From: Strigamia acuminata
Lineage: Eukaryota > Arthropoda > Chilopoda > Geophilomorpha > Linotaeniidae
NCBI GenBank assembly: GCA_949358305.1
Contig: OX442314.1
Location: 3,785,087-3,849,086 of the forward strand
Direction: 5' to 3'
DNA: 64,000 bases
Below the pieces are notes generated by a model. That model saw nothing but the letters and a program-made list of their open reading frames with translations. It was not told the origin of the DNA and did no database searches. Of this stretch, positions 1 to 64,000 are shown one piece after another. A program made the translations under genes and the position numbers. How positions within the stretch are numbered: position 1 is the stretch's first letter; each line of letters begins with the position of its first letter.

Positions 1-46
1 TATCTTATTGAGAGATCACAAGTTCAGATTTGAGATTTATTTCTAA

Positions 47-64
47 ATCCCGGACGGGCCCCCA
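47..64 (-). promoter_or_regulatory. Primer-binding site of gypsy3 (tRNA-Pro type)
   Basis: On the minus strand, two bases after the LTR end, the sequence reads TGGGGGCCCGTCCGGGAT. This differs at one position from the well-known retroviral tRNA-Pro binding site. The same site with the same 2-nt spacer occurs in gypsy2, so gypsy3 is a relative whose body runs off the left edge. Confidence 0.8.
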
Positions 65-66
65 CG

Positions 67-886
67 TGTCGCGTCCTACTTGGTATAGGTTTAAATAGCG
101 CTAACGTGTAATACTTTACCTGTGATCAATTATGTAAATACCCAAATGAATACCAAATGTATGTAAATAAACAGGTAATTTATTCACCAGGCTTTATGCC
201 TTTAAAATACACTCAGTAATAATTCTAGAGTCGACGTGGTCAGCGTCGAACAAAGGATTTCTCAAGATGGCGTCGTCGATTCCGCGTGGTCGGCGGAACA
301 AAGGCGGCGTCTCGAGTTGTCGTTAATTCGTCACGGATTCGTCTTCACGGACGCGGTGGAATGCTCTTTCGAGTCTTCTATCCGTGCCTGTTGTCTAGGG
401 TTTGTTTAGCGTCGCAGAGGCCTCGTCTAGGAACTTTGGGGTTCCCTACAAAGCACTCGGACACTTACTTCGGCGAATAATCGTCTGGGCGATTATTCTG
501 GGTGATTTCACAAGGGCTATTCTCGTGCTTTCGCAGGAATAGCTCGCAAGTGACTTCGTGAGAGTTACAGTTTGCACTTTACTCAGCGATCCTCGATCAA
601 TCCTAACTTGTAGTTGAAGTTGGCCTGACGGTGAGGTAGTTGCTGTGTTCTTGGTGTCGTTTGTGTAAGTTCTGACTTTAGGCGGGAAACACAGCCTTTT
701 ATGCAGTGGGGTGAAGGGCCGGCGATCAACCAATGGGGGCTGACCATCAGCCGCTTCCTCCCCCTCGGGGCACACACCTGCCATGGGGAGGTGGAGCCAA
801 CTCGGGGGGGAACGACTCTTCAATCACAGTGACTCAGAGGACAAGCATCCGCCCTGGGGGGACACTTATCCAACTGGGTCACCACA
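67..886 (-). mobile_element. 5' LTR of gypsy3 (minus-strand Ty3/Gypsy)
   Basis: Read on the minus strand this 820-bp block starts TGTGGTGACCC and ends GCGACA, giving the TG..CA ends of an LTR. It is followed by a tRNA-Pro primer site. The start resembles that of the gypsy2 LTR (TGTTGTGACCC). The partner LTR would lie left of the window, so the element boundary rests on the ends, the primer site and likeness to gypsy2, not on an LTR pair. Short open frames inside it are not genes. Confidence 0.7.
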
Positions 887-1339
887 ATTATTAAGACAAC
901 TAGTTTAATTAAATTAGTCAATTGTACAAAGAATACCAAGTGACTCCGGTCATGACAATTAAGGGGGACATTTTGATTCTTAATTGTCAACTCTTATCAT
1001 CCGAAAGCTATTATTGTATATTTATAGCAATACATCTGACTAGGCATATGAAATAAATATTTTGTGATAACACAAATGATGATTTTATGTATGACGAAAG
1101 TTTCTTCAAAAAGAAGACTTGGAAATAAATTCTGGACTTGAATTTAGGCTATTAGAAAAGATTATTTCGGCAGAAATCCAGAACTTAGATAATTCAAGTT
1201 AGTTTATGTAAACTCAAATTCGAAATTGGAAGTCACAGTATCTCCAAGATACATCAAGTCCGAAAATAGCATTTATGCTAATTAGGAGAATAACGAAAAC
1301 TCTATAAAATATTATATAGTTGTGTTATTAAGGGGGATG
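887..1339 (+). mobile_element. 3' internal tail and polypurine tract of LTR element X
   Basis: AT-rich non-coding sequence that ends in a polypurine tract, AGGGGGATG at 1331-1339, directly before an LTR start. A second similar tract, AAGGGGGAC, lies near 961-969. No coding sequence is visible. It reads as the 3' untranslated tail of a plus-strand LTR element whose remainder was separated by the gypsy3 insertion at 886/887. Confidence 0.6.
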
Positions 1340-3240
1340 TGTGACGGTTTTTAATGGCTATAAATGCCTATTTTCTATAGAAAAGCGCTGTTGTGTCATT
1401 ATGACGGTATTTTTACAGTATTCTGTGTAAAACGGATATAATTCCTAAATAAAGCTATTTATGAGGTTTCCATGATAAAAGATGATGTATTAATTAGTAT
1501 TAATAACATTCCTACATGATATCAAGATATCACGACCAAATCACGATGATTCGTCTACTAAAACCGCATTTGTCAATGCGCAATGTTGTCGCCAGATGGC
1601 GCGATCACGATTTAGCGGTAAATTCAAGATATGAATATAAAACATGTAAATAAATATAAAACTATATTTACTAGAACGAAACGAAGCTTTGTGAACATTA
1701 ATATAAAGATATATTAATGTCTTTTGATGTTAAATACATTATAACTTCCATTTTCTGCGGGATAGAACATTTGGTGATCAATCGATCAACCGATCGATCT
1801 GATTGGTGGATCCATTTCCGGCCCTGGGTATCCAGTTCCGGTTGTGGTGAGAATTAGCATAATGTTCCTCCGTATCCACTTCCGGTGATACGGGATTGGA
1901 GGGATTCGTGGAACCCATGTTCCAATTGGATGACTGGATTAATCCTTAATCCAGTCAGGTTATATAAACCCAAACAATCGGCCATTCCGGAGCTCTGTTT
2001 GATTATTTTCTGTTTGGTATTGTTACTTAAGAAATATGATTCGTTGTTCACGTAAAAAACCTTTTGGTTCTTTGTTGATTTATTCGCAAAGAACCGTTGC
2101 ATGATTCTACAGAATCATGCCACCGCCGGCAATTGAAGTCGAAGTGCTGGGATTATTATGTTGCATAAATGTTACAGTCTACGGTTGCGACGCCGAAGGA
2201 GAACCCGCCGTTGTGCAATTCAGTATCCTCCGGACAGGACCAAGTTGTCTTTTTCGGTATGAACGTATTCCGTTACCACGAGTAGCATCGGTATTGTTGA
2301 GAATTGGTTCCTTCACCTGATGGTGCCAAAGCAGTCTGTTTTACAGTAACCACGAGTAGCACCAAGTGTTTGGCAAGCTGATTCTCATGGTATTCGATGC
2401 CAAAGTAGTCGGTCTATTATTAGTACCGCGAGAGATAAAACTGCTGTGCGGAGCCGCGAGCTATCGACCCCTGTGTACGTGGTGCCGTCAATCGCTAGAC
2501 GAACGACCGTGCTGCGACGCCGGGGACGCTTGATACCGTTCTGCATGGCAAGGCGTATATTCTAATCGATGGCAATTGTGTGTTGCGACGGGAAGCTTAA
2601 TCTTCATTTTATTTATAACAGCAAAACTTAAACTCGACAACCAGTTGGACCAAAATCAAGTCAGAAGACTTAATCTCATATTGAACTCAATATAACCGAT
2701 AAGTTGACGACAACTTATTCCCGAAATATCTAAATAAGAATTCACAACGATATGAATTAAATATAATTCATAAGTGGAATATTGATAAGTAAATGAATAC
2801 ATTTACTTACACCAATATCCTCCCAAAGTTGTGGCGGTGCAGACAAAGTCAACCGCAATGCTCAGATCATTCGATTTATCGACGTGCGATAGTTCACACA
2901 GCGAACCAAGGAAACCAGCGAAGCCGTATCGGACTCCAGGACACAGCCATCCGGCTTAAGATGACATCTATAATCAGGTCGAGCGATGGGGAAACCGCTC
3001 CCATATTCCAGACCCGTAGTGATATTATTCTAGGGCCAGTTGGCCAATTCTTTGTATAGTTTAATAGCTGATTTAACTTGCCAAATGTCGGCATTAGTCC
3101 TATGTATAATTTAGCCTTGATATTATTGTTTACCAACAATAAACTGTCTTGTATTTATCTCGTATTGTATTCACTGTTTATTTATTGCGATCTCTTCCCG
3201 GTACCATTGTTAAATGGGAGTTGTGGTCGTCACCGTCACA
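1340..3240 (+). repeat. Long LTR of element X
   Basis: A 1.9-kb block with perfect 8-bp terminal inverted repeats, TGTGACGG at the left and CCGTCACA at the right, preceded by a polypurine tract. An AATAAA-like signal lies near 3138. No protein is recognisable. The right end abuts a Gypsy gag reading frame that lacks its N-terminal part, and no primer site follows. The simplest reading is therefore that this is the 3' LTR of an element inserted in the gypsy1 gag, not the gypsy1 5' LTR. Its sequence is unlike the gypsy1 3' LTR at 19480. Confidence 0.6.
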
Positions 3241-3948
3241 GGGAAATTCTCAGAATTAAATGAATTCATGGAAGTCAATCAACTTCGTATTGAAGAAAAG
3301 TATAAAGCATACTTGACTGACGCTGAAAGGTCAGCTTTCCTACAGCGAGAGAAAAAGCATGCTGAGAAAAATCATGAAACCTGCAATGGTTTGCAATTGA
3401 TGCTTCCCCCTAGTTATGAAGACATACTAGATGAAATGGAAGAGAAGAAGTCGAAAAAAGATTCTTCTAAAAAAGAGGTAAACAATCCTCATTCCGTTCC
3501 AAAGTTACGTGCAAATGTAGCAGGAGCTGAAAGTCAAACCTCTGACGCTGAAAAAGCTGAAGAAGAGGGAGAAGGAGAAGATGAGACATTGGCTTTATTG
3601 GCCAAAACAGCTGCATTATTAGCTAAAAATAATACAGTTGCTGGCAAATGGAAGCCACGAATGAAGCCCAAAACAGTTTCATTCAATACTGACAAGGTAA
3701 ATAAAGATAGAAATTCAAAATCACCTGCAGCATCACCTGAGCGTCGCTCAGACACCCGTTCTCGTTCTGCCTCACCAGCAGGTACGAAAAAGAAGTCACC
3801 TTCTACTGATCCCTGCAACTTATGTAAAAAGTTGGGACATTGGCAAAGAGATTGCCCCACTGCTACAAAGAAAGACAAACCAGTAACATCAGCTGAGTTT
3901 GAAAAAGCAGTAAAAGTTTTGATGGATTTATTCGCAAAAAACTTATAG
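3241..3948 (+). pseudogene. gypsy1 gag, C-terminal part with zinc knuckle
   Basis: This is the open end of Gag, the retrotransposon capsid and nucleocapsid protein. A single CCHC zinc knuckle (CNLCKKLGHWQRDC) lies at about 3814-3855, after a Lys/Glu-rich and Ser/Arg-rich linker. The first 60 residues align by eye with the gypsy2 Gag just before its own zinc knuckle region: AYLTDAER here against SALPEAEK there, then similar spacing. About 800 residues seen in gypsy2 Gag are missing upstream, where the LTR of X begins. A methionine at 3268 could start translation, but it is probably internal. The stop is TAG at 3946-3948, directly after the frameshift heptamer. Confidence 0.75.
3936..3942 (+). 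promoter_or_regulatory. Programmed -1 frameshift heptamer A_AAA_AAC
   Basis: The heptamer is in the gag frame (GCA AAA AAC TTA TAG), two codons before the gag stop. Slipping back one base enters the pol frame, which is open from the C at 3942 onward. A AAA AAC is one of the strongest known -1 slippery sites. The gypsy2 gag ends with the same heptamer in the same role. Confidence 0.75.
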
Positions 3949-4520
3949 ACGCAGATCCATCAGGTCTAGTGGATCCTGCGTCCCCTCCGAAATCGGAATC
4001 GGAAAATAAAGTTCTGAAATTATTGGAAAAAGTTGAAATTATTCTGGATGAAGTAATTCTTCCAGAAGATGTAAAAAATATAGAATCCCAAGAAAACGGG
4101 ATTGTCAGCGAAAATCTGGCAAAAGATAATTCCAATCTTCAGACAGAAGTCGAAAGTAAAGACGATAGACCAAGCTCAGTTCCGGAAACACCTGGAATTG
4201 AGGAATGCATTAAGTTATTTGCAGCTACAACTCTTGAAACCAATGAGTTATTAGATGAATTGCCATTGGAACCTCCAATTGCAATGCCTTCTAAATTGCG
4301 CAAGTTTGAGTGCAAAGTGGCTGGTATTCCCAACAGCCACGATCTCCCAACGTTAAAACTAGAGACGTTGAAAGGAGTTATAACTGGAATGTTAGACTCG
4401 GGAGCAAATAAGAGCTTCCTTGCGACTTCCGTTATCAATCAATTAGGTCTTGAAAAGTACATGCGACCTATCGGACCAGGAGTTCGAGTTACGACAGCAA
4501 GTGAAGAAGTCACTCCAGAT

Positions 4521-5182
4521 TAGACCTGTGCGCCGAGTCGGCTTAGCCGACTCGGCTCGGCGGCTGGTCGGCTGGACCCCAGCCGCCGCCGCCGTGTGGC
4601 GAGTCCTGGCGACAATTTACAAGCCGCCGCCGCCGCTGATTTTCCGGCGTCGAACGGCTGAAATTTTTTGTAAAGCCTGGTTCACACTTGCGGATACGCC
4701 ACGGATACGTTGCATCCGTGGTTTGCTGCAAATGGGCTGTGATTGGCTGCGGAAATATTTTCTAGTTTTCCGCGCAATTTTTTTTTCGCAGCCAATCACA
4801 GCTCATTGTAGCAAACCGCGGATGCAACAATTCCGCAGCATATCCGCAAGTGTGAACCAGGCTTAACAAAAAAAACAACATATTTTTGGATTTTCTTTCT
4901 TTTTTTTTAATTTCACTTCTGTTTTCAATTTTTTTTCTTTTCTTTTTTTGGTTTGGAGGTTTTACAGGTTTATTTCGTATTCGTTTTGTTATTTTCATTA
5001 TTTTTTATCGAAAAATTTCGGCTTAGCCGATCAGCTGGCTGGCCGCCGCCGATACCATACGTCATCGGCTGAGCCGCCAGCCGCCGGCTCCTACGAACGA
5101 AGCCGATCCGAGCCGCCGCCATTTCGTGGCGATCAGCCGCAACAAGCCGCCGCCGACAAATTGGGCTCGGCGCACAGGTCTA
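4521..5182. mobile_element. hAT-like non-autonomous transposon (MITE) in gypsy1 protease
   Basis: Terminal inverted repeats of 17 bp (TAGACCTGTGCGCCGAG) are flanked by an 8-bp duplication CTCCAGAT at 4513-4520 and 5183-5190. An 8-bp TSD and a TAG start fit the hAT superfamily. The ends are GC-rich with a palindrome GGCTTAGCC and many CCG triplets, and the middle is T-rich. No transposase is present. Removing it restores the pol frame, so it is a clean insertion. Confidence 0.8.
4674..4863. mobile_element. Harbinger-like MITE nested in the hAT-like MITE
   Basis: A 190-bp near-palindromic element with inverted ends AGCCTGGTTCACACTTGCGG, flanked by a 3-bp TAA duplication at 4671-4673 and 4864-4866. 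A 3-bp TAA/TTA target and CCTGGTTCACAC-type ends are typical of PIF/Harbinger MITEs. A related end, GGTTCACACTTG, occurs near 63671. Confidence 0.75.
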
Positions 5183-7694
5183 CTCCAGATGGGACGATCC
5201 ATCTTTCATTTCGATGGACTCATGGCACATTACGTCATCCGTTCATTATCATACCAAACAAGTATCCAATGGTACTTTTGGGTTGTGATTTCATGAATAA
5301 ATTAGGAATCCAACCTAATCCACAGACGATGTCGTGGAATTTCTTGCAACCTGTGGATGCAGATTTACCCTACATTCCGCAAGCGTTGTTAGATCGATAC
5401 ATTGAGAAACTAGAGGAACCAGATTCCTCATTTGTGACTTTCGCAAAAGCTTATGCTGCAAGCGTAACTCAATCAAAAATTGATGAACAGAATTTCATCC
5501 AGAAGTTAGTGGAAGAAGCTAACTTAAATTTGGAGCAATCTAAATTATTAGAAAAAATGTTGATCAAACATAAAAAGATCATTTCTAAAGAACCAGGCAA
5601 AACTCACTTAGTTCAACACAAGATCGAGTTAGACACGGACAAACCCATCCGCGTCCCCTTTAAGAGCATAAACCCTCAAAAAAGGGAAATTATACGTCAG
5701 CTTTGTCAAGATATGATTGACAAAGGAATAGTCGTCAAGGCTGAAGGCGATTATGGGATGCGGCCTGTCTTAGTCATGCGACCAGGCAATGATCCGCGTA
5801 TGTGTATCGATTTTCGACCAATCAATACACATACTAAGTACAACCCCCCTCAAATGCCAACTATTGAGGAAATCATGCGAGAAATCGGTGAATTCGAGTG
5901 GGTTAGTACGATAGATCTGACCAAGGGATATTGGCAGATAGAGCTTCGTGAAGAAGACAAAGTCAAAACGGCTTTTTGGAGTCCAATGGGAAGGCTTATG
6001 TTTAAAGTAATGCCTTTCGGACTTGTTAACGCGCCTACTACTTTCCAAGAGTTGATGGAAAAGGTTTTAGGTGACGCTTACCGTAAGTTCGCCTGGGCTT
6101 ACTTGGACGATATAATCGTCGTGTCCAAATCGTTTGAAGAACACGTCAAACATTTAGATATAGTTTTTGCCAAGCTGCAAGAAGCAAATTTGCATGCCCA
6201 CCCTGGAAAAACTCATTTGTGTAGAAAGGAATTAATCTTCCTGGGATACAAAGTAGGAGTCAGTGGACTCAGCGTCGACCCTAAAAAAGTCGCCGCCATC
6301 ACTGAATTTCCCGCTCCTACAAATTTGAAGGAGCTGCAGAGATTTCTAGGCATGGTAAATTTCTTCCATCGCCTAATCAAGAATTTGGCCACAGTGGCAG
6401 AACCACTACGGCCACTCTTGAAAAAGGATGCAAATTTCGAATGGGAATTGCACCATCAGGCAGCGTTCGATGCAATCAAAGATCTGCTTACGAACGCTGA
6501 AACAATGAAGATGCCGGATTTATATTCGCCCTTCATTGTTCACACTGATGCCAGCAGGCAAGGTTTGGGCGCAGCCCTCACACAAAAGAAGATTGTGGAT
6601 GGCGAAGATACAGAAATGCCATGCGTGTATGCAAGCCGAAGCTTGCAGCCCGCTGAGAAGAATTACACTGTGACAGAGTTAGAATGTCTCGCAGTAGTAT
6701 GGGGATTACGCAAATTTCGCCCATACTTAGAGTACACAACATTTACTGTACAAACGGATCACCAAGCCTTGAAATGGTTGATGTCGTTAGCCGACCCGTC
6801 TGGCAGATTAGCTCGTTGGCAAATGGAGCTAATGGCGTATTCATTTGAAATCCAGTACGTGAAAGGGCCATTAAATGTTGTCGCAGACGCATTGTCTCGT
6901 GCACCAGTCAGTGCACCTGACGACCCGGAAGATGATGGTGATAACGATGATTTATTATCGTATTGTCCATCTCCTTGTCGAAGTTGGCAAATGGGAAAAC
7001 TGAACGAGTTGCCCAAATCGATCATAGTGAATGAAGAAGACAATAATATTGTCACTTTTTGCCACAAAATTCATGATCCATCAGGGACACCTGATATCGA
7101 ATTAAGAGCTATAATGGCTAAACAATTCGAGTTGCCAACAACTAATGTTTTAATAAAAGCATTTGCAGCCAAAATTGCTAAGCAATTGGACTGCGATCCT
7201 CCAACGAGGAACGACATTATTGAGGCACAGAAACAAGATAAATTCTGTCAAATAATTCGTAATTTTATTGTAAATAAAATATACCCAGAGTATCTGTACA
7301 ATGCTCCAAACAAAAATCATTTCAAAAGAGTAGCAAGTACTTACCTTATTGAAGACGATATGTTACTTCATTATCATCCTACCTCTACAGATGAATTAGG
7401 AGAGGATGGTCGGGCACTCAAAGTTGTAGTACCCAAGAAATTGATTTATAAAATCATTTGGTTGATGCACGGACATCCCTTATCTGGTCACCCAGGTATA
7501 GCACGAACTATGTACCGAACTCGAAGAGTGTACACGTGGAAAGGCATGAAACGCGACATAACTAGCTTTATTCAGCATTGCCAAGGATGTCAAGCATGCA
7601 AGCCTAGATCGAAAACAGAAATGGAGGCTGCTCAAATGGGACCTTACGGACCTTTTGACTGCCTCAGCGTTGACTTGTCTGGTCCAAAACCATA

Positions 7695-8858
7695 AGGACT
7701 AGAAAGAATAACACGCATATTTGTGTAATACTTGATATAGCTACACATTGGCTGGAATTATTTCCAATGTGTAATCCGACCGCAATTAAAGTCGCTAATT
7801 GCATATATCACTTATCAATAACTTTTGGTTTTCCAAGACAAATTATAAGCGATAATGGACCACAATTTCGATCACTGGTCTATAAAGAATTTTGCAAAAA
7901 ATTCGGAATGTCACCAAAAACGACATCAATATACCATCCACAGGCAAACCCTGTGGAAAGAACAAATAGGGATATTAAATATATGGTTTCGATTTATTTA
8001 GATATTCACGACCAATGGGACGAATATCTACGTGAATTCGCATTCAGTTTAAGAACGACTGTAACAAGAGGCAGAGATTATTCTCCTGCTTTCTTGAATT
8101 TTTTCCGAGAATTACGTATTCCGTGGGATCCAAGGATTCCCGACGGAATTTTGGTTATTGACCCAAAAAATCCGCACTTGTATGTGCAGAAATTAGAAGC
8201 AATTATCGCGGAGACTTATCAACATATGATGTCTCATGTTTTGGATTTAAGGCGTCGAGTCGAGGCCGAAAAATCAGACAAAAAATTCGATAATTTCAGA
8301 CAAAATGATTTAGTCTGGAGAGAGTCACATATTCTCTCAAATGCCGCAAAAGGAATTTCTGCCGGTATTTCTCCGAAAAGAACAGGGCCATACGTAATTG
8401 TAAAAAGATTGCAAGGTGGCGCCTTTCAACTTCGTCGACTAGCTGATAATAAAAATTATCCAGCAGTCCACGGCACCGAATTACAGCCGTATTTTCCTAA
8501 ATTCAACCAAGAAATTTGGTTGGAAGGGGAAGAAGTAGGTCAAAAAACGAAAAACATCGTAAATACTTTGGATGACTCACAATTGTCCAAAATTCCTATT
8601 GACACGGAATCGAATTCGATTGAAATATCGAAACCAAAAAATGACGAAGTCGCCCAAATCGATAAACAACTTGAAAATGTTTCTCTCGATGAAAATCTAG
8701 AAAAAGAAATATTTTTAGAAGATGAAACTTCATCAAAAAGTAAAGAAAACTCATCTGACACTCAAGGCGACTCAGATGACAATCTAAACAAACTGGATTG
8801 TTCTTCGAAGAAATCAAAGTACAATTTGCGACCCCGCGTTCCGCGAGTCGCGAAATAA
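7695..8858 (+). pseudogene. gypsy1 integrase, catalytic core remainder and C-terminus
   Basis: Continues the integrase in a different frame from 7695. The second catalytic aspartate is in SDNGPQF near 7850 and the glutamate in NPVERTNRD near 7950. They are followed by a GPY/F-type domain (RTGPYVIVKR) near 8380 and an acidic tail that ends NLRPRVPRVAK. The shift from the upstream frame equals two extra bases (TA at 7693-7694) or one lost base. Gypsy2 is open across the same point, so this is damage rather than a conserved feature. No chromodomain is seen. Confidence 0.85.
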
Positions 8859-9149
8859 CTTTTCTTTCACCTTTTGAAAGTTCCCAAAAGGTTCACGAGA
8901 GCAAACTCGTGACGTCATCAATAGTCCGCTATTCGATGACAACGTCTATAAGGCGTTATAAGGAATGACGTCATACGGCGTCCTCAAAACAAGTTCGTTT
9001 CCCCAATCAACGAACTTAGCCACTTTTTCAAAGTAACTTGAACTGTAAGTAATTTCGATGATTGAGAAATTAATTTATTAGTATTAATGGTGCTAATTTT
9101 CTGTCAAGACGAGAGAATTCCACGTTTAGACAGAAAGCGTAAGCGTGAA
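8859..9149 (+). other. Spacer between gypsy1 pol and ORF3
   Basis: No recognisable gene. An in-frame ATG at 9087 could extend the first ORF3 exon upstream by 21 codons, including a basic RKRKR stretch. In gypsy2 the matching first exon is blocked upstream by an in-frame stop, so the start at 9150 is preferred here. Confidence 0.5.
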
Positions 9150-9239
9150 ATGGCAGACGAAGAAGTCAATCTTCATCCCGATGATGAAATGCCGATGGAC
9201 GAGGCAAACGGAGCCGTCCAGTTAACGCTCCAACAACGG
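9150..9239 (+). CDS. gypsy1 ORF3 exon 1 (30 codons, acidic)
   Basis: A 30-codon open exon starting MADEEVNLHPDD and ending ..LTLQQR, followed at once by a splice donor (CGG|GTAATT). The intron is 9240-9507 (268 nt) and ends in a strong acceptor, TTTTTTCCTCTAG. Both junctions are phase 0, and the second exon is open from its first base. The gypsy2 element has a matching exon of exactly 30 codons, also acidic and phase 0, although its sequence is different. Splicing is inferred from the sequence only. Confidence 0.65.
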
Positions 9240-9507
9240 GTAATTTATTAAAAATATTTTTACCAAGTGTTTCAGTCACGAAATTTGAGTGAAGTCAAGT
9301 TTTGTGACATCAAACACGAGCCGCTCCAAGTTAAAAATGGCGGCTATAAAAGTCACGTGCTTCAAGCATGTGCGAAGGGAGTTGCCATAGCAACCAACAT
9401 CCCTTAGTGGTTCAACGCCACAAGCTTCAAGCTTAAATAATTACAAACAAGAAATTGTTTACTAATTATTAAATAAATTAATCAATTTTATTTATTTTTT
9501 CCTCTAG

Positions 9508-11521
9508 ATTGAGAGAGATCGGGAGACGCCTGACGCGCTCCCGGATCACGTACCAACACAGCATCCGCTGATATTTCGGGCGGCGCTGCCCGAAAAGATC
9601 CGAAGACTCAAGACGGATCGTAATACGTGGTGGAAGTTGCGCCATGAATTTTCGGGGGCCGCCCTTCAAGGATTCGGAGCCAAGGGCCGGTTCATCGACC
9701 GTCTTCGCGTCCCAGGTGTCGACGAAGTCACCTGGACCATGGAAGACAGCGCGCCAGGACAAGTCGCTTCAGACTTGCTGCACAACCAGTGGCCAGTAAC
9801 GCCGCGAGAGCGTTACGATCGCCGAAAGGTGATCAAGGGAGGCCGTATTAATTACGGCGCCCTTACCCAGTTGAGGAAGAACCTCAAAACGACCCGGAAG
9901 GAGGTCGTGCAACGGTACCGAAAGTCCGTTCGTGACGGGAAGCCGCAATTTCCCGCCACACAAACCGAGCTCCATCAATTGGCGCTCGCCGGGTGCTTTA
10001 ACGACTTTCCGGGGTTTTTCCCGTCAAAAGCACTCCGAGCTGCCGCCGCGCTGCTCTTAGTCGATGAAAATCGACAGCTGACTCGACAACTCAAGGCAGA
10101 TGAGCAAGCGCGTCTTGCTCTTCCGTTTTACCCGGCGGACGAAATTCCGGCCCCAACGCCGATCGTTTCTGCGCCGCAAGACGAAGATTTGAGGGTGGGA
10201 CGACTCCCTCCCGCTGGATCGAGCACTGGACCGCAGCGACGTGAATCCAGCCGCGACCGAGAGGAGCGACAGAGGCGATCGCGCCCATACACCACGGACG
10301 CGCCTCCAAATCGTCCACCGTCGCGAAGAGGTCGAACTCCGGAGTCATTGTTCTCCTCGTCCTCCCAGAGCGTGGAATCCGACACGACTGTCAAGTCCGC
10401 GCGCAGTGGCAGAACGGCGTCCACTTACAAAGTGGACAACCCCGCCACTCCATACGCAATGCGTCGTGTTATCGGTGATATCTCTCCCGACTTTAGCGTG
10501 CCTGTGCCAGGACACGCTAGCCGCTTGCCGGAACATGGATATGTTGCCCGCTTGCCTGCCGGAGTTAGTAACTTACAGCTCCGGCTGTTTTTCAACGAGT
10601 CTTTCGGACCCCAGTGGACCTGCTACGAGCAGCAACCCATTAGAGCGCAGCAAGAAGTGCTCAAGAAGCTGGACGCCTACCAAAGCGCCCAGCTAGCCGA
10701 ATCACAGAAGGATTGGCAGAGACTAGCCGAAAGGCTAGAACTCTCCGACATCAAAACCATTGATGATCCCCGTCTGATGGACTTTCAGCGTCAGCTGATT
10801 CCGGGGATGACCAGGGTGTTGTACCCTGGTGTTCTTCCTTCGCCAGGACAGGCGTTGGCGGCCATTACCTACCTGTGGACCGCCCCGATGGGCCTGTCGG
10901 AGGAAAAAGTCAAGTTGTGGTACCACATCCGACTTGACCCGCCTACGATTCTAGCCGAATTAATAAAGCAGATCGTAGCAAACGGCGAAACTGAAGAAGA
11001 AGCCGCCGTTCGATTGAGGACCGAATGGTCATTTGCGAAGGCCACGGCGCAGCAAGCTCGAAGCATTCCGCCTCCCGCTACCTGCGCCACAGCAGCCGCA
11101 TCGTTAGCTGCTTTCCAGTCGGCTCAAGAAGCGCCTGGATGTTCGTTTTGGACGGAGAACCGAAGAAGTTCTCAAACTCCATCCGGAGTTCAAGCGGTGA
11201 CGATGCCCCGCATGCTCCCAGGTGCTGGTCGAGCCCAAGGACGAGGGAATTTGCCCTCGCCAACCTCCGCACTCGCGTTGGTTTTTGCTGGCTCGCCGAG
11301 CCAGTTCGATGACGTCGGAGATGAGGACTCACGTCCGCCGCCGCCGCCGCCGCCAGTCAAGCCAATGAAGAAGGAATCGGCCTTCAAAACGTTGATGCGG
11401 TTGTACCCGCATTTTTACTTAACGCCGGACACACGGACAATGTTAAGTAACAACAGTAAACTCTCGAGACGAGTGTTTATGTGGCTCGAGGACCACATCC
11501 GGGTATTAAGCCCGCCGTCCA
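9508..11521 (+). CDS. gypsy1 ORF3 exon 2, 5' part (split by copia A)
   Basis: A long third gene after pol, where env sits in errantiviruses. It is not env-like: no signal peptide, no hydrophobic membrane segment, no cleavage site. It is rich in Arg, Pro and Ser, with a poly-Pro run near 11335. The C-terminal region (KTLMRLYPHFYLTPDTR.. VFMWLEDHIR) matches the gypsy2 ORF3 C-terminus in spacing and key residues: PH, T..TR, VF.WL, IR. The frame runs from the acceptor at 9507 without a stop into the copia A target site and resumes at 19171. The spliced product would be about 786 residues without copia A. Function is unknown to me. Confidence 0.7.
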
Positions 11522-12078
11522 TGTTGGACTTTAGAACCACTTTTGAGTTATTTAAATCATTTTTCGATGTGAAATGGCTTTGAAACGTTTATTTTATCAT
11601 TTATCGGTAATTGTTTCCATTTTCCTGGGTTATTCAGTGTTTATTTAGTGTTTTCATGCTTGTTTGTCAGGAGAATGCATGATACCGGGTTAAATGTACT
11701 CAATACATTAGGTTTCATGCATCCTCTATCTTGTTCTTATGCTTTTCATTATTATTGTTTATAATATCGGCCACCAGATGTCTCTGGCACATTACAAATG
11801 GCCGCTCACACGGGTAGTGTGTTTCCTTGTGTTTGTCCAGTGATTCTGGACCCATTATGTAAGTTTTCTCTTAATAAATGTTATATTTTTGGTTAACTAT
11901 TGTATTTAGTTCGGCACTACACGTTTCTATAAGTGTAGTGCACGCGAATTTGATCGTAAGTCCGCTCAAACTCGCGTACGCGCATCACGCGCATTTGTCC
12001 GCACTTAGAAGTGCGTTTGACTCAGTTTTACGCTTCCTATCGCCTATTTCGGCGATATTTTTGCGCCACACAGCTACA
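11522..12078 (+). repeat. copia A 5' LTR
   Basis: Starts TGTTGGACTTTAGAACC and ends CAGCTACA. An AATAAA lies near 11872. It matches the 3' LTR along its length except for C instead of T near position 16, which implies a young insertion. Confidence 0.92.
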
Positions 12079-12080
12079 AG

Positions 12081-12092
12081 TGGTAGCAGAGG
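12081..12092 (+). promoter_or_regulatory. copia A primer-binding site (initiator Met tRNA)
   Basis: TGGTAGCAGAGG, two bases after the LTR, is complementary to the 3' end of animal initiator methionine tRNA. Copia B has the same site at 23779-23790. Confidence 0.85.
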
Positions 12093-12331
12093 CCTGGAAA
12101 GCCACCAGTGCCTCGTTTTTCCATTAATTTTCCGTGAATTTCGCGATTTTTCGCGATTTTTGCGAAAAAAAATTTTTTTTTCAGATTTTCGACGATTTCC
12201 GGCAGTCAACAACGTCTTTATGACGTTCACAACCCCGGAGTGCGGTCGTAATCGTCGATTTTTGAATTTTTTCAACCTTTTTTCGTGTTTTTCGAGTTAA
12301 AAACACTGTTTTTTTGTGTTTTTCGACTTAA

Positions 12332-13509
12332 CACTGGAAAAAAAAGCAAATTTCCAAACATTTTTAAGTTGAAAATTTATATGGAAAAGTTGAATTTACT
12401 ACGATGAGGAAATTTGTTGGAAATATGTTGGAAATGATTACATATTTCCAAACTTCTGGAAATGTGTAGTAAATCTAGAGATGAAAACTAATATTTCCAA
12501 TAAGTTGTAAATCTTTTGTTCAAAGTGTTATGTTTCCAATCAGTTTTCTTTAAGTTGGAAATGTGTTGTAAATGTATGAAATGAAAATATGTCATTTCAC
12601 AGTGATTATAAAAATAATGTAAAGGCAAGAAAATGCATGAAATTTAAAGGTAACATTTAAACACATGAAATGTAACAGGCACAAGGTAAAATACAGTCAG
12701 GAACATGAAAATTGTATCAATTTTGAACTCTGAACAGAAAATAATGCCTAAAACGAACCAATTTCGAACGTGTGGGCACAATATGGAAACGACCAATCAG
12801 GGCGCAGGGACGAAAAAATACGTGTTTCGTCGATGAAACGTACCGTCGTTAATGAAACAAACAACCGGCTCGCACACTTAAAATACAATATATCTCAAAC
12901 AATAAATACCAAATTGACTGTTAGAGAATTCAAATCAAAACCATTTAACAAAGATTTAGCTATATAACTTATGGGAAGTTACACATTTAATTATCACAAG
13001 TCATGCTAGCCTAGTGGATAGGGTAGTGGTCTTTAGAACAAAGAGTTCCAGGTTCGATTCCAGCAGAGGTCAAGGTAAGAAAACTATAAGATTAAAATAA
13101 ATTTAAATAAAACTGTTAATAAAACATGCAAATTGTGATCTAATCAATGAAAACTAATTGTTGAATGGTGTTTGAAAAAAAAAAATCAAACTGCTTAAAA
13201 AAAAAATTGAGTTTGTGTATTTAAATTTTTCAAAATGGAGGGTAGTAGATTTTTTTATTGGAAATATATTGGAAATATATTGGAAATTTATAGGAAATAT
13301 ATTGTGAAATTTCAAATTTTCACAATTGAAAATGTTTGTAAAGTTATTGTAAAAAAAGTCACGGAAATGGTCTCTTTCCAGATTGTAAATATGTTTGGAA
13401 AAGACTTATTTTCAATTGTTTGTAAATCTAATTTACAAACTTGTAAAATCCATCTACCTATATATTTACAATTCTTTACAAGTGAGTAAATCTGATTTTT
13501 TTTCCAGTG
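12332..13509. mobile_element. CACTG-ended non-autonomous DNA transposon
   Basis: The inverted ends are CACTGGAAAAAAA at the left and TTTTTTTCCAGTG at the right, flanked by a 3-bp TAA at 12329-12331 and 13510-13512. CACTR ends with a 3-bp target fit the EnSpm/CACTA group. Subterminal parts are full of short GGAAAT/ATTTCC and TTGTAAAT motifs in both orientations, as seen for transposase-binding arrays. There is no transposase. A tRNA-like block lies inside at 13000-13072. Since the host copia A is young, this element moved more recently still. Confidence 0.7.
13000..13072 (+). pseudogene. tRNA-like sequence with RNA polymerase III A and B boxes
   Basis: TAGCCTAGTGG at 13007-13017 matches the internal A box, and GGTTCGATTCC near 13051-13061 matches the B box perfectly, with tRNA-like spacing. 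The acceptor and T stems pair poorly, so it is unlikely to be a working tRNA. It may be a tRNA pseudogene or the head of a tRNA-derived SINE captured by the transposon. Confidence 0.6.
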
Positions 13510-14195
13510 TAAAAACACTGCTTTTTGTGCATTTATTGTGCAAGATAGCGACAATTGACCTAGGAAAGGTCTTGTTCTTTTTTTTTCCCTCTAATTTTTC
13601 GTGAATTTCGCGATTTTTCGCGATTTTTGCGGAAATTTCATTTATTTTCAGATTTTTTCGCCGATTTTCATCATTTGTCACGTTCCGACAACGTCTGAGC
13701 GACGTTTTCATCCAGAAACGGGCATAACCCGCTGTCTGCACCCCGGAGTGCGACAGTATCGGCGATTTTCGAGAAGTTTTTCCCGGTTTTCAAAATCGGT
13801 CGGCGATCTTTTGAAGAATTCCGCATTTTTTATGCGCGGTGTGCACAGGGACGTCTGTGCATACAGATTCACCAACTTCTCCTTCTTTTTATTTCAGATT
13901 TCGAATTTATTTGTTAATTTTAAGTTTTTGGAGTGGGTCCCGATTAGTATCGGCACAGCCCTTCGGACATTCCGTCCAAGCTGTGCTTGTATTCTTAGAC
14001 AAGGCTGAGCCCTGCGCCACCTAACATTCCCGCGGCCCCAGGTGGTCATAAAGGACGTTAGGGGGACACTTGTCTAAGGTTCTTAGCCAATTTTAGCATT
14101 GGCTCCCCGTCGAGGTTTTTCCGCTTCTAACAACGTTTAGTGAAGTGCTTCGAGTGAAAAGTGCTCCGATTACGTCTTTAGTGCCTCGAGTGTTT

Positions 14196-17100
14196 ATGCG
14201 TGCTCATTATCGCCATTATCTCCGATTTTCCTCCGGAAAAATGCAGACAGCAAGAGCCAACTTGAATTGGAATCGGTACACGAAGGAAACATCGGCTTTT
14301 GCTATGGACAATCGTGGATGCAATCAATCCCGACCTCCTCGTCCGATTTCGATGGTTCGCTGTTTTAATTGCGGCTTTTTCGGCCACTACGCGAATAAGT
14401 GCCCCCGCCCTCGCAAACAGGGCAAGGAACCGCAACCGGTCGCGTCTCAACAAGGCCGACCCCGCAGTAAGAGCAAACGACGGCAGAATAACAGTTCGCA
14501 GCAATCCGGTGGTCAAAACCGTGATGTTTCTCGTCCCCGAAGGGACGCCGCTTACCTGTTGTCGGCTCCACCGGTGATCGAAGCTCCGGTTGTACATTTT
14601 CTCCAGTCCCACGAATGGATTGTCGATTGTGGGGCCACCGACCACGTTTCGCACGTCAAAGCGTGGTTTACGAACTTTGTTTCCGTTGTCCCGTTCAACA
14701 TCGAGTTAGGCCAGGGCAGTTCGAGGGTCACAGGCAAAGGTGACGTTCCGGTCAAGTCGCTCATCGATGGCTGCGAATGCACCGTATTGCTCCGCGACGT
14801 CTTATTCGCACCTGACTTCGGCGCAAATCTTATCTCGGTTTCTCGGATTGATAAATGCGGACATCACATCCACATTCACAACTCGGAATTGCATACGTAT
14901 GAAACGGACATCAAACTAAGTGTTCTTCGGGCGAAACAGAAGTCTGGACTTTATTTCGTGGATGGGCTCATCTCGCCATTCGCCGCTCCGACTAATGTTT
15001 CGAGTTCGTCTGTTTCATCATCACTTCCGACTCCGACACCGACCACTCTAGTGACGAAGGAAGAGGACTTTCCCGCATTGCCCAAGTCTTCCAACAAGAC
15101 TAAGAAGAAGTCGGCTGACAATATGACCGATTTCCGCTTGCCCGTCTCCTCCAACACCTTGCTTGTCCCTTCACTTTTCCCTACCAGTCCTGCTCCTATT
15201 CCCGGATCCCAACCTCAACAGATCCGGATGTATTCCAATGCCCTCACATCTCCTCCTCCCGTTGCCAAGTCAAACGCAGCATTACCTCCCAAACCAGTTA
15301 ATCCTTCGGTTGCCAACGTCGCAGACGCCACGGGATTGTGGCACGGCAGGCTGGGTCACCTGCATACGAAGGCCATGCGGACTTTAGCGGCTAACTCCCA
15401 GGTTTATGGGCTTGATCCAGCTGCTGTTCGCCAGGAACTTTCCTGCAACACGTGCCGTGTTGCCAAGTCCACGCGTGCTCCACATAAGCCAATTTCCGCG
15501 CCTTCAACCACGAAACCGCTTGAATTGCTTCACATGGACGTCTGGGGCCCGTCGAGACTGCCTTCCATCGGCGGTGCTAATTTTGCCTTCACCATTATCG
15601 ATGACGCCACCAGGTACGCCTGGCTTTTCCCGATCGCCCGTAAATCTGATGTTTTTGCTACGTTTAAAGACTTTGTTTCTCGCGTTGAACGTATTGCTGA
15701 TTGCCGAATTAAAACAATTCGCACCGACCGTGGAGGAGAATTCATTTCGAGGGATTTTGACCGTTTTCTTGCCGACAAGGGTATTGTTGCTCAACGGACC
15801 AATCCCGCATCGCCACAGATGAACGGTGTCGCCGAACGCCTGAACCGGACAATGGGCGACTATCTCCGCTCCATCAACTCCGAAACCGGATTTTCGCACA
15901 CGCTTTGGGCTGAACTTGCCGTGACGTTCACATATATCAAAAACCGCAGTCCGCATTCGAAGCTCAACGACGAAATCCCATACATTTTGTGGCGCCAGCG
16001 TGCTCTTTCCGTCAGACATTTTCGTAAGATTGGTTCCAAGTGCTGGGTACACTTCACCGCACCTGGACGCAACAAACTGGATCCTCGAGCGTGGGAAGGA
16101 TTTCTCGTTGGCTACGCTTCGGGAACTCGAGGGTATCGAGTGTGGAATCCGGCTACGAACACCGTCACCGAATCTGTTCACGTCCAAATCGATGAACGGC
16201 AGAACTTTAAGCGCTCGCCCTTTTATGTTCCAGATCCGGATGACAATGCTCCACCCATGGAGGAGCCTGCTCGTGGCCACACCCCGTCACGTGTCACTTT
16301 TCGTGATAACTTTCCAACTCAGCCTTGGCCTCGTCGACGTCACGATTCGGATAACGACTCTTCTGCTGACAGCAGTGACGAGGATGGTATTGCCAGTCGT
16401 GCTCCCTCCGTCGCTTCGAGTGCTCCGTCTTTCGCTTCATTCGCACCATCTCTTCCTGCAGCTGATGGTCTCATCGCCGCTGCTGACGGCTTAGCTGCTA
16501 CGACTGATGGCTCTGTTACCGACGCTGATGGCTCTGTTACCGTCGCTGATGGCTCCGATAATGTTACGACCATTGCAGGACATGGACAATTTACTCCGAC
16601 CGTACGTTTCACCCGCTTGTCTCATCTACGGCGTTCGATGTCCTACCCATCTCTCCCGGGTCTTGACGACACCGCAGCGATGTCTGAACAGGGTTCAGAT
16701 TTTGACGAAGACCTTCTCGACGAAGCGGCTGCCTTGCCTGTCCGACTTCCGGGTACGCCTAATTTGGCGCCTTTACGCGCTCTTCATTGCCCTTGGAGTT
16801 TTGTTGGCGGCGTTTCGCCCTTCAGCGGATGGAGGAGAGAAGAGCATCTCCGGAAAGATCAGGTTCCGGGGAGGATTAAAGTGGACGTTTATTATTATCC
16901 GGAGCACGGTGTCCGCTTGCGGTCGCACACAGATATCGCCGCTTATTGTTTCGCACACCGGATACCGTATGATGAGTCCGTTTTCTTCTTCGGCAATTTA
17001 GAACACCACATGCCATATGCTCCGCCATCGCCTCCTCGTGTCCACATGTGTTTTCGGGAACCGGCCACATACGCCGAAGCTGTGAAATTGCCCGAAGCAC

Positions 17101-18527
17101 CAAAATGGACCGAAGCAATCGACGAGGAACTTTCGACTTTCAAGCAACGAGACGTTTATAAGGAGGTTCCGAGACCCCCTGACAAGACTGTGCTCGGTTG
17201 CAAATGGATTTTTAAGTTCAAAAGTGACATTACCGGAAAGATTACCCGATATCGTGCTCGACTGGTCGCCCAAGGATTTTGGCAGACAATGGGCGTTGAC
17301 TACGATGAAGTTTTTAGTCCCGTAGTCAATTTTGTCCTAATCCGTTTCTTCTTTTGTCTGCTGGTTATTCTCCTCGGATGGAGGAACACGCACCTCGACG
17401 TGAAATGTGCCTACCTCTACGGCGACCTTGACCACGAGATTTATATGCGGATTCCCGCTGGTGCCACATGTTCCTCGCCCGACAACGTATGGTTGTTGAC
17501 CAAGTCGCTTTACGGTCTTCACCAGTCGGGGCGCATGTGGTACCAGAAACTTAATGAAACATTGACAAAACTTGGATTTCAAAAGTTTCCAGCATGTAAT
17601 TGTGTGTACGCCTACGGACATTCGGCCATTATGCTGGTATACGTCGACGATATTGTTTTATTTTATGCTTCGGAAAACATCAGGGATCGAATACTCAAGC
17701 TGATCACGGGGCCAATCACCAAACTGCTGGGAGTCGAGTTCGAGCGTCGTGACGGGAAAGTCTTTATGACTCAACGCAATTACATTGACAAACTCCTCAA
17801 AAAGTTTAATGTTTCATCTGACGCGCTCATCAAGGTGCCAGTCACACCTGGGACCACGTTAGTCAAGGGACCGCTCACCGACCTTCCGGATTTTCCGTAT
17901 CGATCACTCGTCGGATCTTTATTGTTCCTGGCTTCACGTACTCGCCCCGACATTTTGTACTCGGTGATCGCATTATCGCAGTACAACAACTGCTACACCG
18001 AGAGCCATATCAAGTGTTTGCTGCAGGTCCTTCGTTACGTCGCGAACACGAGCGAGTACGCCATCGAACTTTCGAAATGCGATTCGAGTCAACTGTGGGG
18101 TTGCACAGACGCCTCTTGGGCCTCCGACATCGCTACATCGAGATCATTCGGCGGATACATTGTTTACATCGGAAGTGTGCCCATTGGCTGGAACTGCAAG
18201 AAGCAGACCAGCGTCGCTTGCTCCACAATGGAAGCCGAATTTGTGGCACTTGTCGAAATCGTCAAAGAACTCTATTGGCTCGACAGTATTTATCAAGTGT
18301 TTCCACCTTTACGTCGATTATCGAAACCGATCATATTTTCCGATGCCCTCGCCTCGATTCAGTTCACGAACAACGACATCGAGAACTCGAAAACGAAACA
18401 TATTCGAGTGAAGTTTCACTGGCTTCGTGAGTGGCACATTGCCGGATGTTTCGAACTCCGCAAAATTCCGGGTGAGATAAATGTATCCGACATTTTCACC
18501 AAGTGGCTCAGTTCAGAGCGTCTTTGA
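14196..18527 (+). pseudogene. copia A gag-pol, gag-deleted and RT-damaged
   Basis: Open for about 1443 residues. It holds zinc knuckle CFNCGFFGHYANKC, protease DCGATDH, integrase zinc finger and D,D,E core (MDVWGPS, RTDRGGE, NGVAERLN), RT YVDDI and RNase H CTDASWAS. Against copia B, roughly 200 Gag residues before the knuckle are missing. Eight codons are lost in frame just after the RT active site (near 17705), in the segment that carries the conserved KFD..NLG strand, and a TGA ends the protein early. The start is uncertain: ATGs at 14196 and 14241 are both in frame. Confidence 0.9.
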
Positions 18528-18596
18528 AATTTATTATCTCGGATTTTCGTCTCGAAGTAACTTTTTTTCGATTGTTTAGCACCGACATTTTACATC

Positions 18597-18608
18597 GAAG
18601 GAGGGAAT
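18597..18608 (+). promoter_or_regulatory. copia A polypurine tract
   Basis: GAAGGAGGGAAT lies directly before the 3' LTR and is identical to the copia B tract at 29439-29450. It is the plus-strand primer of reverse transcription. Confidence 0.85.
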
Positions 18609-19165
18609 TGTTGGACTTTAGAATCACTTTTGAGTTATTTAAATCATTTTTCGATGTGAAATGGCTTTGAAACGTTTATTTTATCATTTATCGGTAATTG
18701 TTTCCATTTTCCTGGGTTATTCAGTGTTTATTTAGTGTTTTCATGCTTGTTTGTCAGGAGAATGCATGATACCGGGTTAAATGTACTCAATACATTAGGT
18801 TTCATGCATCCTCTATCTTGTTCTTATGCTTTTCATTATTATTGTTTATAATATCGGCCACCAGATGTCTCTGGCACATTACAAATGGCCGCTCACACGG
18901 GTAGTGTGTTTCCTTGTGTTTGTCCAGTGATTCTGGACCCATTATGTAAGTTTTCTCTTAATAAATGTTATATTTTTGGTTAACTATTGTATTTAGTTCG
19001 GCACTACACGTTTCTATAAGTGTAGTGCACGCGAATTTGATCGTAAGTCCGCTCAAACTCGCGTACGCGCATCACGCGCATTTGTCCGCACTTAGAAGTG
19101 CGTTTGACTCAGTTTTACGCTTCCTATCGCCTATTTCGGCGATATTTTTGCGCCACACAGCTACA
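18609..19165 (+). repeat. copia A 3' LTR
   Basis: 557 bp, the partner of 11522-12078. It is followed by the target duplication GTCCA and then by the rest of gypsy1 ORF3 in frame. Confidence 0.92.
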
Positions 19166-19170
19166 GTCCA

Positions 19171-19427
19171 TTCTCCATGATCGGCTCCTGAGGGCACGAT
19201 TAGCGCCGACGAATCCAATCGAGTTTGCGGCCATGGGATTCTTCAATCCCGCTAATTCTTTGAGAATCCTCCAGGTTTGGCTTCACGTCAACCCTGGAAT
19301 GGTCTCCGGACCAAACGCAGGTCGCGACCTGTGTATCGTCAACGAGCGATCAGATCCGCGAAACAACGCCACGGACATGATGCGCCCGTCGACGCCTGAG
19401 AAGAGTCAGGGCATGGACGAATCTTAA
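19171..19427 (+). CDS. gypsy1 ORF3, C-terminal part
   Basis: Resumes the ORF3 frame exactly after the copia A target duplication and ends TAA at 19425-19427. The segment DRLLRARLAPTNPIE.. WLHVN.. NERSDPRN aligns with the gypsy2 ORF3 segment QRLLRAHRAPVTPTE.. WLHER.. TEHEDPRD. This proves that the two flanks of copia A belong to one gene and that the C-terminal domain is conserved between elements. The tail after the domain is short and hydrophilic. Confidence 0.8.
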
Positions 19428-19462
19428 ATTGGATTCGTTCATTTCTCTCCATGTAAGATTCG

Positions 19463-20440
19463 TCTTAAATGGGGGGATGTGTGGTGATCTCAAATATTTC
19501 ACCAACTTAGAAGATAAATTAATTGTGTCTTCTAATTAATTTGACTGTGGCACACGCCAAGTCAGATCATGTGACGAAGGGGAGGAAACTTCCCTAGGCA
19601 CATATCACCCCAGGTTGGCTGGGGTGAAAACGGTAATTAACCGTTATGGTGCAATATTGGGCAATAATCCTTTGTTGCACCAGTTTCAGCTAATTGCGCA
19701 GATTATCTGCGCAATATTGAAGCGTGCCGGGCTCGCGCCCTAGCTTCAATCGGGACTCTTGACTAAATACACAAACCACAAACATCACTGCTTTTTCCTC
19801 CTCTGAATTAGTATTGATAGTGGACCGTGTATTCCAAGTTTCACCAGCTTGCTTTGTAAAACGTACGAAGCCAGCTATCCTGCTTGAATTAGCCGTCGCT
19901 AATTCCAGCAATCGAACCGAGAAGTTTCCCGAAGTGACGTGAACCATCGCCGTCGCAGCAGCGCGAACTGTTGCCACCGCCATCGAACGCCAGTCGGACG
20001 CCCGTGACCGTGAACCACCGCCGCCGAGCCGTCGTACGAGTTACGGAAGGACCCACGAGAACCATCGTCGCCAGGACCATCGTTCGTGAGTCGTATTACG
20101 AAGACATTTTGTCTTCGAAACAACTTCCAGTTGTCAAGCGCCATCGCCGCGCTTTGTAGCTTGCAACAGTCGTTGCAAGCCCTTCCTTTGTTTTCCCGCT
20201 CATTATTTCGCGACATTGTCGCTTCGTATTACTTTCTTTCATTACTAGTCATTGTATAAAACCGAATAAAGAATATAAAGTGTGATTTTCATCTAATAAA
20301 ACTGTCTCTTTATTTCTTTCTAATTAAATTAACCCTAGATAATTTACGGCCGCCGATTGTAAGTCTTTATAAGCATTCACCTGCGGTTTCCACTTGATTT
20401 AATAGAAATTAAGTGTGAAAAAACCCGGATCGCAGCAATT
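19463..20440 (+). repeat. gypsy1 polypurine tract and 3' LTR
   Basis: A purine tract (AAATGGGGGGATG) ends at 19479. The LTR then starts TGTGGTGATCTC at 19480. A TATA-like TATAAAA lies near 20256, and AATAAA signals near 20263 and 20297. The right end is set by eye near GCAGCA at about 20440, shortly before host exon sequence. No paired LTR is in the window. Small open frames inside are ignored. Confidence 0.6.
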
Positions 20441-20519
20441 TTAATGTTTAAATACTGAATTTTGTTTGTAAATTGTTAAATTTTCTCATATCCATATTGG
20501 TATCAACTGTACTAATTCA

Positions 20520-21091
20520 ATGACTTCACTTTTCAAGGAATGCAATCCAACTAAAAGAACAGCCGAAGCGCTGTGCAACTACGGTAACAAGGTTTTCACT
20601 GAAGACGATGACAAAGTAGATTTAAGACAAAATATTACATTGAATTATTTCTAAAACATTCATATTTTTCAGTTTTCCAAGGTTTTCTGTGGCTGTGCAT
20701 CCGCTTTCTTAGAAACAAACGTAATTTGTAGTCAACACAAACATGTTTGTTCGTATAAACGTTTCCGACTTCTTTGTTTCTTTATTTCTAGGCGGAACTT
20801 TGCAAGGCAGATGACTACGATTTTCCACATTCATCCAAGTGTGGAGCATTATTCAAATCAGTAAGCTAATTAATACTTTCTGCCCTTTTACAAAATGAGC
20901 TAAGTGTTTGCATTTTTCACTTGCTTAGAAATTGTTCAAAGAACAGTGCAGCAAGGCGAACCCTCTCAACGACTTTCTAATAAAGTATCTGTACGTCAAT
21001 TTGTGGAAGGTTTGTGATCAAAAAAGCGAAGCCAAGATATTTAAAGACACAAACAAGATTTTTATGCCAGGTCCAGTTTCTCAAAGTGTAG
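20520..21091 (+). CDS. Small cysteine-containing host gene, exons 1-4
   Basis: Four exons with GT-AG introns of 57-71 nt: 20520-20615, 20673-20720, 20792-20860 and 20929-21091. The first three junctions are phase 0 and the fourth leaves one base. The fifth exon is at 42931-43037 and completes a 160-residue protein with 9 or 10 cysteines and no membrane segment. The ATG at 20520 has a stop upstream in frame. Alternatively, the acceptor-like CTTTTCAAG before GAATGC would make this an internal exon of a gene whose signal peptide lies upstream, beyond the left retroelement block. The family is not recognised. The cysteine pattern suggests a secreted disulfide-bonded protein (inference). Confidence 0.65.
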
Positions 21092-21153
21092 GTAAGAAGT
21101 AATATATATTTATTCCATTTCCTAATAACTAGGAATTTTGGCCTGCTAAGTAT

Positions 21154-22167
21154 TGTCGCGCTCAACTCTAACCGTCGCTAACTCGTGGGTTGATTACTTA
21201 ATTCGACTAACTCACTACCGCTTTGCTCAAGCGGTTTACCCAAAGAAATGATTACACAGATATAAAAGGTAAAATATAATATAGATTTATTCTGCGGGGC
21301 AATGTACAGATATATCTTATATATATATAAAGGGTAAGTAAAAGGTAAATCGGAATGGGTGATGGGAAATGGAAAGGTAAAGGTAAGATGAAAGCTGGCT
21401 GGAATCGGCGAGGTCGTCTGTTGTCTCGTGCGTGTCCAAGATGGCGTCCTCGTTGTGGCAACGTGATGTCGTCTTGGGCCGGCGTGGCAATATGGCGTCC
21501 TCGGCTCGTCTCTGGCTGGTCCTTCGGGCTCACGCTGGTCGGGCGCGAGTGAATGCTTAGTTAAAAGACTTACTTCGGGCTGTTGTCTAGGTTTTTGTGT
21601 GGTGTCCGGCGATCACACAGCGGCGGACTCTTCTGGTTCCCGGCGGTCACACAGCGGCGGGAACGCTCGTCGTGGTTTTACTGCAGTTTAGGCTTGTGCG
21701 ACCGTTTGTCTGCACAACTCGCTAAACTGGAGTGGTTTTTACTATTTCTAGCTGGTGTGCTAAAATAGTGTGGTAATCTTATCTCGCAGGTTACTCTGCG
21801 GAGTTTGACACTGACCAAACGTACTCACGGTAAATTGTCCTTTGTCCTCGGTCAATCCCAGTATTTTTACTTGGGCCTGATCTTGTAGGACGACGGATTT
21901 TACGTGTGTTTCTCGTTTGATGGTTGTGTTGGTTCTGCCCGCTCAGTGCAAGGCACATTCCTTTGCACAAAGCGGGGTTGACAGGTGACCGGAATCACCC
22001 AATGGTGGGGTGGACGAGCCATCCCCACTCCCTCAGGGCAGACGCCTGTCCATTGACTAGATGTCAATGCACTGAGGGAAGGGAGACGCGCTTGCGGCTC
22101 CCCTTACACCCGAAACGAGGTCACGAGAGAAACTCTTCGTTGACCCCGGTCCAGTCGGGTCACAACA
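21154..22167 (-). repeat. gypsy2 3' LTR
   Basis: 1014 bp. On the minus strand it starts TGTTGTGACCCGACTGG and ends GCGCGACA. Open frames in it also occur unchanged in the other LTR and are not genes. Confidence 0.93.
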
Positions 22168-22178
22168 CTTCCCCCTCC
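22168..22178 (-). promoter_or_regulatory. gypsy2 polypurine tract
   Basis: On the minus strand GGAGGGGGAAG sits directly before the 3' LTR. Confidence 0.8.
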
Positions 22179-22203
22179 GAGCTCAGACCGTGGGGCTGAG
22201 CGA

Positions 22204-23198
22204 TCACTTCTTTCCTGGGGGACCCGACACTGAGTCCGTCACCTGGGCGTAACTCACTCCAGGGACAGGCGGTTGAGTGCCGGGTGGCGCGGGTAGATCG
22301 CCTACTAGCGCCGAGGACCGATCTCGGGGGTCCTCATGCTCCGTAATGAAGCATAATGCATGGCCGTCAACTGGCTCATGCGGGGCACGCGTCCTCTCGT
22401 GCAACCAAACGCTCGGGATGTAGGCGGAGAAGCCGGTGTTCGTATGCCGGATGGCATTGGCTTCCGTTGGCGTCACTGGCGCACGGTGGGCTCTCAGCAA
22501 CCTCTGGTGGAAGATGAGGTCTTTAGTCTTCCGGATCTGGTTGTGAAGCCAGATGAAGACCGATTTGCCTTTGTCCCGCTGCGCGAGGATAAACCTCCTG
22601 GTCGCCGTCGTCATCGAAAGATGGGGAAACTCGTCGATGATTCGCCCATAATAGTCTGGTGGAGGCGGTGCCGGCTTCGGCTTCTGGGTGGCCGCGGGAA
22701 TCACGGCTTGCGTCGTTGTCGCCGCTCGGGCCGGTGAGGTCCCGGGCGGTGTCGGCTTCGTTTGCTCGACGGACCTGACGGGTGGCGTTCGGCACAGCAA
22801 GCGCTTTGGTTTACCCGCCACTTCGAACAGGGCGGGTCCTTGCGGGGATATCTCCGCAGGCATTGGTGGCGGAATCGGAACTCCGCTCGTCGGCGAGATC
22901 ACCATGTCTACATCCTCTGCCGATTCTTCCGTCTGGATGGTCAGGGCGCGCAGTTGTTGTGTAGGCGCCGCTGTCCAGGTGGCGGAGGTGTAACGAAACG
23001 CCGTGCTTCGCAACTTGTACCCCTCAAATTCGGGGTTTACCACATCCCTGGTTAGCTCGTACCGAGTCAACACAGGGTCGGGCAGAATGGAGCTCCACTC
23101 TGCGAGGAGTGCACGGGGAACCTGTACACCCTCTCTGTCCACGACAGACCATGCGGCCATCGCCTGACGCCCTTCTCCGAAGAGTGCTGGGGTTAGCA
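22204..23198 (-). CDS. gypsy2 ORF3, C-terminal part
   Basis: Continues ORF3 beyond copia B. The base at 30024 is the first base of a codon completed by 23198 and 23197, so the frame is unbroken once copia B and one GCTGC copy are discounted. It includes a Pro-rich linker and then the conserved domain (RIIDEFPHLSMTTATRR.. SVFIWLHNQIR.. QRLLRAHRAP.. TEHEDPRD) that is shared with gypsy1 ORF3. It ends ..SGPPGKK. No hydrophobic segments are seen. Function is unknown. Confidence 0.75.
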
Positions 23199-23203
23199 GC
23201 TGC

Positions 23204-23776
23204 TGTTGGTCCTTGAAACCACTTCGGACGTTTATTTAACGCTTTTTCGATGCGTAATGACGCTACCTGAACTTTTTCACATCATTGGTTGTTATATTTT
23301 CTTTCCCCAAATGATTTAGTGTTTATTTCCTACTTAACTGGTTGTTACCAGTTTATTTCCGTATATTTACTTTATATTGTAAGGGAAATGCATGGTGCCT
23401 GCATTAACTGTGTCTTAACACACTGGGCATCATGCATCGCCTATCTGTTTATACCTGTGAGTCGCTCGCTTCTGTCACCAGAGCGCTCTGCCTTTTATTC
23501 CAAGATGGCGACGCACACTGCTAAGTGTGCTCCTGTGCTTTTCAATCCTGTTTTCGTAAGTTTTAGGTTAATAAATCGTTTATTTTGTTTATAAATAATT
23601 CGTTTCTTGTGTCTGCACGTAGATAAGTGCAGACACCACGCAAATTCGACCAGAACCGGCTCGAATTCGCGTACACGACGCGCCGCACGTCTCGTGCGTG
23701 CTATATCGTACGTGTTGGCTTATTTTTAAGCGTTTCCACTGCCTAGTCTGTGCTGTTTTTGCAGCATACCACCACA
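23204..23776 (+). repeat. copia B 5' LTR
   Basis: Starts TGTTGGTCCTTGAAACC and ends CATACCACCACA. Its partner is 29451-30023. An AATAAA occurs near the end (about 23570). Confidence 0.94.
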
Positions 23777-23778
23777 AT

Positions 23779-23790
23779 TGGTAGCAGAGG
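23779..23790 (+). promoter_or_regulatory. copia B primer-binding site (initiator Met tRNA)
   Basis: TGGTAGCAGAGG, two bases after the LTR. A leader of about 670 nt follows, with no gene and GC-rich CGCGATTTT repeats, up to the gag ATG at 24464. Confidence 0.85.
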
Positions 23791-24463
23791 CCTGGAAAGA
23801 CACCAGGGCCTCGTTTTTTCCTTAATTTTCCACAATTTTCGCGATTTTTTCGCGAATTTTGCGGAAATTTTCTATATTTTCAGATTTTTCGCCGATTTAC
23901 ACCGATTTTCGACATGCGACGACGTCTACACGACGTTATCACCGAGAAACGGGTGTAACCCGCTGTTTAGCACCCCGGAGTGCGACAGTATCGACGATTT
24001 TCGTTCGTTTTTCGCGATTTTTCGTTTAAAATCGCACATATCCGTGTTTTTCACACGAGGATCGCGTGTTGCGACGTGCACCGCGACTGATTCGTCAATT
24101 TCGCCTTATTTTGCCTTTCAGAGTCGAATTACCTTTGTTAATTTTAAGTGGGAATTTTGGTGTGGGACAATTAGAATCCTCGGCGCCCTTCGTCCGAATC
24201 CGGGCAAGCGCCGTTGTATTTTTCGGTTGTGCTTGTCGTGGTACAAGTGAGGTTTCCCGCGGCTCCAGGAAGTCGAACGGACCCTCTCAGACTGGCAACC
24301 GAAAGCTATTTAATTCCTTCAGAAGGAATTGCCCATTCTTGGTTTCCGCTTTGACAGTGCTACGGAAAGTGCTTCGCATCGTAATTTGTGCTTCGTTTGT
24401 GCGTCGATTGTGCGTCGATTGTGCGTCAATTTCCCATTTCTACGCATTTTTCTCCGTGCAATC

Positions 24464-27400
24464 ATGAAAAAGGCCACCGACCAGTCGTCAGGCCATGTGC
24501 CGATTCTCGTGACCGGCAATTACGAACACTGGCACCGTGCAATTAAAATGCTATTGATGTCCGACGGCGTATGGCACCACGTCACCGAAACGGAGGAACT
24601 AGTGAAAGCCAACGTCGATGAAGACGTTTGGCGAAAATGGCAACGTCGGAAAGCCCGAGCGCTGGGGACCATTTATTGCCACGTCTCGCAGGCCAAACAG
24701 TCGGCCCTCGACGGTTGCACCACTCCGAAACAGGCGTGGGACATTTTAGCGAAAATTTACGCCCCCAGCTCTCTCGCCCGCCAAGCGGCGATGCGCCGTG
24801 AGTTCCTGCAGCTCAAGTTGGAGCCCGGCGAAGAAATGGCCGATTTCCTCAGCCGCGTTGACCTTATGGTCCGCCAACTTAAAGACGTCGGTGAAGACAT
24901 CCTCCCTCGACATCACGCGTACCAGTATTTAGACTTTCTTCCGGACGAATACGACCAGGCGACTTTTGCCATTTATCATTGGCCGCTGGCAGAGTTTACC
25001 CCGGCTAAAGTCTCCGATCAGTTGTTGTCGGAATATCTACGATTAAAGTCGCATTCGAACCGAAACTCCGGTAATTCCTCCGCTTATGCTACTGGGCGAC
25101 AAGGACGTAACCAGTCGCGACCCCCGCGCCCGCTTGCGCAGGTGCGTTGCTTCAATTGCAACGAGCTTGGACACTACGCCAATAAGTGCCAGCATCCTCG
25201 CAAGCAAACAACTGGGCAACAGCCGGTAGCTACGCTTCAGACACGATCTCGCAGCAAGAGTCGACGCCGCAATAAAGGCTCGAATCCGAATGTAAACCCG
25301 AATCAACAGCAGCAGGGACAGTTTCGCGAGTCTTCACGCCCGCGCCGAGATGCAGCATATCTCCTGTCCGCACCACCTGCGATCCAGGTTCCTACCGTTC
25401 ATTTCGTCCAATCTCACGAATGGATTGTTGACTGCGGCGCCACCGACCACGTTTCACACGTTAAATCGTGGTTCTTGGACTTTGTTGAGGTCGTCCCTTT
25501 TAATATCGAATTGGGACAAGGAAGCTCCAAAGTTACCGGAAAAGGGAATGTTCCAGTCAAGTCACTCATCGATGGCTGTGAATGCACCGTACTTCTCCGC
25601 GATGTTTTGTACGCACCTGATTTCGGCGCTAATTTAATTTCGGTTTCGCGAGTCGATAAATGTGGGCATCACATACACATTTACAATTCGGAGTTGCATA
25701 CATATGGGACGGATATCAAACAAAGTGTTCTTCGGGCGAAGCAAAAGTCAGGACTTTACTTCGTAGATGGACTAATTTCGCCATTTGCGTCGCCGACTGT
25801 TGTTTCGAGTACACCGCCCATCCCAATGTCACCTCCGACTACTGCGCCGATGACTCTCATCACGAAGGAGGAAGATTTTCCCGCGATGCCCTCAAAGAAG
25901 TCGAAGAAAATATCAAACGTTGAAATGACCGACTTCCGCTTACCTATCTCTCCCAACACCCTACTCGTGCCTTCTCCTTCCCCGATCATCCCCAATCCTG
26001 TTGCCGGATCTAAACCACAACAGATCCGGATGTATTCCAACGTCCTATCATCTCCTCCTCCTCCCGTTGCCACGACTAAGGCAGTCCCACCTCCTACAAA
26101 GGTCGTAACGCCGGCTGCGAACGTTGCGGATGCCACGGGATTATGGCATGCCAGGTTGGGCCATCTCCACACCAAAGCCATGCGGACTTTGGCGAACAAT
26201 TCCCAAGTTTATGGACTCGATCCGGCTGCGGTTCGACAAGAACTTTCCTGCAACTCATGTCGCATTGCCAAGTCCACGCGCGCCTCGCATAAACCGATTC
26301 CCACACCTTCGACGACCAAACCGTTGGAGTTGCTGCACATGGACGTCTGGGGCCCGTCAAGACTGACTTCGATTGGCGGTGCTGATTATGCCTTCTCCAT
26401 TGTTGACGACGCGACCCGATATTCGTGGATTTTTCCGATTGCACGCAAATCCGACGTTTTTGCGACTTTCAAAGACTTTGTCTCTCGCGTTGAACGTATT
26501 ACGGATTCCCGCGTCAAATCAATTCGCACGGATCGCGGCGGGGAATTTATTTCTAAGACTTTTGACCGTTACCTCGCTGACAAGGGCATTGTCGCACAAC
26601 GGACCAATCCCGGAAGCCCGCAAATGAACGGGGTCGCCGAACGCCTAAACCGGACGATGGGCGACTATCTTCGCTCCGTTACCTCCGAAACCGGTTTTCC
26701 ACACACACTTTGGGCTGAACTCGCTGTGACATTTTCGTACGTTAAAAATCGCAGCCCGCATTCGAAACTTAACGACGAAGTTCCATATGTTTTATGGCGC
26801 CAGCGTGCCCTCTCTGTCAAACATTTCCGAAAAATTGGTTCTAAATGCTGGGTGCATTTCACCGCACCCGGGCGCAACAAAATGGATCCACGGGCGTGGG
26901 AAGGATTCCTCGTAGGTTACGCCTCCAACACTCGCGGTTATCGGGTTTGGAATCCGGCTACGAACACCGTCACGGAATCCGTTCACGTTCAAATCGATGA
27001 ACGTCAGAATTTCAAACGCTCGCCGTTTTACGTTCCGGATCCCTACGAAAATGCTCCATTCATGGAGGAGCCTTCTCGCGTCACTACACCGTCTCGTGTC
27101 ACTTTTGACGATGGCGCTTTCCCATCTGTCCCCTGGTCACGTCGACGTCGTGATTCCGACGATGAATCATCTAATGACGATGATGAATTCCGCCATCGGG
27201 CTCCATCAAGCGCTTCATCAGTCGCTTCATATCGCTCCGTCCTCGAGGAGGTCGAAGAGGACATTGCTGATGAATTGCCTCCTCCTATTCTGTTTGCGGA
27301 CGATGTACCGGAGGACATCGATTTGGACGTCACGCCTGACCCACCACTTCCGCTTTACCGTCCTCGGAGGAGATTACGTCCCGATGCTTTGGCTCGTCAA

Positions 27401-29404
27401 CCTCACACCCCTGAGGCCAGCGATAGTGAACTCGACGTTGATCACGATATCGAACAATTTTTCGAACGCTATCCCGAACGTGATTTCGAGCACGACCCCG
27501 AAGATGATCCACTTGATAATCTCCTCGATGATCTCCTCGATAAGGCAGCCGCCTTACCAGCGGCCGCTGCAACGCCTGCACCGCCCCTCGCTCCGTTACG
27601 CGCTCTTCACTGCCCCTATCGTTTTATTGGTGGAGATACGCCCTTCAGCGGATGGAGGAGGGAAGAGCATCTCCGGAAAGAACAAGCGCCTGGCAAAATC
27701 AAGGTCGACGTTTATTACTATCCGGAGCACGGTGTCCGCTTAAGGTCGAGAGGGGACATCGAAAGATATTGCGTCGCTCACCAACTTCCGTATGAGGAGG
27801 ACATTTTCTTTTTCGGCAACCTCGAACATCAATTGCAGGACGAGCAACCTGTTCATCGCGTCCTTATGTGTTTTCGAGAGCCGTCCACGTACGCCGAAGC
27901 TGTTAAGCTACCCGAGGCACCGAAGTGGACCGAGGCAATCGATGAGGAGCTCACGACTTTCAAGGAACGCGAAGTTTATAAGGAAGTTCCACGACCCCCG
28001 GACAAGACAATCCTCGGGTGTAAATGGATTTTTCGGTTGAAATCGGATGCCACCGGGAAAATTCACCGCTACCGTGCTCGACTTGTCGCACAAGGTTTCC
28101 GCCAAACAATGGGCGTTGATTTCGATGAAGTTTTTAGTCCGGTGGTTAACTTCGTGCTCATCCGATTCTTTTTCTGCCTCCTAGTCGTTTTACTAGGATG
28201 GAGGGATCTCCACCTCGACGTCAAGTGTGCCTACCTTTACGGCGACCTCGACCACGAAATTTACATGCGGATTCCCGCCGGCGCCACATGCACCTCACCC
28301 GACAACGTCTGGTTGTTAACCAAGTCACTTTACGGTCTTCACCAGTCGGGGCGCATGTGGTACCAGAAGCTCAACGAGACGTTAACCGACCTCGGATTCC
28401 AGAAATTTCCCGCTTGTAATTGCGTTTACGCATTTGGACATTCGGCTGTTATGTTAGTCTACGTGGACGATATCGTCGTGTTTTACGCGTCGGAGAGTAT
28501 CCGAGACCGTATTTTGGCGCTGATTTCCAGCAAATTCGACATCGTCAACCTCGGACCAATAACCAAATTACTCGGGGTAGAATTCGTGCGTCGCGATGGG
28601 AAAGTTTTCATGTCCCAACGCTCCTACATCGACAAACTTCTTAAAAAGTTCAACGTTTCGTCAGATGCACTCATTAAAGTGCCTGTCACACCGGGGACCA
28701 CGCTCGTCAAAGGCTCGTTGGATAATCTCCCGGACTTTCCGTACCGATCGCTCATCGGATCGTTATTATTCCTCGCCTCTCGCACTCGTCCCGACATATT
28801 ATACTCGGTCATCGCTTTATCGCAGTATAATAACTGCTACGACCACCGCCACATCAAGTGTTTGCTCCAAGTTCTCAAATACGTGGCGAACACGAGCGAT
28901 TTCTCGATCGAACTCTCGGGGTGTAATTCCAGTCAGCTGTGGGGATACACAGATGCGTCGTGGGCGAGTGACATTGCGACATCGAGAAGCTTCGGAGGAT
29001 ACATCATTTATATCGGTTGTGTGCCAATTGGCTGGAGCTGCAAAAAGCAGACCAGCGTCGCCTGTTCCACCATGGAAGCCGAATTTGTAGCACTAGTCGA
29101 AATCGTTAAAGAGTTATACTGGTTGGACAGTATCTATCGAGTCTTTCCACCGTTAAACCGATTATCGAAACCGATTATTTTCTCCGATGCCCTCGCCTCG
29201 ATCCAATTCACGAACAACGACATCGAGAACTCGAAAACCAAACATATTCGAGTGAAGTTCCATTGGCTTCGAGAATGGCATATTGCCGGATGCTTCGAAC
29301 TCCGCAAAATTCCGGGTGAAATAAATGTTTCGGATATTTTCACGAAATGGCTTAGTTCCGAACGCCTCCGAAATTTGTTGTCCCGGATCTTCATCTCGAA
29401 ATAA
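24464..29404 (+). CDS. copia B gag-pol polyprotein (1646 aa)
   Basis: One uninterrupted frame, with the first good ATG at 24464 (MKKATDQSSGHVP). Domains in order with rough residues: UBN2-type Gag capsid 40-190; zinc knuckle CFNCNELGHYANKC about 227; protease DCGATDH about 322; integrase zinc finger (H..H..CNSCRIAK); integrase core with D in MDVWGPS about 625, D in RTDRGGE and E in GVAERLNR about 724; acidic linker; RT with YVDDI about 1331; RNase H with YTDASWAS about 1493. All catalytic motifs are present. Gag and Pol are fused, as in many Copia elements. Codon use is more GC-rich than the host exons. Confidence 0.96.
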   Translation: MKKATDQSSGHVPILVTGNYEHWHRAIKMLLMSDGVWHHVTETEELVKANVDEDVWRKWQRRKARALGTIYCHVSQAKQSALDGCTTPKQAWDILAKIYAPSSLARQAAMRREFLQLKLEPGEEMADFLSRVDLMVRQLKDVGEDILPRHHAYQYLDFLPDEYDQATFAIYHWPLAEFTPAKVSDQLLSEYLRLKSHSNRNSGNSSAYATGRQGRNQSRPPRPLAQVRCFNCNELGHYANKCQHPRKQTTGQQPVATLQTRSRSKSRRRNKGSNPNVNPNQQQQGQFRESSRPRRDAAYLLSAPPAIQVPTVHFVQSHEWIVDCGATDHVSHVKSWFLDFVEVVPFNIELGQGSSKVTGKGNVPVKSLIDGCECTVLLRDVLYAPDFGANLISVSRVDKCGHHIHIYNSELHTYGTDIKQSVLRAKQKSGLYFVDGLISPFASPTVVSSTPPIPMSPPTTAPMTLITKEEDFPAMPSKKSKKISNVEMTDFRLPISPNTLLVPSPSPIIPNPVAGSKPQQIRMYSNVLSSPPPPVATTKAVPPPTKVVTPAANVADATGLWHARLGHLHTKAMRTLANNSQVYGLDPAAVRQELSCNSCRIAKSTRASHKPIPTPSTTKPLELLHMDVWGPSRLTSIGGADYAFSIVDDATRYSWIFPIARKSDVFATFKDFVSRVERITDSRVKSIRTDRGGEFISKTFDRYLADKGIVAQRTNPGSPQMNGVAERLNRTMGDYLRSVTSETGFPHTLWAELAVTFSYVKNRSPHSKLNDEVPYVLWRQRALSVKHFRKIGSKCWVHFTAPGRNKMDPRAWEGFLVGYASNTRGYRVWNPATNTVTESVHVQIDERQNFKRSPFYVPDPYENAPFMEEPSRVTTPSRVTFDDGAFPSVPWSRRRRDSDDESSNDDDEFRHRAPSSASSVASYRSVLEEVEEDIADELPPPILFADDVPEDIDLDVTPDPPLPLYRPRRRLRPDALARQPHTPEASDSELDVDHDIEQFFERYPERDFEHDPEDDPLDNLLDDLLDKAAALPAAAATPAPPLAPLRALHCPYRFIGGDTPFSGWRREEHLRKEQAPGKIKVDVYYYPEHGVRLRSRGDIERYCVAHQLPYEEDIFFFGNLEHQLQDEQPVHRVLMCFREPSTYAEAVKLPEAPKWTEAIDEELTTFKEREVYKEVPRPPDKTILGCKWIFRLKSDATGKIHRYRARLVAQGFRQTMGVDFDEVFSPVVNFVLIRFFFCLLVVLLGWRDLHLDVKCAYLYGDLDHEIYMRIPAGATCTSPDNVWLLTKSLYGLHQSGRMWYQKLNETLTDLGFQKFPACNCVYAFGHSAVMLVYVDDIVVFYASESIRDRILALISSKFDIVNLGPITKLLGVEFVRRDGKVFMSQRSYIDKLLKKFNVSSDALIKVPVTPGTTLVKGSLDNLPDFPYRSLIGSLLFLASRTRPDILYSVIALSQYNNCYDHRHIKCLLQVLKYVANTSDFSIELSGCNSSQLWGYTDASWASDIATSRSFGGYIIYIGCVPIGWSCKKQTSVACSTMEAEFVALVEIVKELYWLDSIYRVFPPLNRLSKPIIFSDALASIQFTNNDIENSKTKHIRVKFHWLREWHIAGCFELRKIPGEINVSDIFTKWLSSERLRNLLSRIFISK

Positions 29405-29438
29405 TTTCATCGAACTGTTAATATCGACATTGCACATC

Positions 29439-29450
29439 GAAGGAGGGAAT
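29439..29450 (+). promoter_or_regulatory. copia B polypurine tract
   Basis: GAAGGAGGGAAT, directly before the 3' LTR. Confidence 0.87.
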
Positions 29451-30023
29451 TGTTGGTCCTTGAAACCACTTCGGACGTTTATTTAACGCTTTTTCGATGC
29501 GTAATGACGCTACCTGAACTTTTTCACATCATTGGTTGTTATATTTTCTTTCCCCAAATGATTTAGTGTTTATTTCCTACTTAACTGGTTGTTACCAGTT
29601 TATTTCCGTATATTTACTTTATATTGTAAGGGAAATGCATGGTGCCTGCATTAACTGTGTCTTAACACACTGGGCATCATGCATCGCCTATCTGTTTATA
29701 CCTGTGAGTCGCTCGCTTCTGTCACCAGAGCGCTCTGCCTTTTATTCCAAGATGGCGACGCACACTGCTAAGTGTGCTCCTGTGCTTTTCAATCCTGTTT
29801 TCGTAAGTTTTAGGTTAATAAATCGTTTATTTTGTTTATAAATAATTCGTTTCTTGTGTCTGCACGTAGATAAGTGCAGACACCACGCAAATTCGACCAG
29901 AACCGGCTCGAATTCGCGTACACGACGCGCCGCACGTCTCGTGCGTGCTATATCGTACGTGTTGGCTTATTTTTAAGCGTTTCCACTGCCTAGTCTGTGC
30001 TGTTTTTGCAGCATACCACCACA
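29451..30023 (+). repeat. copia B 3' LTR
   Basis: 573 bp, and no difference from the 5' LTR noticed by eye. It is followed by the duplicated target GCTGC and then by gypsy2 ORF3 sequence. Confidence 0.94.
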
Positions 30024-31794
30024 GCTGCATCATGACCTTGGTCAATGATAGCTGTAGGCTGCGACGATTCACTGGATTCGATCGCTCTGAATCCGCAGTG
30101 AAGGCGGACGAGAGCTTACTCATCATCGCCGTTGCCCATTCGATGAAATATCGCTGGGCCTGATCCACACCTCGCAAGGCGGGCGCGGAGACTCTTGGGT
30201 CTTCCATCACGAAGCGAAACGCTGAGAGCTCGGAGATAGTCGGGTTGGCGGCTTCTCTCGCGAGTCGCGCTTCTTCGTCTCGCCTCTCGAAGAACAGGGC
30301 CGAGGAACCGGGTCGGGGTCGGCTCGGCCTGTAAATGTCGGTCAAATTGGCTCGACATTCCTGCGCAATGCTCTGTCCAACGGGGAGAGGGACTGAGCGG
30401 TCGGTGGGTAAATCCGGCGGATCGCTCGAATTCAACAACGACGGTGGCGGCAGGTCCGGAGGCGGCTGCGTCTTGGTCGGCAGCGTCGGCGTCGGCAGCG
30501 GTGGTGGCGGCTGCGTCGGTGGTGGTGGCGTCTCCGTCGTCTGCACCCCAGTCATTGCGACTTGGGGCGCCGGGAGATGTTGTTCGGAGCTCGAAGGCTG
30601 CACGATGGCGGTTGGCATGCCATCGGGTCGCGGTCGCGAATTTATGTAGTCTGCGAGCCACCTTGCCACCTCGTGTGGGGTCACCTTTCCGTCGGTGACA
30701 ACACCCATCTTCCTGGCGTGTTTCATCGCGGGATCGAAACGTGTCAGTTTCGTCCGCTTCATCTGAGTCAGAATCTCGCGAAGGTCCCGCGTATCTGTCG
30801 CTGGGACGTTTCGCTCACCTGACTGGCTACCACTTCGTCGACCCGCTCTCTTGGAGATGTAGGCGGGTTCGGGGATGGGACGGCCCCGAGCTTCGCACCT
30901 CGCGAAGTATCGCTCCTTGCGATCTTTTTTTCGCTGCTCGCGATGAGTCAGCGGACGTCTAGAAGTGCTGGGACGAGAGACTCGCTCTTCATCACCAGAC
31001 ATCCAAACCTCCTTGCACTCCTTACCGTCTTTAATCTGACGGTTTACGAAAATTCGCGGTCGGGAATACTGCGAAGGGTCACGCACCGTACTAGTGGATG
31101 GCCCAGCTTCGTTGCTTTCAGTCGTGTTTTGAGCGACACGCTGCTTCTTGGTTGTCACCGGGGAACGCGACTGGCTGTTCCCGGCGCCTTTGGAGCGCTT
31201 GCGCTTCCGCGGGTAGCTGCTCTTGGGCCCCAAAATCCCCAGGTGGTGGAGCTGCCACATCTCGGCTTGGGACGTTAAAATTCCCATCCGAGGTCTCCAC
31301 TGGGGCGTACTCTCTCCTAATCGCAGCCTCTCAAACCACAGATGAATATCATCCGCGGTCATCCCCTCGTTTTGGAGGATGCGCTCGGCCACTGCCGCAG
31401 CGGTATCCACCAGCTGTTGTCTATACTGCTGATAGATGGCCTCGCGGGCCTCTTCTGTCTCGGCTGCTCGCCACGCATGCAGCACGTGTTCCTCCGCCGG
31501 AGTGCCAGTGTACTGACTTGACAATCCGGGGTGGAAAATTGGCGATTTCGGGTCCTCGTCACGAGCTAACTCTGTGGCGATGCCTTCGCGCATCCCCTCC
31601 GGGAACGTGTCCAGGAGCGTACAGTCTCGTACCCAACGTCGGGCGATGCATCGGGAATGTAGTATTCGCAGGCGCCAAGGGTCGGCGTCTTCGCCGAAAC
31701 ATCGTCGGTAAAATTCGGGCAGCGCGCCTCGAAATATCCCGCCACGAGCGATGCAAGCGGGGTCTAATGGTCCCCATGTTTTACGTAGTGCCAT
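30024..31794 (-). CDS. gypsy2 ORF3 exon 2, main part
   Basis: On the minus strand it starts directly after a splice acceptor (TCTCCATCCTTCCAG|ATGGC). The protein opens MALRKTWGPLDPAC, has a basic nuclear-signal-like PRKRKRSKG near residue 200, a Pro-rich segment near residue 430, and continues past copia B at 23198. With exon 1 the spliced product would be about 951 residues. It has no signal peptide, membrane anchor, protease or polymerase motif, so it is neither env nor a duplicate of gag. The N-terminal half shows no clear match to gypsy1 ORF3 by eye, but the C-terminal domain does. Confidence 0.75.
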
Positions 31795-32639
31795 CTGGAA
31801 GGATGGAGAAATAAACAATTAATAAAAAGTTAATATTTAAATACGTAGATAAATGGTTGGTTTCGAGGGACGTTGCCGATACGTGCAGCCGTCCGTCGAG
31901 ACCGATTCCTGTCTATCGGTGCAAACGTAGGACGAATTGTCCCTCGTCGGATAGAAAAAAAAGAAGTCATCACGTAAAAAATCTGTCTCATGTCCAAAAC
32001 GCACAGCGAGACGGAATCGAGCCTTTAATCCGGATTTTTATCATCAGATTTTACTTTAAATTAATTCTAACGTTAATTAGAACATTACTAATAATTAAAT
32101 TAATAATTATCAGTCATTCGTAAAAAGAATTCGTCGGGTGTAAATTATTACTAAAATTGCACAATAAATGTGCTTGTCGAAATTTTATTAAATAAATAAA
32201 TCTAATAAAGAATTATTCCGAAGTCGGACTTTGTCTAATTTTTAAAAAAGTTAAAGTCAAATTAAATTTATCCAACACACCGAAAAATTCATCGTACGAA
32301 TGTTAAGTTGCATCAATTCGATGCGTCAAATTACTTGTGGAGAAAAATATTCTTTTACAGAATATTCTCCCCTTGTCATAAAATTATTTATGGCTCGAGC
32401 CCATTGTCTCGCTCGTGACTCAAGTCATGAGGAATTTTCGAGACGCGAGGCGACGTGAAGTCTGCGCTCGCACCCCGAAAACAAATTAACAAGGAAAAAA
32501 TACGATCGTGTGAGCGATCGCGGTTAATAATTAATTATACGCTATTGTGAGTGCAAAGCACTCATGTCAGGTATTAGTCAACAAAATTTCTTCTTCAGCA
32601 GCACGGAACTAGTTCTCATGTGCCGATGCCGACTTCTAC
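31795..32639 (-). other. Intron of gypsy2 ORF3 (predicted)
   Basis: 845 nt on the minus strand. Donor CAG|GTAGAAGT at 32639, acceptor CATCCTTCCAG at 31795. AT-rich with no coding signal. Phase 0 at both ends, as in gypsy1. Confidence 0.6.
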
Positions 32640-32729
32640 CTGATCGGGATGGACTTGGTTTACATCGCGGTCCCAGTTTTCCTCGTCCTCGTGCTCTATG
32701 GCAAGCACGTCGTTCTCTTCCTCGTCCAT
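32640..32729 (-). CDS. gypsy2 ORF3 exon 1 (30 codons, acidic)
   Basis: ATG at 32729, exactly 30 codons, MDEEENDVLAIEHEDEE.. ending ..VHPDQ, then the donor GTAGAAGT. An in-frame stop lies upstream of the ATG, so the start is well defined. Twelve of 30 residues are Asp or Glu. The same length, phase and acidic character are seen in gypsy1 exon 1, although the sequences differ. By analogy with env in errantiviruses, the gene is probably read from a spliced subgenomic RNA (inference). Confidence 0.65.
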
Positions 32730-33248
32730 GGCGAGGAGCGCGCACAAAAAGCTCAATCACGATTGAAAAAAGGATGATAAAACTATCTCAAAAAACTCGA
32801 TAAAAACGTTAAAAACGAGGATCACGCACGAATGCAGCGATCAGCTGTGAAAAGCGGAAGTCCGTGTGAACACGAGGTAATCGCGATGGATTCTGGGTAA
32901 TATACTCCAGAACCCGGGTGTTTGAGACTAGTGCGCACCTACCCGTGCGCATGTTACGCTACGGGTCTCCTTTGTCTTCACTCCCGTGCGCGACTGCTGC
33001 TACGGGGTCTTTTTTGTTTTCACTCCCGTGCGCGATTGCTGCTACGGGGTCTTTTGCACGCGGTATCCGACCCGTGCCGATAAATTTGCTACGGGTCCCG
33101 CGCTTCCACGCCATCTTGTGACGTGAATTCGACCGATATCCGCTTTGTTGGACTTAGCGGAATTTTCTTCGAGTCTCGCAACGTGATGGCTTGCACTATC
33201 GGTCGATTAGAATTTATTTTTAGTGCCGCCATCGACTCGTAATTTATT
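32730..33248 (-). other. Spacer between gypsy2 pol and ORF3
   Basis: About 520 bp with no gene. On the plus strand, a direct repeat of the CTCCCGTGCGCGA..TGCTGCTACGGGGTC type recurs twice near 32982-33054. Confidence 0.5.
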
Positions 33249-36200
33249 TTACTTCTTTCCTACGACCTTTCCGCCTTTTATAAACGGATTATCTCTTTTT
33301 GGTCGCAGGTTACGGATCGAGGCAGGTACGATATTTTTTGTTGTTTTTTGTGTCTGTACCTCCTCATTATTGTTTTCTTTTTTATCCGTGTTTTTTGTGT
33401 TTGTTTCAGGAGTTTCTCCTGTTTCCCCCCCGACCAAAATTGGATCCGGAACGGATTCAACGATCTCGTTGACCGGAGGTGAAGGGGCGTCGAAATACTC
33501 CTCGTTGTCACTTGGCGGTGCTTTTTCCGACTCGCCAGCGAACATATCGACGATTTGGCCGTCAGTTTTAGACTTGACTTGGCCCTTGGCCCACATTTCT
33601 TGCGGGAATTCCGGAATGTACGGAGTTAACTCTCGTACCTGGATCGATTTTTGCTCGGTGTTGTCCTCGAGCTTGCGTAATTTATACGCGTTACCGCCAT
33701 GCTTGCCGATGATTACATACGGACCATCTCTCTTGTCGGCCAAGCTGGCGGTGATCCCTCTCGCTGCATTTGAGAGGGTGTGTGCATCTTTCCACACCAA
33801 ATCATTGATCTCGAAATTCACGAATTTTCCACCGCTTTTATCTTGTAAAATGCGGTCGCGCATGTTAAAAATGTGCGCCATCATATGCTTGTATGTGTTC
33901 GAAATTGTTTGCTCCAATTTATACACATACTCATGTGGTTTCTCTGGGTCCACCACATTTACCGACTCTGCCACTCGTGGGTCCCAAGGCACTCGTAGCT
34001 CTCGGGCGAAGTTGAGGTAGGCCGGAGAAAAATCTCTCGTCCTTGAGACTGTTGTTCGTATGCTGAACGCGATCTCCCTCAAGTATTCATCCCACCTATT
34101 GTGGATGTCAGTGAATATACTTAATGCATATTTGATATCCCTGTTGAGTCGCTCAACGGGATTTGTTCTAGGATTGTAGGTCGAAGTATGTGACGCCACA
34201 ATCCCGAATTTTTTACAAAACTTACCCCAAATTTTCGAGATAAATTGGGGTCCGTTATCGGATATTATTTTACGTGGAAATCCGTAACGTAACGCCACGT
34301 CGTAGATACATTCAACGATTTTCTCTGCTGAAGGTCTAGCGACGGCGTACAACTCGGGCCAACGAGTTGCCACGTCCATTATAACGATAATGTACGCATT
34401 TTTATTTCCCGTAACGGGTTTTGGGCCCATCACATCGACACTTAAACAATCAAAAGGCGCGTAAGGCCCTAAGAAAATAGTTTCGAATGGTGATTTACTC
34501 CTCAGCTTGCACGCTTGACATCGCTGACATTGGTGGACAAACAGAGCAATATCTTTTTTCATCCCTGTCCAGTGAAAAAGCTGTGTAGCACGATAGAGTG
34601 TTCTGCTTACTCCCGCATGGCTCGCAAGCGGGTGCCCATGTAACAACCACAGCACGCGACCGATTAAGGAAGCAGGTATTACTACCTTTACTGCGGTGTC
34701 CGATTCACTCAAGTCATCTTGGTGATTTGGGTGATGTTTCACTAAAAGGCCGTCATCCAATAGGTAATCTATGGATTCGTGTGCATAACGACGCTTCTGC
34801 CTTCTGGTTAAGTTGGGCGGATATCTTCCTGTCAGTACGAATCTAGCTCTGTCCTGACATTTTTTGTCTAATTTTTGTTGCACAATTATTTCCTCCCTTG
34901 TTGGGGGATTGCTTTTCATTTGCTTGCCGACACGAGCGTGGAAGGCGCTTAGAAGCGGGTCATTTATTCTCCGCTCTAGCTTAAATTCCTTCTTTGCGTT
35001 TGGGTAATTGTCAGCAGCTGGTTGGTATAACCGCATCCAGAATCCACAGAATTTTACATCTGCTGGAGACGCGGTGGGAATTTCATTCATCTTCCTTAAA
35101 TCCCAACGGTGACAACTCGTAGGGCAATAAATGATGCGGGAGTCATCCTCGCCATCATCGTCAGCGTCGATTGGATCTGACACTGGTGCCCGTGACAGAG
35201 CGTCAGCCACGACGTTATATTTGCCGGGCTTGTATTGAATGGTCAAGTCGCATGCCATCAGTTCTAACTGCCATCTGGCTAGTCGACCGGCTGGCTCTTT
35301 TAATTTCATCAGCCATTGTAACGCTTGATGATCTGTGTGGACCACAAATTTGGTATATTCGAGATAATCTCTGAATTTCCTTATGGCCCACACAACGGCC
35401 AAACACTCCAACTCGGTGGCATTGTAATTCTTTTCAGCGCCTTGGAGTTTGCGACTTATAAACATGCACGGCAGGTCTTGTTCGACTCCGTCGCGCACGT
35501 GTGTTTGGAGCAACGCCGCTCCTAACCCAACTCTGCTGGCGTCCGTGTGTAATATGAACGGCCGGTTTAAGTCGGGTAGAGGCATTACGCCGACTTCCGT
35601 CAGCATCCTCTTTATTGCATTAAATGCGATGTTGCACTCATTTGACCATACAAATTCGTTTTCATTCTTCAGGAGGTCGGTAACTGGGGCTGCCACTTCA
35701 GCTAGGCCCGGTAGCAACCTGCCGAAGAAGTTTATCATTCCCATAAACCGTTGGACACCTTTAACGTCCTCGGGTGGTGGGAAACGATTAATCGCATCGA
35801 TTTTTTCGGGGCCAATAGCTAAACCATTGACTCCAATGCGATAACCCAGGAAGGCAAGCTCCTTTCGACAGAACTTGCTCTTGCCCGGGTGAACGTGTAA
35901 CCCAGCTTTCGCCAGCCGGGTGAGCACTTGGTCGATGTGCTCAATGTGCTCTTCGAATGTTTTGGAGGCAATAACTATGTCATCTAGGTATGCCCACACA
36001 AACTGATGCAGGATATCACCCAATACGCTTTCGATTAGTCTCTGAAAGGTACTGGGAGCGTTCACTAAACCAAATGGCATGACGTTGAACATCAACCGTC
36101 CAATTGGCGAGTAAAATGCTGTTTTTAGCTTATCCTCTGGCCTCATCTCAACCTGCCAGTATCCCTTCGACAGATCCATCGTCGTAACCCAAGAAAAGGG

Positions 36201-37319
36201 GCTAAGCTCTCTCAAAATGGATTCGATAGACGGCATCTGTATGGGATCTATCTCTGTCACCGCGTTTAATGGGCGGTAATCAATGCATAGGCGTGGGTCC
36301 GAGCCCGGGCGCATCACGAGCACAACTCGCGTTGCGTATTCTCCCTGGGCCTCGGAGACAATGCCACTGTCTAGCATTTCTTGGCACATTTTTTGCACTA
36401 TTTCACGTTTTTGCGGGTTCATTCCCTTATACGCAACTCGTATAGGTTTATTATCCGTCAATTTAATTTCGTGAATAGCCCTATTCGTTCGGCCCGGTTT
36501 TTTCGACAGGATCCCCTCATATTTAAGTAGGACCCTTCGTAGGGCTGCCGCTTCGTTTAATTCTAAAGCGGCGTCGGCGACAAGCGTTTCCACTACGTTG
36601 TCCCGTTGCAATTCTGTTACGAATGCTTTAAAATCGTAGTCTTGAACGAATTTCTTTAGGCCTTTCTCCCACTGTGTCTTGTCGGCCGCTTCTTTTACAA
36701 GAGCTGGTGGCACGACAATTGCGGGTCTTTCCTTATCATTTCTGATATAATTCCAAGATTTCGTTATTGGATTTGGTTGTATTTCCATTGACGCCATGAG
36801 GTCTAAGCCCAACAGAAAAATTCTGTCGCATGTGGGCAGGACCAGGAAAGGGTGCTGTTCTACTCCTCCGAGCCACTCCATGGTCAATAATATAACTCCT
36901 TTTGGACGCGCCATTCCGTTGGCGGTTTTTAGACGTATATTTTTATTAACGCCTTTTATCTTATCGGTGAGACCCAATGATGCTACTATGTCTTCGGAAA
37001 CGAACGAGCGATCTGCTCCCGAGTCTAGCAGTCCCATAATTTTTTCACGTTCTATTGTCATGGGCAACATGCATAGGCGGTTGGTGTATTCGACCGCCAC
37101 GTTGCACATGAAAACACGAAATTCTTCTGTGTCTTCGACTACTTGAGGTAATTCTTCAAGCAGTAGGTTCGGTTCTTCCGCCTCAGCCTCAGCGTTTGCG
37201 GTAATTACCTGCAAAGCGTTGTTGGCCCTGTCTTGAATTTGGGCGTTAGCTATGTCACTACCCATTTCTTTGACTGGTGGCGGCTTATCGAACCCTTTGT
37301 TAAACCCCTTCTTCTTCAT
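33249..37319 (-). CDS. gypsy2 pol (1356 aa from its first ATG)
   Basis: Complete Ty3/Gypsy Pol. Protease DSGADRS at residues 99-105; RT with YLDDI at 444-448; RNase H with HTDAS near 592; integrase zinc finger H..H..C..C at 893-937; integrase core D961 (SVDVMG), D1020 (SDNGPQF), E1055 (NPVERLNRD); then a GPY/F-type domain (RDGPYVIIGK) and an acidic tail. No chromodomain. The frame is also open upstream of the ATG at 37319 and overlaps the end of gag in the -1 frame, so expression by frameshift is likelier than by this ATG. Confidence 0.95.
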   Translation of the reverse strand: MKKKGFNKGFDKPPPVKEMGSDIANAQIQDRANNALQVITANAEAEAEEPNLLLEELPQVVEDTEEFRVFMCNVAVEYTNRLCMLPMTIEREKIMGLLDSGADRSFVSEDIVASLGLTDKIKGVNKNIRLKTANGMARPKGVILLTMEWLGGVEQHPFLVLPTCDRIFLLGLDLMASMEIQPNPITKSWNYIRNDKERPAIVVPPALVKEAADKTQWEKGLKKFVQDYDFKAFVTELQRDNVVETLVADAALELNEAAALRRVLLKYEGILSKKPGRTNRAIHEIKLTDNKPIRVAYKGMNPQKREIVQKMCQEMLDSGIVSEAQGEYATRVVLVMRPGSDPRLCIDYRPLNAVTEIDPIQMPSIESILRELSPFSWVTTMDLSKGYWQVEMRPEDKLKTAFYSPIGRLMFNVMPFGLVNAPSTFQRLIESVLGDILHQFVWAYLDDIVIASKTFEEHIEHIDQVLTRLAKAGLHVHPGKSKFCRKELAFLGYRIGVNGLAIGPEKIDAINRFPPPEDVKGVQRFMGMINFFGRLLPGLAEVAAPVTDLLKNENEFVWSNECNIAFNAIKRMLTEVGVMPLPDLNRPFILHTDASRVGLGAALLQTHVRDGVEQDLPCMFISRKLQGAEKNYNATELECLAVVWAIRKFRDYLEYTKFVVHTDHQALQWLMKLKEPAGRLARWQLELMACDLTIQYKPGKYNVVADALSRAPVSDPIDADDDGEDDSRIIYCPTSCHRWDLRKMNEIPTASPADVKFCGFWMRLYQPAADNYPNAKKEFKLERRINDPLLSAFHARVGKQMKSNPPTREEIIVQQKLDKKCQDRARFVLTGRYPPNLTRRQKRRYAHESIDYLLDDGLLVKHHPNHQDDLSESDTAVKVVIPASLIGRVLWLLHGHPLASHAGVSRTLYRATQLFHWTGMKKDIALFVHQCQRCQACKLRSKSPFETIFLGPYAPFDCLSVDVMGPKPVTGNKNAYIIVIMDVATRWPELYAVARPSAEKIVECIYDVALRYGFPRKIISDNGPQFISKIWGKFCKKFGIVASHTSTYNPRTNPVERLNRDIKYALSIFTDIHNRWDEYLREIAFSIRTTVSRTRDFSPAYLNFARELRVPWDPRVAESVNVVDPEKPHEYVYKLEQTISNTYKHMMAHIFNMRDRILQDKSGGKFVNFEINDLVWKDAHTLSNAARGITASLADKRDGPYVIIGKHGGNAYKLRKLEDNTEQKSIQVRELTPYIPEFPQEMWAKGQVKSKTDGQIVDMFAGESEKAPPSDNEEYFDAPSPPVNEIVESVPDPILVGGETGETPETNTKNTDKKENNNEEVQTQKTTKNIVPASIRNLRPKRDNPFIKGGKVVGKK

Positions 37320-37342
37320 GAATGGCGCAGACGGTCGAGAAG

Positions 37343-40300
37343 TTATTTCTTCGCCGCCTGCGCTGACTCGTTTTTTGACTCGTTTTTTGCCATGGCGAGT
37401 TTAATCTCTGCCATCTGCTTCATTATTGCGTCAAATTTAGCGTCTTCTTTCGCTGTTCTTGGGCACTCATTGGAATAGTGACCCGGTTGGTTACACTTGA
37501 AACAACGAATATTTGATTTGTCTCTTGGGGCTTCAGTCGATTTTTTCTTTTCAGGGTCTGCTTTCGACGGTGGCGTGTAATTTTTCCGAAAATACTTCGG
37601 AATTCGGCCGGCATTTGGTTTTAACCTGGCGCGAAATTCTTCTACCGCTCTATCTCGATGGATGAGATGTACTAGCGGTCCTTCCTCATCGCAACCCGTT
37701 GATAAGGTATCGCGATAGCTTCGTATTTCTTCGTCCGTCGAATAATCGTCTTTTTCTTCTTTTTCGTCTGATTTTCCGGCATCTTGTCCGGCTTCCTCCC
37801 CCTCCTTGACCTCCTCCAGTGTCGCTTGCATGGCTGACGCTGTCGGTGCCTTTTTAGGGGCGGCCAAAGGGTTGGAAGGCAGCGTGGATGTCAGTTTATT
37901 TTTTATTTGTAAACCAACGCTAGCTTCTGCCAGCTCCATTATACCGCTAAGATATTCAGTAGGGCGCATAATTTTATCTGTCGCCCCATATCTTTCCGCA
38001 CTCAACTTGAGACGTTTAGCGGTTGCTGCTTTCTCCGCTTCTGGTAAAGCGGAATACCGTACTGCCTCGATTTAACGCCGGGGCGTTTATTTACTTTTCC
38101 AAGTCGACCCCTCCGGCGATTATTCAAAGCCCGGCGATTATTCGCGCCGGGCGTCTAACGAAAAAAAAAGGTTTTTTTACTGCCGCCACCCAATCATTTA
38201 CGTTAAATTACCGTATATTCGTCTAAAAAACGTTTAAAACCGGCGTTTAAACAAACCCGGCGTTTATTTAAGGCCGGCGTTTATTGCCTTTTCGTTCTGA
38301 GTTTGCCCGGCGTTTAATCAGGAGCCGGCGTTTAGATACGACCGGCGTTAAATCAAGGCAGTACGGTAATATCTTTTCTCGATATCTATCGTGTTCTCAA
38401 ACAGGAAGGCGCTCATCTCCTCGTAGCTGCCTCCTGTCGGTGCCCTTTCTTCAAGTAGCACCCGTTGCGAGTACTCCGACAAACCGCCGAGAAAGAAAAG
38501 GTTGAATCCCGTGGCATGAAATTCCATCGGGGCCTTTTCGAACAACAATCTGGCGCGAATGTCGTAATCCATTATGGTTTCACCAGGCATCTGGCGAAGA
38601 CCTCGCATCTTTCGGCTCACCTCTTCGGGTGTCTCGCCGTAGCGTAGGTCGAATCTCATTAAAAAGTCGTCCCAATTGACGCCTTTCAATCCTTGGTACC
38701 ACTCACGTGCCGAGCCTGTCATTAGCTCGACAATACCGTGGGTGAGCATGTCTCCTACGGTGGCTTTAGTGGCAGTCTTAATTCGAATTACTTCGTCAAG
38801 GAAGCGATCTCCCGCTTTCCAGGACCCGTCGAAACGGTTCTGAATATAAAATTGCCACCTAATATTCCCGGTAACACTCATGGTGTCACGTCGGGAGACA
38901 GCGTATTTTTTCTTTACGCGGTCGCCAGTGCTACGATTACGATCGTTTCGTTTGCTCAGATCGATTCCTTCGGCCTTCAACGAGCCGAGTAGGGCTCTTC
39001 CAAGCTCTCCCATCGTATACTGCCGACCCGTCAAATCGGTAAACGCGCTTTGTCGGGGAAGGTCCTGAAACTCCTCCCGTCGGTGGTCGCTATTTTCCGA
39101 TCGACGTCGTTTCTCTCTATCGCGCGGAGAGTTGGATCTCTTCCGGCGATTACTTGATTTCTCCTTTCGTCTGTCGTCGTTGGATGAGGGGTCGGAGCTG
39201 GGGTCGGGAGACGGTGAGCGGCGTGGCGGGTTGCGCCGTGAAGAGTTTGACTCTTTCCGGCCCCTACGACGGTCGTCACGTTCCCTTTCCCTGCGTTCAT
39301 CGCGTTCTCTTTCCCTTCGTTTTTCTCCGGAACCTCTCTCCGAATTGTGATGACTGGGTGCATTTGACTCCAGTCCATCTGACGACGAATCACTATTTCC
39401 GTAGCGATAATATTTCGTTCTTTCATCGCGTTTGCCTTCTTCTCGCGAAGAGGTGCGATCATGCGATTGTCTCCTTGACGACTCGTCGTCTTTAAGGATG
39501 GGCACTGGTTGTTGCCACTCAGTCCCTTGCGGATTATCTTGCTGTTGGCTTGTGAGAGCTTGCTCTTCATTTCGCCTAGCATTATTAGCGTTGATTAACC
39601 GCGTTATCGCATTATTTGTGGCTGAATCGAGAGCTTGCATGCGGGGCCGAGTTGGTTGTTCTCTGGCCGACGCATCTCTCTTGCGCGGAGTAGCTGGTGT
39701 TGCCCTCTCCGGCTGGGGTTTGGGTTTGGCCTTCGGCGTGCGCTTTGGGTCTCCCTCTAGGCTCTCGTCGGACAGCTCGGATGAACTGACCTCTGGTTTG
39801 CGAACGGATTTCGGGTCATCTCGTCGCAATCTGGCCATAAATGCTCGCTCTGCTTCTTGTTGCGAGTGGAAAGCATATCGATGTGCTCTCAGGGCTCGGT
39901 CAACTATTTCTACCTCCTCGGGAGTAGTCGGATTGGGCTGGGTTCTGCCGTACTCGAGAGCTTGCGCTTCTCTTTCCGCCAGCTTCCTCCGTCTCTCGCG
40001 AATGGCTTGTCGAGCCTCATTCTCTGCATCCGCTTCAAATTGAGCGGAATCAACCAATTGTTGAGCGTGTGCACCTTCAACAATGGTGATTTGTGGGGAT
40101 ACACTGTGCGCTTTTAAAGCTGCACGTACGATTTGTAACGTTTCGTACACGGTAATCTTCCCCGTCGGAAGGGTGTATCTCACTCCCTCCGCTTGTGCCA
40201 ATTGCATCGCATCAATCAAGGTGCCCGAGACGCTGTAAGGCTGGCTCGAAACACGCTTGACAGAGGACGAGTTGGACTTGTGCCCTTCAGACACTACCGA

Positions 40301-40738
40301 GGCTGGTCGACTGTGCGTAACTGGCGTGTCTAGTGCCGAATTAGCGGTCGTATTTGAGGCCGTCTTTTGTATCGGAGACGCTGCTTTCGGACTGCCCACC
40401 TCGGTGTCGTGCGTTAGACGAGGCGATTGGTTACGGGATAAAACCTCGTTTCCGCTCGTCTCGCCGTCACGGTTAGAACGCGGCAGTTTGGAGTGAGATT
40501 GCTCTTCACCCCGCTCTGTCTCGTCCAATCGCTGCCTCGTCTCGGCGCGAGACGGGTGCGATGCCTCTGATGCGCTTCTACGATCGGGTTTAGGCTTACG
40601 CCGTTTTTGCCTCGCTTCGTGCGCTGAGGCTTTGGGTAAGGGACCTCCAGATCGCAAGTGATAGTCGGCGCCTTTACGACTGCCGGCTCTCTTGTTTGCG
40701 TCGGAGTCGGAATCTGTTACTCGGGTATTATCTGCCAT
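37343..40738 (-). CDS. gypsy2 gag, split by a MITE
   Basis: Starts ATG at 40738 (MADNTRVTDSDS) and would encode about 1027 residues without the MITE at 38057-38366, whose removal with one TA keeps the frame. A long hydrophilic N-terminus with coiled-coil-like Glu/Arg stretches and an SR-like RRERERDE region precedes a retrotransposon capsid domain (AREWYQGLKG.. FDLRYGETPEE.. ). A zinc knuckle CFKCNQPGHYSNEC near 37465-37506 and a Lys-rich end follow. As it stands, translation would stop inside the MITE after about 796 residues, losing the zinc knuckle and access to pol. Confidence 0.88.
37370..37388 (-). promoter_or_regulatory. Two tandem -1 frameshift heptamers in gypsy2
   Basis: On the minus strand A_AAA_AAC occurs twice in the gag frame, at 37388-37382 and 37376-37370, 12 nt apart, about a dozen codons before the gag stop at 37343-37345. 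Slipping at either enters the pol frame, which is open from there on. The repeated 12-mer also duplicates the peptide KNES. Confidence 0.72.
38057..38366. mobile_element. TA-flanked MITE in gypsy2 gag
   Basis: 310 bp with inverted ends CCGTACTGCCTYGATTTAAC, flanked by TA at 38055-38056 and 38367-38368, the Tc1/mariner-type target. Inside, CCGGCGTTTA-like motifs repeat many times in both orientations. No transposase. Confidence 0.78.
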
Positions 40739-40790
40739 TTCTTGCTTTGGGTATGATGTAATCACAGGTTAGAATCAGTTATTCAACTTG

Positions 40791-40808
40791 ATCCCGGACA
40801 GGCCCCCA
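40791..40808 (-). promoter_or_regulatory. gypsy2 primer-binding site (tRNA-Pro type)
   Basis: On the minus strand TGGGGGCCTGTCCGGGAT follows the LTR after 2 nt. It matches the known tRNA-Pro site at 16 of 18 positions. Confidence 0.8.
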
Positions 40809-40810
40809 CG

Positions 40811-41824
40811 TGTCGCGCTCAACTCTAACCGTCGCTAACTCGTGGGTTGATTACTTAATTCGACTAACTCACTACCGCTTTGCTCAAGCGGTTTACCCAA
40901 AGAAATGATTACACAGATATAAAAGGTAAAATATAATATAGATTTATTCTGCGGGGCAATGTACAGATATATCTTATATATATATAAAGGGTAAGTAAAA
41001 GGTAAATCGGAATGGGTGATGGGAAATGGAAAGGTAAAGGTAAGATGAAAGCTGGCTGGAATCGGCGAGGTCGTCTGTTGTCTCGTGCGTGTCCAAGATG
41101 GCGTCCTCGTTGTGGCAACGTGATGTCGTCTTGGGCCGGCGTGGCAATATGGCGTCCTCGGCTCGTCTCTGGCTGGTCCTTCGGGCTCACGCTGGTCGGG
41201 CGCGAGTGAATGCTTAGTTAAAAGACTTACTTCGGGCTGTTGTCTAGGTTTTTGTGTGGTGTCCGGCGATCACACAGCGGCGGACTCTTCTGGTTCCCGG
41301 CGGTCACACAGCGGCGGGAACGCTCGTCGTGGTTTTACTGCAGTTTAGGCTTGTGCGACCGTTTGTCTGCACAACTCGCTAAACTGGAGTGGTTTTTACT
41401 ATTTCTAGCTGGTGTGCTAAAATAGTGTGGTAATCTTATCTCGCAGGTTACTCTGCGGAGTTTGACACTGACCAAACGTACTCACGGTAAATTGTCCTTT
41501 GTCCTCGGTCAATCCCAGTATTTTTACTTGGGCCTGATCTTGTAGGACGACGGATTTTACGTGTGTTTCTCGTTTGATGGTTGTGTTGGTTCTGCCCGCT
41601 CAGTGCAAGGCACATTCCTTTGCACAAAGCGGGGTTGACAGGTGACCGGAATCACCCAATGGTGGGGTGGACGAGCCATCCCCACTCCCTCAGGGCAGAC
41701 GCCTGTCCATTGACTAGATGTCAATGCACTGAGGGAAGGGAGACGCGCTTGCGGCTCCCCTTACACCCGAAACGAGGTCACGAGAGAAACTCTTCGTTGA
41801 CCCCGGTCCAGTCGGGTCACAACA
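40811..41824 (-). repeat. gypsy2 5' LTR
   Basis: Partner of 21154-22167 with no difference seen by eye. A second copy of the GTAT target follows at 41825. Confidence 0.93.
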
Positions 41825-41828
41825 GTAT

Positions 41829-42930
41829 GTCTTCTATTTATGTCGCTTCCGGTAGTCCCGAATGATTCCGTATTTCTTTGATTTTAAGACGCTACTAATT
41901 GTGTGCGAACACCATTACAGTGACATCATTTAAATGTCAATTTGTCACAACGCATCAGTGAGTTTTTGCACCACCTGGTGGATACAGCCAAAAACGCTCA
42001 TTTTGCAAGTGTGTGACCGATTCTCGGGCGCTGCAACAATATGCCTGCATGGTTCAGTCCAACCCCACCGGCCAGGTGGCATATGACGGTTGAGGAGTAG
42101 TGACCCAGATGACATCATATCCGGTCACTAATCCCACAACCAATGGGAGAAGGTGCTCTCGTACCCATGGTGCAAGAGTGGTAAGGCCCAACATCCGGTT
42201 TGTGCCCAAAGTTCCTCAGGAACAGCTCAGACTAACATCTGGCTGTTCTCCACTCTTGTTCACCATAGTGATACTTAAGGACTTGGCTGGTCTGCCAGTC
42301 CGAGTACCGTGAGCGATCACCATGAACCGACTGGACATCTGCATGACCACACTGCACAAACGGTTAACCCTAACTACATGTTGTACCGCGGGTGGTCCCA
42401 GGTCTGCTGCGGCAATGCAGCGGTAGCATAGGAGAGGCATGAGAAAATGACCCCTAGACTGAATAAAGGCCATAAAACCATTAATACCGTCTCTTGTATC
42501 ACTTCTATTTAACGTGTCGTGCGTCCGCGCTGTTTGGGCATTTCCGTGCCCGAATGTCGTCCGTTCACTCTCACAAGTGAGCCCCAAGCTGGATTGGGAT
42601 GATTTTTATGTCCAAGGCTGTACTTTTTCTTTATAATTTTAAAACACATAACATAAAAGTTTGTAGCACATTAAACCCTCTACAAACTGAGACTGGTTTC
42701 AGAATTGCTGGAGACATTTACCGAAGTCACACCGATAACAGCAGTTTTAGAGTTGGGTCGGGCGCTTTGGGATCCATTATAGTTTCAGTCACGTACAGGT
42801 GGGGCTAGCAACACCGGAAGTTGAAACGAACAAATATTCAAGTCAAGTTAAATAAAAGTGTTTAAAAAGCAGAAATCTTTGTACAGTAATAATGTTTTTT
42901 TTTTCTTTTTTATTTTAAATTTTATTTTAG
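41829..42930 (+). other. Host intron remainder with an unexplained GC-rich block
   Basis: The block at about 41960-42600 is clearly richer in G and C than the flanking intron and has an AATAAA near 42463, but I find no LTR pair, inverted ends or recognisable protein. It might be a solo LTR or the tail of another element. The rest (42600-42930) is AT-rich intron ending in a pyrimidine-rich acceptor. Confidence 0.4.
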
Positions 42931-43037
42931 ATTTTGCAATCTCCATTGCATTTGAACATGGAACAATGAAGATGTTTGCCGAATGTTACCATGAACTTCT
43001 GGAAAAGAATGCAAACAAAGGTGGTAAACATGGTTAA
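42931..43037 (+). CDS. Small cysteine-containing host gene, last exon
   Basis: Opens directly after TTTATTTTAG. With the single base left by exon 4 it continues DFAISIAFEHGTMKMFAECY.. and ends TAA at 43035-43037 after a Lys/Gly tail. The codon phase fits exactly across the 21.8-kb intron, which is the main support for joining them. A polyadenylation signal follows 66 bp downstream. Confidence 0.65.
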
Positions 43038-43103
43038 AATGGTGTGTTTCGTTAAAATGCTTGACATTCCATCTGTGAATTTGTAAGCAGAAAGAAAATG
43101 AAG

Positions 43104-43109
43104 AATAAA
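43104..43109 (+). terminator. Polyadenylation signal AATAAA
   Basis: Canonical AATAAA downstream of the host gene stop, followed by T/G-rich sequence. Confidence 0.6.
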
Positions 43110-43627
43110 TGTTGTTCAAACTTAGTTTTTGCTTTTCTCTTACATTAAATCATATTTCATAATTTACAGGTACCAGTATTTAACACATATTTTTAACACG
43201 GTTACTCAGTTTCAAAATAATGGAATATTGGTCAAAACTAATCTCATGACCTCTTTTAAGACAATATCTTAATGAAGAATAATTCATGGTTTTATGACAT
43301 CATTCTACCATTATTTAGCTACAATTTAGTTAAAAGAGAACTGAAAAATGTTGATTCAATTTTGAGTAATCTGGATTTTAAAAAGGCCAAAAAATAAAAT
43401 ATTCAATTGTTTATGTCAAAAACAATGATCAATGAGGTATAAAGTGATATAAAAAGTACAGTTATGTTTATACAGCAGATCCTCTATCTCTCCAATTCGT
43501 TTCGAAGTTGGCCTGGATGGGTTGGGAACGTTTGCTGTCTTGGTATGGTGTCTTTTAAGTTCTATCTTAAGACGGGAAATCCCTGAGCACTGTACAAAGG
43601 TACAGTGGGGTCAGATGACGGCCACAA
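43110..43627. other. Intergenic AT-rich sequence
   Basis: No gene, repeat structure or element end recognised. Confidence 0.5.
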
Positions 43628-43660
43628 TATATATATATATATATACATATATATATGTAT

Positions 43661-43700
<40 letters not shown>
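43628..43700. repeat. (TA)n microsatellite
   Basis: Almost pure TA/CATA repeats. The foldback element at 43701 is inserted at its edge, using TA as target. Confidence 0.9.
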
Positions 43701-43703
<3 letters not shown>

Positions 43704-44454
43704 GGTGTCCTGCCGAACACCTACCAGGTGAATTATTTCACAATCACGTTAATTCAAAAATACTTTTGATTGTGAATTAAAGTAAATGACCTGTGACAAA
43801 TTCAATGAAACATGTTAAATTGATGGGACATTGTTGCATCACTGTTTTGCAACTCGTAACTTTTAAACCATCAATGCTACGCAAAAAATGTCAATTGCAA
43901 AGTTGTAGGGAACCATCTAATTAGTCTAGAACTGTCGTTAAAAAAATTATTTCTTACTGAAAAGTTTTGAGAAAAAAAGGTTTGAAATGTTAGTCTACTC
44001 AGCTTTGTAACCTAAAACTATCATGTGGAATGTATTTCCAAAATAAATTATTTCCTTTCTTTTGTGTTTCCTATCTTCTACTTACAAGTATGACACAATA
44101 AAGTGTCCTAGGTTGCCTCAATAGTTTTAGGTTACAAAGCTGAGTTACAAAGCTGAGTAGAATAACATTTCAAACCTTTTTTTCTCAAAACTTTTCAGTA
44201 AGAGATAATTTTTTTAAGAACAGTTCTAGACTAATTAGATGGTCCTCTACAACTTTGCAATTGACATTTTTTGCATAGCATTGTTGGTTTAAAAGTTACA
44301 AGTTGCAAAACAGTGATGCAACAATGTCACATCAATTTAACATGTTTCATTGAATTCGTCACAGGTCATTTACTTTAATTCACAATCAAAAGTATTTTTG
44401 AATTAACGTGATTGTGAAATAATTCACCTGGTAGGTGTTCGGCAGGACACCCTG
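43701..44454. mobile_element. Foldback (near-palindromic) MITE, copy 1
   Basis: Two arms of about 320 bp are inverted copies of each other around a short centre near 44070. The ends are CAGGGTGTCCTGCCGAACAC and TA flanks both sides, as for Tc1/mariner. A transcript would fold into a long hairpin. The inner halves of the arms match a second copy at 56115-56872, while the outer ends differ. Confidence 0.85.
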
Positions 44455-45016
44455 TATATATATATATATAAATAAAAAATAGGTGCATTCAAAGTTAAAA
44501 TCCAAATTTGACTTATCATAATCTGAATTATCAATAATTCATGTAAGTCATTTGGTTAAACTCCGTACAAAGTGAACAATTATTTGGCTGATGTGGCTGA
44601 AATATCTTACCAGTCACAGGAAATGATGTAATTTACATCACTGAAAAGATAATTCAATTGCAATAAGTGGCCTATTGATAAGTCACTCCAATCATGACTT
44701 ATCAATAAGTGGCTGATGGAAAAATTCCTCCAATCATGGCTGAACACATGAATTATTTGGCCACTGGAATAAGTCATTCAAGATGGATGCCCCCAGTCAG
44801 TCTATCATGAAAAGAGGAATCCAGCAAGAAACTGGTCAAGGACTCAAGAAATGAGCAGTGCTCATTACCTAGCTGAACAGCCATACTTAGGCAAAAGCAA
44901 GGTTAGTAATTGCTGACATTTTTAAACACAAATTTATGTTTTCGAGCGCACGCCGATCGTACGATTGCCAGGGCCGCACATTTCCGACACGTTCGCGGCG
45001 TCGACCGCTAATCGAC

Positions 45017-45105
45017 GAGGAACGTTGCACGAACGTTCGCGGACAACGAGGAACGTCGCACGGACGTTCGCGAACAACGAGGAACGTCGCCGAAACGTTC
45101 GCGAA
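45017..45105. repeat. Tandem repeat of about 33 bp
   Basis: The unit GAACGTTCGCGGACAACGAG recurs with variation about two and a half times, CG-rich in an AT-rich setting. Confidence 0.7.
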
Positions 45106-45949
45106 AGACGTGCCGTGCAGCACAGAAAGCGCCCAGACGACGATTTGTACCATTTGGACTCGTGCGAGGCATTTTTGAACGTTTTGCACGTTTTTGGACG
45201 TTTTTTGGACCCAAATTTCGAGAGGAAAACATACGTGAAGTGTGGGAATCGATTTGGACACCATAGACCAGCGAAAATTGCGAATTTCGGACATTTTGAC
45301 CAGAAAAATACACGTGAAGTGTGTGGATTGTTTCGGATATTTCAACCAGTAGAATTATGGATATTTTGGACCAGATTTTCAAGGAAAAGCACGTGAAGTG
45401 CACCAGATGACTTCACAAACCTTTCAACTTCTTGAAAACATCATTTTTGAAGATTTTCTTGATTTATTTGAATTTTTGAATTTTTTTTTGAATTTATTTT
45501 TGAATTTATTCATTGAATATTATTGTAAACTAGCTTAGTGTTGTGTTAACATTTTACTAACCTAATTATAAGAGCGCTACTAACCTGCAAACATTGAACC
45601 TCGTTTGCATGTAATTTATGTTTTGAGCATTTCCACTGGGCAGTGGATTTTGTTTAGTGAAAATAGTACTTTTTCAACATTAATATTTTTATTTTTATAA
45701 AGAGTTAATTTTTTAGTAAATATATTGGATTAAATTAAATTAAATTAAATAAATTAAATAAAATATGTTAATTTTTTTGTGAATATATTAAAGTAAGTTT
45801 ATTTTTTGTGAATATATTATATGAATACTTTTTAAATAAATGAATGCCTTTCTGTAAATATCAAAAAATAGATGGGTGCTACTTAGTGAATATTTTTTTT
45901 TAAAAATGAATGCTTTTTAACAGATTTTAACAGATTTTTAACAGATGTA

Positions 45950-46380
45950 AAAATGGATAAAATAAATTATTAAAAATTAGATAAAATTCATGAAAAACTG
46001 GGTAAAAATCGTAAAAAATTCATGAAAAACTGGGTAAAAATCGTAAAAAATTGTGAAAAACAAGATAAAAATCGTGAAAAACTAAATAAAAATCATGAAA
46101 ATTCGTGAAAAACAATAAAAATCGTGGAAAATCGTGGAAACCTGGATAAAAATCGTGGAAAATCGTGAAAAAAAAAATAAAAATCGTGAAAAATCATGAA
46201 AAACTGGGTGAAAAAGGTAAAAATCGTGACAAACTGAGTAAAAATCGTAAAAAACAGTTAAAAATTGTGAAAGCCTCGTTAAAAATCGTCAAAAACTGTG
46301 TAAAAATCGTCAAAAATTGTCAAAAACTGGGTGAAAAGTCTTGAAAAGCTTGTAAAAAATCATGAAAATAAGCAGATTAT
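45950..46380. repeat. Degenerate A-rich tandem array
   Basis: About 20 variable copies of TAAAAATCGTGAAAAACTGG-like units. Confidence 0.8.
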
Positions 46381-46511
46381 GATTTTTCAAATTTCGATTA
46401 TCATCTGATGATGTAAATTGCATCATTTCCTGTGAATGTTAAGTCAAATCAGTCAAATTGGTCAAATCAGTCATTTCAGTCAAATAATTCATTTGACTTT
46501 GAATGCACCTA

Positions 46512-46770
46512 GTGTAAATGTTCGTTTGTTCAAAATCTTAAATCTCCGAAAATTTTTCACCGATTTGCTTTGAAATTTGGACAAAACGTTGCATACGAAT
46601 AGGCGCATGTTTTTATGTCTACTAGATGTCACACCTGTGACAGGTAAAAACATTCTTTTTTGGAAAAACAGCGCCGTCTTCTGGTCGTAAAAGCAACACA
46701 TGGCCACAGGCTATGCTAAATATTTTAAAAACAGCGCCATCTGTTAGACGTAAAAGCAACACACGATTCC
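46512..46770. other. Target region left of the DIRS element with a direct repeat
   Basis: A 33-bp motif starting ACAGCGCC and ending GTAAAAGCAACACA occurs at 46669-46701 and 46731-46763. Part of it (GCGCCATCTGTTAGACG) resembles the reverse complement of the DIRS left end. No gene. Confidence 0.5.
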
Positions 46771-46828
46771 ATTCTCTCTCAGTAATCTCCGGCATAACAG
46801 GAGATGGCGCTACTAGTCGGGTTACGTC
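46771..46828 (+). repeat. DIRS left inverted terminal repeat
   Basis: The outer 32 bp (46771-46802) are the exact reverse complement of 51201-51232 in the internal complementary region. The inner 32 bp (46797-46828) are the reverse complement of 51496-51527 in the right repeat. Confidence 0.88.
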
Positions 46829-46966
46829 TAACGGGTTGCGCGGTCAGGTTCGAATGCTCTGCAAGAAAAATTTGTTAATTTTATCGTTTTCTATCCTTTT
46901 TTCCAAAGGATTGCTTTTAATTCGAACCCTTTTGTAACAATTTATCTTTTTTTAGTAAATTATTGT

Positions 46967-49555
46967 ATGTATTCACACTTTAAAGTTATGAATTACCCAA
47001 CCATTGATGACCACGCGGACCTCACGGACCAAACGGGCCTAACGGGCCAAACGGGCCTAACGGGCCTAACGGGCCAAACGGGCCTAGCGGACCAGACAGA
47101 CCCCACGATCGTTGCGACCAGCGGGTCTCCGCCACTTTCACCAAGAAAGATGAATAAACGTATAGATGTGCTGACCAACAGCATAGCGGATTTGCATACT
47201 TTGATGCTTTCCTTGGTACCTACCCAAATTGCGAGAACGGTCGTCGTTCCAACGCAAATTACCAATATCCCCGCGGGCGGACCAGGTGTCGTACCTGTCC
47301 CAATTACCGCTAACGGGTCGGCGACGTCGCCGAGCCCTGGAATCACCTTGGTAAACGGAGCCGGGGGAATTAACGGAGTTCCGTACCCCCCTGCCCCCCC
47401 GGTCCCACCAAATCCCACGAGTGGATTTGCCGACGTTTCCATCCTTTTGGGCGCGGAGTCGACCTTCGGCGAAGCTTGGCCAGCCGAATTGGAAGCATTG
47501 GTAAATAAGTCGCTTTTTAACACGACTACCGAGCATAGGGACAAACTCGTCGAGAAGTTGGTAATCCCGGAAAATGCCAAGTATCTGGATCCCCCTAAAA
47601 TGGACCCAAGTTTCTTTTTTGACTTACAACCTTGGATAAAGGCCAGGGATACTACCACGCAAAAGCTGCAACAATCCATCTTGAAGACGTATATTCCCTT
47701 GGCCTCGGCCTTGAAGGACATTGTGTCCGGGAAAATGGACCCCAGCACCTTGAAGGCGCAAATTGCCGAGGCAATGACTCTTTTAGGGTCTATGAACGCT
47801 GCGGCTACGATACGTCGACGCACCGATTTCGCCGAGTCGCTAACCCCGAGATATAAACAATTCGCGAAAGGGAAAATCGTTTTCCCTTTCGATCTCTTTG
47901 GCCCCGATTTACCAAAACAGCTAAAAGAGTACGACGAAATAAAGAAGATGACGAACAAGGCGACCATCGACAAGACGGTGTCCAGAAAGGATAAAGAGAG
48001 ATCGAATCGTCGTTACCAGCCTTACCGGTACGACCAATATAAGCGCTCGGATAATTCAAGAAACTTTGAATTTAAGAAGTCAAGTTGTACGAACGCTGTA
48101 TGTTCCAAAAATGAAATTCTTTTCACTAAAACCGATTCTTGTTGCAGATCGGGGGAAGAACCAGCGCGGACGATCGCAGAAGAAGTGACGAGTTCCAAAT
48201 TTCCTGTTGAAATTGTAAGAAATAAAGGTTTAATTTCGGAAAAAATGCATCTATCTTTTGAACCTGGTATTTTAAAGAGATTCGTGCCAGCTTGGCGCAA
48301 AATTACTAAGAATCCCTTCATATTATCTTCCCTGTCGGGAATTAAATTTGATTTGGTCTGTGACCAACCCATTCAAGCCAAAAGGACAGAGTATAAAATG
48401 TCCGCCCCTGAAACTCTTGCTATTTCTCAAGCGGTCGAGAAACTCTGCCACCAAGGCATAATTAAGCCAGTCCAACATATCGAGGGCGAATATTTAAGCC
48501 CCATTTTCGCTGTGCCAAAACCAGACGGGACCGTAAGAATTATATTGAATTTAAAGAAATTTAATGAGAGCTTAGAGTATCTCCATTTTAAGATGGCTTC
48601 TCTGAAAGACGCCATCAACCTCTTAAAGCAGGATCAATACATGTTTAAAATTGACCTTACTAATGCCTTTTACCTTCTACCAATAAAGGCAGAATTCAAG
48701 AAGTTTGTTCGATTTCTATGGCAAGGACAACTCTTTGAGTACCAGGCCATGCCAATGGGGTTAGCAAGTGCTCCCCGAACCTTTACCAAAATCATGTGCC
48801 CAGTATTCGCCGAATTGCGAACTTGGGGAATTTGCGGGATCCCTTATCTAGATGATGGGATATTTTTATGCGACACTTTTAACGAAGCAGAAGTCGCCTG
48901 CAGCGACGTTATCGATTTGTTTCAAAGTTTAGGACTCTGTATCAATTGGGAAAAATCCGAATTTACTCCCAAAACCAGAATGGAATTTCTGGGCCTAACG
49001 TTGGATTCCAGAAAGATGGAGGTTTCTCTCCCGGATAGAAAGATTAAAAAGATCATAAAATTAGCTTCACACCTACTTCCACTAGAAAAGTTTGCTATCC
49101 AAGATTTGGCCGTTTTTATCGGTAATTTGGTCTCCGCCGAACCGGCGCTTTACCATGGGTTCTGGAACATTAAGCCTTTAGAATCTTTTAAAACCGGCCA
49201 ATTATTTTTACATAACCATAACTATAACACCTTGGTGAATAATTACCCCGATATTACTGCTGAATTATCTAGATGGATTAATCCCAAAAAATTTTTGCCT
49301 AAGAAATTGATCCGCAGTGACATAGATACTGAAGTTTTCACTGACGCTTCTAATTTGGGTTGGGGAGCCAGTTGGGATTCCCAAAAAGCAAATGGTCAAT
49401 GGACTCTTGACGAGTCCTCGTTACATATCAATGTTAAAGAACTTTTAGCCCTGTGGTTTGCATGGAAGGTTTTCGCGCCCTTCAACGGTAAAAAACATAT
49501 TATTTCATTCCGACAGCTCCACAGTCGTAAGTGTTTTTCGCAACCAAGGAAGTAA
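46967..49555 (+). CDS. DIRS ORF1: Gag-like region, RT and start of RNase H
   Basis: ATG start MYSHFKVMNYP. The N-terminus holds a repeated LTGQTG peptide coded by 9-bp tandem units, then a Gag-like region to about residue 390. The RT follows (VPKPDGTVRIILNLKKFN.. MPMGLASAP.. YLDDG near 48844) and the RNase H begins (FTDASNLGWGA near 49335). The YLDDG variant of the YXDD box is the active site. The frame leaves the RNase H near 49500, in or after an A-run, and runs on for a few unrelated codons. Confidence 0.88.
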   Translation: MYSHFKVMNYPTIDDHADLTDQTGLTGQTGLTGLTGQTGLADQTDPTIVATSGSPPLSPRKMNKRIDVLTNSIADLHTLMLSLVPTQIARTVVVPTQITNIPAGGPGVVPVPITANGSATSPSPGITLVNGAGGINGVPYPPAPPVPPNPTSGFADVSILLGAESTFGEAWPAELEALVNKSLFNTTTEHRDKLVEKLVIPENAKYLDPPKMDPSFFFDLQPWIKARDTTTQKLQQSILKTYIPLASALKDIVSGKMDPSTLKAQIAEAMTLLGSMNAAATIRRRTDFAESLTPRYKQFAKGKIVFPFDLFGPDLPKQLKEYDEIKKMTNKATIDKTVSRKDKERSNRRYQPYRYDQYKRSDNSRNFEFKKSSCTNAVCSKNEILFTKTDSCCRSGEEPARTIAEEVTSSKFPVEIVRNKGLISEKMHLSFEPGILKRFVPAWRKITKNPFILSSLSGIKFDLVCDQPIQAKRTEYKMSAPETLAISQAVEKLCHQGIIKPVQHIEGEYLSPIFAVPKPDGTVRIILNLKKFNESLEYLHFKMASLKDAINLLKQDQYMFKIDLTNAFYLLPIKAEFKKFVRFLWQGQLFEYQAMPMGLASAPRTFTKIMCPVFAELRTWGICGIPYLDDGIFLCDTFNEAEVACSDVIDLFQSLGLCINWEKSEFTPKTRMEFLGLTLDSRKMEVSLPDRKIKKIIKLASHLLPLEKFAIQDLAVFIGNLVSAEPALYHGFWNIKPLESFKTGQLFLHNHNYNTLVNNYPDITAELSRWINPKKFLPKKLIRSDIDTEVFTDASNLGWGASWDSQKANGQWTLDESSLHINVKELLALWFAWKVFAPFNGKKHIISFRQLHSRKCFSQPRK

Positions 49556-50234
49556 GGTTCAATTACTTCACCATTATGGTCGACTAGTATGGGAAGATGC
49601 CCAAAGACTTAATATTGAATTCTCTGTTGTTCATATTCCTGGCAAGGATAACATCGTGGCTGATTATCTGTCGCGTAATTTCATCACGACTGACGGTGAA
49701 TGGAGCTTATCTAACCTCATGTTTAAATCAATTAGTAATCACTTTGGCTTACCTGAAATTGACCTTTTCGCGACTAGACTTAATAACAAATTACCAAAAT
49801 TTATGTCTTGGGGCCCCGACCCCTCCGCCTTCAAAATTGATGCATTTTGTCACTCTTGGGAAAGTTTTTATGCTTATGCTTTTCCCCCCTTCTGTCTAAT
49901 TTCCAGAATCATACAGAAAGTTCGCCGCGACCAATCGACGCTCCTGCTCATCGTCCCCAAGTGGACAACGCAAGCGTGGTTCCCTTCCTTGATGGAATGT
50001 TTGATAGCTGTCCCAGTATCATTCCCAGCCAAAGATCACTTGTCGTTGGAGCACCAACCGAATGCACCGTTCCCCCTGCAGGCCCTGCAGCTCCTTGGCT
50101 GCAAAATCTCTGGAGAGATCGCCAAGCAGAGGGCTTTTCGCGAGACGCTGCCGAATTGTTCACGGCCGGGTGGCGACCGACCACTGTCACAACGCATTCG
50201 GCAGGAGTTAAGAGGTGGACTGAATTTTGTGTGA
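49458..50234 (+). CDS. DIRS ORF2: rest of RNase H and linker domain
   Basis: In the +1 frame relative to ORF1. It carries the RNase H continuation (HSDSSTVVSVFRNQG.. HIPGKDNIVADYLSR) and the DIRS-typical segment LPEIDLFATRLNNKLPKF. There is no good ATG before the homologous part, so it was once continuous with ORF1. Either a one-base indel near 49485-49505 or a +1 frameshift joins them. Its end overlaps the recombinase frame by 8 nt. Confidence 0.8.
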   Translation: MHGRFSRPSTVKNILFHSDSSTVVSVFRNQGSKVQLLHHYGRLVWEDAQRLNIEFSVVHIPGKDNIVADYLSRNFITTDGEWSLSNLMFKSISNHFGLPEIDLFATRLNNKLPKFMSWGPDPSAFKIDAFCHSWESFYAYAFPPFCLISRIIQKVRRDQSTLLLIVPKWTTQAWFPSLMECLIAVPVSFPAKDHLSLEHQPNAPFPLQALQLLGCKISGEIAKQRAFRETLPNCSRPGGDRPLSQRIRQELRGGLNFV

Positions 50235-51108
50235 AGGGACACCTCATCCCGATCCGCTCCCTCTCAACCTCGAACCGCCCCCTAGTTTAGCGGTCGCAAA
50301 AACCGCCAACTTTATCGCCGCAAGGTTCCAAGAAGGCCTAGCCGCTTCTACGATCACTGGGAATTTGGCTGCAGTTACTGCCGCCGGATTCATCTCTCCC
50401 ATGGTCAGGGAAGACGACAGAATCGTGCGCATTCTAAAAGGAGTCTCGAATTTGCGACCCAATCTACCACGGTACGCGGCAACGTGGGATGTGGGATTAG
50501 CTCTTAACGAACTACGCAAGCTTTGGCCACACGACAACTTAGATTGGAGATGTCTACAAGAAAAGACACTTATTTTGCTTGCTTTGACAACTGCAGCTAG
50601 AGTAAGCTCGCTGCAACAATTGAAAACTTCGGAAATGACAGTGTCAACTGACGCCGTAATTTTCAACTCTAAGACTATGCACAAAGACTCTCGTGCCGGC
50701 CACCATACGGTTTATCGAGTTGCCCCTTTTTTACAAGAACGGGCAATTTGCCCTTTTAGGGCGTTGTACGATTTTTTGCAAAAGACAACTGATTTGCGCA
50801 AAGGAAATTACCTTTTCCTAAAGCTCCAACCTCCTCATGCTGCGCCTACTAAGGACACCTTAAGGCGTTGGATAAAGAATTTTCTTAAGAAAATTGGTGT
50901 TGGACAAGAATTCGGAGCGCACTCGACGCGCGCCGCAGCCACCAGTGCTGCTGCTAATACGATTCACGTGCAAGAAATTTTATCTGTTGCGGGCTGGACG
51001 TCCGAACAGACATTTGCCAGGTTTTATAACAAAACCATTGTAAACCAAGATGCCTTTCAAAACTCGGTCTTAAATAGACCAGTTCCAAAGAATTTGTCTA
51101 GTAATTAA
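50227..51108 (+). CDS. DIRS tyrosine recombinase
   Basis: Integrates the circular DNA copy by strand exchange. Counting from the TTG that opens the frame at 50227, the catalytic residues are Arg125 (TAARVSSL), His232 and Arg235 (HSTRAAA), Trp257 (GWTSEQ) in the His/Trp position and Tyr267 (ARFYNKT), all intact. The first ATG in the frame is at 50401, still upstream of the catalytic domain. The protein may be made by reinitiation or frameshift from ORF2. Ends TAA at 51106-51108. Confidence 0.9.
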   Translation: MCEGTPHPDPLPLNLEPPPSLAVAKTANFIAARFQEGLAASTITGNLAAVTAAGFISPMVREDDRIVRILKGVSNLRPNLPRYAATWDVGLALNELRKLWPHDNLDWRCLQEKTLILLALTTAARVSSLQQLKTSEMTVSTDAVIFNSKTMHKDSRAGHHTVYRVAPFLQERAICPFRALYDFLQKTTDLRKGNYLFLKLQPPHAAPTKDTLRRWIKNFLKKIGVGQEFGAHSTRAAATSAAANTIHVQEILSVAGWTSEQTFARFYNKTIVNQDAFQNSVLNRPVPKNLSSN

Positions 51109-51200
51109 ATATTAATTATTTAAATAAAAAACTGTAAAATATCTTATTCGTTTCAAAATATTTTACCTTGTTATCCTGAGAAAAGACTATCTCTCAATTC

Positions 51201-51324
51201 TCCTGTTATGCCGGAGATTACTGAGAGAGAATGTAATCTCGGCAGAACGAGTGAAGCGAAGCGAAGCGGAGCGAGCGAGTGAATGCCGAGAGCATTCTCT
51301 CGATGTAATCGCAGGTTTCACAGG
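51201..51324. repeat. DIRS internal complementary region
   Basis: The left half (51201-51232) is complementary to the outer left repeat, and the right half (51230-51324) is complementary to the outer right repeat (51523-51617). They meet at AAT, the joined circle junction. This is the template arrangement used by DIRS elements to complete their ends. Confidence 0.88.
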
Positions 51325-51495
51325 ACCCACCATCCTCCCTGAACACCACAACTCCGAACTTCACTAAATAATTACATTTTAGAAAGAGTTATAACTTAAA
51401 CTCGCCTACCGTCATCACTGTCGATCCAGATCCAGATGACTCCATTTTTGTTTTTTCCTTCACTTCCCTTTTCTACAGGATATGCTTTTAAGACT

Positions 51496-51617
51496 GACGT
51501 AACCCGACTAGTAGCGCCATCTCCTGTGAAACCTGCGATTACATCGAGAGAATGCTCTCGGCATTCACTCGCTCGCTCCGCTTCGCTTCGCTTCACTCGT
51601 TCTGCCGAGATTACATT
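51496..51617. repeat. DIRS right inverted terminal repeat
   Basis: The inner 32 bp are shared in reverse complement with the left repeat, and the outer 95 bp with the internal complementary region. The outer part has a GAAGC/CTTCG-type run (CGCTTCGCTTCGCTTCACTC). Confidence 0.88.
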
Positions 51618-51679
51618 TCAATGTATCTGATTTACGATCCATTTACGATCCATTTACGATTTCCACATTTCCAATTTCA

Positions 51680-51800
51680 ACCGGATTTATTTCCACAGGA
51701 TTGATTTCCACGGGATTTATTTCCACGGGATTTATTTCCTCGAGACTTATTTCCACAGGATTTATTTCCAGGCGATTTTTTTCCCCGGGATTTAAAAGAT
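51680..51800. repeat. Minisatellite with 17-bp unit
   Basis: About seven copies of GGATTTATTTCCACGG-like units directly right of the DIRS element. The remaining bases to 51956 hold no gene. Confidence 0.85.
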
Positions 51801-51956
51801 GAGCCACATCAACACGTGGCCGGGTACAGCTAGTTACTCACAAAAATACCTGAGTATTTGGCTGCCACATAAAGGTTTTCGGAAGAAGAATCGGAAATAT
51901 GAAATTAAAATTGGCGCCCGCCGTTCGTTTTTTCAAAAACAAAACAAAATAACCAT

Positions 51957-52240
51957 GTTTTTATTTTCAATTAGGGTTTATTTCATTTGTAATAAACAGC
52001 AGTTACCGGTATAGTGAAATTATCTTCCTAACCATTTTTTAAAAAAAAAGATATTTTGCATGGTTAAATGTACTCAACGGATAATTTAGAAAATCCCAAA
52101 GTGACTTAATCCTGTTTCGTGATTTTCGACATATTCTCTTGCTACAATGCACACTTGTAACAGATTTGTTGTTTAATTGTCAACGTAAATTGTTACACTC
52201 AAAAACTGTTTGGTTGTTTTAACTATAGGTAGGGTTGGCT
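51957..52240. repeat. Left arm of a dispersed inverted-repeat module
   Basis: Segments of this arm recur in reverse complement on the right. Positions 51957-51999 match 56019-56061 (41 of 43), about 52000-52045 match 55370-55440 more loosely, and about 52064-52235 match 52925-53100 well (for example ACTCAACGGATAATTT). The arm therefore seems split on the right by the gene at 53219-55270. No transposase is recognised. Confidence 0.55.
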
Positions 52241-53151
52241 GACAAGGAGACCGCAGGAGTGTGTAATCCACAGTTGTATAATTTAAAAAAAAAATAAAGT
52301 ATTGTTATTATCTAAACAGTCAAAACCCTCTTTATTTAAATGCACCTCTCTTTCACATTGTTACAAACAGTTACTTTACTGTGTGATGTAACACTACTTT
52401 TTTAATTTTGGAGTAAAAAGGCCAATTTTATCATTACACTTGGTGAATAGGCTGCTCGACATGTGACATGTGACATCATAACTACCGTAGTCATAATTAA
52501 TAATTCACTATTCATGATGCAAGCTACGGAAAATGCAAGATGGAGTCGCTGGGGGGGGGGGTGGAGAAATGTTGGAGTTGGATCGCCAGGAAACTTGCAA
52601 ATTAAATTGCATATGTTGTTGTCAAGAAGAAATAAACACAGAACGAATGTTTGTAATTGAGGCTTTAAACCAAATCTAAATCATGCATCAACAAAGGTTA
52701 TGGGCCCAGCAAATACTGAATTTTGTTATTTTGGATATCGTTGGATGTAGTTTGGAAGCGAGCAGTCAGCAGTGTAGAATAAGTGTTTATTACAGATTGT
52801 TGGAAAACTTAAGTAGGCTTAAGAGAGGACTTAAAATTTAGTTGAATTAATTATTATTAAATTTAGTTTAGCCAACAAAATCCTAAAGTTGTCTTTAACT
52901 AAATGTTTAGTTGCCTCTCAGCCAACCATACATTTAGTTAAAACAACCAAACCGTTTTTGAGTGTAACAATTGATGTTGACAATTAAACGACAAATGTGT
53001 TACAAGTGTCCATTGTAGCGAGAGAACAGGTCGGAAATCACGAAACACGATCAAGTCACGTTGGGATTTTCAAAATTATCCGTTGAGTACATTTTAAAAA
53101 TTGTATTATAATGCGTGAAAGATATTTTAAATTATCTTTTCTTCTCTAGAG
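52241..53151. other. Non-coding interior and inner right arm of the inverted-repeat module
   Basis: Contains an AT-rich stretch, a G-run at about 52552-52561, and the inverted copy of the left arm at 52925-53100. A 27-bp piece at 52790-52816 recurs inverted at 58845-58871. An acceptor-like CTTTTCTTCTCTAG ends at 53151, just before the next gene, and could mark a 5' untranslated exon. Confidence 0.5.
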
Positions 53152-53218
53152 TTTAAAAATGAACAAATTGAGGTGATATTCAGTTTGAAATACTTAAACT
53201 ACATCCAAATTGCACGCC

Positions 53219-55270
53219 ATGAAGACCGTTTTGGATTTGCCGACTCTAAAACACATTTCGCTCGTGAAAACTTCGCTTTTATTGTGGAAATTCAAGGATA
53301 ACGATATTTCTCTTATTCTGACCACTTGCAATAAATTTACGACGGAGATTCACAAGAAGCAATGGTTGGAATTGCAAGAAACACTTTGTAATTGAGTGCA
53401 CGCTTTCGCCATTCCGGTCAAATTAAAACCAATGCTGGATTCGTGTGTTAGGCACGTTGGAAAGCAATTGTGGGATTTGCTTCGATTCTTAGTCAGAGAG
53501 GTTTTCAACGGCGTCAACTCCGTCGACGTGAAATGTGCGAAAAGCATCATTCAATGCTCGCAATGGACAGTCCACGGTCAATTAGACGTCAATAAAACAG
53601 CACGAGTTATTTCACACTTGCAATGCTTGAAAATGATGTCGAGATTCGCCGTCGCCGTCGTGTGTGGCGTCGCAGACGTCGTGCGAGATATTTGGAACGA
53701 ACACGCCGACAGTTTGCGAATACGTTTCGACAAGCAAAAGGAGTTGAACTTGAGAAGTACGATGTATGAATTCTGGAAAAGGACGATGATTAATAATAAT
53801 AATCCCACACGAGACGAGAAATGGAAAATGTTTTTCCTGTGCGTAGACAAGTCCAACCAATGCGGCGTGGAGTACGTGTGGTCGCTCATGAGTCCGCTCG
53901 AAAGAAACGAGATCGTCGAGCGACTCATTCAAAGCGAAAGTGCCATGGAAGACTTGATCGATCACTTCAATTACAAAACAAACGTCGATGACCGCAACAA
54001 ACACAGCGATGATTGTTTCTGCACTTTCGAGATGGGCATCACCAACTTCCTGCTCGCCGAAATGGACGAACGACAACTTGCAGCCCTTTTGTACTCGGAC
54101 TACGGATTGAGATGTGTGTCGCCTTTGCTCATGCATTTGTCGGACGTGAGCGACTCGTTCGCACCCACGTTGAGCCGCGTCCTCAACGTAATCGCGTCCA
54201 GTTACGACTTCAATGACATGATCTGTAAAACCACGCAAATTACTTGGAAACAATCGTGCGACATGGAAGAGTGTATGTTTCGTTTTTGGTTAAATGCTCC
54301 GCCCGAAATCAAGCGCAATCATTACGGCATTAAACATTGGTTCATTTTTCTCAGCTTGTGTAAGACGAGGGATTTCGACAACCTGCACTTGCTGTTCAAC
54401 GACGCCAGTGTCGAACTGAGGAGGCGCATTTTGTCCAAATGCATCGCCGAGTTCCATTATAACGGTCTAAGCAAATTCTATTGGGATTTTTACGAGTTGG
54501 CGGCTAAAAAGTACATACACACGAGCGAACAAATGGCCATTTTCAAAACGCAGTGTTCCCACTTTGCGTACGACGTAGGACGCGCCGTTCTTCGCGAAGA
54601 AACGGACGAGAGCCGGTGGGCGAGACTCGACAGGTTTTTCACCTTCACTTTTGCAAATGATACAATGAGCAATCAGCTGAAAAAAGCTATTCTCATCGAC
54701 CACTTCACCGATTGGGAGCCGGTGGAAGAAATGATTGAAAGATTTCGAAATTGGCTTCCCGAAACTGTGTCCGAAGAACTGAGCGAGTGCGAGCTCAAAG
54801 AAAGTTTGCCGCCACTGTCCATTCATTTTCAGCAAGACTTCAAAACGACTGCGTTGTTGTTGAGCGAGAATACAGAGCGCGAACGAGAATTCAGAAGAAA
54901 CGTGTCCACTTGTTTTGATAAAATCTCGAGGATTATTGATGCTTGTCAAGCTGGAAAACTGGATAAAGATGCTTTGCGAATAAATTCGGACGACGAAATG
55001 GCGGTTTTCAAGCAATTTTGCCGTTGCCTCGCTCACAAAGCAAGCGCATACTTGGCCGAGCGCTGTCAAAAGTCGATGCTAGAAGGGTTTGTGAAGTCTT
55101 GCTTCGACAATTGCCCCGACATTGCGAGTTATTGCATGAGGTGCTTGCCGTTTCAACGCGCCTTCATTTTGCAAGACCATAAGGCCAGAATCCAAATCGA
55201 TGCGATAAGTGCAGAATTTGGTTTTAGTCCAAAAGAAATGAAAGAGATAAGAGCAACTTACATCCATTAA
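53219..55270 (+). pseudogene. Long intronless gene of unknown family with one in-frame TGA
   Basis: A single frame of 684 codons from ATG 53219 (MKTVLDLPTLKHISL) to TAA 55268-55270, broken only by TGA at 53393-53395 (codon 59). A shorter product could start at ATG 53432. The protein is mostly helical-looking, with 20-odd cysteines, no signal peptide and no membrane segment. I recognise no catalytic motif. The long open frame despite a TGA suggests recent loss, recoding or a shorter true start. GC content is higher than the flanks. Lack of introns, unlike its neighbours, could mean a retrocopy or capture by the inverted-repeat module. Confidence 0.6.
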
Positions 55271-55830
55271 ATTAATTTATTTTTATTGTATTGTATTATT
55301 GTGTCAAATTTATAACATGTCATTTCTAAATGTTTTATTCTTAATTAAATAAACACTACAAATTTTTTTAAAAAAATTGGTTGGGAAGGTAATTTCAGTG
55401 TAGTTACAGAAGGAAGCTCAAATTGCTGTTTATTTCCACCGGATGACAAAAAAGTAAAGCCTGCAGCATCTTTCTGATACAATATACTTGTATGAATTTA
55501 GCATTAAATTCTGCCTTGGAAACTGCTAAAACATTTAAACAAATCATACATTGTAATGACAACCCCTGGCAAAAATTATTTGATCGGCCACCACTTGAGC
55601 TGATTCGAGTTGAAAATGTTTTATTTTGCAGTCTTTAGAAATAATTAATAATAACATTTTATCCAGTGAATAAATCAACTCAAATGGAACAATTTAGTCA
55701 TTATTTGAAAAATATTAAACAAAATAAAAAATAGTTATAGAAATCTTTGTTATCCCACATGGAGAAAAAAGTATTCGATCACAGAAAACTTGGGAAAAAA
55801 GTATTCGATCAGGCCAAAAATAATCTATTA
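55271..55830. other. Gene-free AT-rich sequence
   Basis: Contains part of the right arm of the inverted-repeat module (about 55370-55440) and, at 55768-55811, two copies of GTATTCGATCA-like sequence typical of Tc1 element ends. No gene seen. Confidence 0.5.
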
Positions 55831-55944
55831 TTAGTACTTTGTGGATCCTCCTCTTGCTCGAATGACAGCCTTTACACGTTGTGGCATTGAACAAACAAGT
55901 ACTTGACAATATCCTAGTGGGAAATTTCTTTCCAACTTGCAGTT
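55831..55944 (-). pseudogene. Tc1 transposase remnant, C-terminal end
   Basis: On the minus strand the end of a Tc1 transposase can be read: CQVLVCSMPQRVKAVIRARG, then GSTKY and stop TAA. This fits the family ending of SMPRR..AVI..KG..TKY. The upstream part (ASWKEIS) is in another frame. Only about 35 residues remain. Confidence 0.7.
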
Positions 55945-56114
55945 AAGGCTACCGCAAGTTCAGTTTTATTGGTTGGCTTTTTCTCCTGAATCTAAAGTTT
56001 CAACTTCCACCAGGCAGTGCTGTTTATTACAAATGAAATAAACCCTAATTTCAAATAAAAATATGATGAAATCCAAGGGCAGATCTAGCTTTAAGGGGGC
56101 CCTTTATCAATATA

Positions 56115-56872
56115 CAGGGTGTTCCAAAAGTCTGAACCACCCTAAATATTTTGTGAGCAATTGCATCTAAGCCAACTTTGATGAAGCGATCGTATAGGAA
56201 GTTGGATGAGAGCAATCCAATGATGTCATTAAATTTGACCTTGAAGGCCATTTTCAAGGTCATTCATTTGCTAACTTCTAAACCAATCAGGTTAGAGCAA
56301 AATTTCCAATTAGAAAGTTGTAGAGCATCATCTAATTAGTCTAGAACTGTTCTTAAAAAAATTATCCCTCTCTGAAAAGTTTTGAGAAAAATAGGTTTGA
56401 AATGTTAGTCTACTCAGCTTTGTAACCTAAAACTATCATGTGGAATGTATTTCCAAAATAATTTATTTCCTTTCCTTTGGGTCTCCTCTCTTCTACTTAC
56501 AAGTATGACCCAATAAAGTGTCCTAATTGAGGATTAGCTTGGTTGCCTCAATAGTTTTAGGTTACAAAGCTGAGTAGACTAACGTTTCAAACATTTTTTT
56601 CTCAAAACTTTTCAGTAAGAGATAACTTTTTTAAGAACAGTTCTAGACTAATTAGGCCCTACTCTACAACTTTCTAATTGGAAATTTTGCTCTAACCTGA
56701 TTGGTTTAGAAGTTAGGAAGTGAATGACCTTGAAAATGACCTTTGAGGTCAAATTTGAGGATGCCATCAGATTCGCAATGAATGAGATCCCATATGAGTT
56801 TTTTTTCAGTTTTCTGATATCTCAAGTATTTTGGAAATTACTTAGGAAGGTTCAGACTTTTGGCACACCCTG
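56115..56872. mobile_element. Foldback MITE, copy 2
   Basis: 758 bp with ends CAGGGTGTKCCAAAAGTCTG, TA on both sides, and long inverted arms meeting near 56490. The inner arm (AGTCTACTCAGCTTTGTAACC and onward) matches copy 1 at 43701 closely. The outer 180 bp are unrelated to copy 1 but palindromic in themselves, so the two copies exchanged or acquired different ends. Confidence 0.85.
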
Positions 56873-56957
56873 TATATGTTAGTGGCTCTTTAAAAAGTGG
56901 AAAATTATGTAAATTTTAACTTTTGGCTCTTCCGTCTCAAAAGGTTGTCGACCCCTG
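56873..56957 (-). mobile_element. hAT transposon end fragment
   Basis: Read on the minus strand it starts CAGGGGTCGACAACCTTTTG and continues AGAGCCAAAA. CAGGGGTCGGCAACCTTT is a widespread hAT terminal sequence. The other end is missing. From 56958 to 57094 nothing is recognised. Confidence 0.65.
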
Positions 56958-57235
56958 GTATAGCCTTATGCCTCCAATGGTTAAGCTAACCGAACTCAAA
57001 AAGCACAATCAGTTTCATTGGTCGAGCCAGTTTACTACTAACTCCAGACTCCAGAAGTAGTTTTGATTTTTATTTATTTTTGTAATTGTTATTACAGTCG
57101 AAACTCTCTATAACGAATCGCAAGGGACCGGAAAATCGATTCGTTATAACGACAGTTCGTTGAAACGAATTAGGTTAAAAAAATTAAATTTTATCATAAA
57201 CAATATTATTTAATCATAGACATGCAAGTTTCATG

Positions 57236-57430
57236 TCAATTTTTTCCAAATTCTTTAAAATTGTTAAAAATTGTAGAACGGGGCAAATTAAACTCATCTG
57301 CTACAATTAGTGGCTTCTTGCCATTGTCAATGGCATTAAAAATATTCAACTTGTTCTCAATAAAAACTGCCTTTTGTTTGGCAGTCATTTTAAAACAGGA
57401 AAATTTTGATTTTCCTGTGCTTATGGGCAT
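57236..57430 (-). pseudogene. CENP-B-type helix-turn-helix of Tigger transposase
   Basis: A 64-residue open frame with KQKAVFIENKLNIFNAIDNG and FNLPRSTIFNNFKE. This matches the N-terminal DNA-binding helix-turn-helix of CENP-B and pogo/Tigger transposases (..LEVIKLIDSGKK.. FGIPRSTLSNWLK). The DDE catalytic domain is absent. Confidence 0.75.
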
Positions 57431-57496
57431 CGGATGTTGTGAGTCATGTGATCAGTTTTGAAAATTCGTTATAACGAGAGCTTATGGGTATTACAG

Positions 57497-58051
57497 TAGG
57501 CGCATTCAATAACTTCTCGTCTAAATATTTGTCTCGCACGAATTTTTAGACGAGAAGCCTCGTTTCTGAATGCAATCGTTTATTTCCCAAATAAACGATT
57601 GTTTAACTGCCAAACTGGATCTGGGATTCCAGATCAAGTTCTAGGTTATATCCCGCTGCAAGTCGCATACGGGTATTTATTTCAAGTCGCATACGGTATT
57701 TATTTCGAAATTTTTCTTACCTCGGATTTTTCTATTGTTTCAATCCCTAATTATTATTATTACTATGGTGATGATTATTATCGTCATTCACTTCAAAAAA
57801 ATTTAAAACAGCTGCAAAATTGTACTAATATCTCCGATCGTTGCGATCGATCTAACGAAGAATCAAGATGGCTGCCAACAATACCCGATTTGCACGAGTT
57901 TTCTCGTGGCACGAAGATTTAAACGACCTAAAAAGGTCGTGTATTTTCAGCCCGTTTAAACCCGTTTGCACGAGCTTTTAAACGAGAATCTCGTTTAAAA
58001 GTTCGTGGAAACGGGTTTAAACGACCGTTTTAGAGTTTTTGAATGCGCCTA
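57497..58051. mobile_element. MITE nested in the Tigger element
   Basis: Inverted ends TAGGCGCATTCAA, of the same type as the 44480-46511 element. Inside, hairpin-forming CTCGTCTAAA..TTTAGACGAG and CGTTTAAAC motifs. The target duplication is unclear. Confidence 0.65.
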
Positions 58052-58218
58052 GTGTACCTGAAAACTTCTTTGTTATAACGGATAATTCGTTATATCGAAA
58101 TTCGTTATAACGAAAATATTTAACATGGTGTTCTATGGCTGGCCAACCAAGTCATTTTCAACAATTCGTGAAAGCGATAATTCGTTATATCGCGATTCGT
58201 TATAAAGAGTTTCGACTG

Positions 58219-58473
58219 TACTACTTTTAGTAATGTAATTTTGATTTTTCTCATTATAAAATGTTATTTCCATCATTGAAATTAAGTTTAACAATATCAA
58301 ACTCATGTTTGTTATGTTTATTGGTTACTACGTCTGGAAAGTAAACAAGTTTGAATTTTTGGCTGTTGCCTAGGCAATCGATTACAATGTCTGTACATTG
58401 CTTGCAATTCTGGTGTTTGGCTCTGCTTTTACGGATCACTACACCAGTAAACTGTAAAAACTGGGTGTTTTAG
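58219..58473. other. Possible intron or intergenic stretch
   Basis: AT-rich. A 61-codon minus-strand frame at 58254-58439 is not recognised and is not called. It ends in an acceptor-like GGTGTTTTAG at 58473. Confidence 0.4.
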
Positions 58474-58557
58474 AAGCCTCGAGGTCGCACAGAATCGAAG
58501 GAATTGGAAGACGCGCCGTGCAGAGAAGTCGACATCGAGGAGGTGTTTTCCATTTGA
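58474..58557 (+). CDS. Possible last exon of an unseen host gene
   Basis: After TTTTAG the frame reads KPRGRTESKELEDAPCREVD and ends ..FSI with TGA at 58555-58557. The composition is coding-like and GC-rich, and AATAAA follows at 58655-58660. No upstream exon is visible because 55.3-58.2 kb is transposon sequence. Weakly supported. Confidence 0.35.
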   Translation, partial: KPRGRTESKELEDAPCREVDIEEVFSI

Positions 58558-58691
58558 GAAGCGATGACGCGGATTCGTGGAACCGGAAATACGTTTTGGT
58601 GTCATAATTTGTCATAATCTTTCTTTGTCCTTGTTTTGTATTTTGTGAACCCCGAATAAATCAGTGTAATTTCCAATTTACCACGTGCAGC

Positions 58692-58732
58692 ATGTCTTGG
58701 ATTTTTGGTCAGATTTTCAATCCATTTCAATC
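58692..58732 (+). CDS. Possible first exon of a host gene
   Basis: ATG at 58692 opens MSWIFGQIFNPFQ, followed by a near-consensus donor TC|GTAAGTTT. No second exon was found downstream before the minus-strand ABCA gene, so this is only a candidate. Confidence 0.25.
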
Positions 58733-59309
58733 GTAAGTTTGATGCAGTTTTTGTCGAATATCAACGTGTGGATCTCTTTTGAACTTTCAAATAAACTGGC
58801 TCGACCAATAAGACCGAGTGTCCTTTTTGAGTCCTGTTAGAGTATACTTAAGTTTTCCAACAATCTGTAATCAATGTAAATTCAATAGTATTGTAGTGTG
58901 TATGGACACTTATCGTTTACTAAATGAATATTCCCTTTATTTCTATCTCGCAGATCCAAAAATTAAATAAAATGCAATCCCTCAACAATTTTTTTGTGTA
59001 AAACCTACAAAAAATTGCGTAAAGAATTAAATTTTGCAGATGGGAATAGCCAGGCCTGGGACAAAACCACAATGAAAATAACAAACAAGGTGTTCAAATA
59101 TAAGTATCATTTTTAATGATCACGTCATAAATAAATATCGTATAGCGGTAACAGTTTTATAAATGCTCTGATAAAACAATGACATTAAATAGAAATTTTA
59201 AAAATTATACACATTAATGTGCGTTTGTTCACATAATCAGTGATGACCAGACTCGACAAAAAAAATCGAAAAATAAAATTCGAAAAAATAAAATGAAATG
59301 AAATTTAAG
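58733..59309. other. Intergenic stretch before the ABCA stop codon
   Basis: No gene seen. Contains a 27-bp inverted copy (58845-58871) of 52790-52816. AATAAA motifs on the minus strand are not clear enough to assign. Confidence 0.45.
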
Positions 59310-62300
59310 TTATGTGACCGATTCTTCGACGACTCGCTGCTTGCGAGCAAAAGAGAGAAAAACTTGTTCCAGAGTTGCCTGACTCACGGAATAGTCTTCG
59401 AGATTAAACAGCGCTTTTGCCTTCTCCATCGACTCGAAGAGGTACGCCCATTTGGTCTCCACGTCCTTAATTTGGTAATGCACGAGTCCCTAAAACAAAT
59501 AAATATAACTTAATACACAGTTTGCGGCAGCTACTTTTCTCTTGTAAAAACGCGCCACATTCATTTATCTTACTTGGTGTATGTCCTGAAGAACGGCACT
59601 CGGAAATGTCTGCTCAATGTATGTCTGTAATTCCGTCTGCTTATTTGTCATTAGATTTATGGTCGAACTAGCACCGGGCTTGAGTTTGGCTAAAATTGTA
59701 AACCCCTGACTGAATTTGTTCTTCAGATGCTGGATCGGACCGAAACACTGAAACTGACCGTTCACCATAATGCCCACTCTGTTGCAGAGCACTTCACATT
59801 CCTCCATACTAGAAAATTTGTCCAAAATTAGTCAAAAATTTCATCACTATCATTCACTACATTCATTTACCTATGCGAAGTCAAAACAACCGATATTCCC
59901 CGCCCGTTAGCGCTTCTTAGAATGTCCCATATTTTTCTCCTGGCGACCGGGTCCACTCCGGTCGTGGGCTCATCCAAAAATACGACCGGCGGATCTCCGA
60001 TGAATCCCATGGCTGCACTCAGTTTTCTTTTATTTCCACCGCTAAATAAATAATTTTTTTTTAAAATAACTTTGTTCTAATCAGTTAAGTCTCTTTATTT
60101 CGAATACCTGTAGAAAAGCGTGATTTTATCGGCATGCTCGGTGAGGTCAAAGTCCACGATGTACTGATCGACAACCGCCTTTATTTGGGAACTGCAAATT
60201 CCACGAAGGTGAGCAAAAACGGTGAGGATTTCTCGTCCGGTCAAGTAATCGATGAGCGCATCAAATTGCGGGCAATAGCCAACTTGCTTTAAAAACTAAA
60301 CCAAATATAGTTAGGTTAATGCACTTGGATGGATGAAAAACCTATCGGGGCTTACTTGTCCTCGCTTGTGCCGTACACTAGACCTGTTAATGTAAGCATC
60401 GCCGTGAGTGATGACCAAGTCGCCGGTAAGCATTTGAAATGTGGTCGTTTTGCCAGCGCCGTTAATTCCCAGCAGGCCAAAACATTCGGCGAAATGAACA
60501 CCAAAACTCAAATCGTCAACGGCTGCAAAGTTGGAGAATACTTTCCTCAAGTCCTGCACCACCATAACATCGGTGTCGATGATGTCTGTATGGAAACAAA
60601 AAATGCTCTACAACTTTTCAATTGACATTGTTTCCTTTTAACGTTTGGAACAAACACCTTTCATTTACTTGTTAGTACAAGACAACCCTTGCTATTGCCA
60701 TCAAACAGTTGGTGATAACCAGAATTCATTGAAGTGAAATAATTTGTAATGGGAGAAATAAGAACAGGCAAACAACTACCGTATTTTATCGATTAAGAGC
60801 CACGGCTCTTATTCAAAACTGCCATTTTTGTCAGCAATTACAATTTCGGTTTTTCGTTCGTTACATTTGTTTAATGTAACACACAACCCAGTCTAAAGGT
60901 GGAAACACAAGGAAGCAGGTAAAATTCCAAAGCTTGCTAGCACAAGTTTAATGAGGAAGTCATTAGCTGCGTTCAATTCTAAAATAGCTTTCAAAAACTT
61001 TTTTTCATCGTTTTCCGAAAAGAGTTTTCAACATTGAGCAATGTTATTACCAACAGCTTTCAACAGCTTTCAACAGCCACGGAGCATGCTCAGTCTGCAC
61101 ATGATCACATAACAAATCACAAAATGCATTCGTAATGTAAGTTTATTTAAATTAATAGTATTATTATTATTCATTTAAGAACGGGAAATCAGCCGAACAT
61201 CGGCCACATTCGATTGCACAGATCCGGCCAAAATCGGCAGCTTTCAAGCGCGCAAATGCGGCCGAAAAATTGCCCGCATTCGATCGCGCAAATGCGCCAA
61301 AATTGCCCGCATTCGATCGCGCAAATGCGCCAAAATTGCCCGGGTATGCACATATGCAGCCGCATTTTATCGTTCTTAAAGGCATAATAATTCTACAAAT
61401 AAATTAAATAAACTTACATTTTTGTGTGTGCTTCCACCGCCGATCTATTCGATTACAAAATGGCGGCCCAGGAAAACAATTTGAAAACGACGAAAACCAC
61501 GAATTTATGGTTTTCATGAAATCGGTTTTTAGGAAAACCGTTTTCCGAAATGTGACGTCAAATGCGTCTACATCCTGTGTGGGAAAACGGCGAAAACGAG
61601 GAAAACGGGGAAAACTGTTTAGAATTGAACGCACCTATTTACAAGCTCACTTGACCCACTTTTGGCTTACCAGCTTAACTGGCAAACTCAAGCTAGCTAG
61701 CTGGCTGCCAGAAATTCCCGCCAAAATCTCCTACAAGAATTTCCTCACGATTCTGATTGGCTGTCAAAGTCACATGACCAAAACGCCAGCAAGCTTAAAG
61801 CTGGTCAACCGAATTCAGTTTGAAAGGAGCGGGTGAGTACAAGATCGCTTCAAAACAAACCTTTGAATAAAAACGCAAGCTTGTGTTTGTTCAAGCAGGT
61901 GAGTTTTTAGCCGTTTTTTCAAGTAAAAGCAAGCTTTTAAATTTTACCCGCTTCCTTGTGTTTCCGCCTTTAAAAGCCCTGGTGTAGTTCACACTTAAAT
62001 CCCTTTTGTACAAAGTCTAATTTCTACACGTTTGTTCTGACTAGGGATGAGAACGGAACCGGAAATGGTCCCGATCCCGGTCCCGGTCCCGCAGCAGGAT
62101 TCGGGACAGGACGGGACTGGATGAAACTGTATTCCACGGGATTCGGGACGGGACGGGACTTGTGTATTATGCGTGTAATACGTAATACGTGTGTATTACA
62201 ACATAATACGCGTGTTTTTCAGACCCCGAAAAAGTGAAAATTTCTGGACACGGGACGGTCTGGGACCCGAAAAATTCACAATTTTCGGGACACGGGACGG

Positions 62301-62951
62301 GTCAGGACTCAAAAGTTGGTCCCGTTCTCATTCCTAGTTCTGACGTGTAGAAAAGCAATAACGTAAACATAAACAACTCACTTGGATCGTGAATTCGCCG
62401 CTTTTCCGCAAGCACATCTTCATCTAACGCATTTCCCAGTCCGTCGAACGTGTTGACATTGTTTCTATTTCCAATCAATTGGTTTTTTCCCCGGCGAATT
62501 TTATACCAAAGCGTGTAGAAAATTCCCTGTTCGATGAGCGCCAAAATACCGAAATACAACACTCCGGTCACAGCCATCATGGTAACTTCCTGACCAATTC
62601 CGGGATCATCCCACGCGAAATAATTTGGCTTCACATGAGGCAAAGGCAAACCAATAAAACTCATGAAAGCATTTTTAGATGAAAGCTGAACCATTTTCAT
62701 CAATGCCACGGTCACGGTGAAATTTGGTACAAGCCGAAACAGCCACTGAATGTCTCGTCCAATTTCCTTCAACGAATCGGAGCCGAATTGTTGGAACGTG
62801 TTGATGGTGATGCTCAAAATGATGCCGGCTAGCAAGTTGGCAATCGTCAGACGGCTGAATCCCGTTGCCGGAACCTTGGCCATGAACGACACGATGTAGG
62901 TAAAGGGAATCGAACACCAGCCGTACAATATGAGCAGTAAAATCACAACTC
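59310..62951 (-). CDS. ABCA-family ABC transporter, 3' half (six exons seen)
   Basis: The exons on the minus strand are 62951-62382, 60585-60356, 60286-60108, 60041-59871, 59808-59574 and 59489-59310, and all junction phases agree. ABCA proteins move lipids across membranes as one chain of two transmembrane plus two nucleotide-binding domains. Seen here are the last membrane helices of the second half and the complete second nucleotide-binding domain: Walker [15 protein letters not shown]-loop GYCPQFDAL, signature SGGNKRKLS, Walker [15 protein letters not shown]-loop TSHS, and the C-terminal [12 protein letters not shown] motif. The N-terminal half lies right of the window. The second nucleotide-binding domain looks intact. 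Confidence 0.93.
60964..61637. mobile_element. Middle MITE of the nest
   Basis: Inverted ends TAGSTGCGTTCAATTCTAAA. The type is similar to the TAGGYGCATTCAA elements at 44480 and 57497. It contains another element and GAAAACG-rich sequence. Confidence 0.65.
61134..61420. mobile_element. Innermost MITE with a tandem repeat
   Basis: Inverted ends AATGTAAGTTTATTTAA and a second inner pair TTTAAGAACG. Inside, a unit of about 33 bp starting TTGCCCGCATTCGATCGCGC is repeated about two and a half times at 61273-61345. Confidence 0.65.
62042..62336. mobile_element. hAT MITE with perfect 8-bp target duplication
   Basis: Inverted ends TAGGGATGAGAACGG, flanked by GTTCTGAC at 62034-62041 and 62337-62344. 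The interior repeats CGGGACGGGAC-like units. The intact duplication implies a recent insertion into the ABCA intron. Confidence 0.85.
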
Positions 62952-63002
62952 CTGCAAATTAAACACAATCAACTGAATAATTGTATGGGATATTGAATGA
63001 AT

Positions 63003-63072
63003 ATAAGACCATGGTGTTATATTCAAATACAACACCATGGTGTTGTATTTGAATATAACACCATGGTCTTAT
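63003..63072. repeat. Perfect 70-bp palindrome
   Basis: Two 35-bp halves are exact reverse complements with no spacer. CCATGGTGTT occurs in each half and at the centre. It lies about 50 bp upstream of the ABCA exon, inside the preceding intron. Confidence 0.95.
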
Positions 63073-63668
63073 TTTCGGTGAAAGATGGTTGGCAAAACAA
63101 GCAATAAAAAACTAAACCTTTGTTCACCTGCCAAAAAAAACCAACAAACTATGCTAACATTGTTTGATTGATTAAAAGTGGAAAAAGCTTACTTTGCATA
63201 TTATAAAATAAATAAAATCCATCATTCTAATCACTTTTTACACTAAAATACATTGAAAATAAACAAAAACTACTTTTCCGCATAGTAGAGCACAGTCCAC
63301 AGTTAGGCGTAAACTGGCTTAGCCAATAGGAGTTAGGACAACGTTGTGATGGTTTTGAGTATAGGCACAGTTCCTAGGACTTACGAACTAGCAGTAGGGT
63401 TTCTGTTTTAAAATTTCACACAAATGCTTCTAAAAATCAAAGTGCTTAGAGTCTACGAAGGTCTTAAAGTGGCCCTGGGAGTGTGCGCCTGCCTCTCTCA
63501 TCCTGAGAGAAAGCTTACTTGCTCAACATTCTTGCCAGTGGGAATCAGCGTTGACAGACGATCAGCCGCAATTAAGTCGATGAACATTACTGCCAACTTA
63601 ACAGGTGCACTCTTTGCTTTATTCTATGGAAAATCAATCTCACCTTAGTCAAACGGCTCGCCTTAAAG
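63073..63668. other. Presumed ABCA intron, no feature recognised
   Basis: No preceding ABCA exon could be found in this stretch. A 74-codon plus-strand frame at 63424 has no recognisable similarity and is not called. Confidence 0.4.
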
Positions 63669-64000
63669 GTAGGTTCACACTTGTGTTCACACTAGACCCA
63701 ACGCAAGAAAACTGACGCAACGCAAGCTGCTTGCGTCCAAAATTCTTGACATTGAAGCCAATTCCTGCTTTAACTCCCAAGTTGAAGCAAGCGACGCAAC
63801 GCAAGAAAAGGTCTTGCAGCCAACCAATCACGATCGACACCAATCACGATCGACTAAAACTCTCATCGATTCACGTCTGGTTGGCGAGACTTTGCCACAT
63901 CCAAGTAGGCCGCTATTTTCAGATTCTGCAACTAGTTCTAGAACTAGATCTAATTCCAGGTTTCATTGAAACCATCTGATCAGCCAGACGCAACATCAAT
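63669..64000. repeat. Possible Harbinger-like MITE end and repeats at the right edge
   Basis: GGTTCACACTTGTGTTCACAC resembles the ends of the MITE at 4674-4863. AACGCAAG/GACGCAACGCAAG motifs repeat several times. The partner end is not seen before the window stops. Confidence 0.4.

Follow-up and report, generated by a model that had tools for sequence, protein, structure and literature searches.

A spliced third gene after pol in two Gypsy elements of the centipede Strigamia acuminata and its possible role in the control of unspliced RNA

In retroviruses, the export of intron-bearing genomic RNA is carried out with Rev/RRE or constitutive transport elements, and in errantiviruses the third gene after pol, env, is expressed from a spliced RNA. 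LTR retrotransposons are known to carry extra ORFs downstream of pol, and some are expressed from spliced messages (PMC5408684, PMC7264820). The ORF3 types of bdelloid LTR retrotransposons include a GDSL esterase, a DEDDy exonuclease, and env (PMC5408684), and plant LTR retrotransposons also carry additional ORFs (PMC7264820). Furthermore, sORF2 of the MDG1-group belongs to the accessory products of env-less LTR retrotransposons, the sORF2/FAST-like proteins having 63-107 residues and one transmembrane segment (PMC11952523).

The Caenorhabditis Gypsy/Ty3 retrotransposon Cer1 encodes CERV, the product of a spliced mRNA whose ORF lies between pol and the 3' LTR. CERV has 517 residues and 5 exons, the first three in the gag frame, and presents H, M, and G (G-protein-like) folds, the M domain containing a cysteine-rich C4-type loop (PMC10309623, PMC3315495). 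It is required for genomic RNA export (PMC10309623), and the PBS of Cer1 is TGGGGGCCGAACCG (PMC3315495).

Here, a stretch of 64,000 nucleotides from Strigamia acuminata (the window) was analyzed, in which two Gypsy elements, gypsy1 and gypsy2, carry a third gene (ORF3). Like CERV, ORF3 is located between pol and the 3' LTR and is the product of a spliced RNA, known in this case from natural intron-less copies. On the other hand, the demonstrated ORF3 exons are all after pol, whereas the first three exons of CERV share the gag frame; ORF3 has about 790-950 residues instead of 517, and four scattered invariant cysteines (in 11 proteins) instead of a cysteine-rich C4-type loop. By position and splicing, CERV can be considered the closest precedent. 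The initial annotation had suggested a possibly new Gypsy ORF3 family; a spliced non-env gene at this position was already known from Cer1 (PMC10309623, PMC3315495).

The two elements and the parts of ORF3

The gypsy2 LTRs (40811-41824 and 21154-22167) are identical and the element presents a 4-nt target duplication (ATAC), a PBS (TGGGGGCCTGTCCGGGAT, 40808-40791), and a PPT (GGAGGGGGAAG, 22178-22168). We take this PBS to be tRNA-Pro-like, as is that of Cer1, with only the first 8 bases in common. The Pfam order in gypsy2 pol is asp protease (113-202), RVT_1 (368-522), RT_RNaseH (610-715), H2C2 (908-965), and rve (980-1077). The PR-RT-RNase H-integrase order between LTRs, with the 4-nt duplication, PBS, and PPT, is that of Ty3/Gypsy (Metaviridae-type) elements. 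In gypsy1, a frame change near 7680 disrupts pol, remnants of PR and gag are found upstream from 3214, and no 5' LTR or N-terminal gag was seen within the window.

Coordinates are shown in Table 1. The long ORF3 exon ends just 5' of the 3' LTR in both elements, and in gypsy2 25 nt separate its stop codon from the PPT. Both frames are interrupted by a nested Copia, at 11521/19171 in gypsy1 (target duplication GTCCA, 11517-11521 / 19166-19170) and at 30024/23198 in gypsy2 (GCTGC). The gypsy1 exon 0 ends at 9044 with the donor ACT/GTAAGT; exon 1 has its ATG at 9150, 30 acidic codons (pI 4.05), and the donor CGG/GTAATT. Exon 2 opens after the acceptors TTTTTTCCTCTAG/ATTGAG (gypsy1, 9508) and CCATCCTTCCAG/ATG (gypsy2, 31794). 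The exon ends previously annotated in both elements are right to the base, and the product sizes, 786 (gypsy1) and 951 (gypsy2) residues, agree by coordinate arithmetic, summed over pieces that are unjoined in the window.

Table 1. Features of gypsy1 and gypsy2 in the window (a slash within letters marks a splice junction)
Feature	Position	Strand	Basis or remarks
gypsy1 pol: RT, RNase H, H2C2, integrase	4867..8858	+	Pfam matches, ORFs, self-comparison
gypsy1 exon 0	8859..9044	+	pol stop to first demonstrated donor; 5' limit provisional
gypsy1 intron A, 64 nt	9045..9108	+	genomic spliced forms
gypsy1 ORF3 exon 1	9109..9239	+	coding part 9150-9239
gypsy1 intron B, 268 nt	9240..9507	+	spliced genomic sites; GT-AG in 29/29 loci
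Conserved core of intron B	9315..9424	+	candidate cis RNA element, four predicted hairpins
gypsy1 ORF3 exon 2, first part	9508..11521	+	ORFs; genome matches
Copia nested in gypsy1 ORF3	11522..19165	+	LTRs 11522-12078 and 18609-19165, 99.8% identical
gypsy1 ORF3 exon 2, last part with stop codon	19171..19427	+	
gypsy1 3' LTR	19480..20437	+	end set by eye against copies L005, L010, L022
gypsy2 whole element	21154..41824	-	LTRs, duplication, PBS, PPT
gypsy2 ORF3 exon 2, last part, with conserved C-terminal domain	22204..23198	-	
Copia nested in gypsy2 ORF3	23204..30023	+	LTRs 23204-23776 and 29451-30023 identical
gypsy2 ORF3 exon 2, first part	30024..31794	-	opens with ATG
gypsy2 ORF3 intron, 845 nt	31795..32639	-	absent exactly at C6:10318248 (L063)
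gypsy2 ORF3 exon 1, coding part	32640..32729	-	30 acidic codons, pI 4.05, donor CAG/GTAGAA
gypsy2 pol: PR, RT, RNase H, integrase	33249..37400	-	1383 codons open; Pfam

Splicing of ORF3 in natural genomic copies

ORF3 RNA is spliced exactly at the predicted junctions, as read from natural intron-less copies in the genome. Thirty gypsy1-family loci were fetched, including the window's own copy; 29 carry intron B and the remaining one (L014) misses it exactly. The coding part of exon 1 measures exactly 90 nt, with a GT donor and an AG acceptor, in all 29 intron-bearing loci, and its ATG is retained in 28 of them. Intron A, which had been missed in the initial annotation (9045-9108), measures 66 nt in 27/29 loci and shows a GT donor in 27/29 and an AG acceptor in 29/29.

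Genome-wide, the spliced intron B junction was found at 4 sites (2 exact and 2 carrying a single exon 2 mismatch; control 0), and the unspliced form at 65 sites with up to 2 mismatches, one of them with the GT changed, using a pattern limited to the larger subfamily. Intron A is spliced out at 4 exact sites versus 70 sites with its acceptor. By position, three copies miss both introns, C1:63982120 misses A only, and C1:57484504 misses B only, as expected from partly spliced RNA templates. Two of these five copies were read as DNA (L014/L031 and L032), with exon 0 joined directly to exon 1, and the others are known from pattern matches. L014 is closest to the intron-bearing L022 (97.6%) and L032 to the intron-bearing L027 (96.9%). 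Since each is closer to an intron-bearing copy than they are to each other (96.4%), the comparison suggests at least two events of intron loss in this family. The spliced gypsy2 junction was found at 1 site (one mismatch, in exon 1) versus 169 unspliced sites (controls 0), and was read as DNA in L063 at C6:10318248. These 4 gypsy1-family sites and 1 gypsy2 site bear out the earlier proposal of a spliced third gene common to both elements.

The phase-0 junctions that had been proposed are exact in the genome, and the ORF3 sequence alone is suggestive but not proof, given that a comparable phase-0 exon 1 arises by chance in 90/2000 (gypsy1) and 266/2000 (gypsy2) shuffles. With a rough matrix, the acceptors rank 3/540 (gypsy1) and 2/746 (gypsy2) among the AG sites of each element, and the donors 5/389 and 20/504; in the gypsy2 interval, three donors outscore the used one.

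Expression in the manner of errantivirus env, as the annotation had it, stands insofar as ORF3 is also a post-pol third gene from spliced RNA. The leader splice over gag-pol did not find the same support: all the demonstrated ORF3 introns are downstream of pol, and the predicted gypsy2 leader-to-ORF3 junction, the one prediction searched, had 0 genomic matches. Moreover, some gypsy1-family copies have an altered LTR donor, the one on which the predicted leader junction rests. Leader splicing, an internal promoter after pol, or trans-splicing could each give the ORF3 mRNA its 5' end.

Homology, selection, and character of the ORF3 protein

By sequence comparison, ORF3 is homologous between gypsy1 and gypsy2 at the C-terminal domain and, more weakly, at a short N-terminal motif. 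The C part presents 38% identity over 71 residues, not reached in any of 2000 shuffles, and the profile comparison gave a probability of 97.6% (E 4.8e-12, 117 columns), in line with the alignment reported before. The motif IFRxALPE..RR..W.LR is found at exon 2 residues 22 and 20 in the two elements. The similarity at this end was equalled in 0/2000 shuffles for the first 60 residues, 11/2000 for the first 200, and 232/500 when the first parts of exon 2 were compared at full length, hence the weaker homology there. The middle was equalled in 39/2000 shuffles and exon 1 in 355/2000.

ORF3 is a real third gene under purifying selection, intact in most examined copies. In the gypsy1 family, where selection was measured, dN/dS was 0.094-0.174 in ten pairs and 0.05-0.34 along one pair, with the minimum at residues 301-500. 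As to intact frames in other copies, no internal stop is present in 60/64 gypsy1-type and 117/118 gypsy2-type scored matches from the same genome.

The protein is basic (the pI is 9.2-9.6 for whole exon 2 in four copies and 9.8-9.9 for its first part in the two window elements) and proline-rich, with proline-rich linkers, and the gypsy2 product carries a candidate NLS, PRKRKRSK, as a motif match only. As to furin-type sites, one RQRR lies within a basic region of gypsy1 ORF3 and its copies and none in the gypsy2 pieces. The cysteines 163, 372, 545, and 726 are invariant among 11 ORF3 proteins, far apart and unclustered. No Pfam family was found at E up to 1 among 11 exon-2 proteins, in contrast to the GDSL and DEDDy enzymes of bdelloids; no relative was found in the PDB, and protein database searches with ORF3 pieces gave nothing at E <= 0.001. 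The expectation of a family distinct from known env, gag, or host families is upheld in these searches. The structure prediction proposed earlier did yield models, mostly helical, but their quality (mean pLDDT 35.5 and 39.5) is too low for a comparison with the H, M, and G folds of CERV.

The intron B core and the possible role of ORF3

The 110-base core of intron B, whose limits were picked after seeing the alignment, diverges between subfamilies by 0.087-0.129 versus 0.40-0.52 at exon 2 fourfold sites of the same six pairs (9-13 changes per pair in 110 sites versus 107-125 in 330-343). It is the least diverged of nine neighbouring regions in 4/5 pairs. The core centre has 146 genomic copies (control 0). 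Recombination between subfamilies could also be the source of this low divergence, since the copies do show it: L003 and L024 differ less in exon 1, in its leader, and at the end of exon 0 than in the core.

Regarding folding, the whole gypsy1 intron reaches z -7.96 against shuffles and the first 300 nt of the gypsy2 intron z -6.62, while 200-nt windows of these elements are mostly more stable than shuffles anyway (z about -2.5). In 17 copies, 98.7% of the cells of the predicted whole-intron structure are paired, and the covariation score is 0.071 versus 0.002-0.012 in slid controls. This score is raised by two-sided changes in 3 pairs, which belong to helices 3 and 9 and all lie beyond the core, a count no higher than in shuffles (380/500 reach it). 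Helices 4-7 of the core are 98.8-100% paired and almost invariant; as these pairs hardly vary, covariation there speaks neither for nor against the predicted hairpins.

The explanation that we tentatively favour is that ORF3 may be a regulator of unspliced RNA resembling CERV or Rev, with the intron as cis signal. The spliced mRNA would give a basic, probably nuclear, regulatory protein acting like CERV of Cer1 or lentiviral Rev on the unspliced RNA, the sole carrier of the introns, and would aid its nuclear export and its use in packaging and in the translation of gag-pol. The signal that marks this RNA would be the conserved intron B core. The logic proposed resembles that of Rev/RRE and constitutive transport elements, in which intron-bearing genomic RNA leaves the nucleus by means of a structured cis element or of a protein encoded by spliced RNA; no sequence relation to these systems is known. 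The basic ORF3, the candidate NLS, the conserved and well-folding intron, and the CERV precedent count for an export function; the poor models, the unclustered cysteines, and the post-pol exon 1 versus the gag-frame exons of CERV count against it, and so do the intron-less copies, whose existence implies that RNA lacking the introns remains a possible template for reverse transcription, on at least one occasion or in trans. A more specific version, in which ORF3 and the core, carried by unspliced genomic RNA alone, form a protein-RNA switch where the protein would bind the core and export the genome, is unlikely; it would be a Rev/RRE-like or CERV-like system with the response element inside the intron itself. 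Such a system may perhaps have arisen independently, considering that the C. elegans SL1 leader has no match in the Strigamia acuminata genome at <=2 mismatches.

A rather unlikely alternative is that ORF3 counters host silencing (small RNA or chromatin) as a spliced accessory protein, the core being a splicing regulator that spares some RNA. In aligned parts, identity between the families is lower for ORF3 (31-38%) than for pol (48-50%), ORF3 is basic, proline-rich, and has no known domain found, and both families have multiplied (at least 64 gypsy1-type and 118 gypsy2-type scored matches). However, the same observations fit an export factor too, and a core kept beyond the silent sites is at least equally well explained as a cis element for an element-encoded factor. 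A second structural protein, binding nucleic acid or forming part of the particle and made from a subgenomic RNA, would agree with the size of about 790 and 950 residues, the basic character, the proline-rich linkers, and the mostly helical, though poor, models (pLDDT 35.5, 39.5). We consider it quite improbable, as Retrotrans_gag and zinc-knuckle (CCHC) matches are absent from ORF3 while Pfam finds both in the elements' own gag, and ORF3 compared by profile to the first gypsy2 gag ORF gave a probability of 0.2%.

That ORF3 is an envelope or fusogen, degenerate or otherwise unusual, is disfavoured and very hard to maintain. No segment of transmembrane strength was found by 19-residue hydropathy in the window pieces (maxima 1.26 and 0.75 in gypsy1, 0.61 and 0.64 in gypsy2) or in four whole exon-2 copies (0.88-1.01), and the exon 1 peptides are hydrophilic throughout (-0.67 and -1.10). 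With the lack of Pfam matches, this agrees with the non-env character first described; errantivirus env has a transmembrane segment, and sORF2, although a non-env accessory like ORF3, is a far smaller product with one. Finally, it is barely credible that the intron-less copies reflect chance deletion or gene conversion, with ORF3 starting from a non-AUG codon or within exon 2. The gypsy2 exon 2 does open with ATG and L063 does retain a candidate upstream intron (32942-32845), but the removal is exact from GT to AG for three introns, in two families and in several copies and combinations, and in gypsy1 a TAG lies directly 5' of exon 2 and the first internal ATG is downstream of the N-terminal motif.

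Post-pol genes are well known in env-less LTR retrotransposons, often without an assigned function. In this genome, one spliced third gene is common to two diverged Gypsy families, natural copies reveal its splicing, it is under strong selection in the gypsy1 family, and a candidate cis element lies in its intron. Whether Rev-like control extends across LTR retrotransposons becomes a directly testable question, with one protein and one RNA part to work with.

ORF3 in gypsy1 and gypsy2

Both Gypsy elements of the window, gypsy1 and gypsy2, carry a third gene, ORF3, between pol and the 3' LTR. The initial annotation had given exon coordinates for it (listed in the table), and the sequence matches the description at each one; the product sizes of 786 (gypsy1) and 951 residues (gypsy2) agree as well, by arithmetic on the coordinates. 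gypsy2 is a young element, and its gag is broken by a small inverted-repeat insertion. This insertion (about 38360-38065, minus strand) spans about 300 nt, with terminal inverted repeats of about 27 nt and repeated AAACGCCGG motifs seen by eye, and its host element has identical LTRs. For gypsy1 there is no 5' LTR within the window, and its ORF3 is open except for a nested insertion; each of the two ORF3s is split by a young Copia insertion, flanked by a target duplication of 5 nt.

Features of the two Gypsy elements and of the surrounding window
Feature	Position	Strand	Description
gypsy1	3214-20437	+	remains; pol frame broken
TGACGTCA palindrome	8910-8917, 8966-8973	+	after pol; same place in other gypsy1-family copies
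gypsy1 intron A	9045-9108	+	64 nt
gypsy1 ORF3 exon 1	9150-9239	+	
gypsy1 intron B	9240-9507	+	
core of intron B	9315-9424	+	middle 110 nt
gypsy1 ORF3 exon 2	9508-11521, 19171-19427	+	
gypsy2	21154-41824	-	LTRs 1014 nt, identical; target duplication 4 nt; pol open, 1383 codons
gypsy2 ORF3 exon 1	32729-32640	-	
gypsy2 ORF3 intron	32639-31795	-	
gypsy2 ORF3 exon 2	31794-30024, 23198-22204	-	
nested Copia pol	14097-18527; 24314-29404	+	Pfam MBD (methyl-CpG binding) match in both polyproteins
DIRS-like element	46832-51108	+	consecutive RT, Dam-like methylase (match under its curated cut-off) and tyrosine-recombinase frames
single open frame, 624 codons	53396-55270	+	no Pfam match at E 0.01
two related long palindromes	43681-44474; 56214-56773		arms 331 nt and 223 nt
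imperfect tandem repeat	45947-46369		

In the nested Copia elements, the MBD match sits between the integrase and RT parts (E 6.4e-5 and 3.0e-5, above the curated cut-off), and no title on Copia elements with MBD appeared among the literature matches listed.

ORF3 is common to both Gypsy elements, as had been proposed: the C-terminal alignment (71 residues at 38% identity, scoring 119 where the highest of 2000 shuffles scored 49), tblastn (E 4.7e-12) and the comparison of gypsy2 with a profile of 11 gypsy1-family ORF3 proteins (117 columns, probability 97.6%) all match. Furthermore, the stretch just before the gypsy1 Copia insertion has 31% identity over 51 residues, with none of 2000 shuffles as high. 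Third codon positions take most mismatches in the C-terminal part (0.46, 0.42, 0.75), and likewise in pol and gag. A short motif in exon 2, at 22 (gypsy1) and 20 (gypsy2) residues from the exon start, is weaker (profile probability 10.8%; across the entire first parts of exon 2, 232 of 500 shuffles reach the same level). Exon 1 consists of exactly 30 codons with a pI of 4.05 in both elements, and its similarity between them is not significant.

In the gypsy1 family, ORF3 is under selection. Copies were counted in the 237.5-Mb genome from which the window comes; the best candidates were scored, and poorer copies fall outside the counts. The frame is intact in most scored copies of both families: there is no internal stop in 60 of 64 scored gypsy1-type matches (the best 64 of 1070 candidates) nor in 117 of 118 matches to the gypsy2 C part (the best 118 of 1387). 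An exon-2 frame of at least 700 codons is kept at 27 of the 30 fetched gypsy1-family loci, the exceptions being the window's own copy, L004 and L009. In addition, dN/dS was 0.094-0.174 in ten gypsy1-family pairs, ranging along one pair from 0.05 to 0.34 with its minimum at residues 301-500. Three gypsy2 ORF3 copies on sequence C1 (45682897, 45697744 and 45712587), in one orientation and spaced by 14847 and 14843 bases, look like a tandem array, and unusually long open frames surround the ORF3 C part at C13:7548586 (1838 codons) and C1:1186709 (1377 codons).

Concerning the protein, ORF3 is basic (pI 9.8-9.9 for the initial parts of exon 2 and 9.2-9.6 for four complete exon-2 copies), proline-rich and poor in cysteines, and the gypsy2 product contains a candidate NLS. 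Its description as a gene without env features is supported: no piece or copy read contains a stretch of transmembrane strength and none of the 11 proteins matched Pfam. The AlphaFold models, built from two- and three-row alignments, were unusable. Two exon-2 pieces had no match at E <= 0.001 in the protein database, in a search that took words from the first 500 residues only, the conserved C-terminal domain lying outside, and scored about 8000 candidates for each piece. The same database does contain eukaryotic relatives of pol (550 hits at E <= 1e-10, with identities of 30-47% in the 120 listed), and the ORF3 pieces matched none of those 120 proteins. Moreover, IMG/VR was scanned with pol, with two pieces of ORF3 and with its alignment, and yielded no relative; PDB sequences gave nothing beyond one chance-level hit, and ORF3 is not similar to the gag of gypsy2. 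Among the papers listed by word searches of full-text literature, with most subscription journals outside it, no title or abstract opening describes ORF3.

Intron-less copies and the splicing of ORF3

All 29 intron-bearing gypsy1-family loci have exactly 90 nt of coding sequence in exon 1, a GT donor and an AG acceptor, and the ATG is present in 28 of them. Intron B is exactly absent from the thirtieth locus, L014, and from a further copy, L032; both also lack intron A, which measures 66 nt in most gypsy1-family copies and 64 nt in gypsy1, and both form a single frame from the exon-1 ATG (790 and 791 residues).

In the genome, the spliced intron B junction was found at four sites, two of them exact and two differing from the pattern at one position in exon 2 (control 0). 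The unspliced form, searched with a pattern that fits the larger gypsy1 subfamily and not the window's copy, was found at 65 sites with at most two mismatches (one with GT changed to AT) and at 74 with at most three (control 24). For intron A, there were four exact sites of the spliced junction and one more at two mismatches (control 1), and 70 sites of the acceptor (control 0). When the losses are compared by position, both introns are missing in three copies, only A at C1:63982120 and only B at C1:57484504. The gypsy2 spliced junction occurs in one copy, L063 (C6:10318248), with one mismatch inside exon 1 (control 0), and the unspliced form at 169 sites (control 0). These exact GT-AG losses, which affect three introns of the two families either alone or in combination, match the trace that reverse-transcribed spliced RNA leaves. 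The splicing of ORF3 at the junctions of the initial annotation is shown by intron-less genomic copies, at four gypsy1-family sites and one gypsy2 site. L014 and L032 resemble one another somewhat less than each resembles an intron-bearing copy, which suggests that intron loss occurred at least twice.

The pol sequence upstream is retained in the intron-less copies L014/L031, L032 and L063; their templates were therefore long RNAs without these introns, or template-switch products, and these copies bear on the removed introns rather than on where the ORF3 mRNA begins. A leader spliced from a conserved LTR donor was one candidate for this beginning. A block, GTAAGTCTTT...AAGCATTCAC, is common to the LTRs of the two elements (matched by 2 of 200 shuffles), and the pattern located it in 6 of 30 copies. 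This reading was dropped because the GT is altered in L005 and L022, among other copies that the pattern missed, and the one predicted gypsy2 leader-exon junction has no match in the genome. In 28 of 30 gypsy1-family loci, which are closely related to one another, the palindrome TGACGTCA occurs no more than 600 nt upstream of exon 2, and it is absent from the gypsy2 region; it may belong to an internal promoter or to an RNA element. Regarding trans-splicing, C. elegans SL1 had no genome match at up to two mismatches. Just before exon 1 of gypsy2 (33130-32935, minus strand) lie repeated GACCC(C)GTAGC...GCGCACGGG units, each with a potential CCCGT/ACGGG stem. A candidate second intron, retained in L063, would run from the strong donor at 32943 to the acceptor at 32844.

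The core of intron B and the comparison with CERV

The core of intron B, whose limits were chosen on the alignment, diverges by 0.087-0.129 substitutions per site in six pairs between gypsy1 subfamilies; in these pairs the intron flanks diverge by 0.16-0.35 and the fourfold sites of exon 2 by 0.40-0.52. In a seventh, closer pair the values are 0.066 for the core, 0.12 and 0.40 for the flanks, and 0.37 for fourfold sites. The core was the lowest of nine neighbouring regions, the pol C-terminus included, in four of five pairs. For the pair L003/L024, three regions fall below the core in divergence (exon 1, its leader and the terminal part of exon 0), a sign of recombination, and recombination could also explain the low divergence of the core. 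The centre of the core was found at 146 genome places (control 0), and Rfam gave no match in the whole window or in 8860-9510.

Over 17 copies, 98.7% of cells are paired in the structure of the whole intron; its covariation score is 0.071, where slid controls give 0.002-0.012. Two-sided changes affect three pairs only, all outside the core, a number reached by 380 of 500 shuffles. As the four hairpins of the core show almost no variation, covariation is silent on them. Windows of 200 nt along the whole length of the elements mostly fold more strongly than their shuffled versions, folding strength not being special to the intron. The core, which only unspliced RNA would carry, is a candidate cis element; against this count the existence of intron-less copies, the general folding strength of the elements and the possible role of recombination in its low divergence.

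Additional ORFs downstream of pol are described as an established kind in retrotransposons (PMC5408684, PMC7264820). The nearest worked-out case found for ORF3 is CERV of the Caenorhabditis element Cer1, described as an ORF between pol and the 3' LTR that is expressed from a spliced RNA, is nuclear and is required for export of the unspliced genome (PMC10309623, PMC3315495). ORF3 is kept out of the CERV family, as the two are set side by side by description, not by sequence, and the cysteine cluster of CERV is absent from ORF3. By this comparison, ORF3 could act in the manner of CERV or Rev, entering the nucleus, binding RNA and taking part in export, and the core of intron B may serve as its signal.
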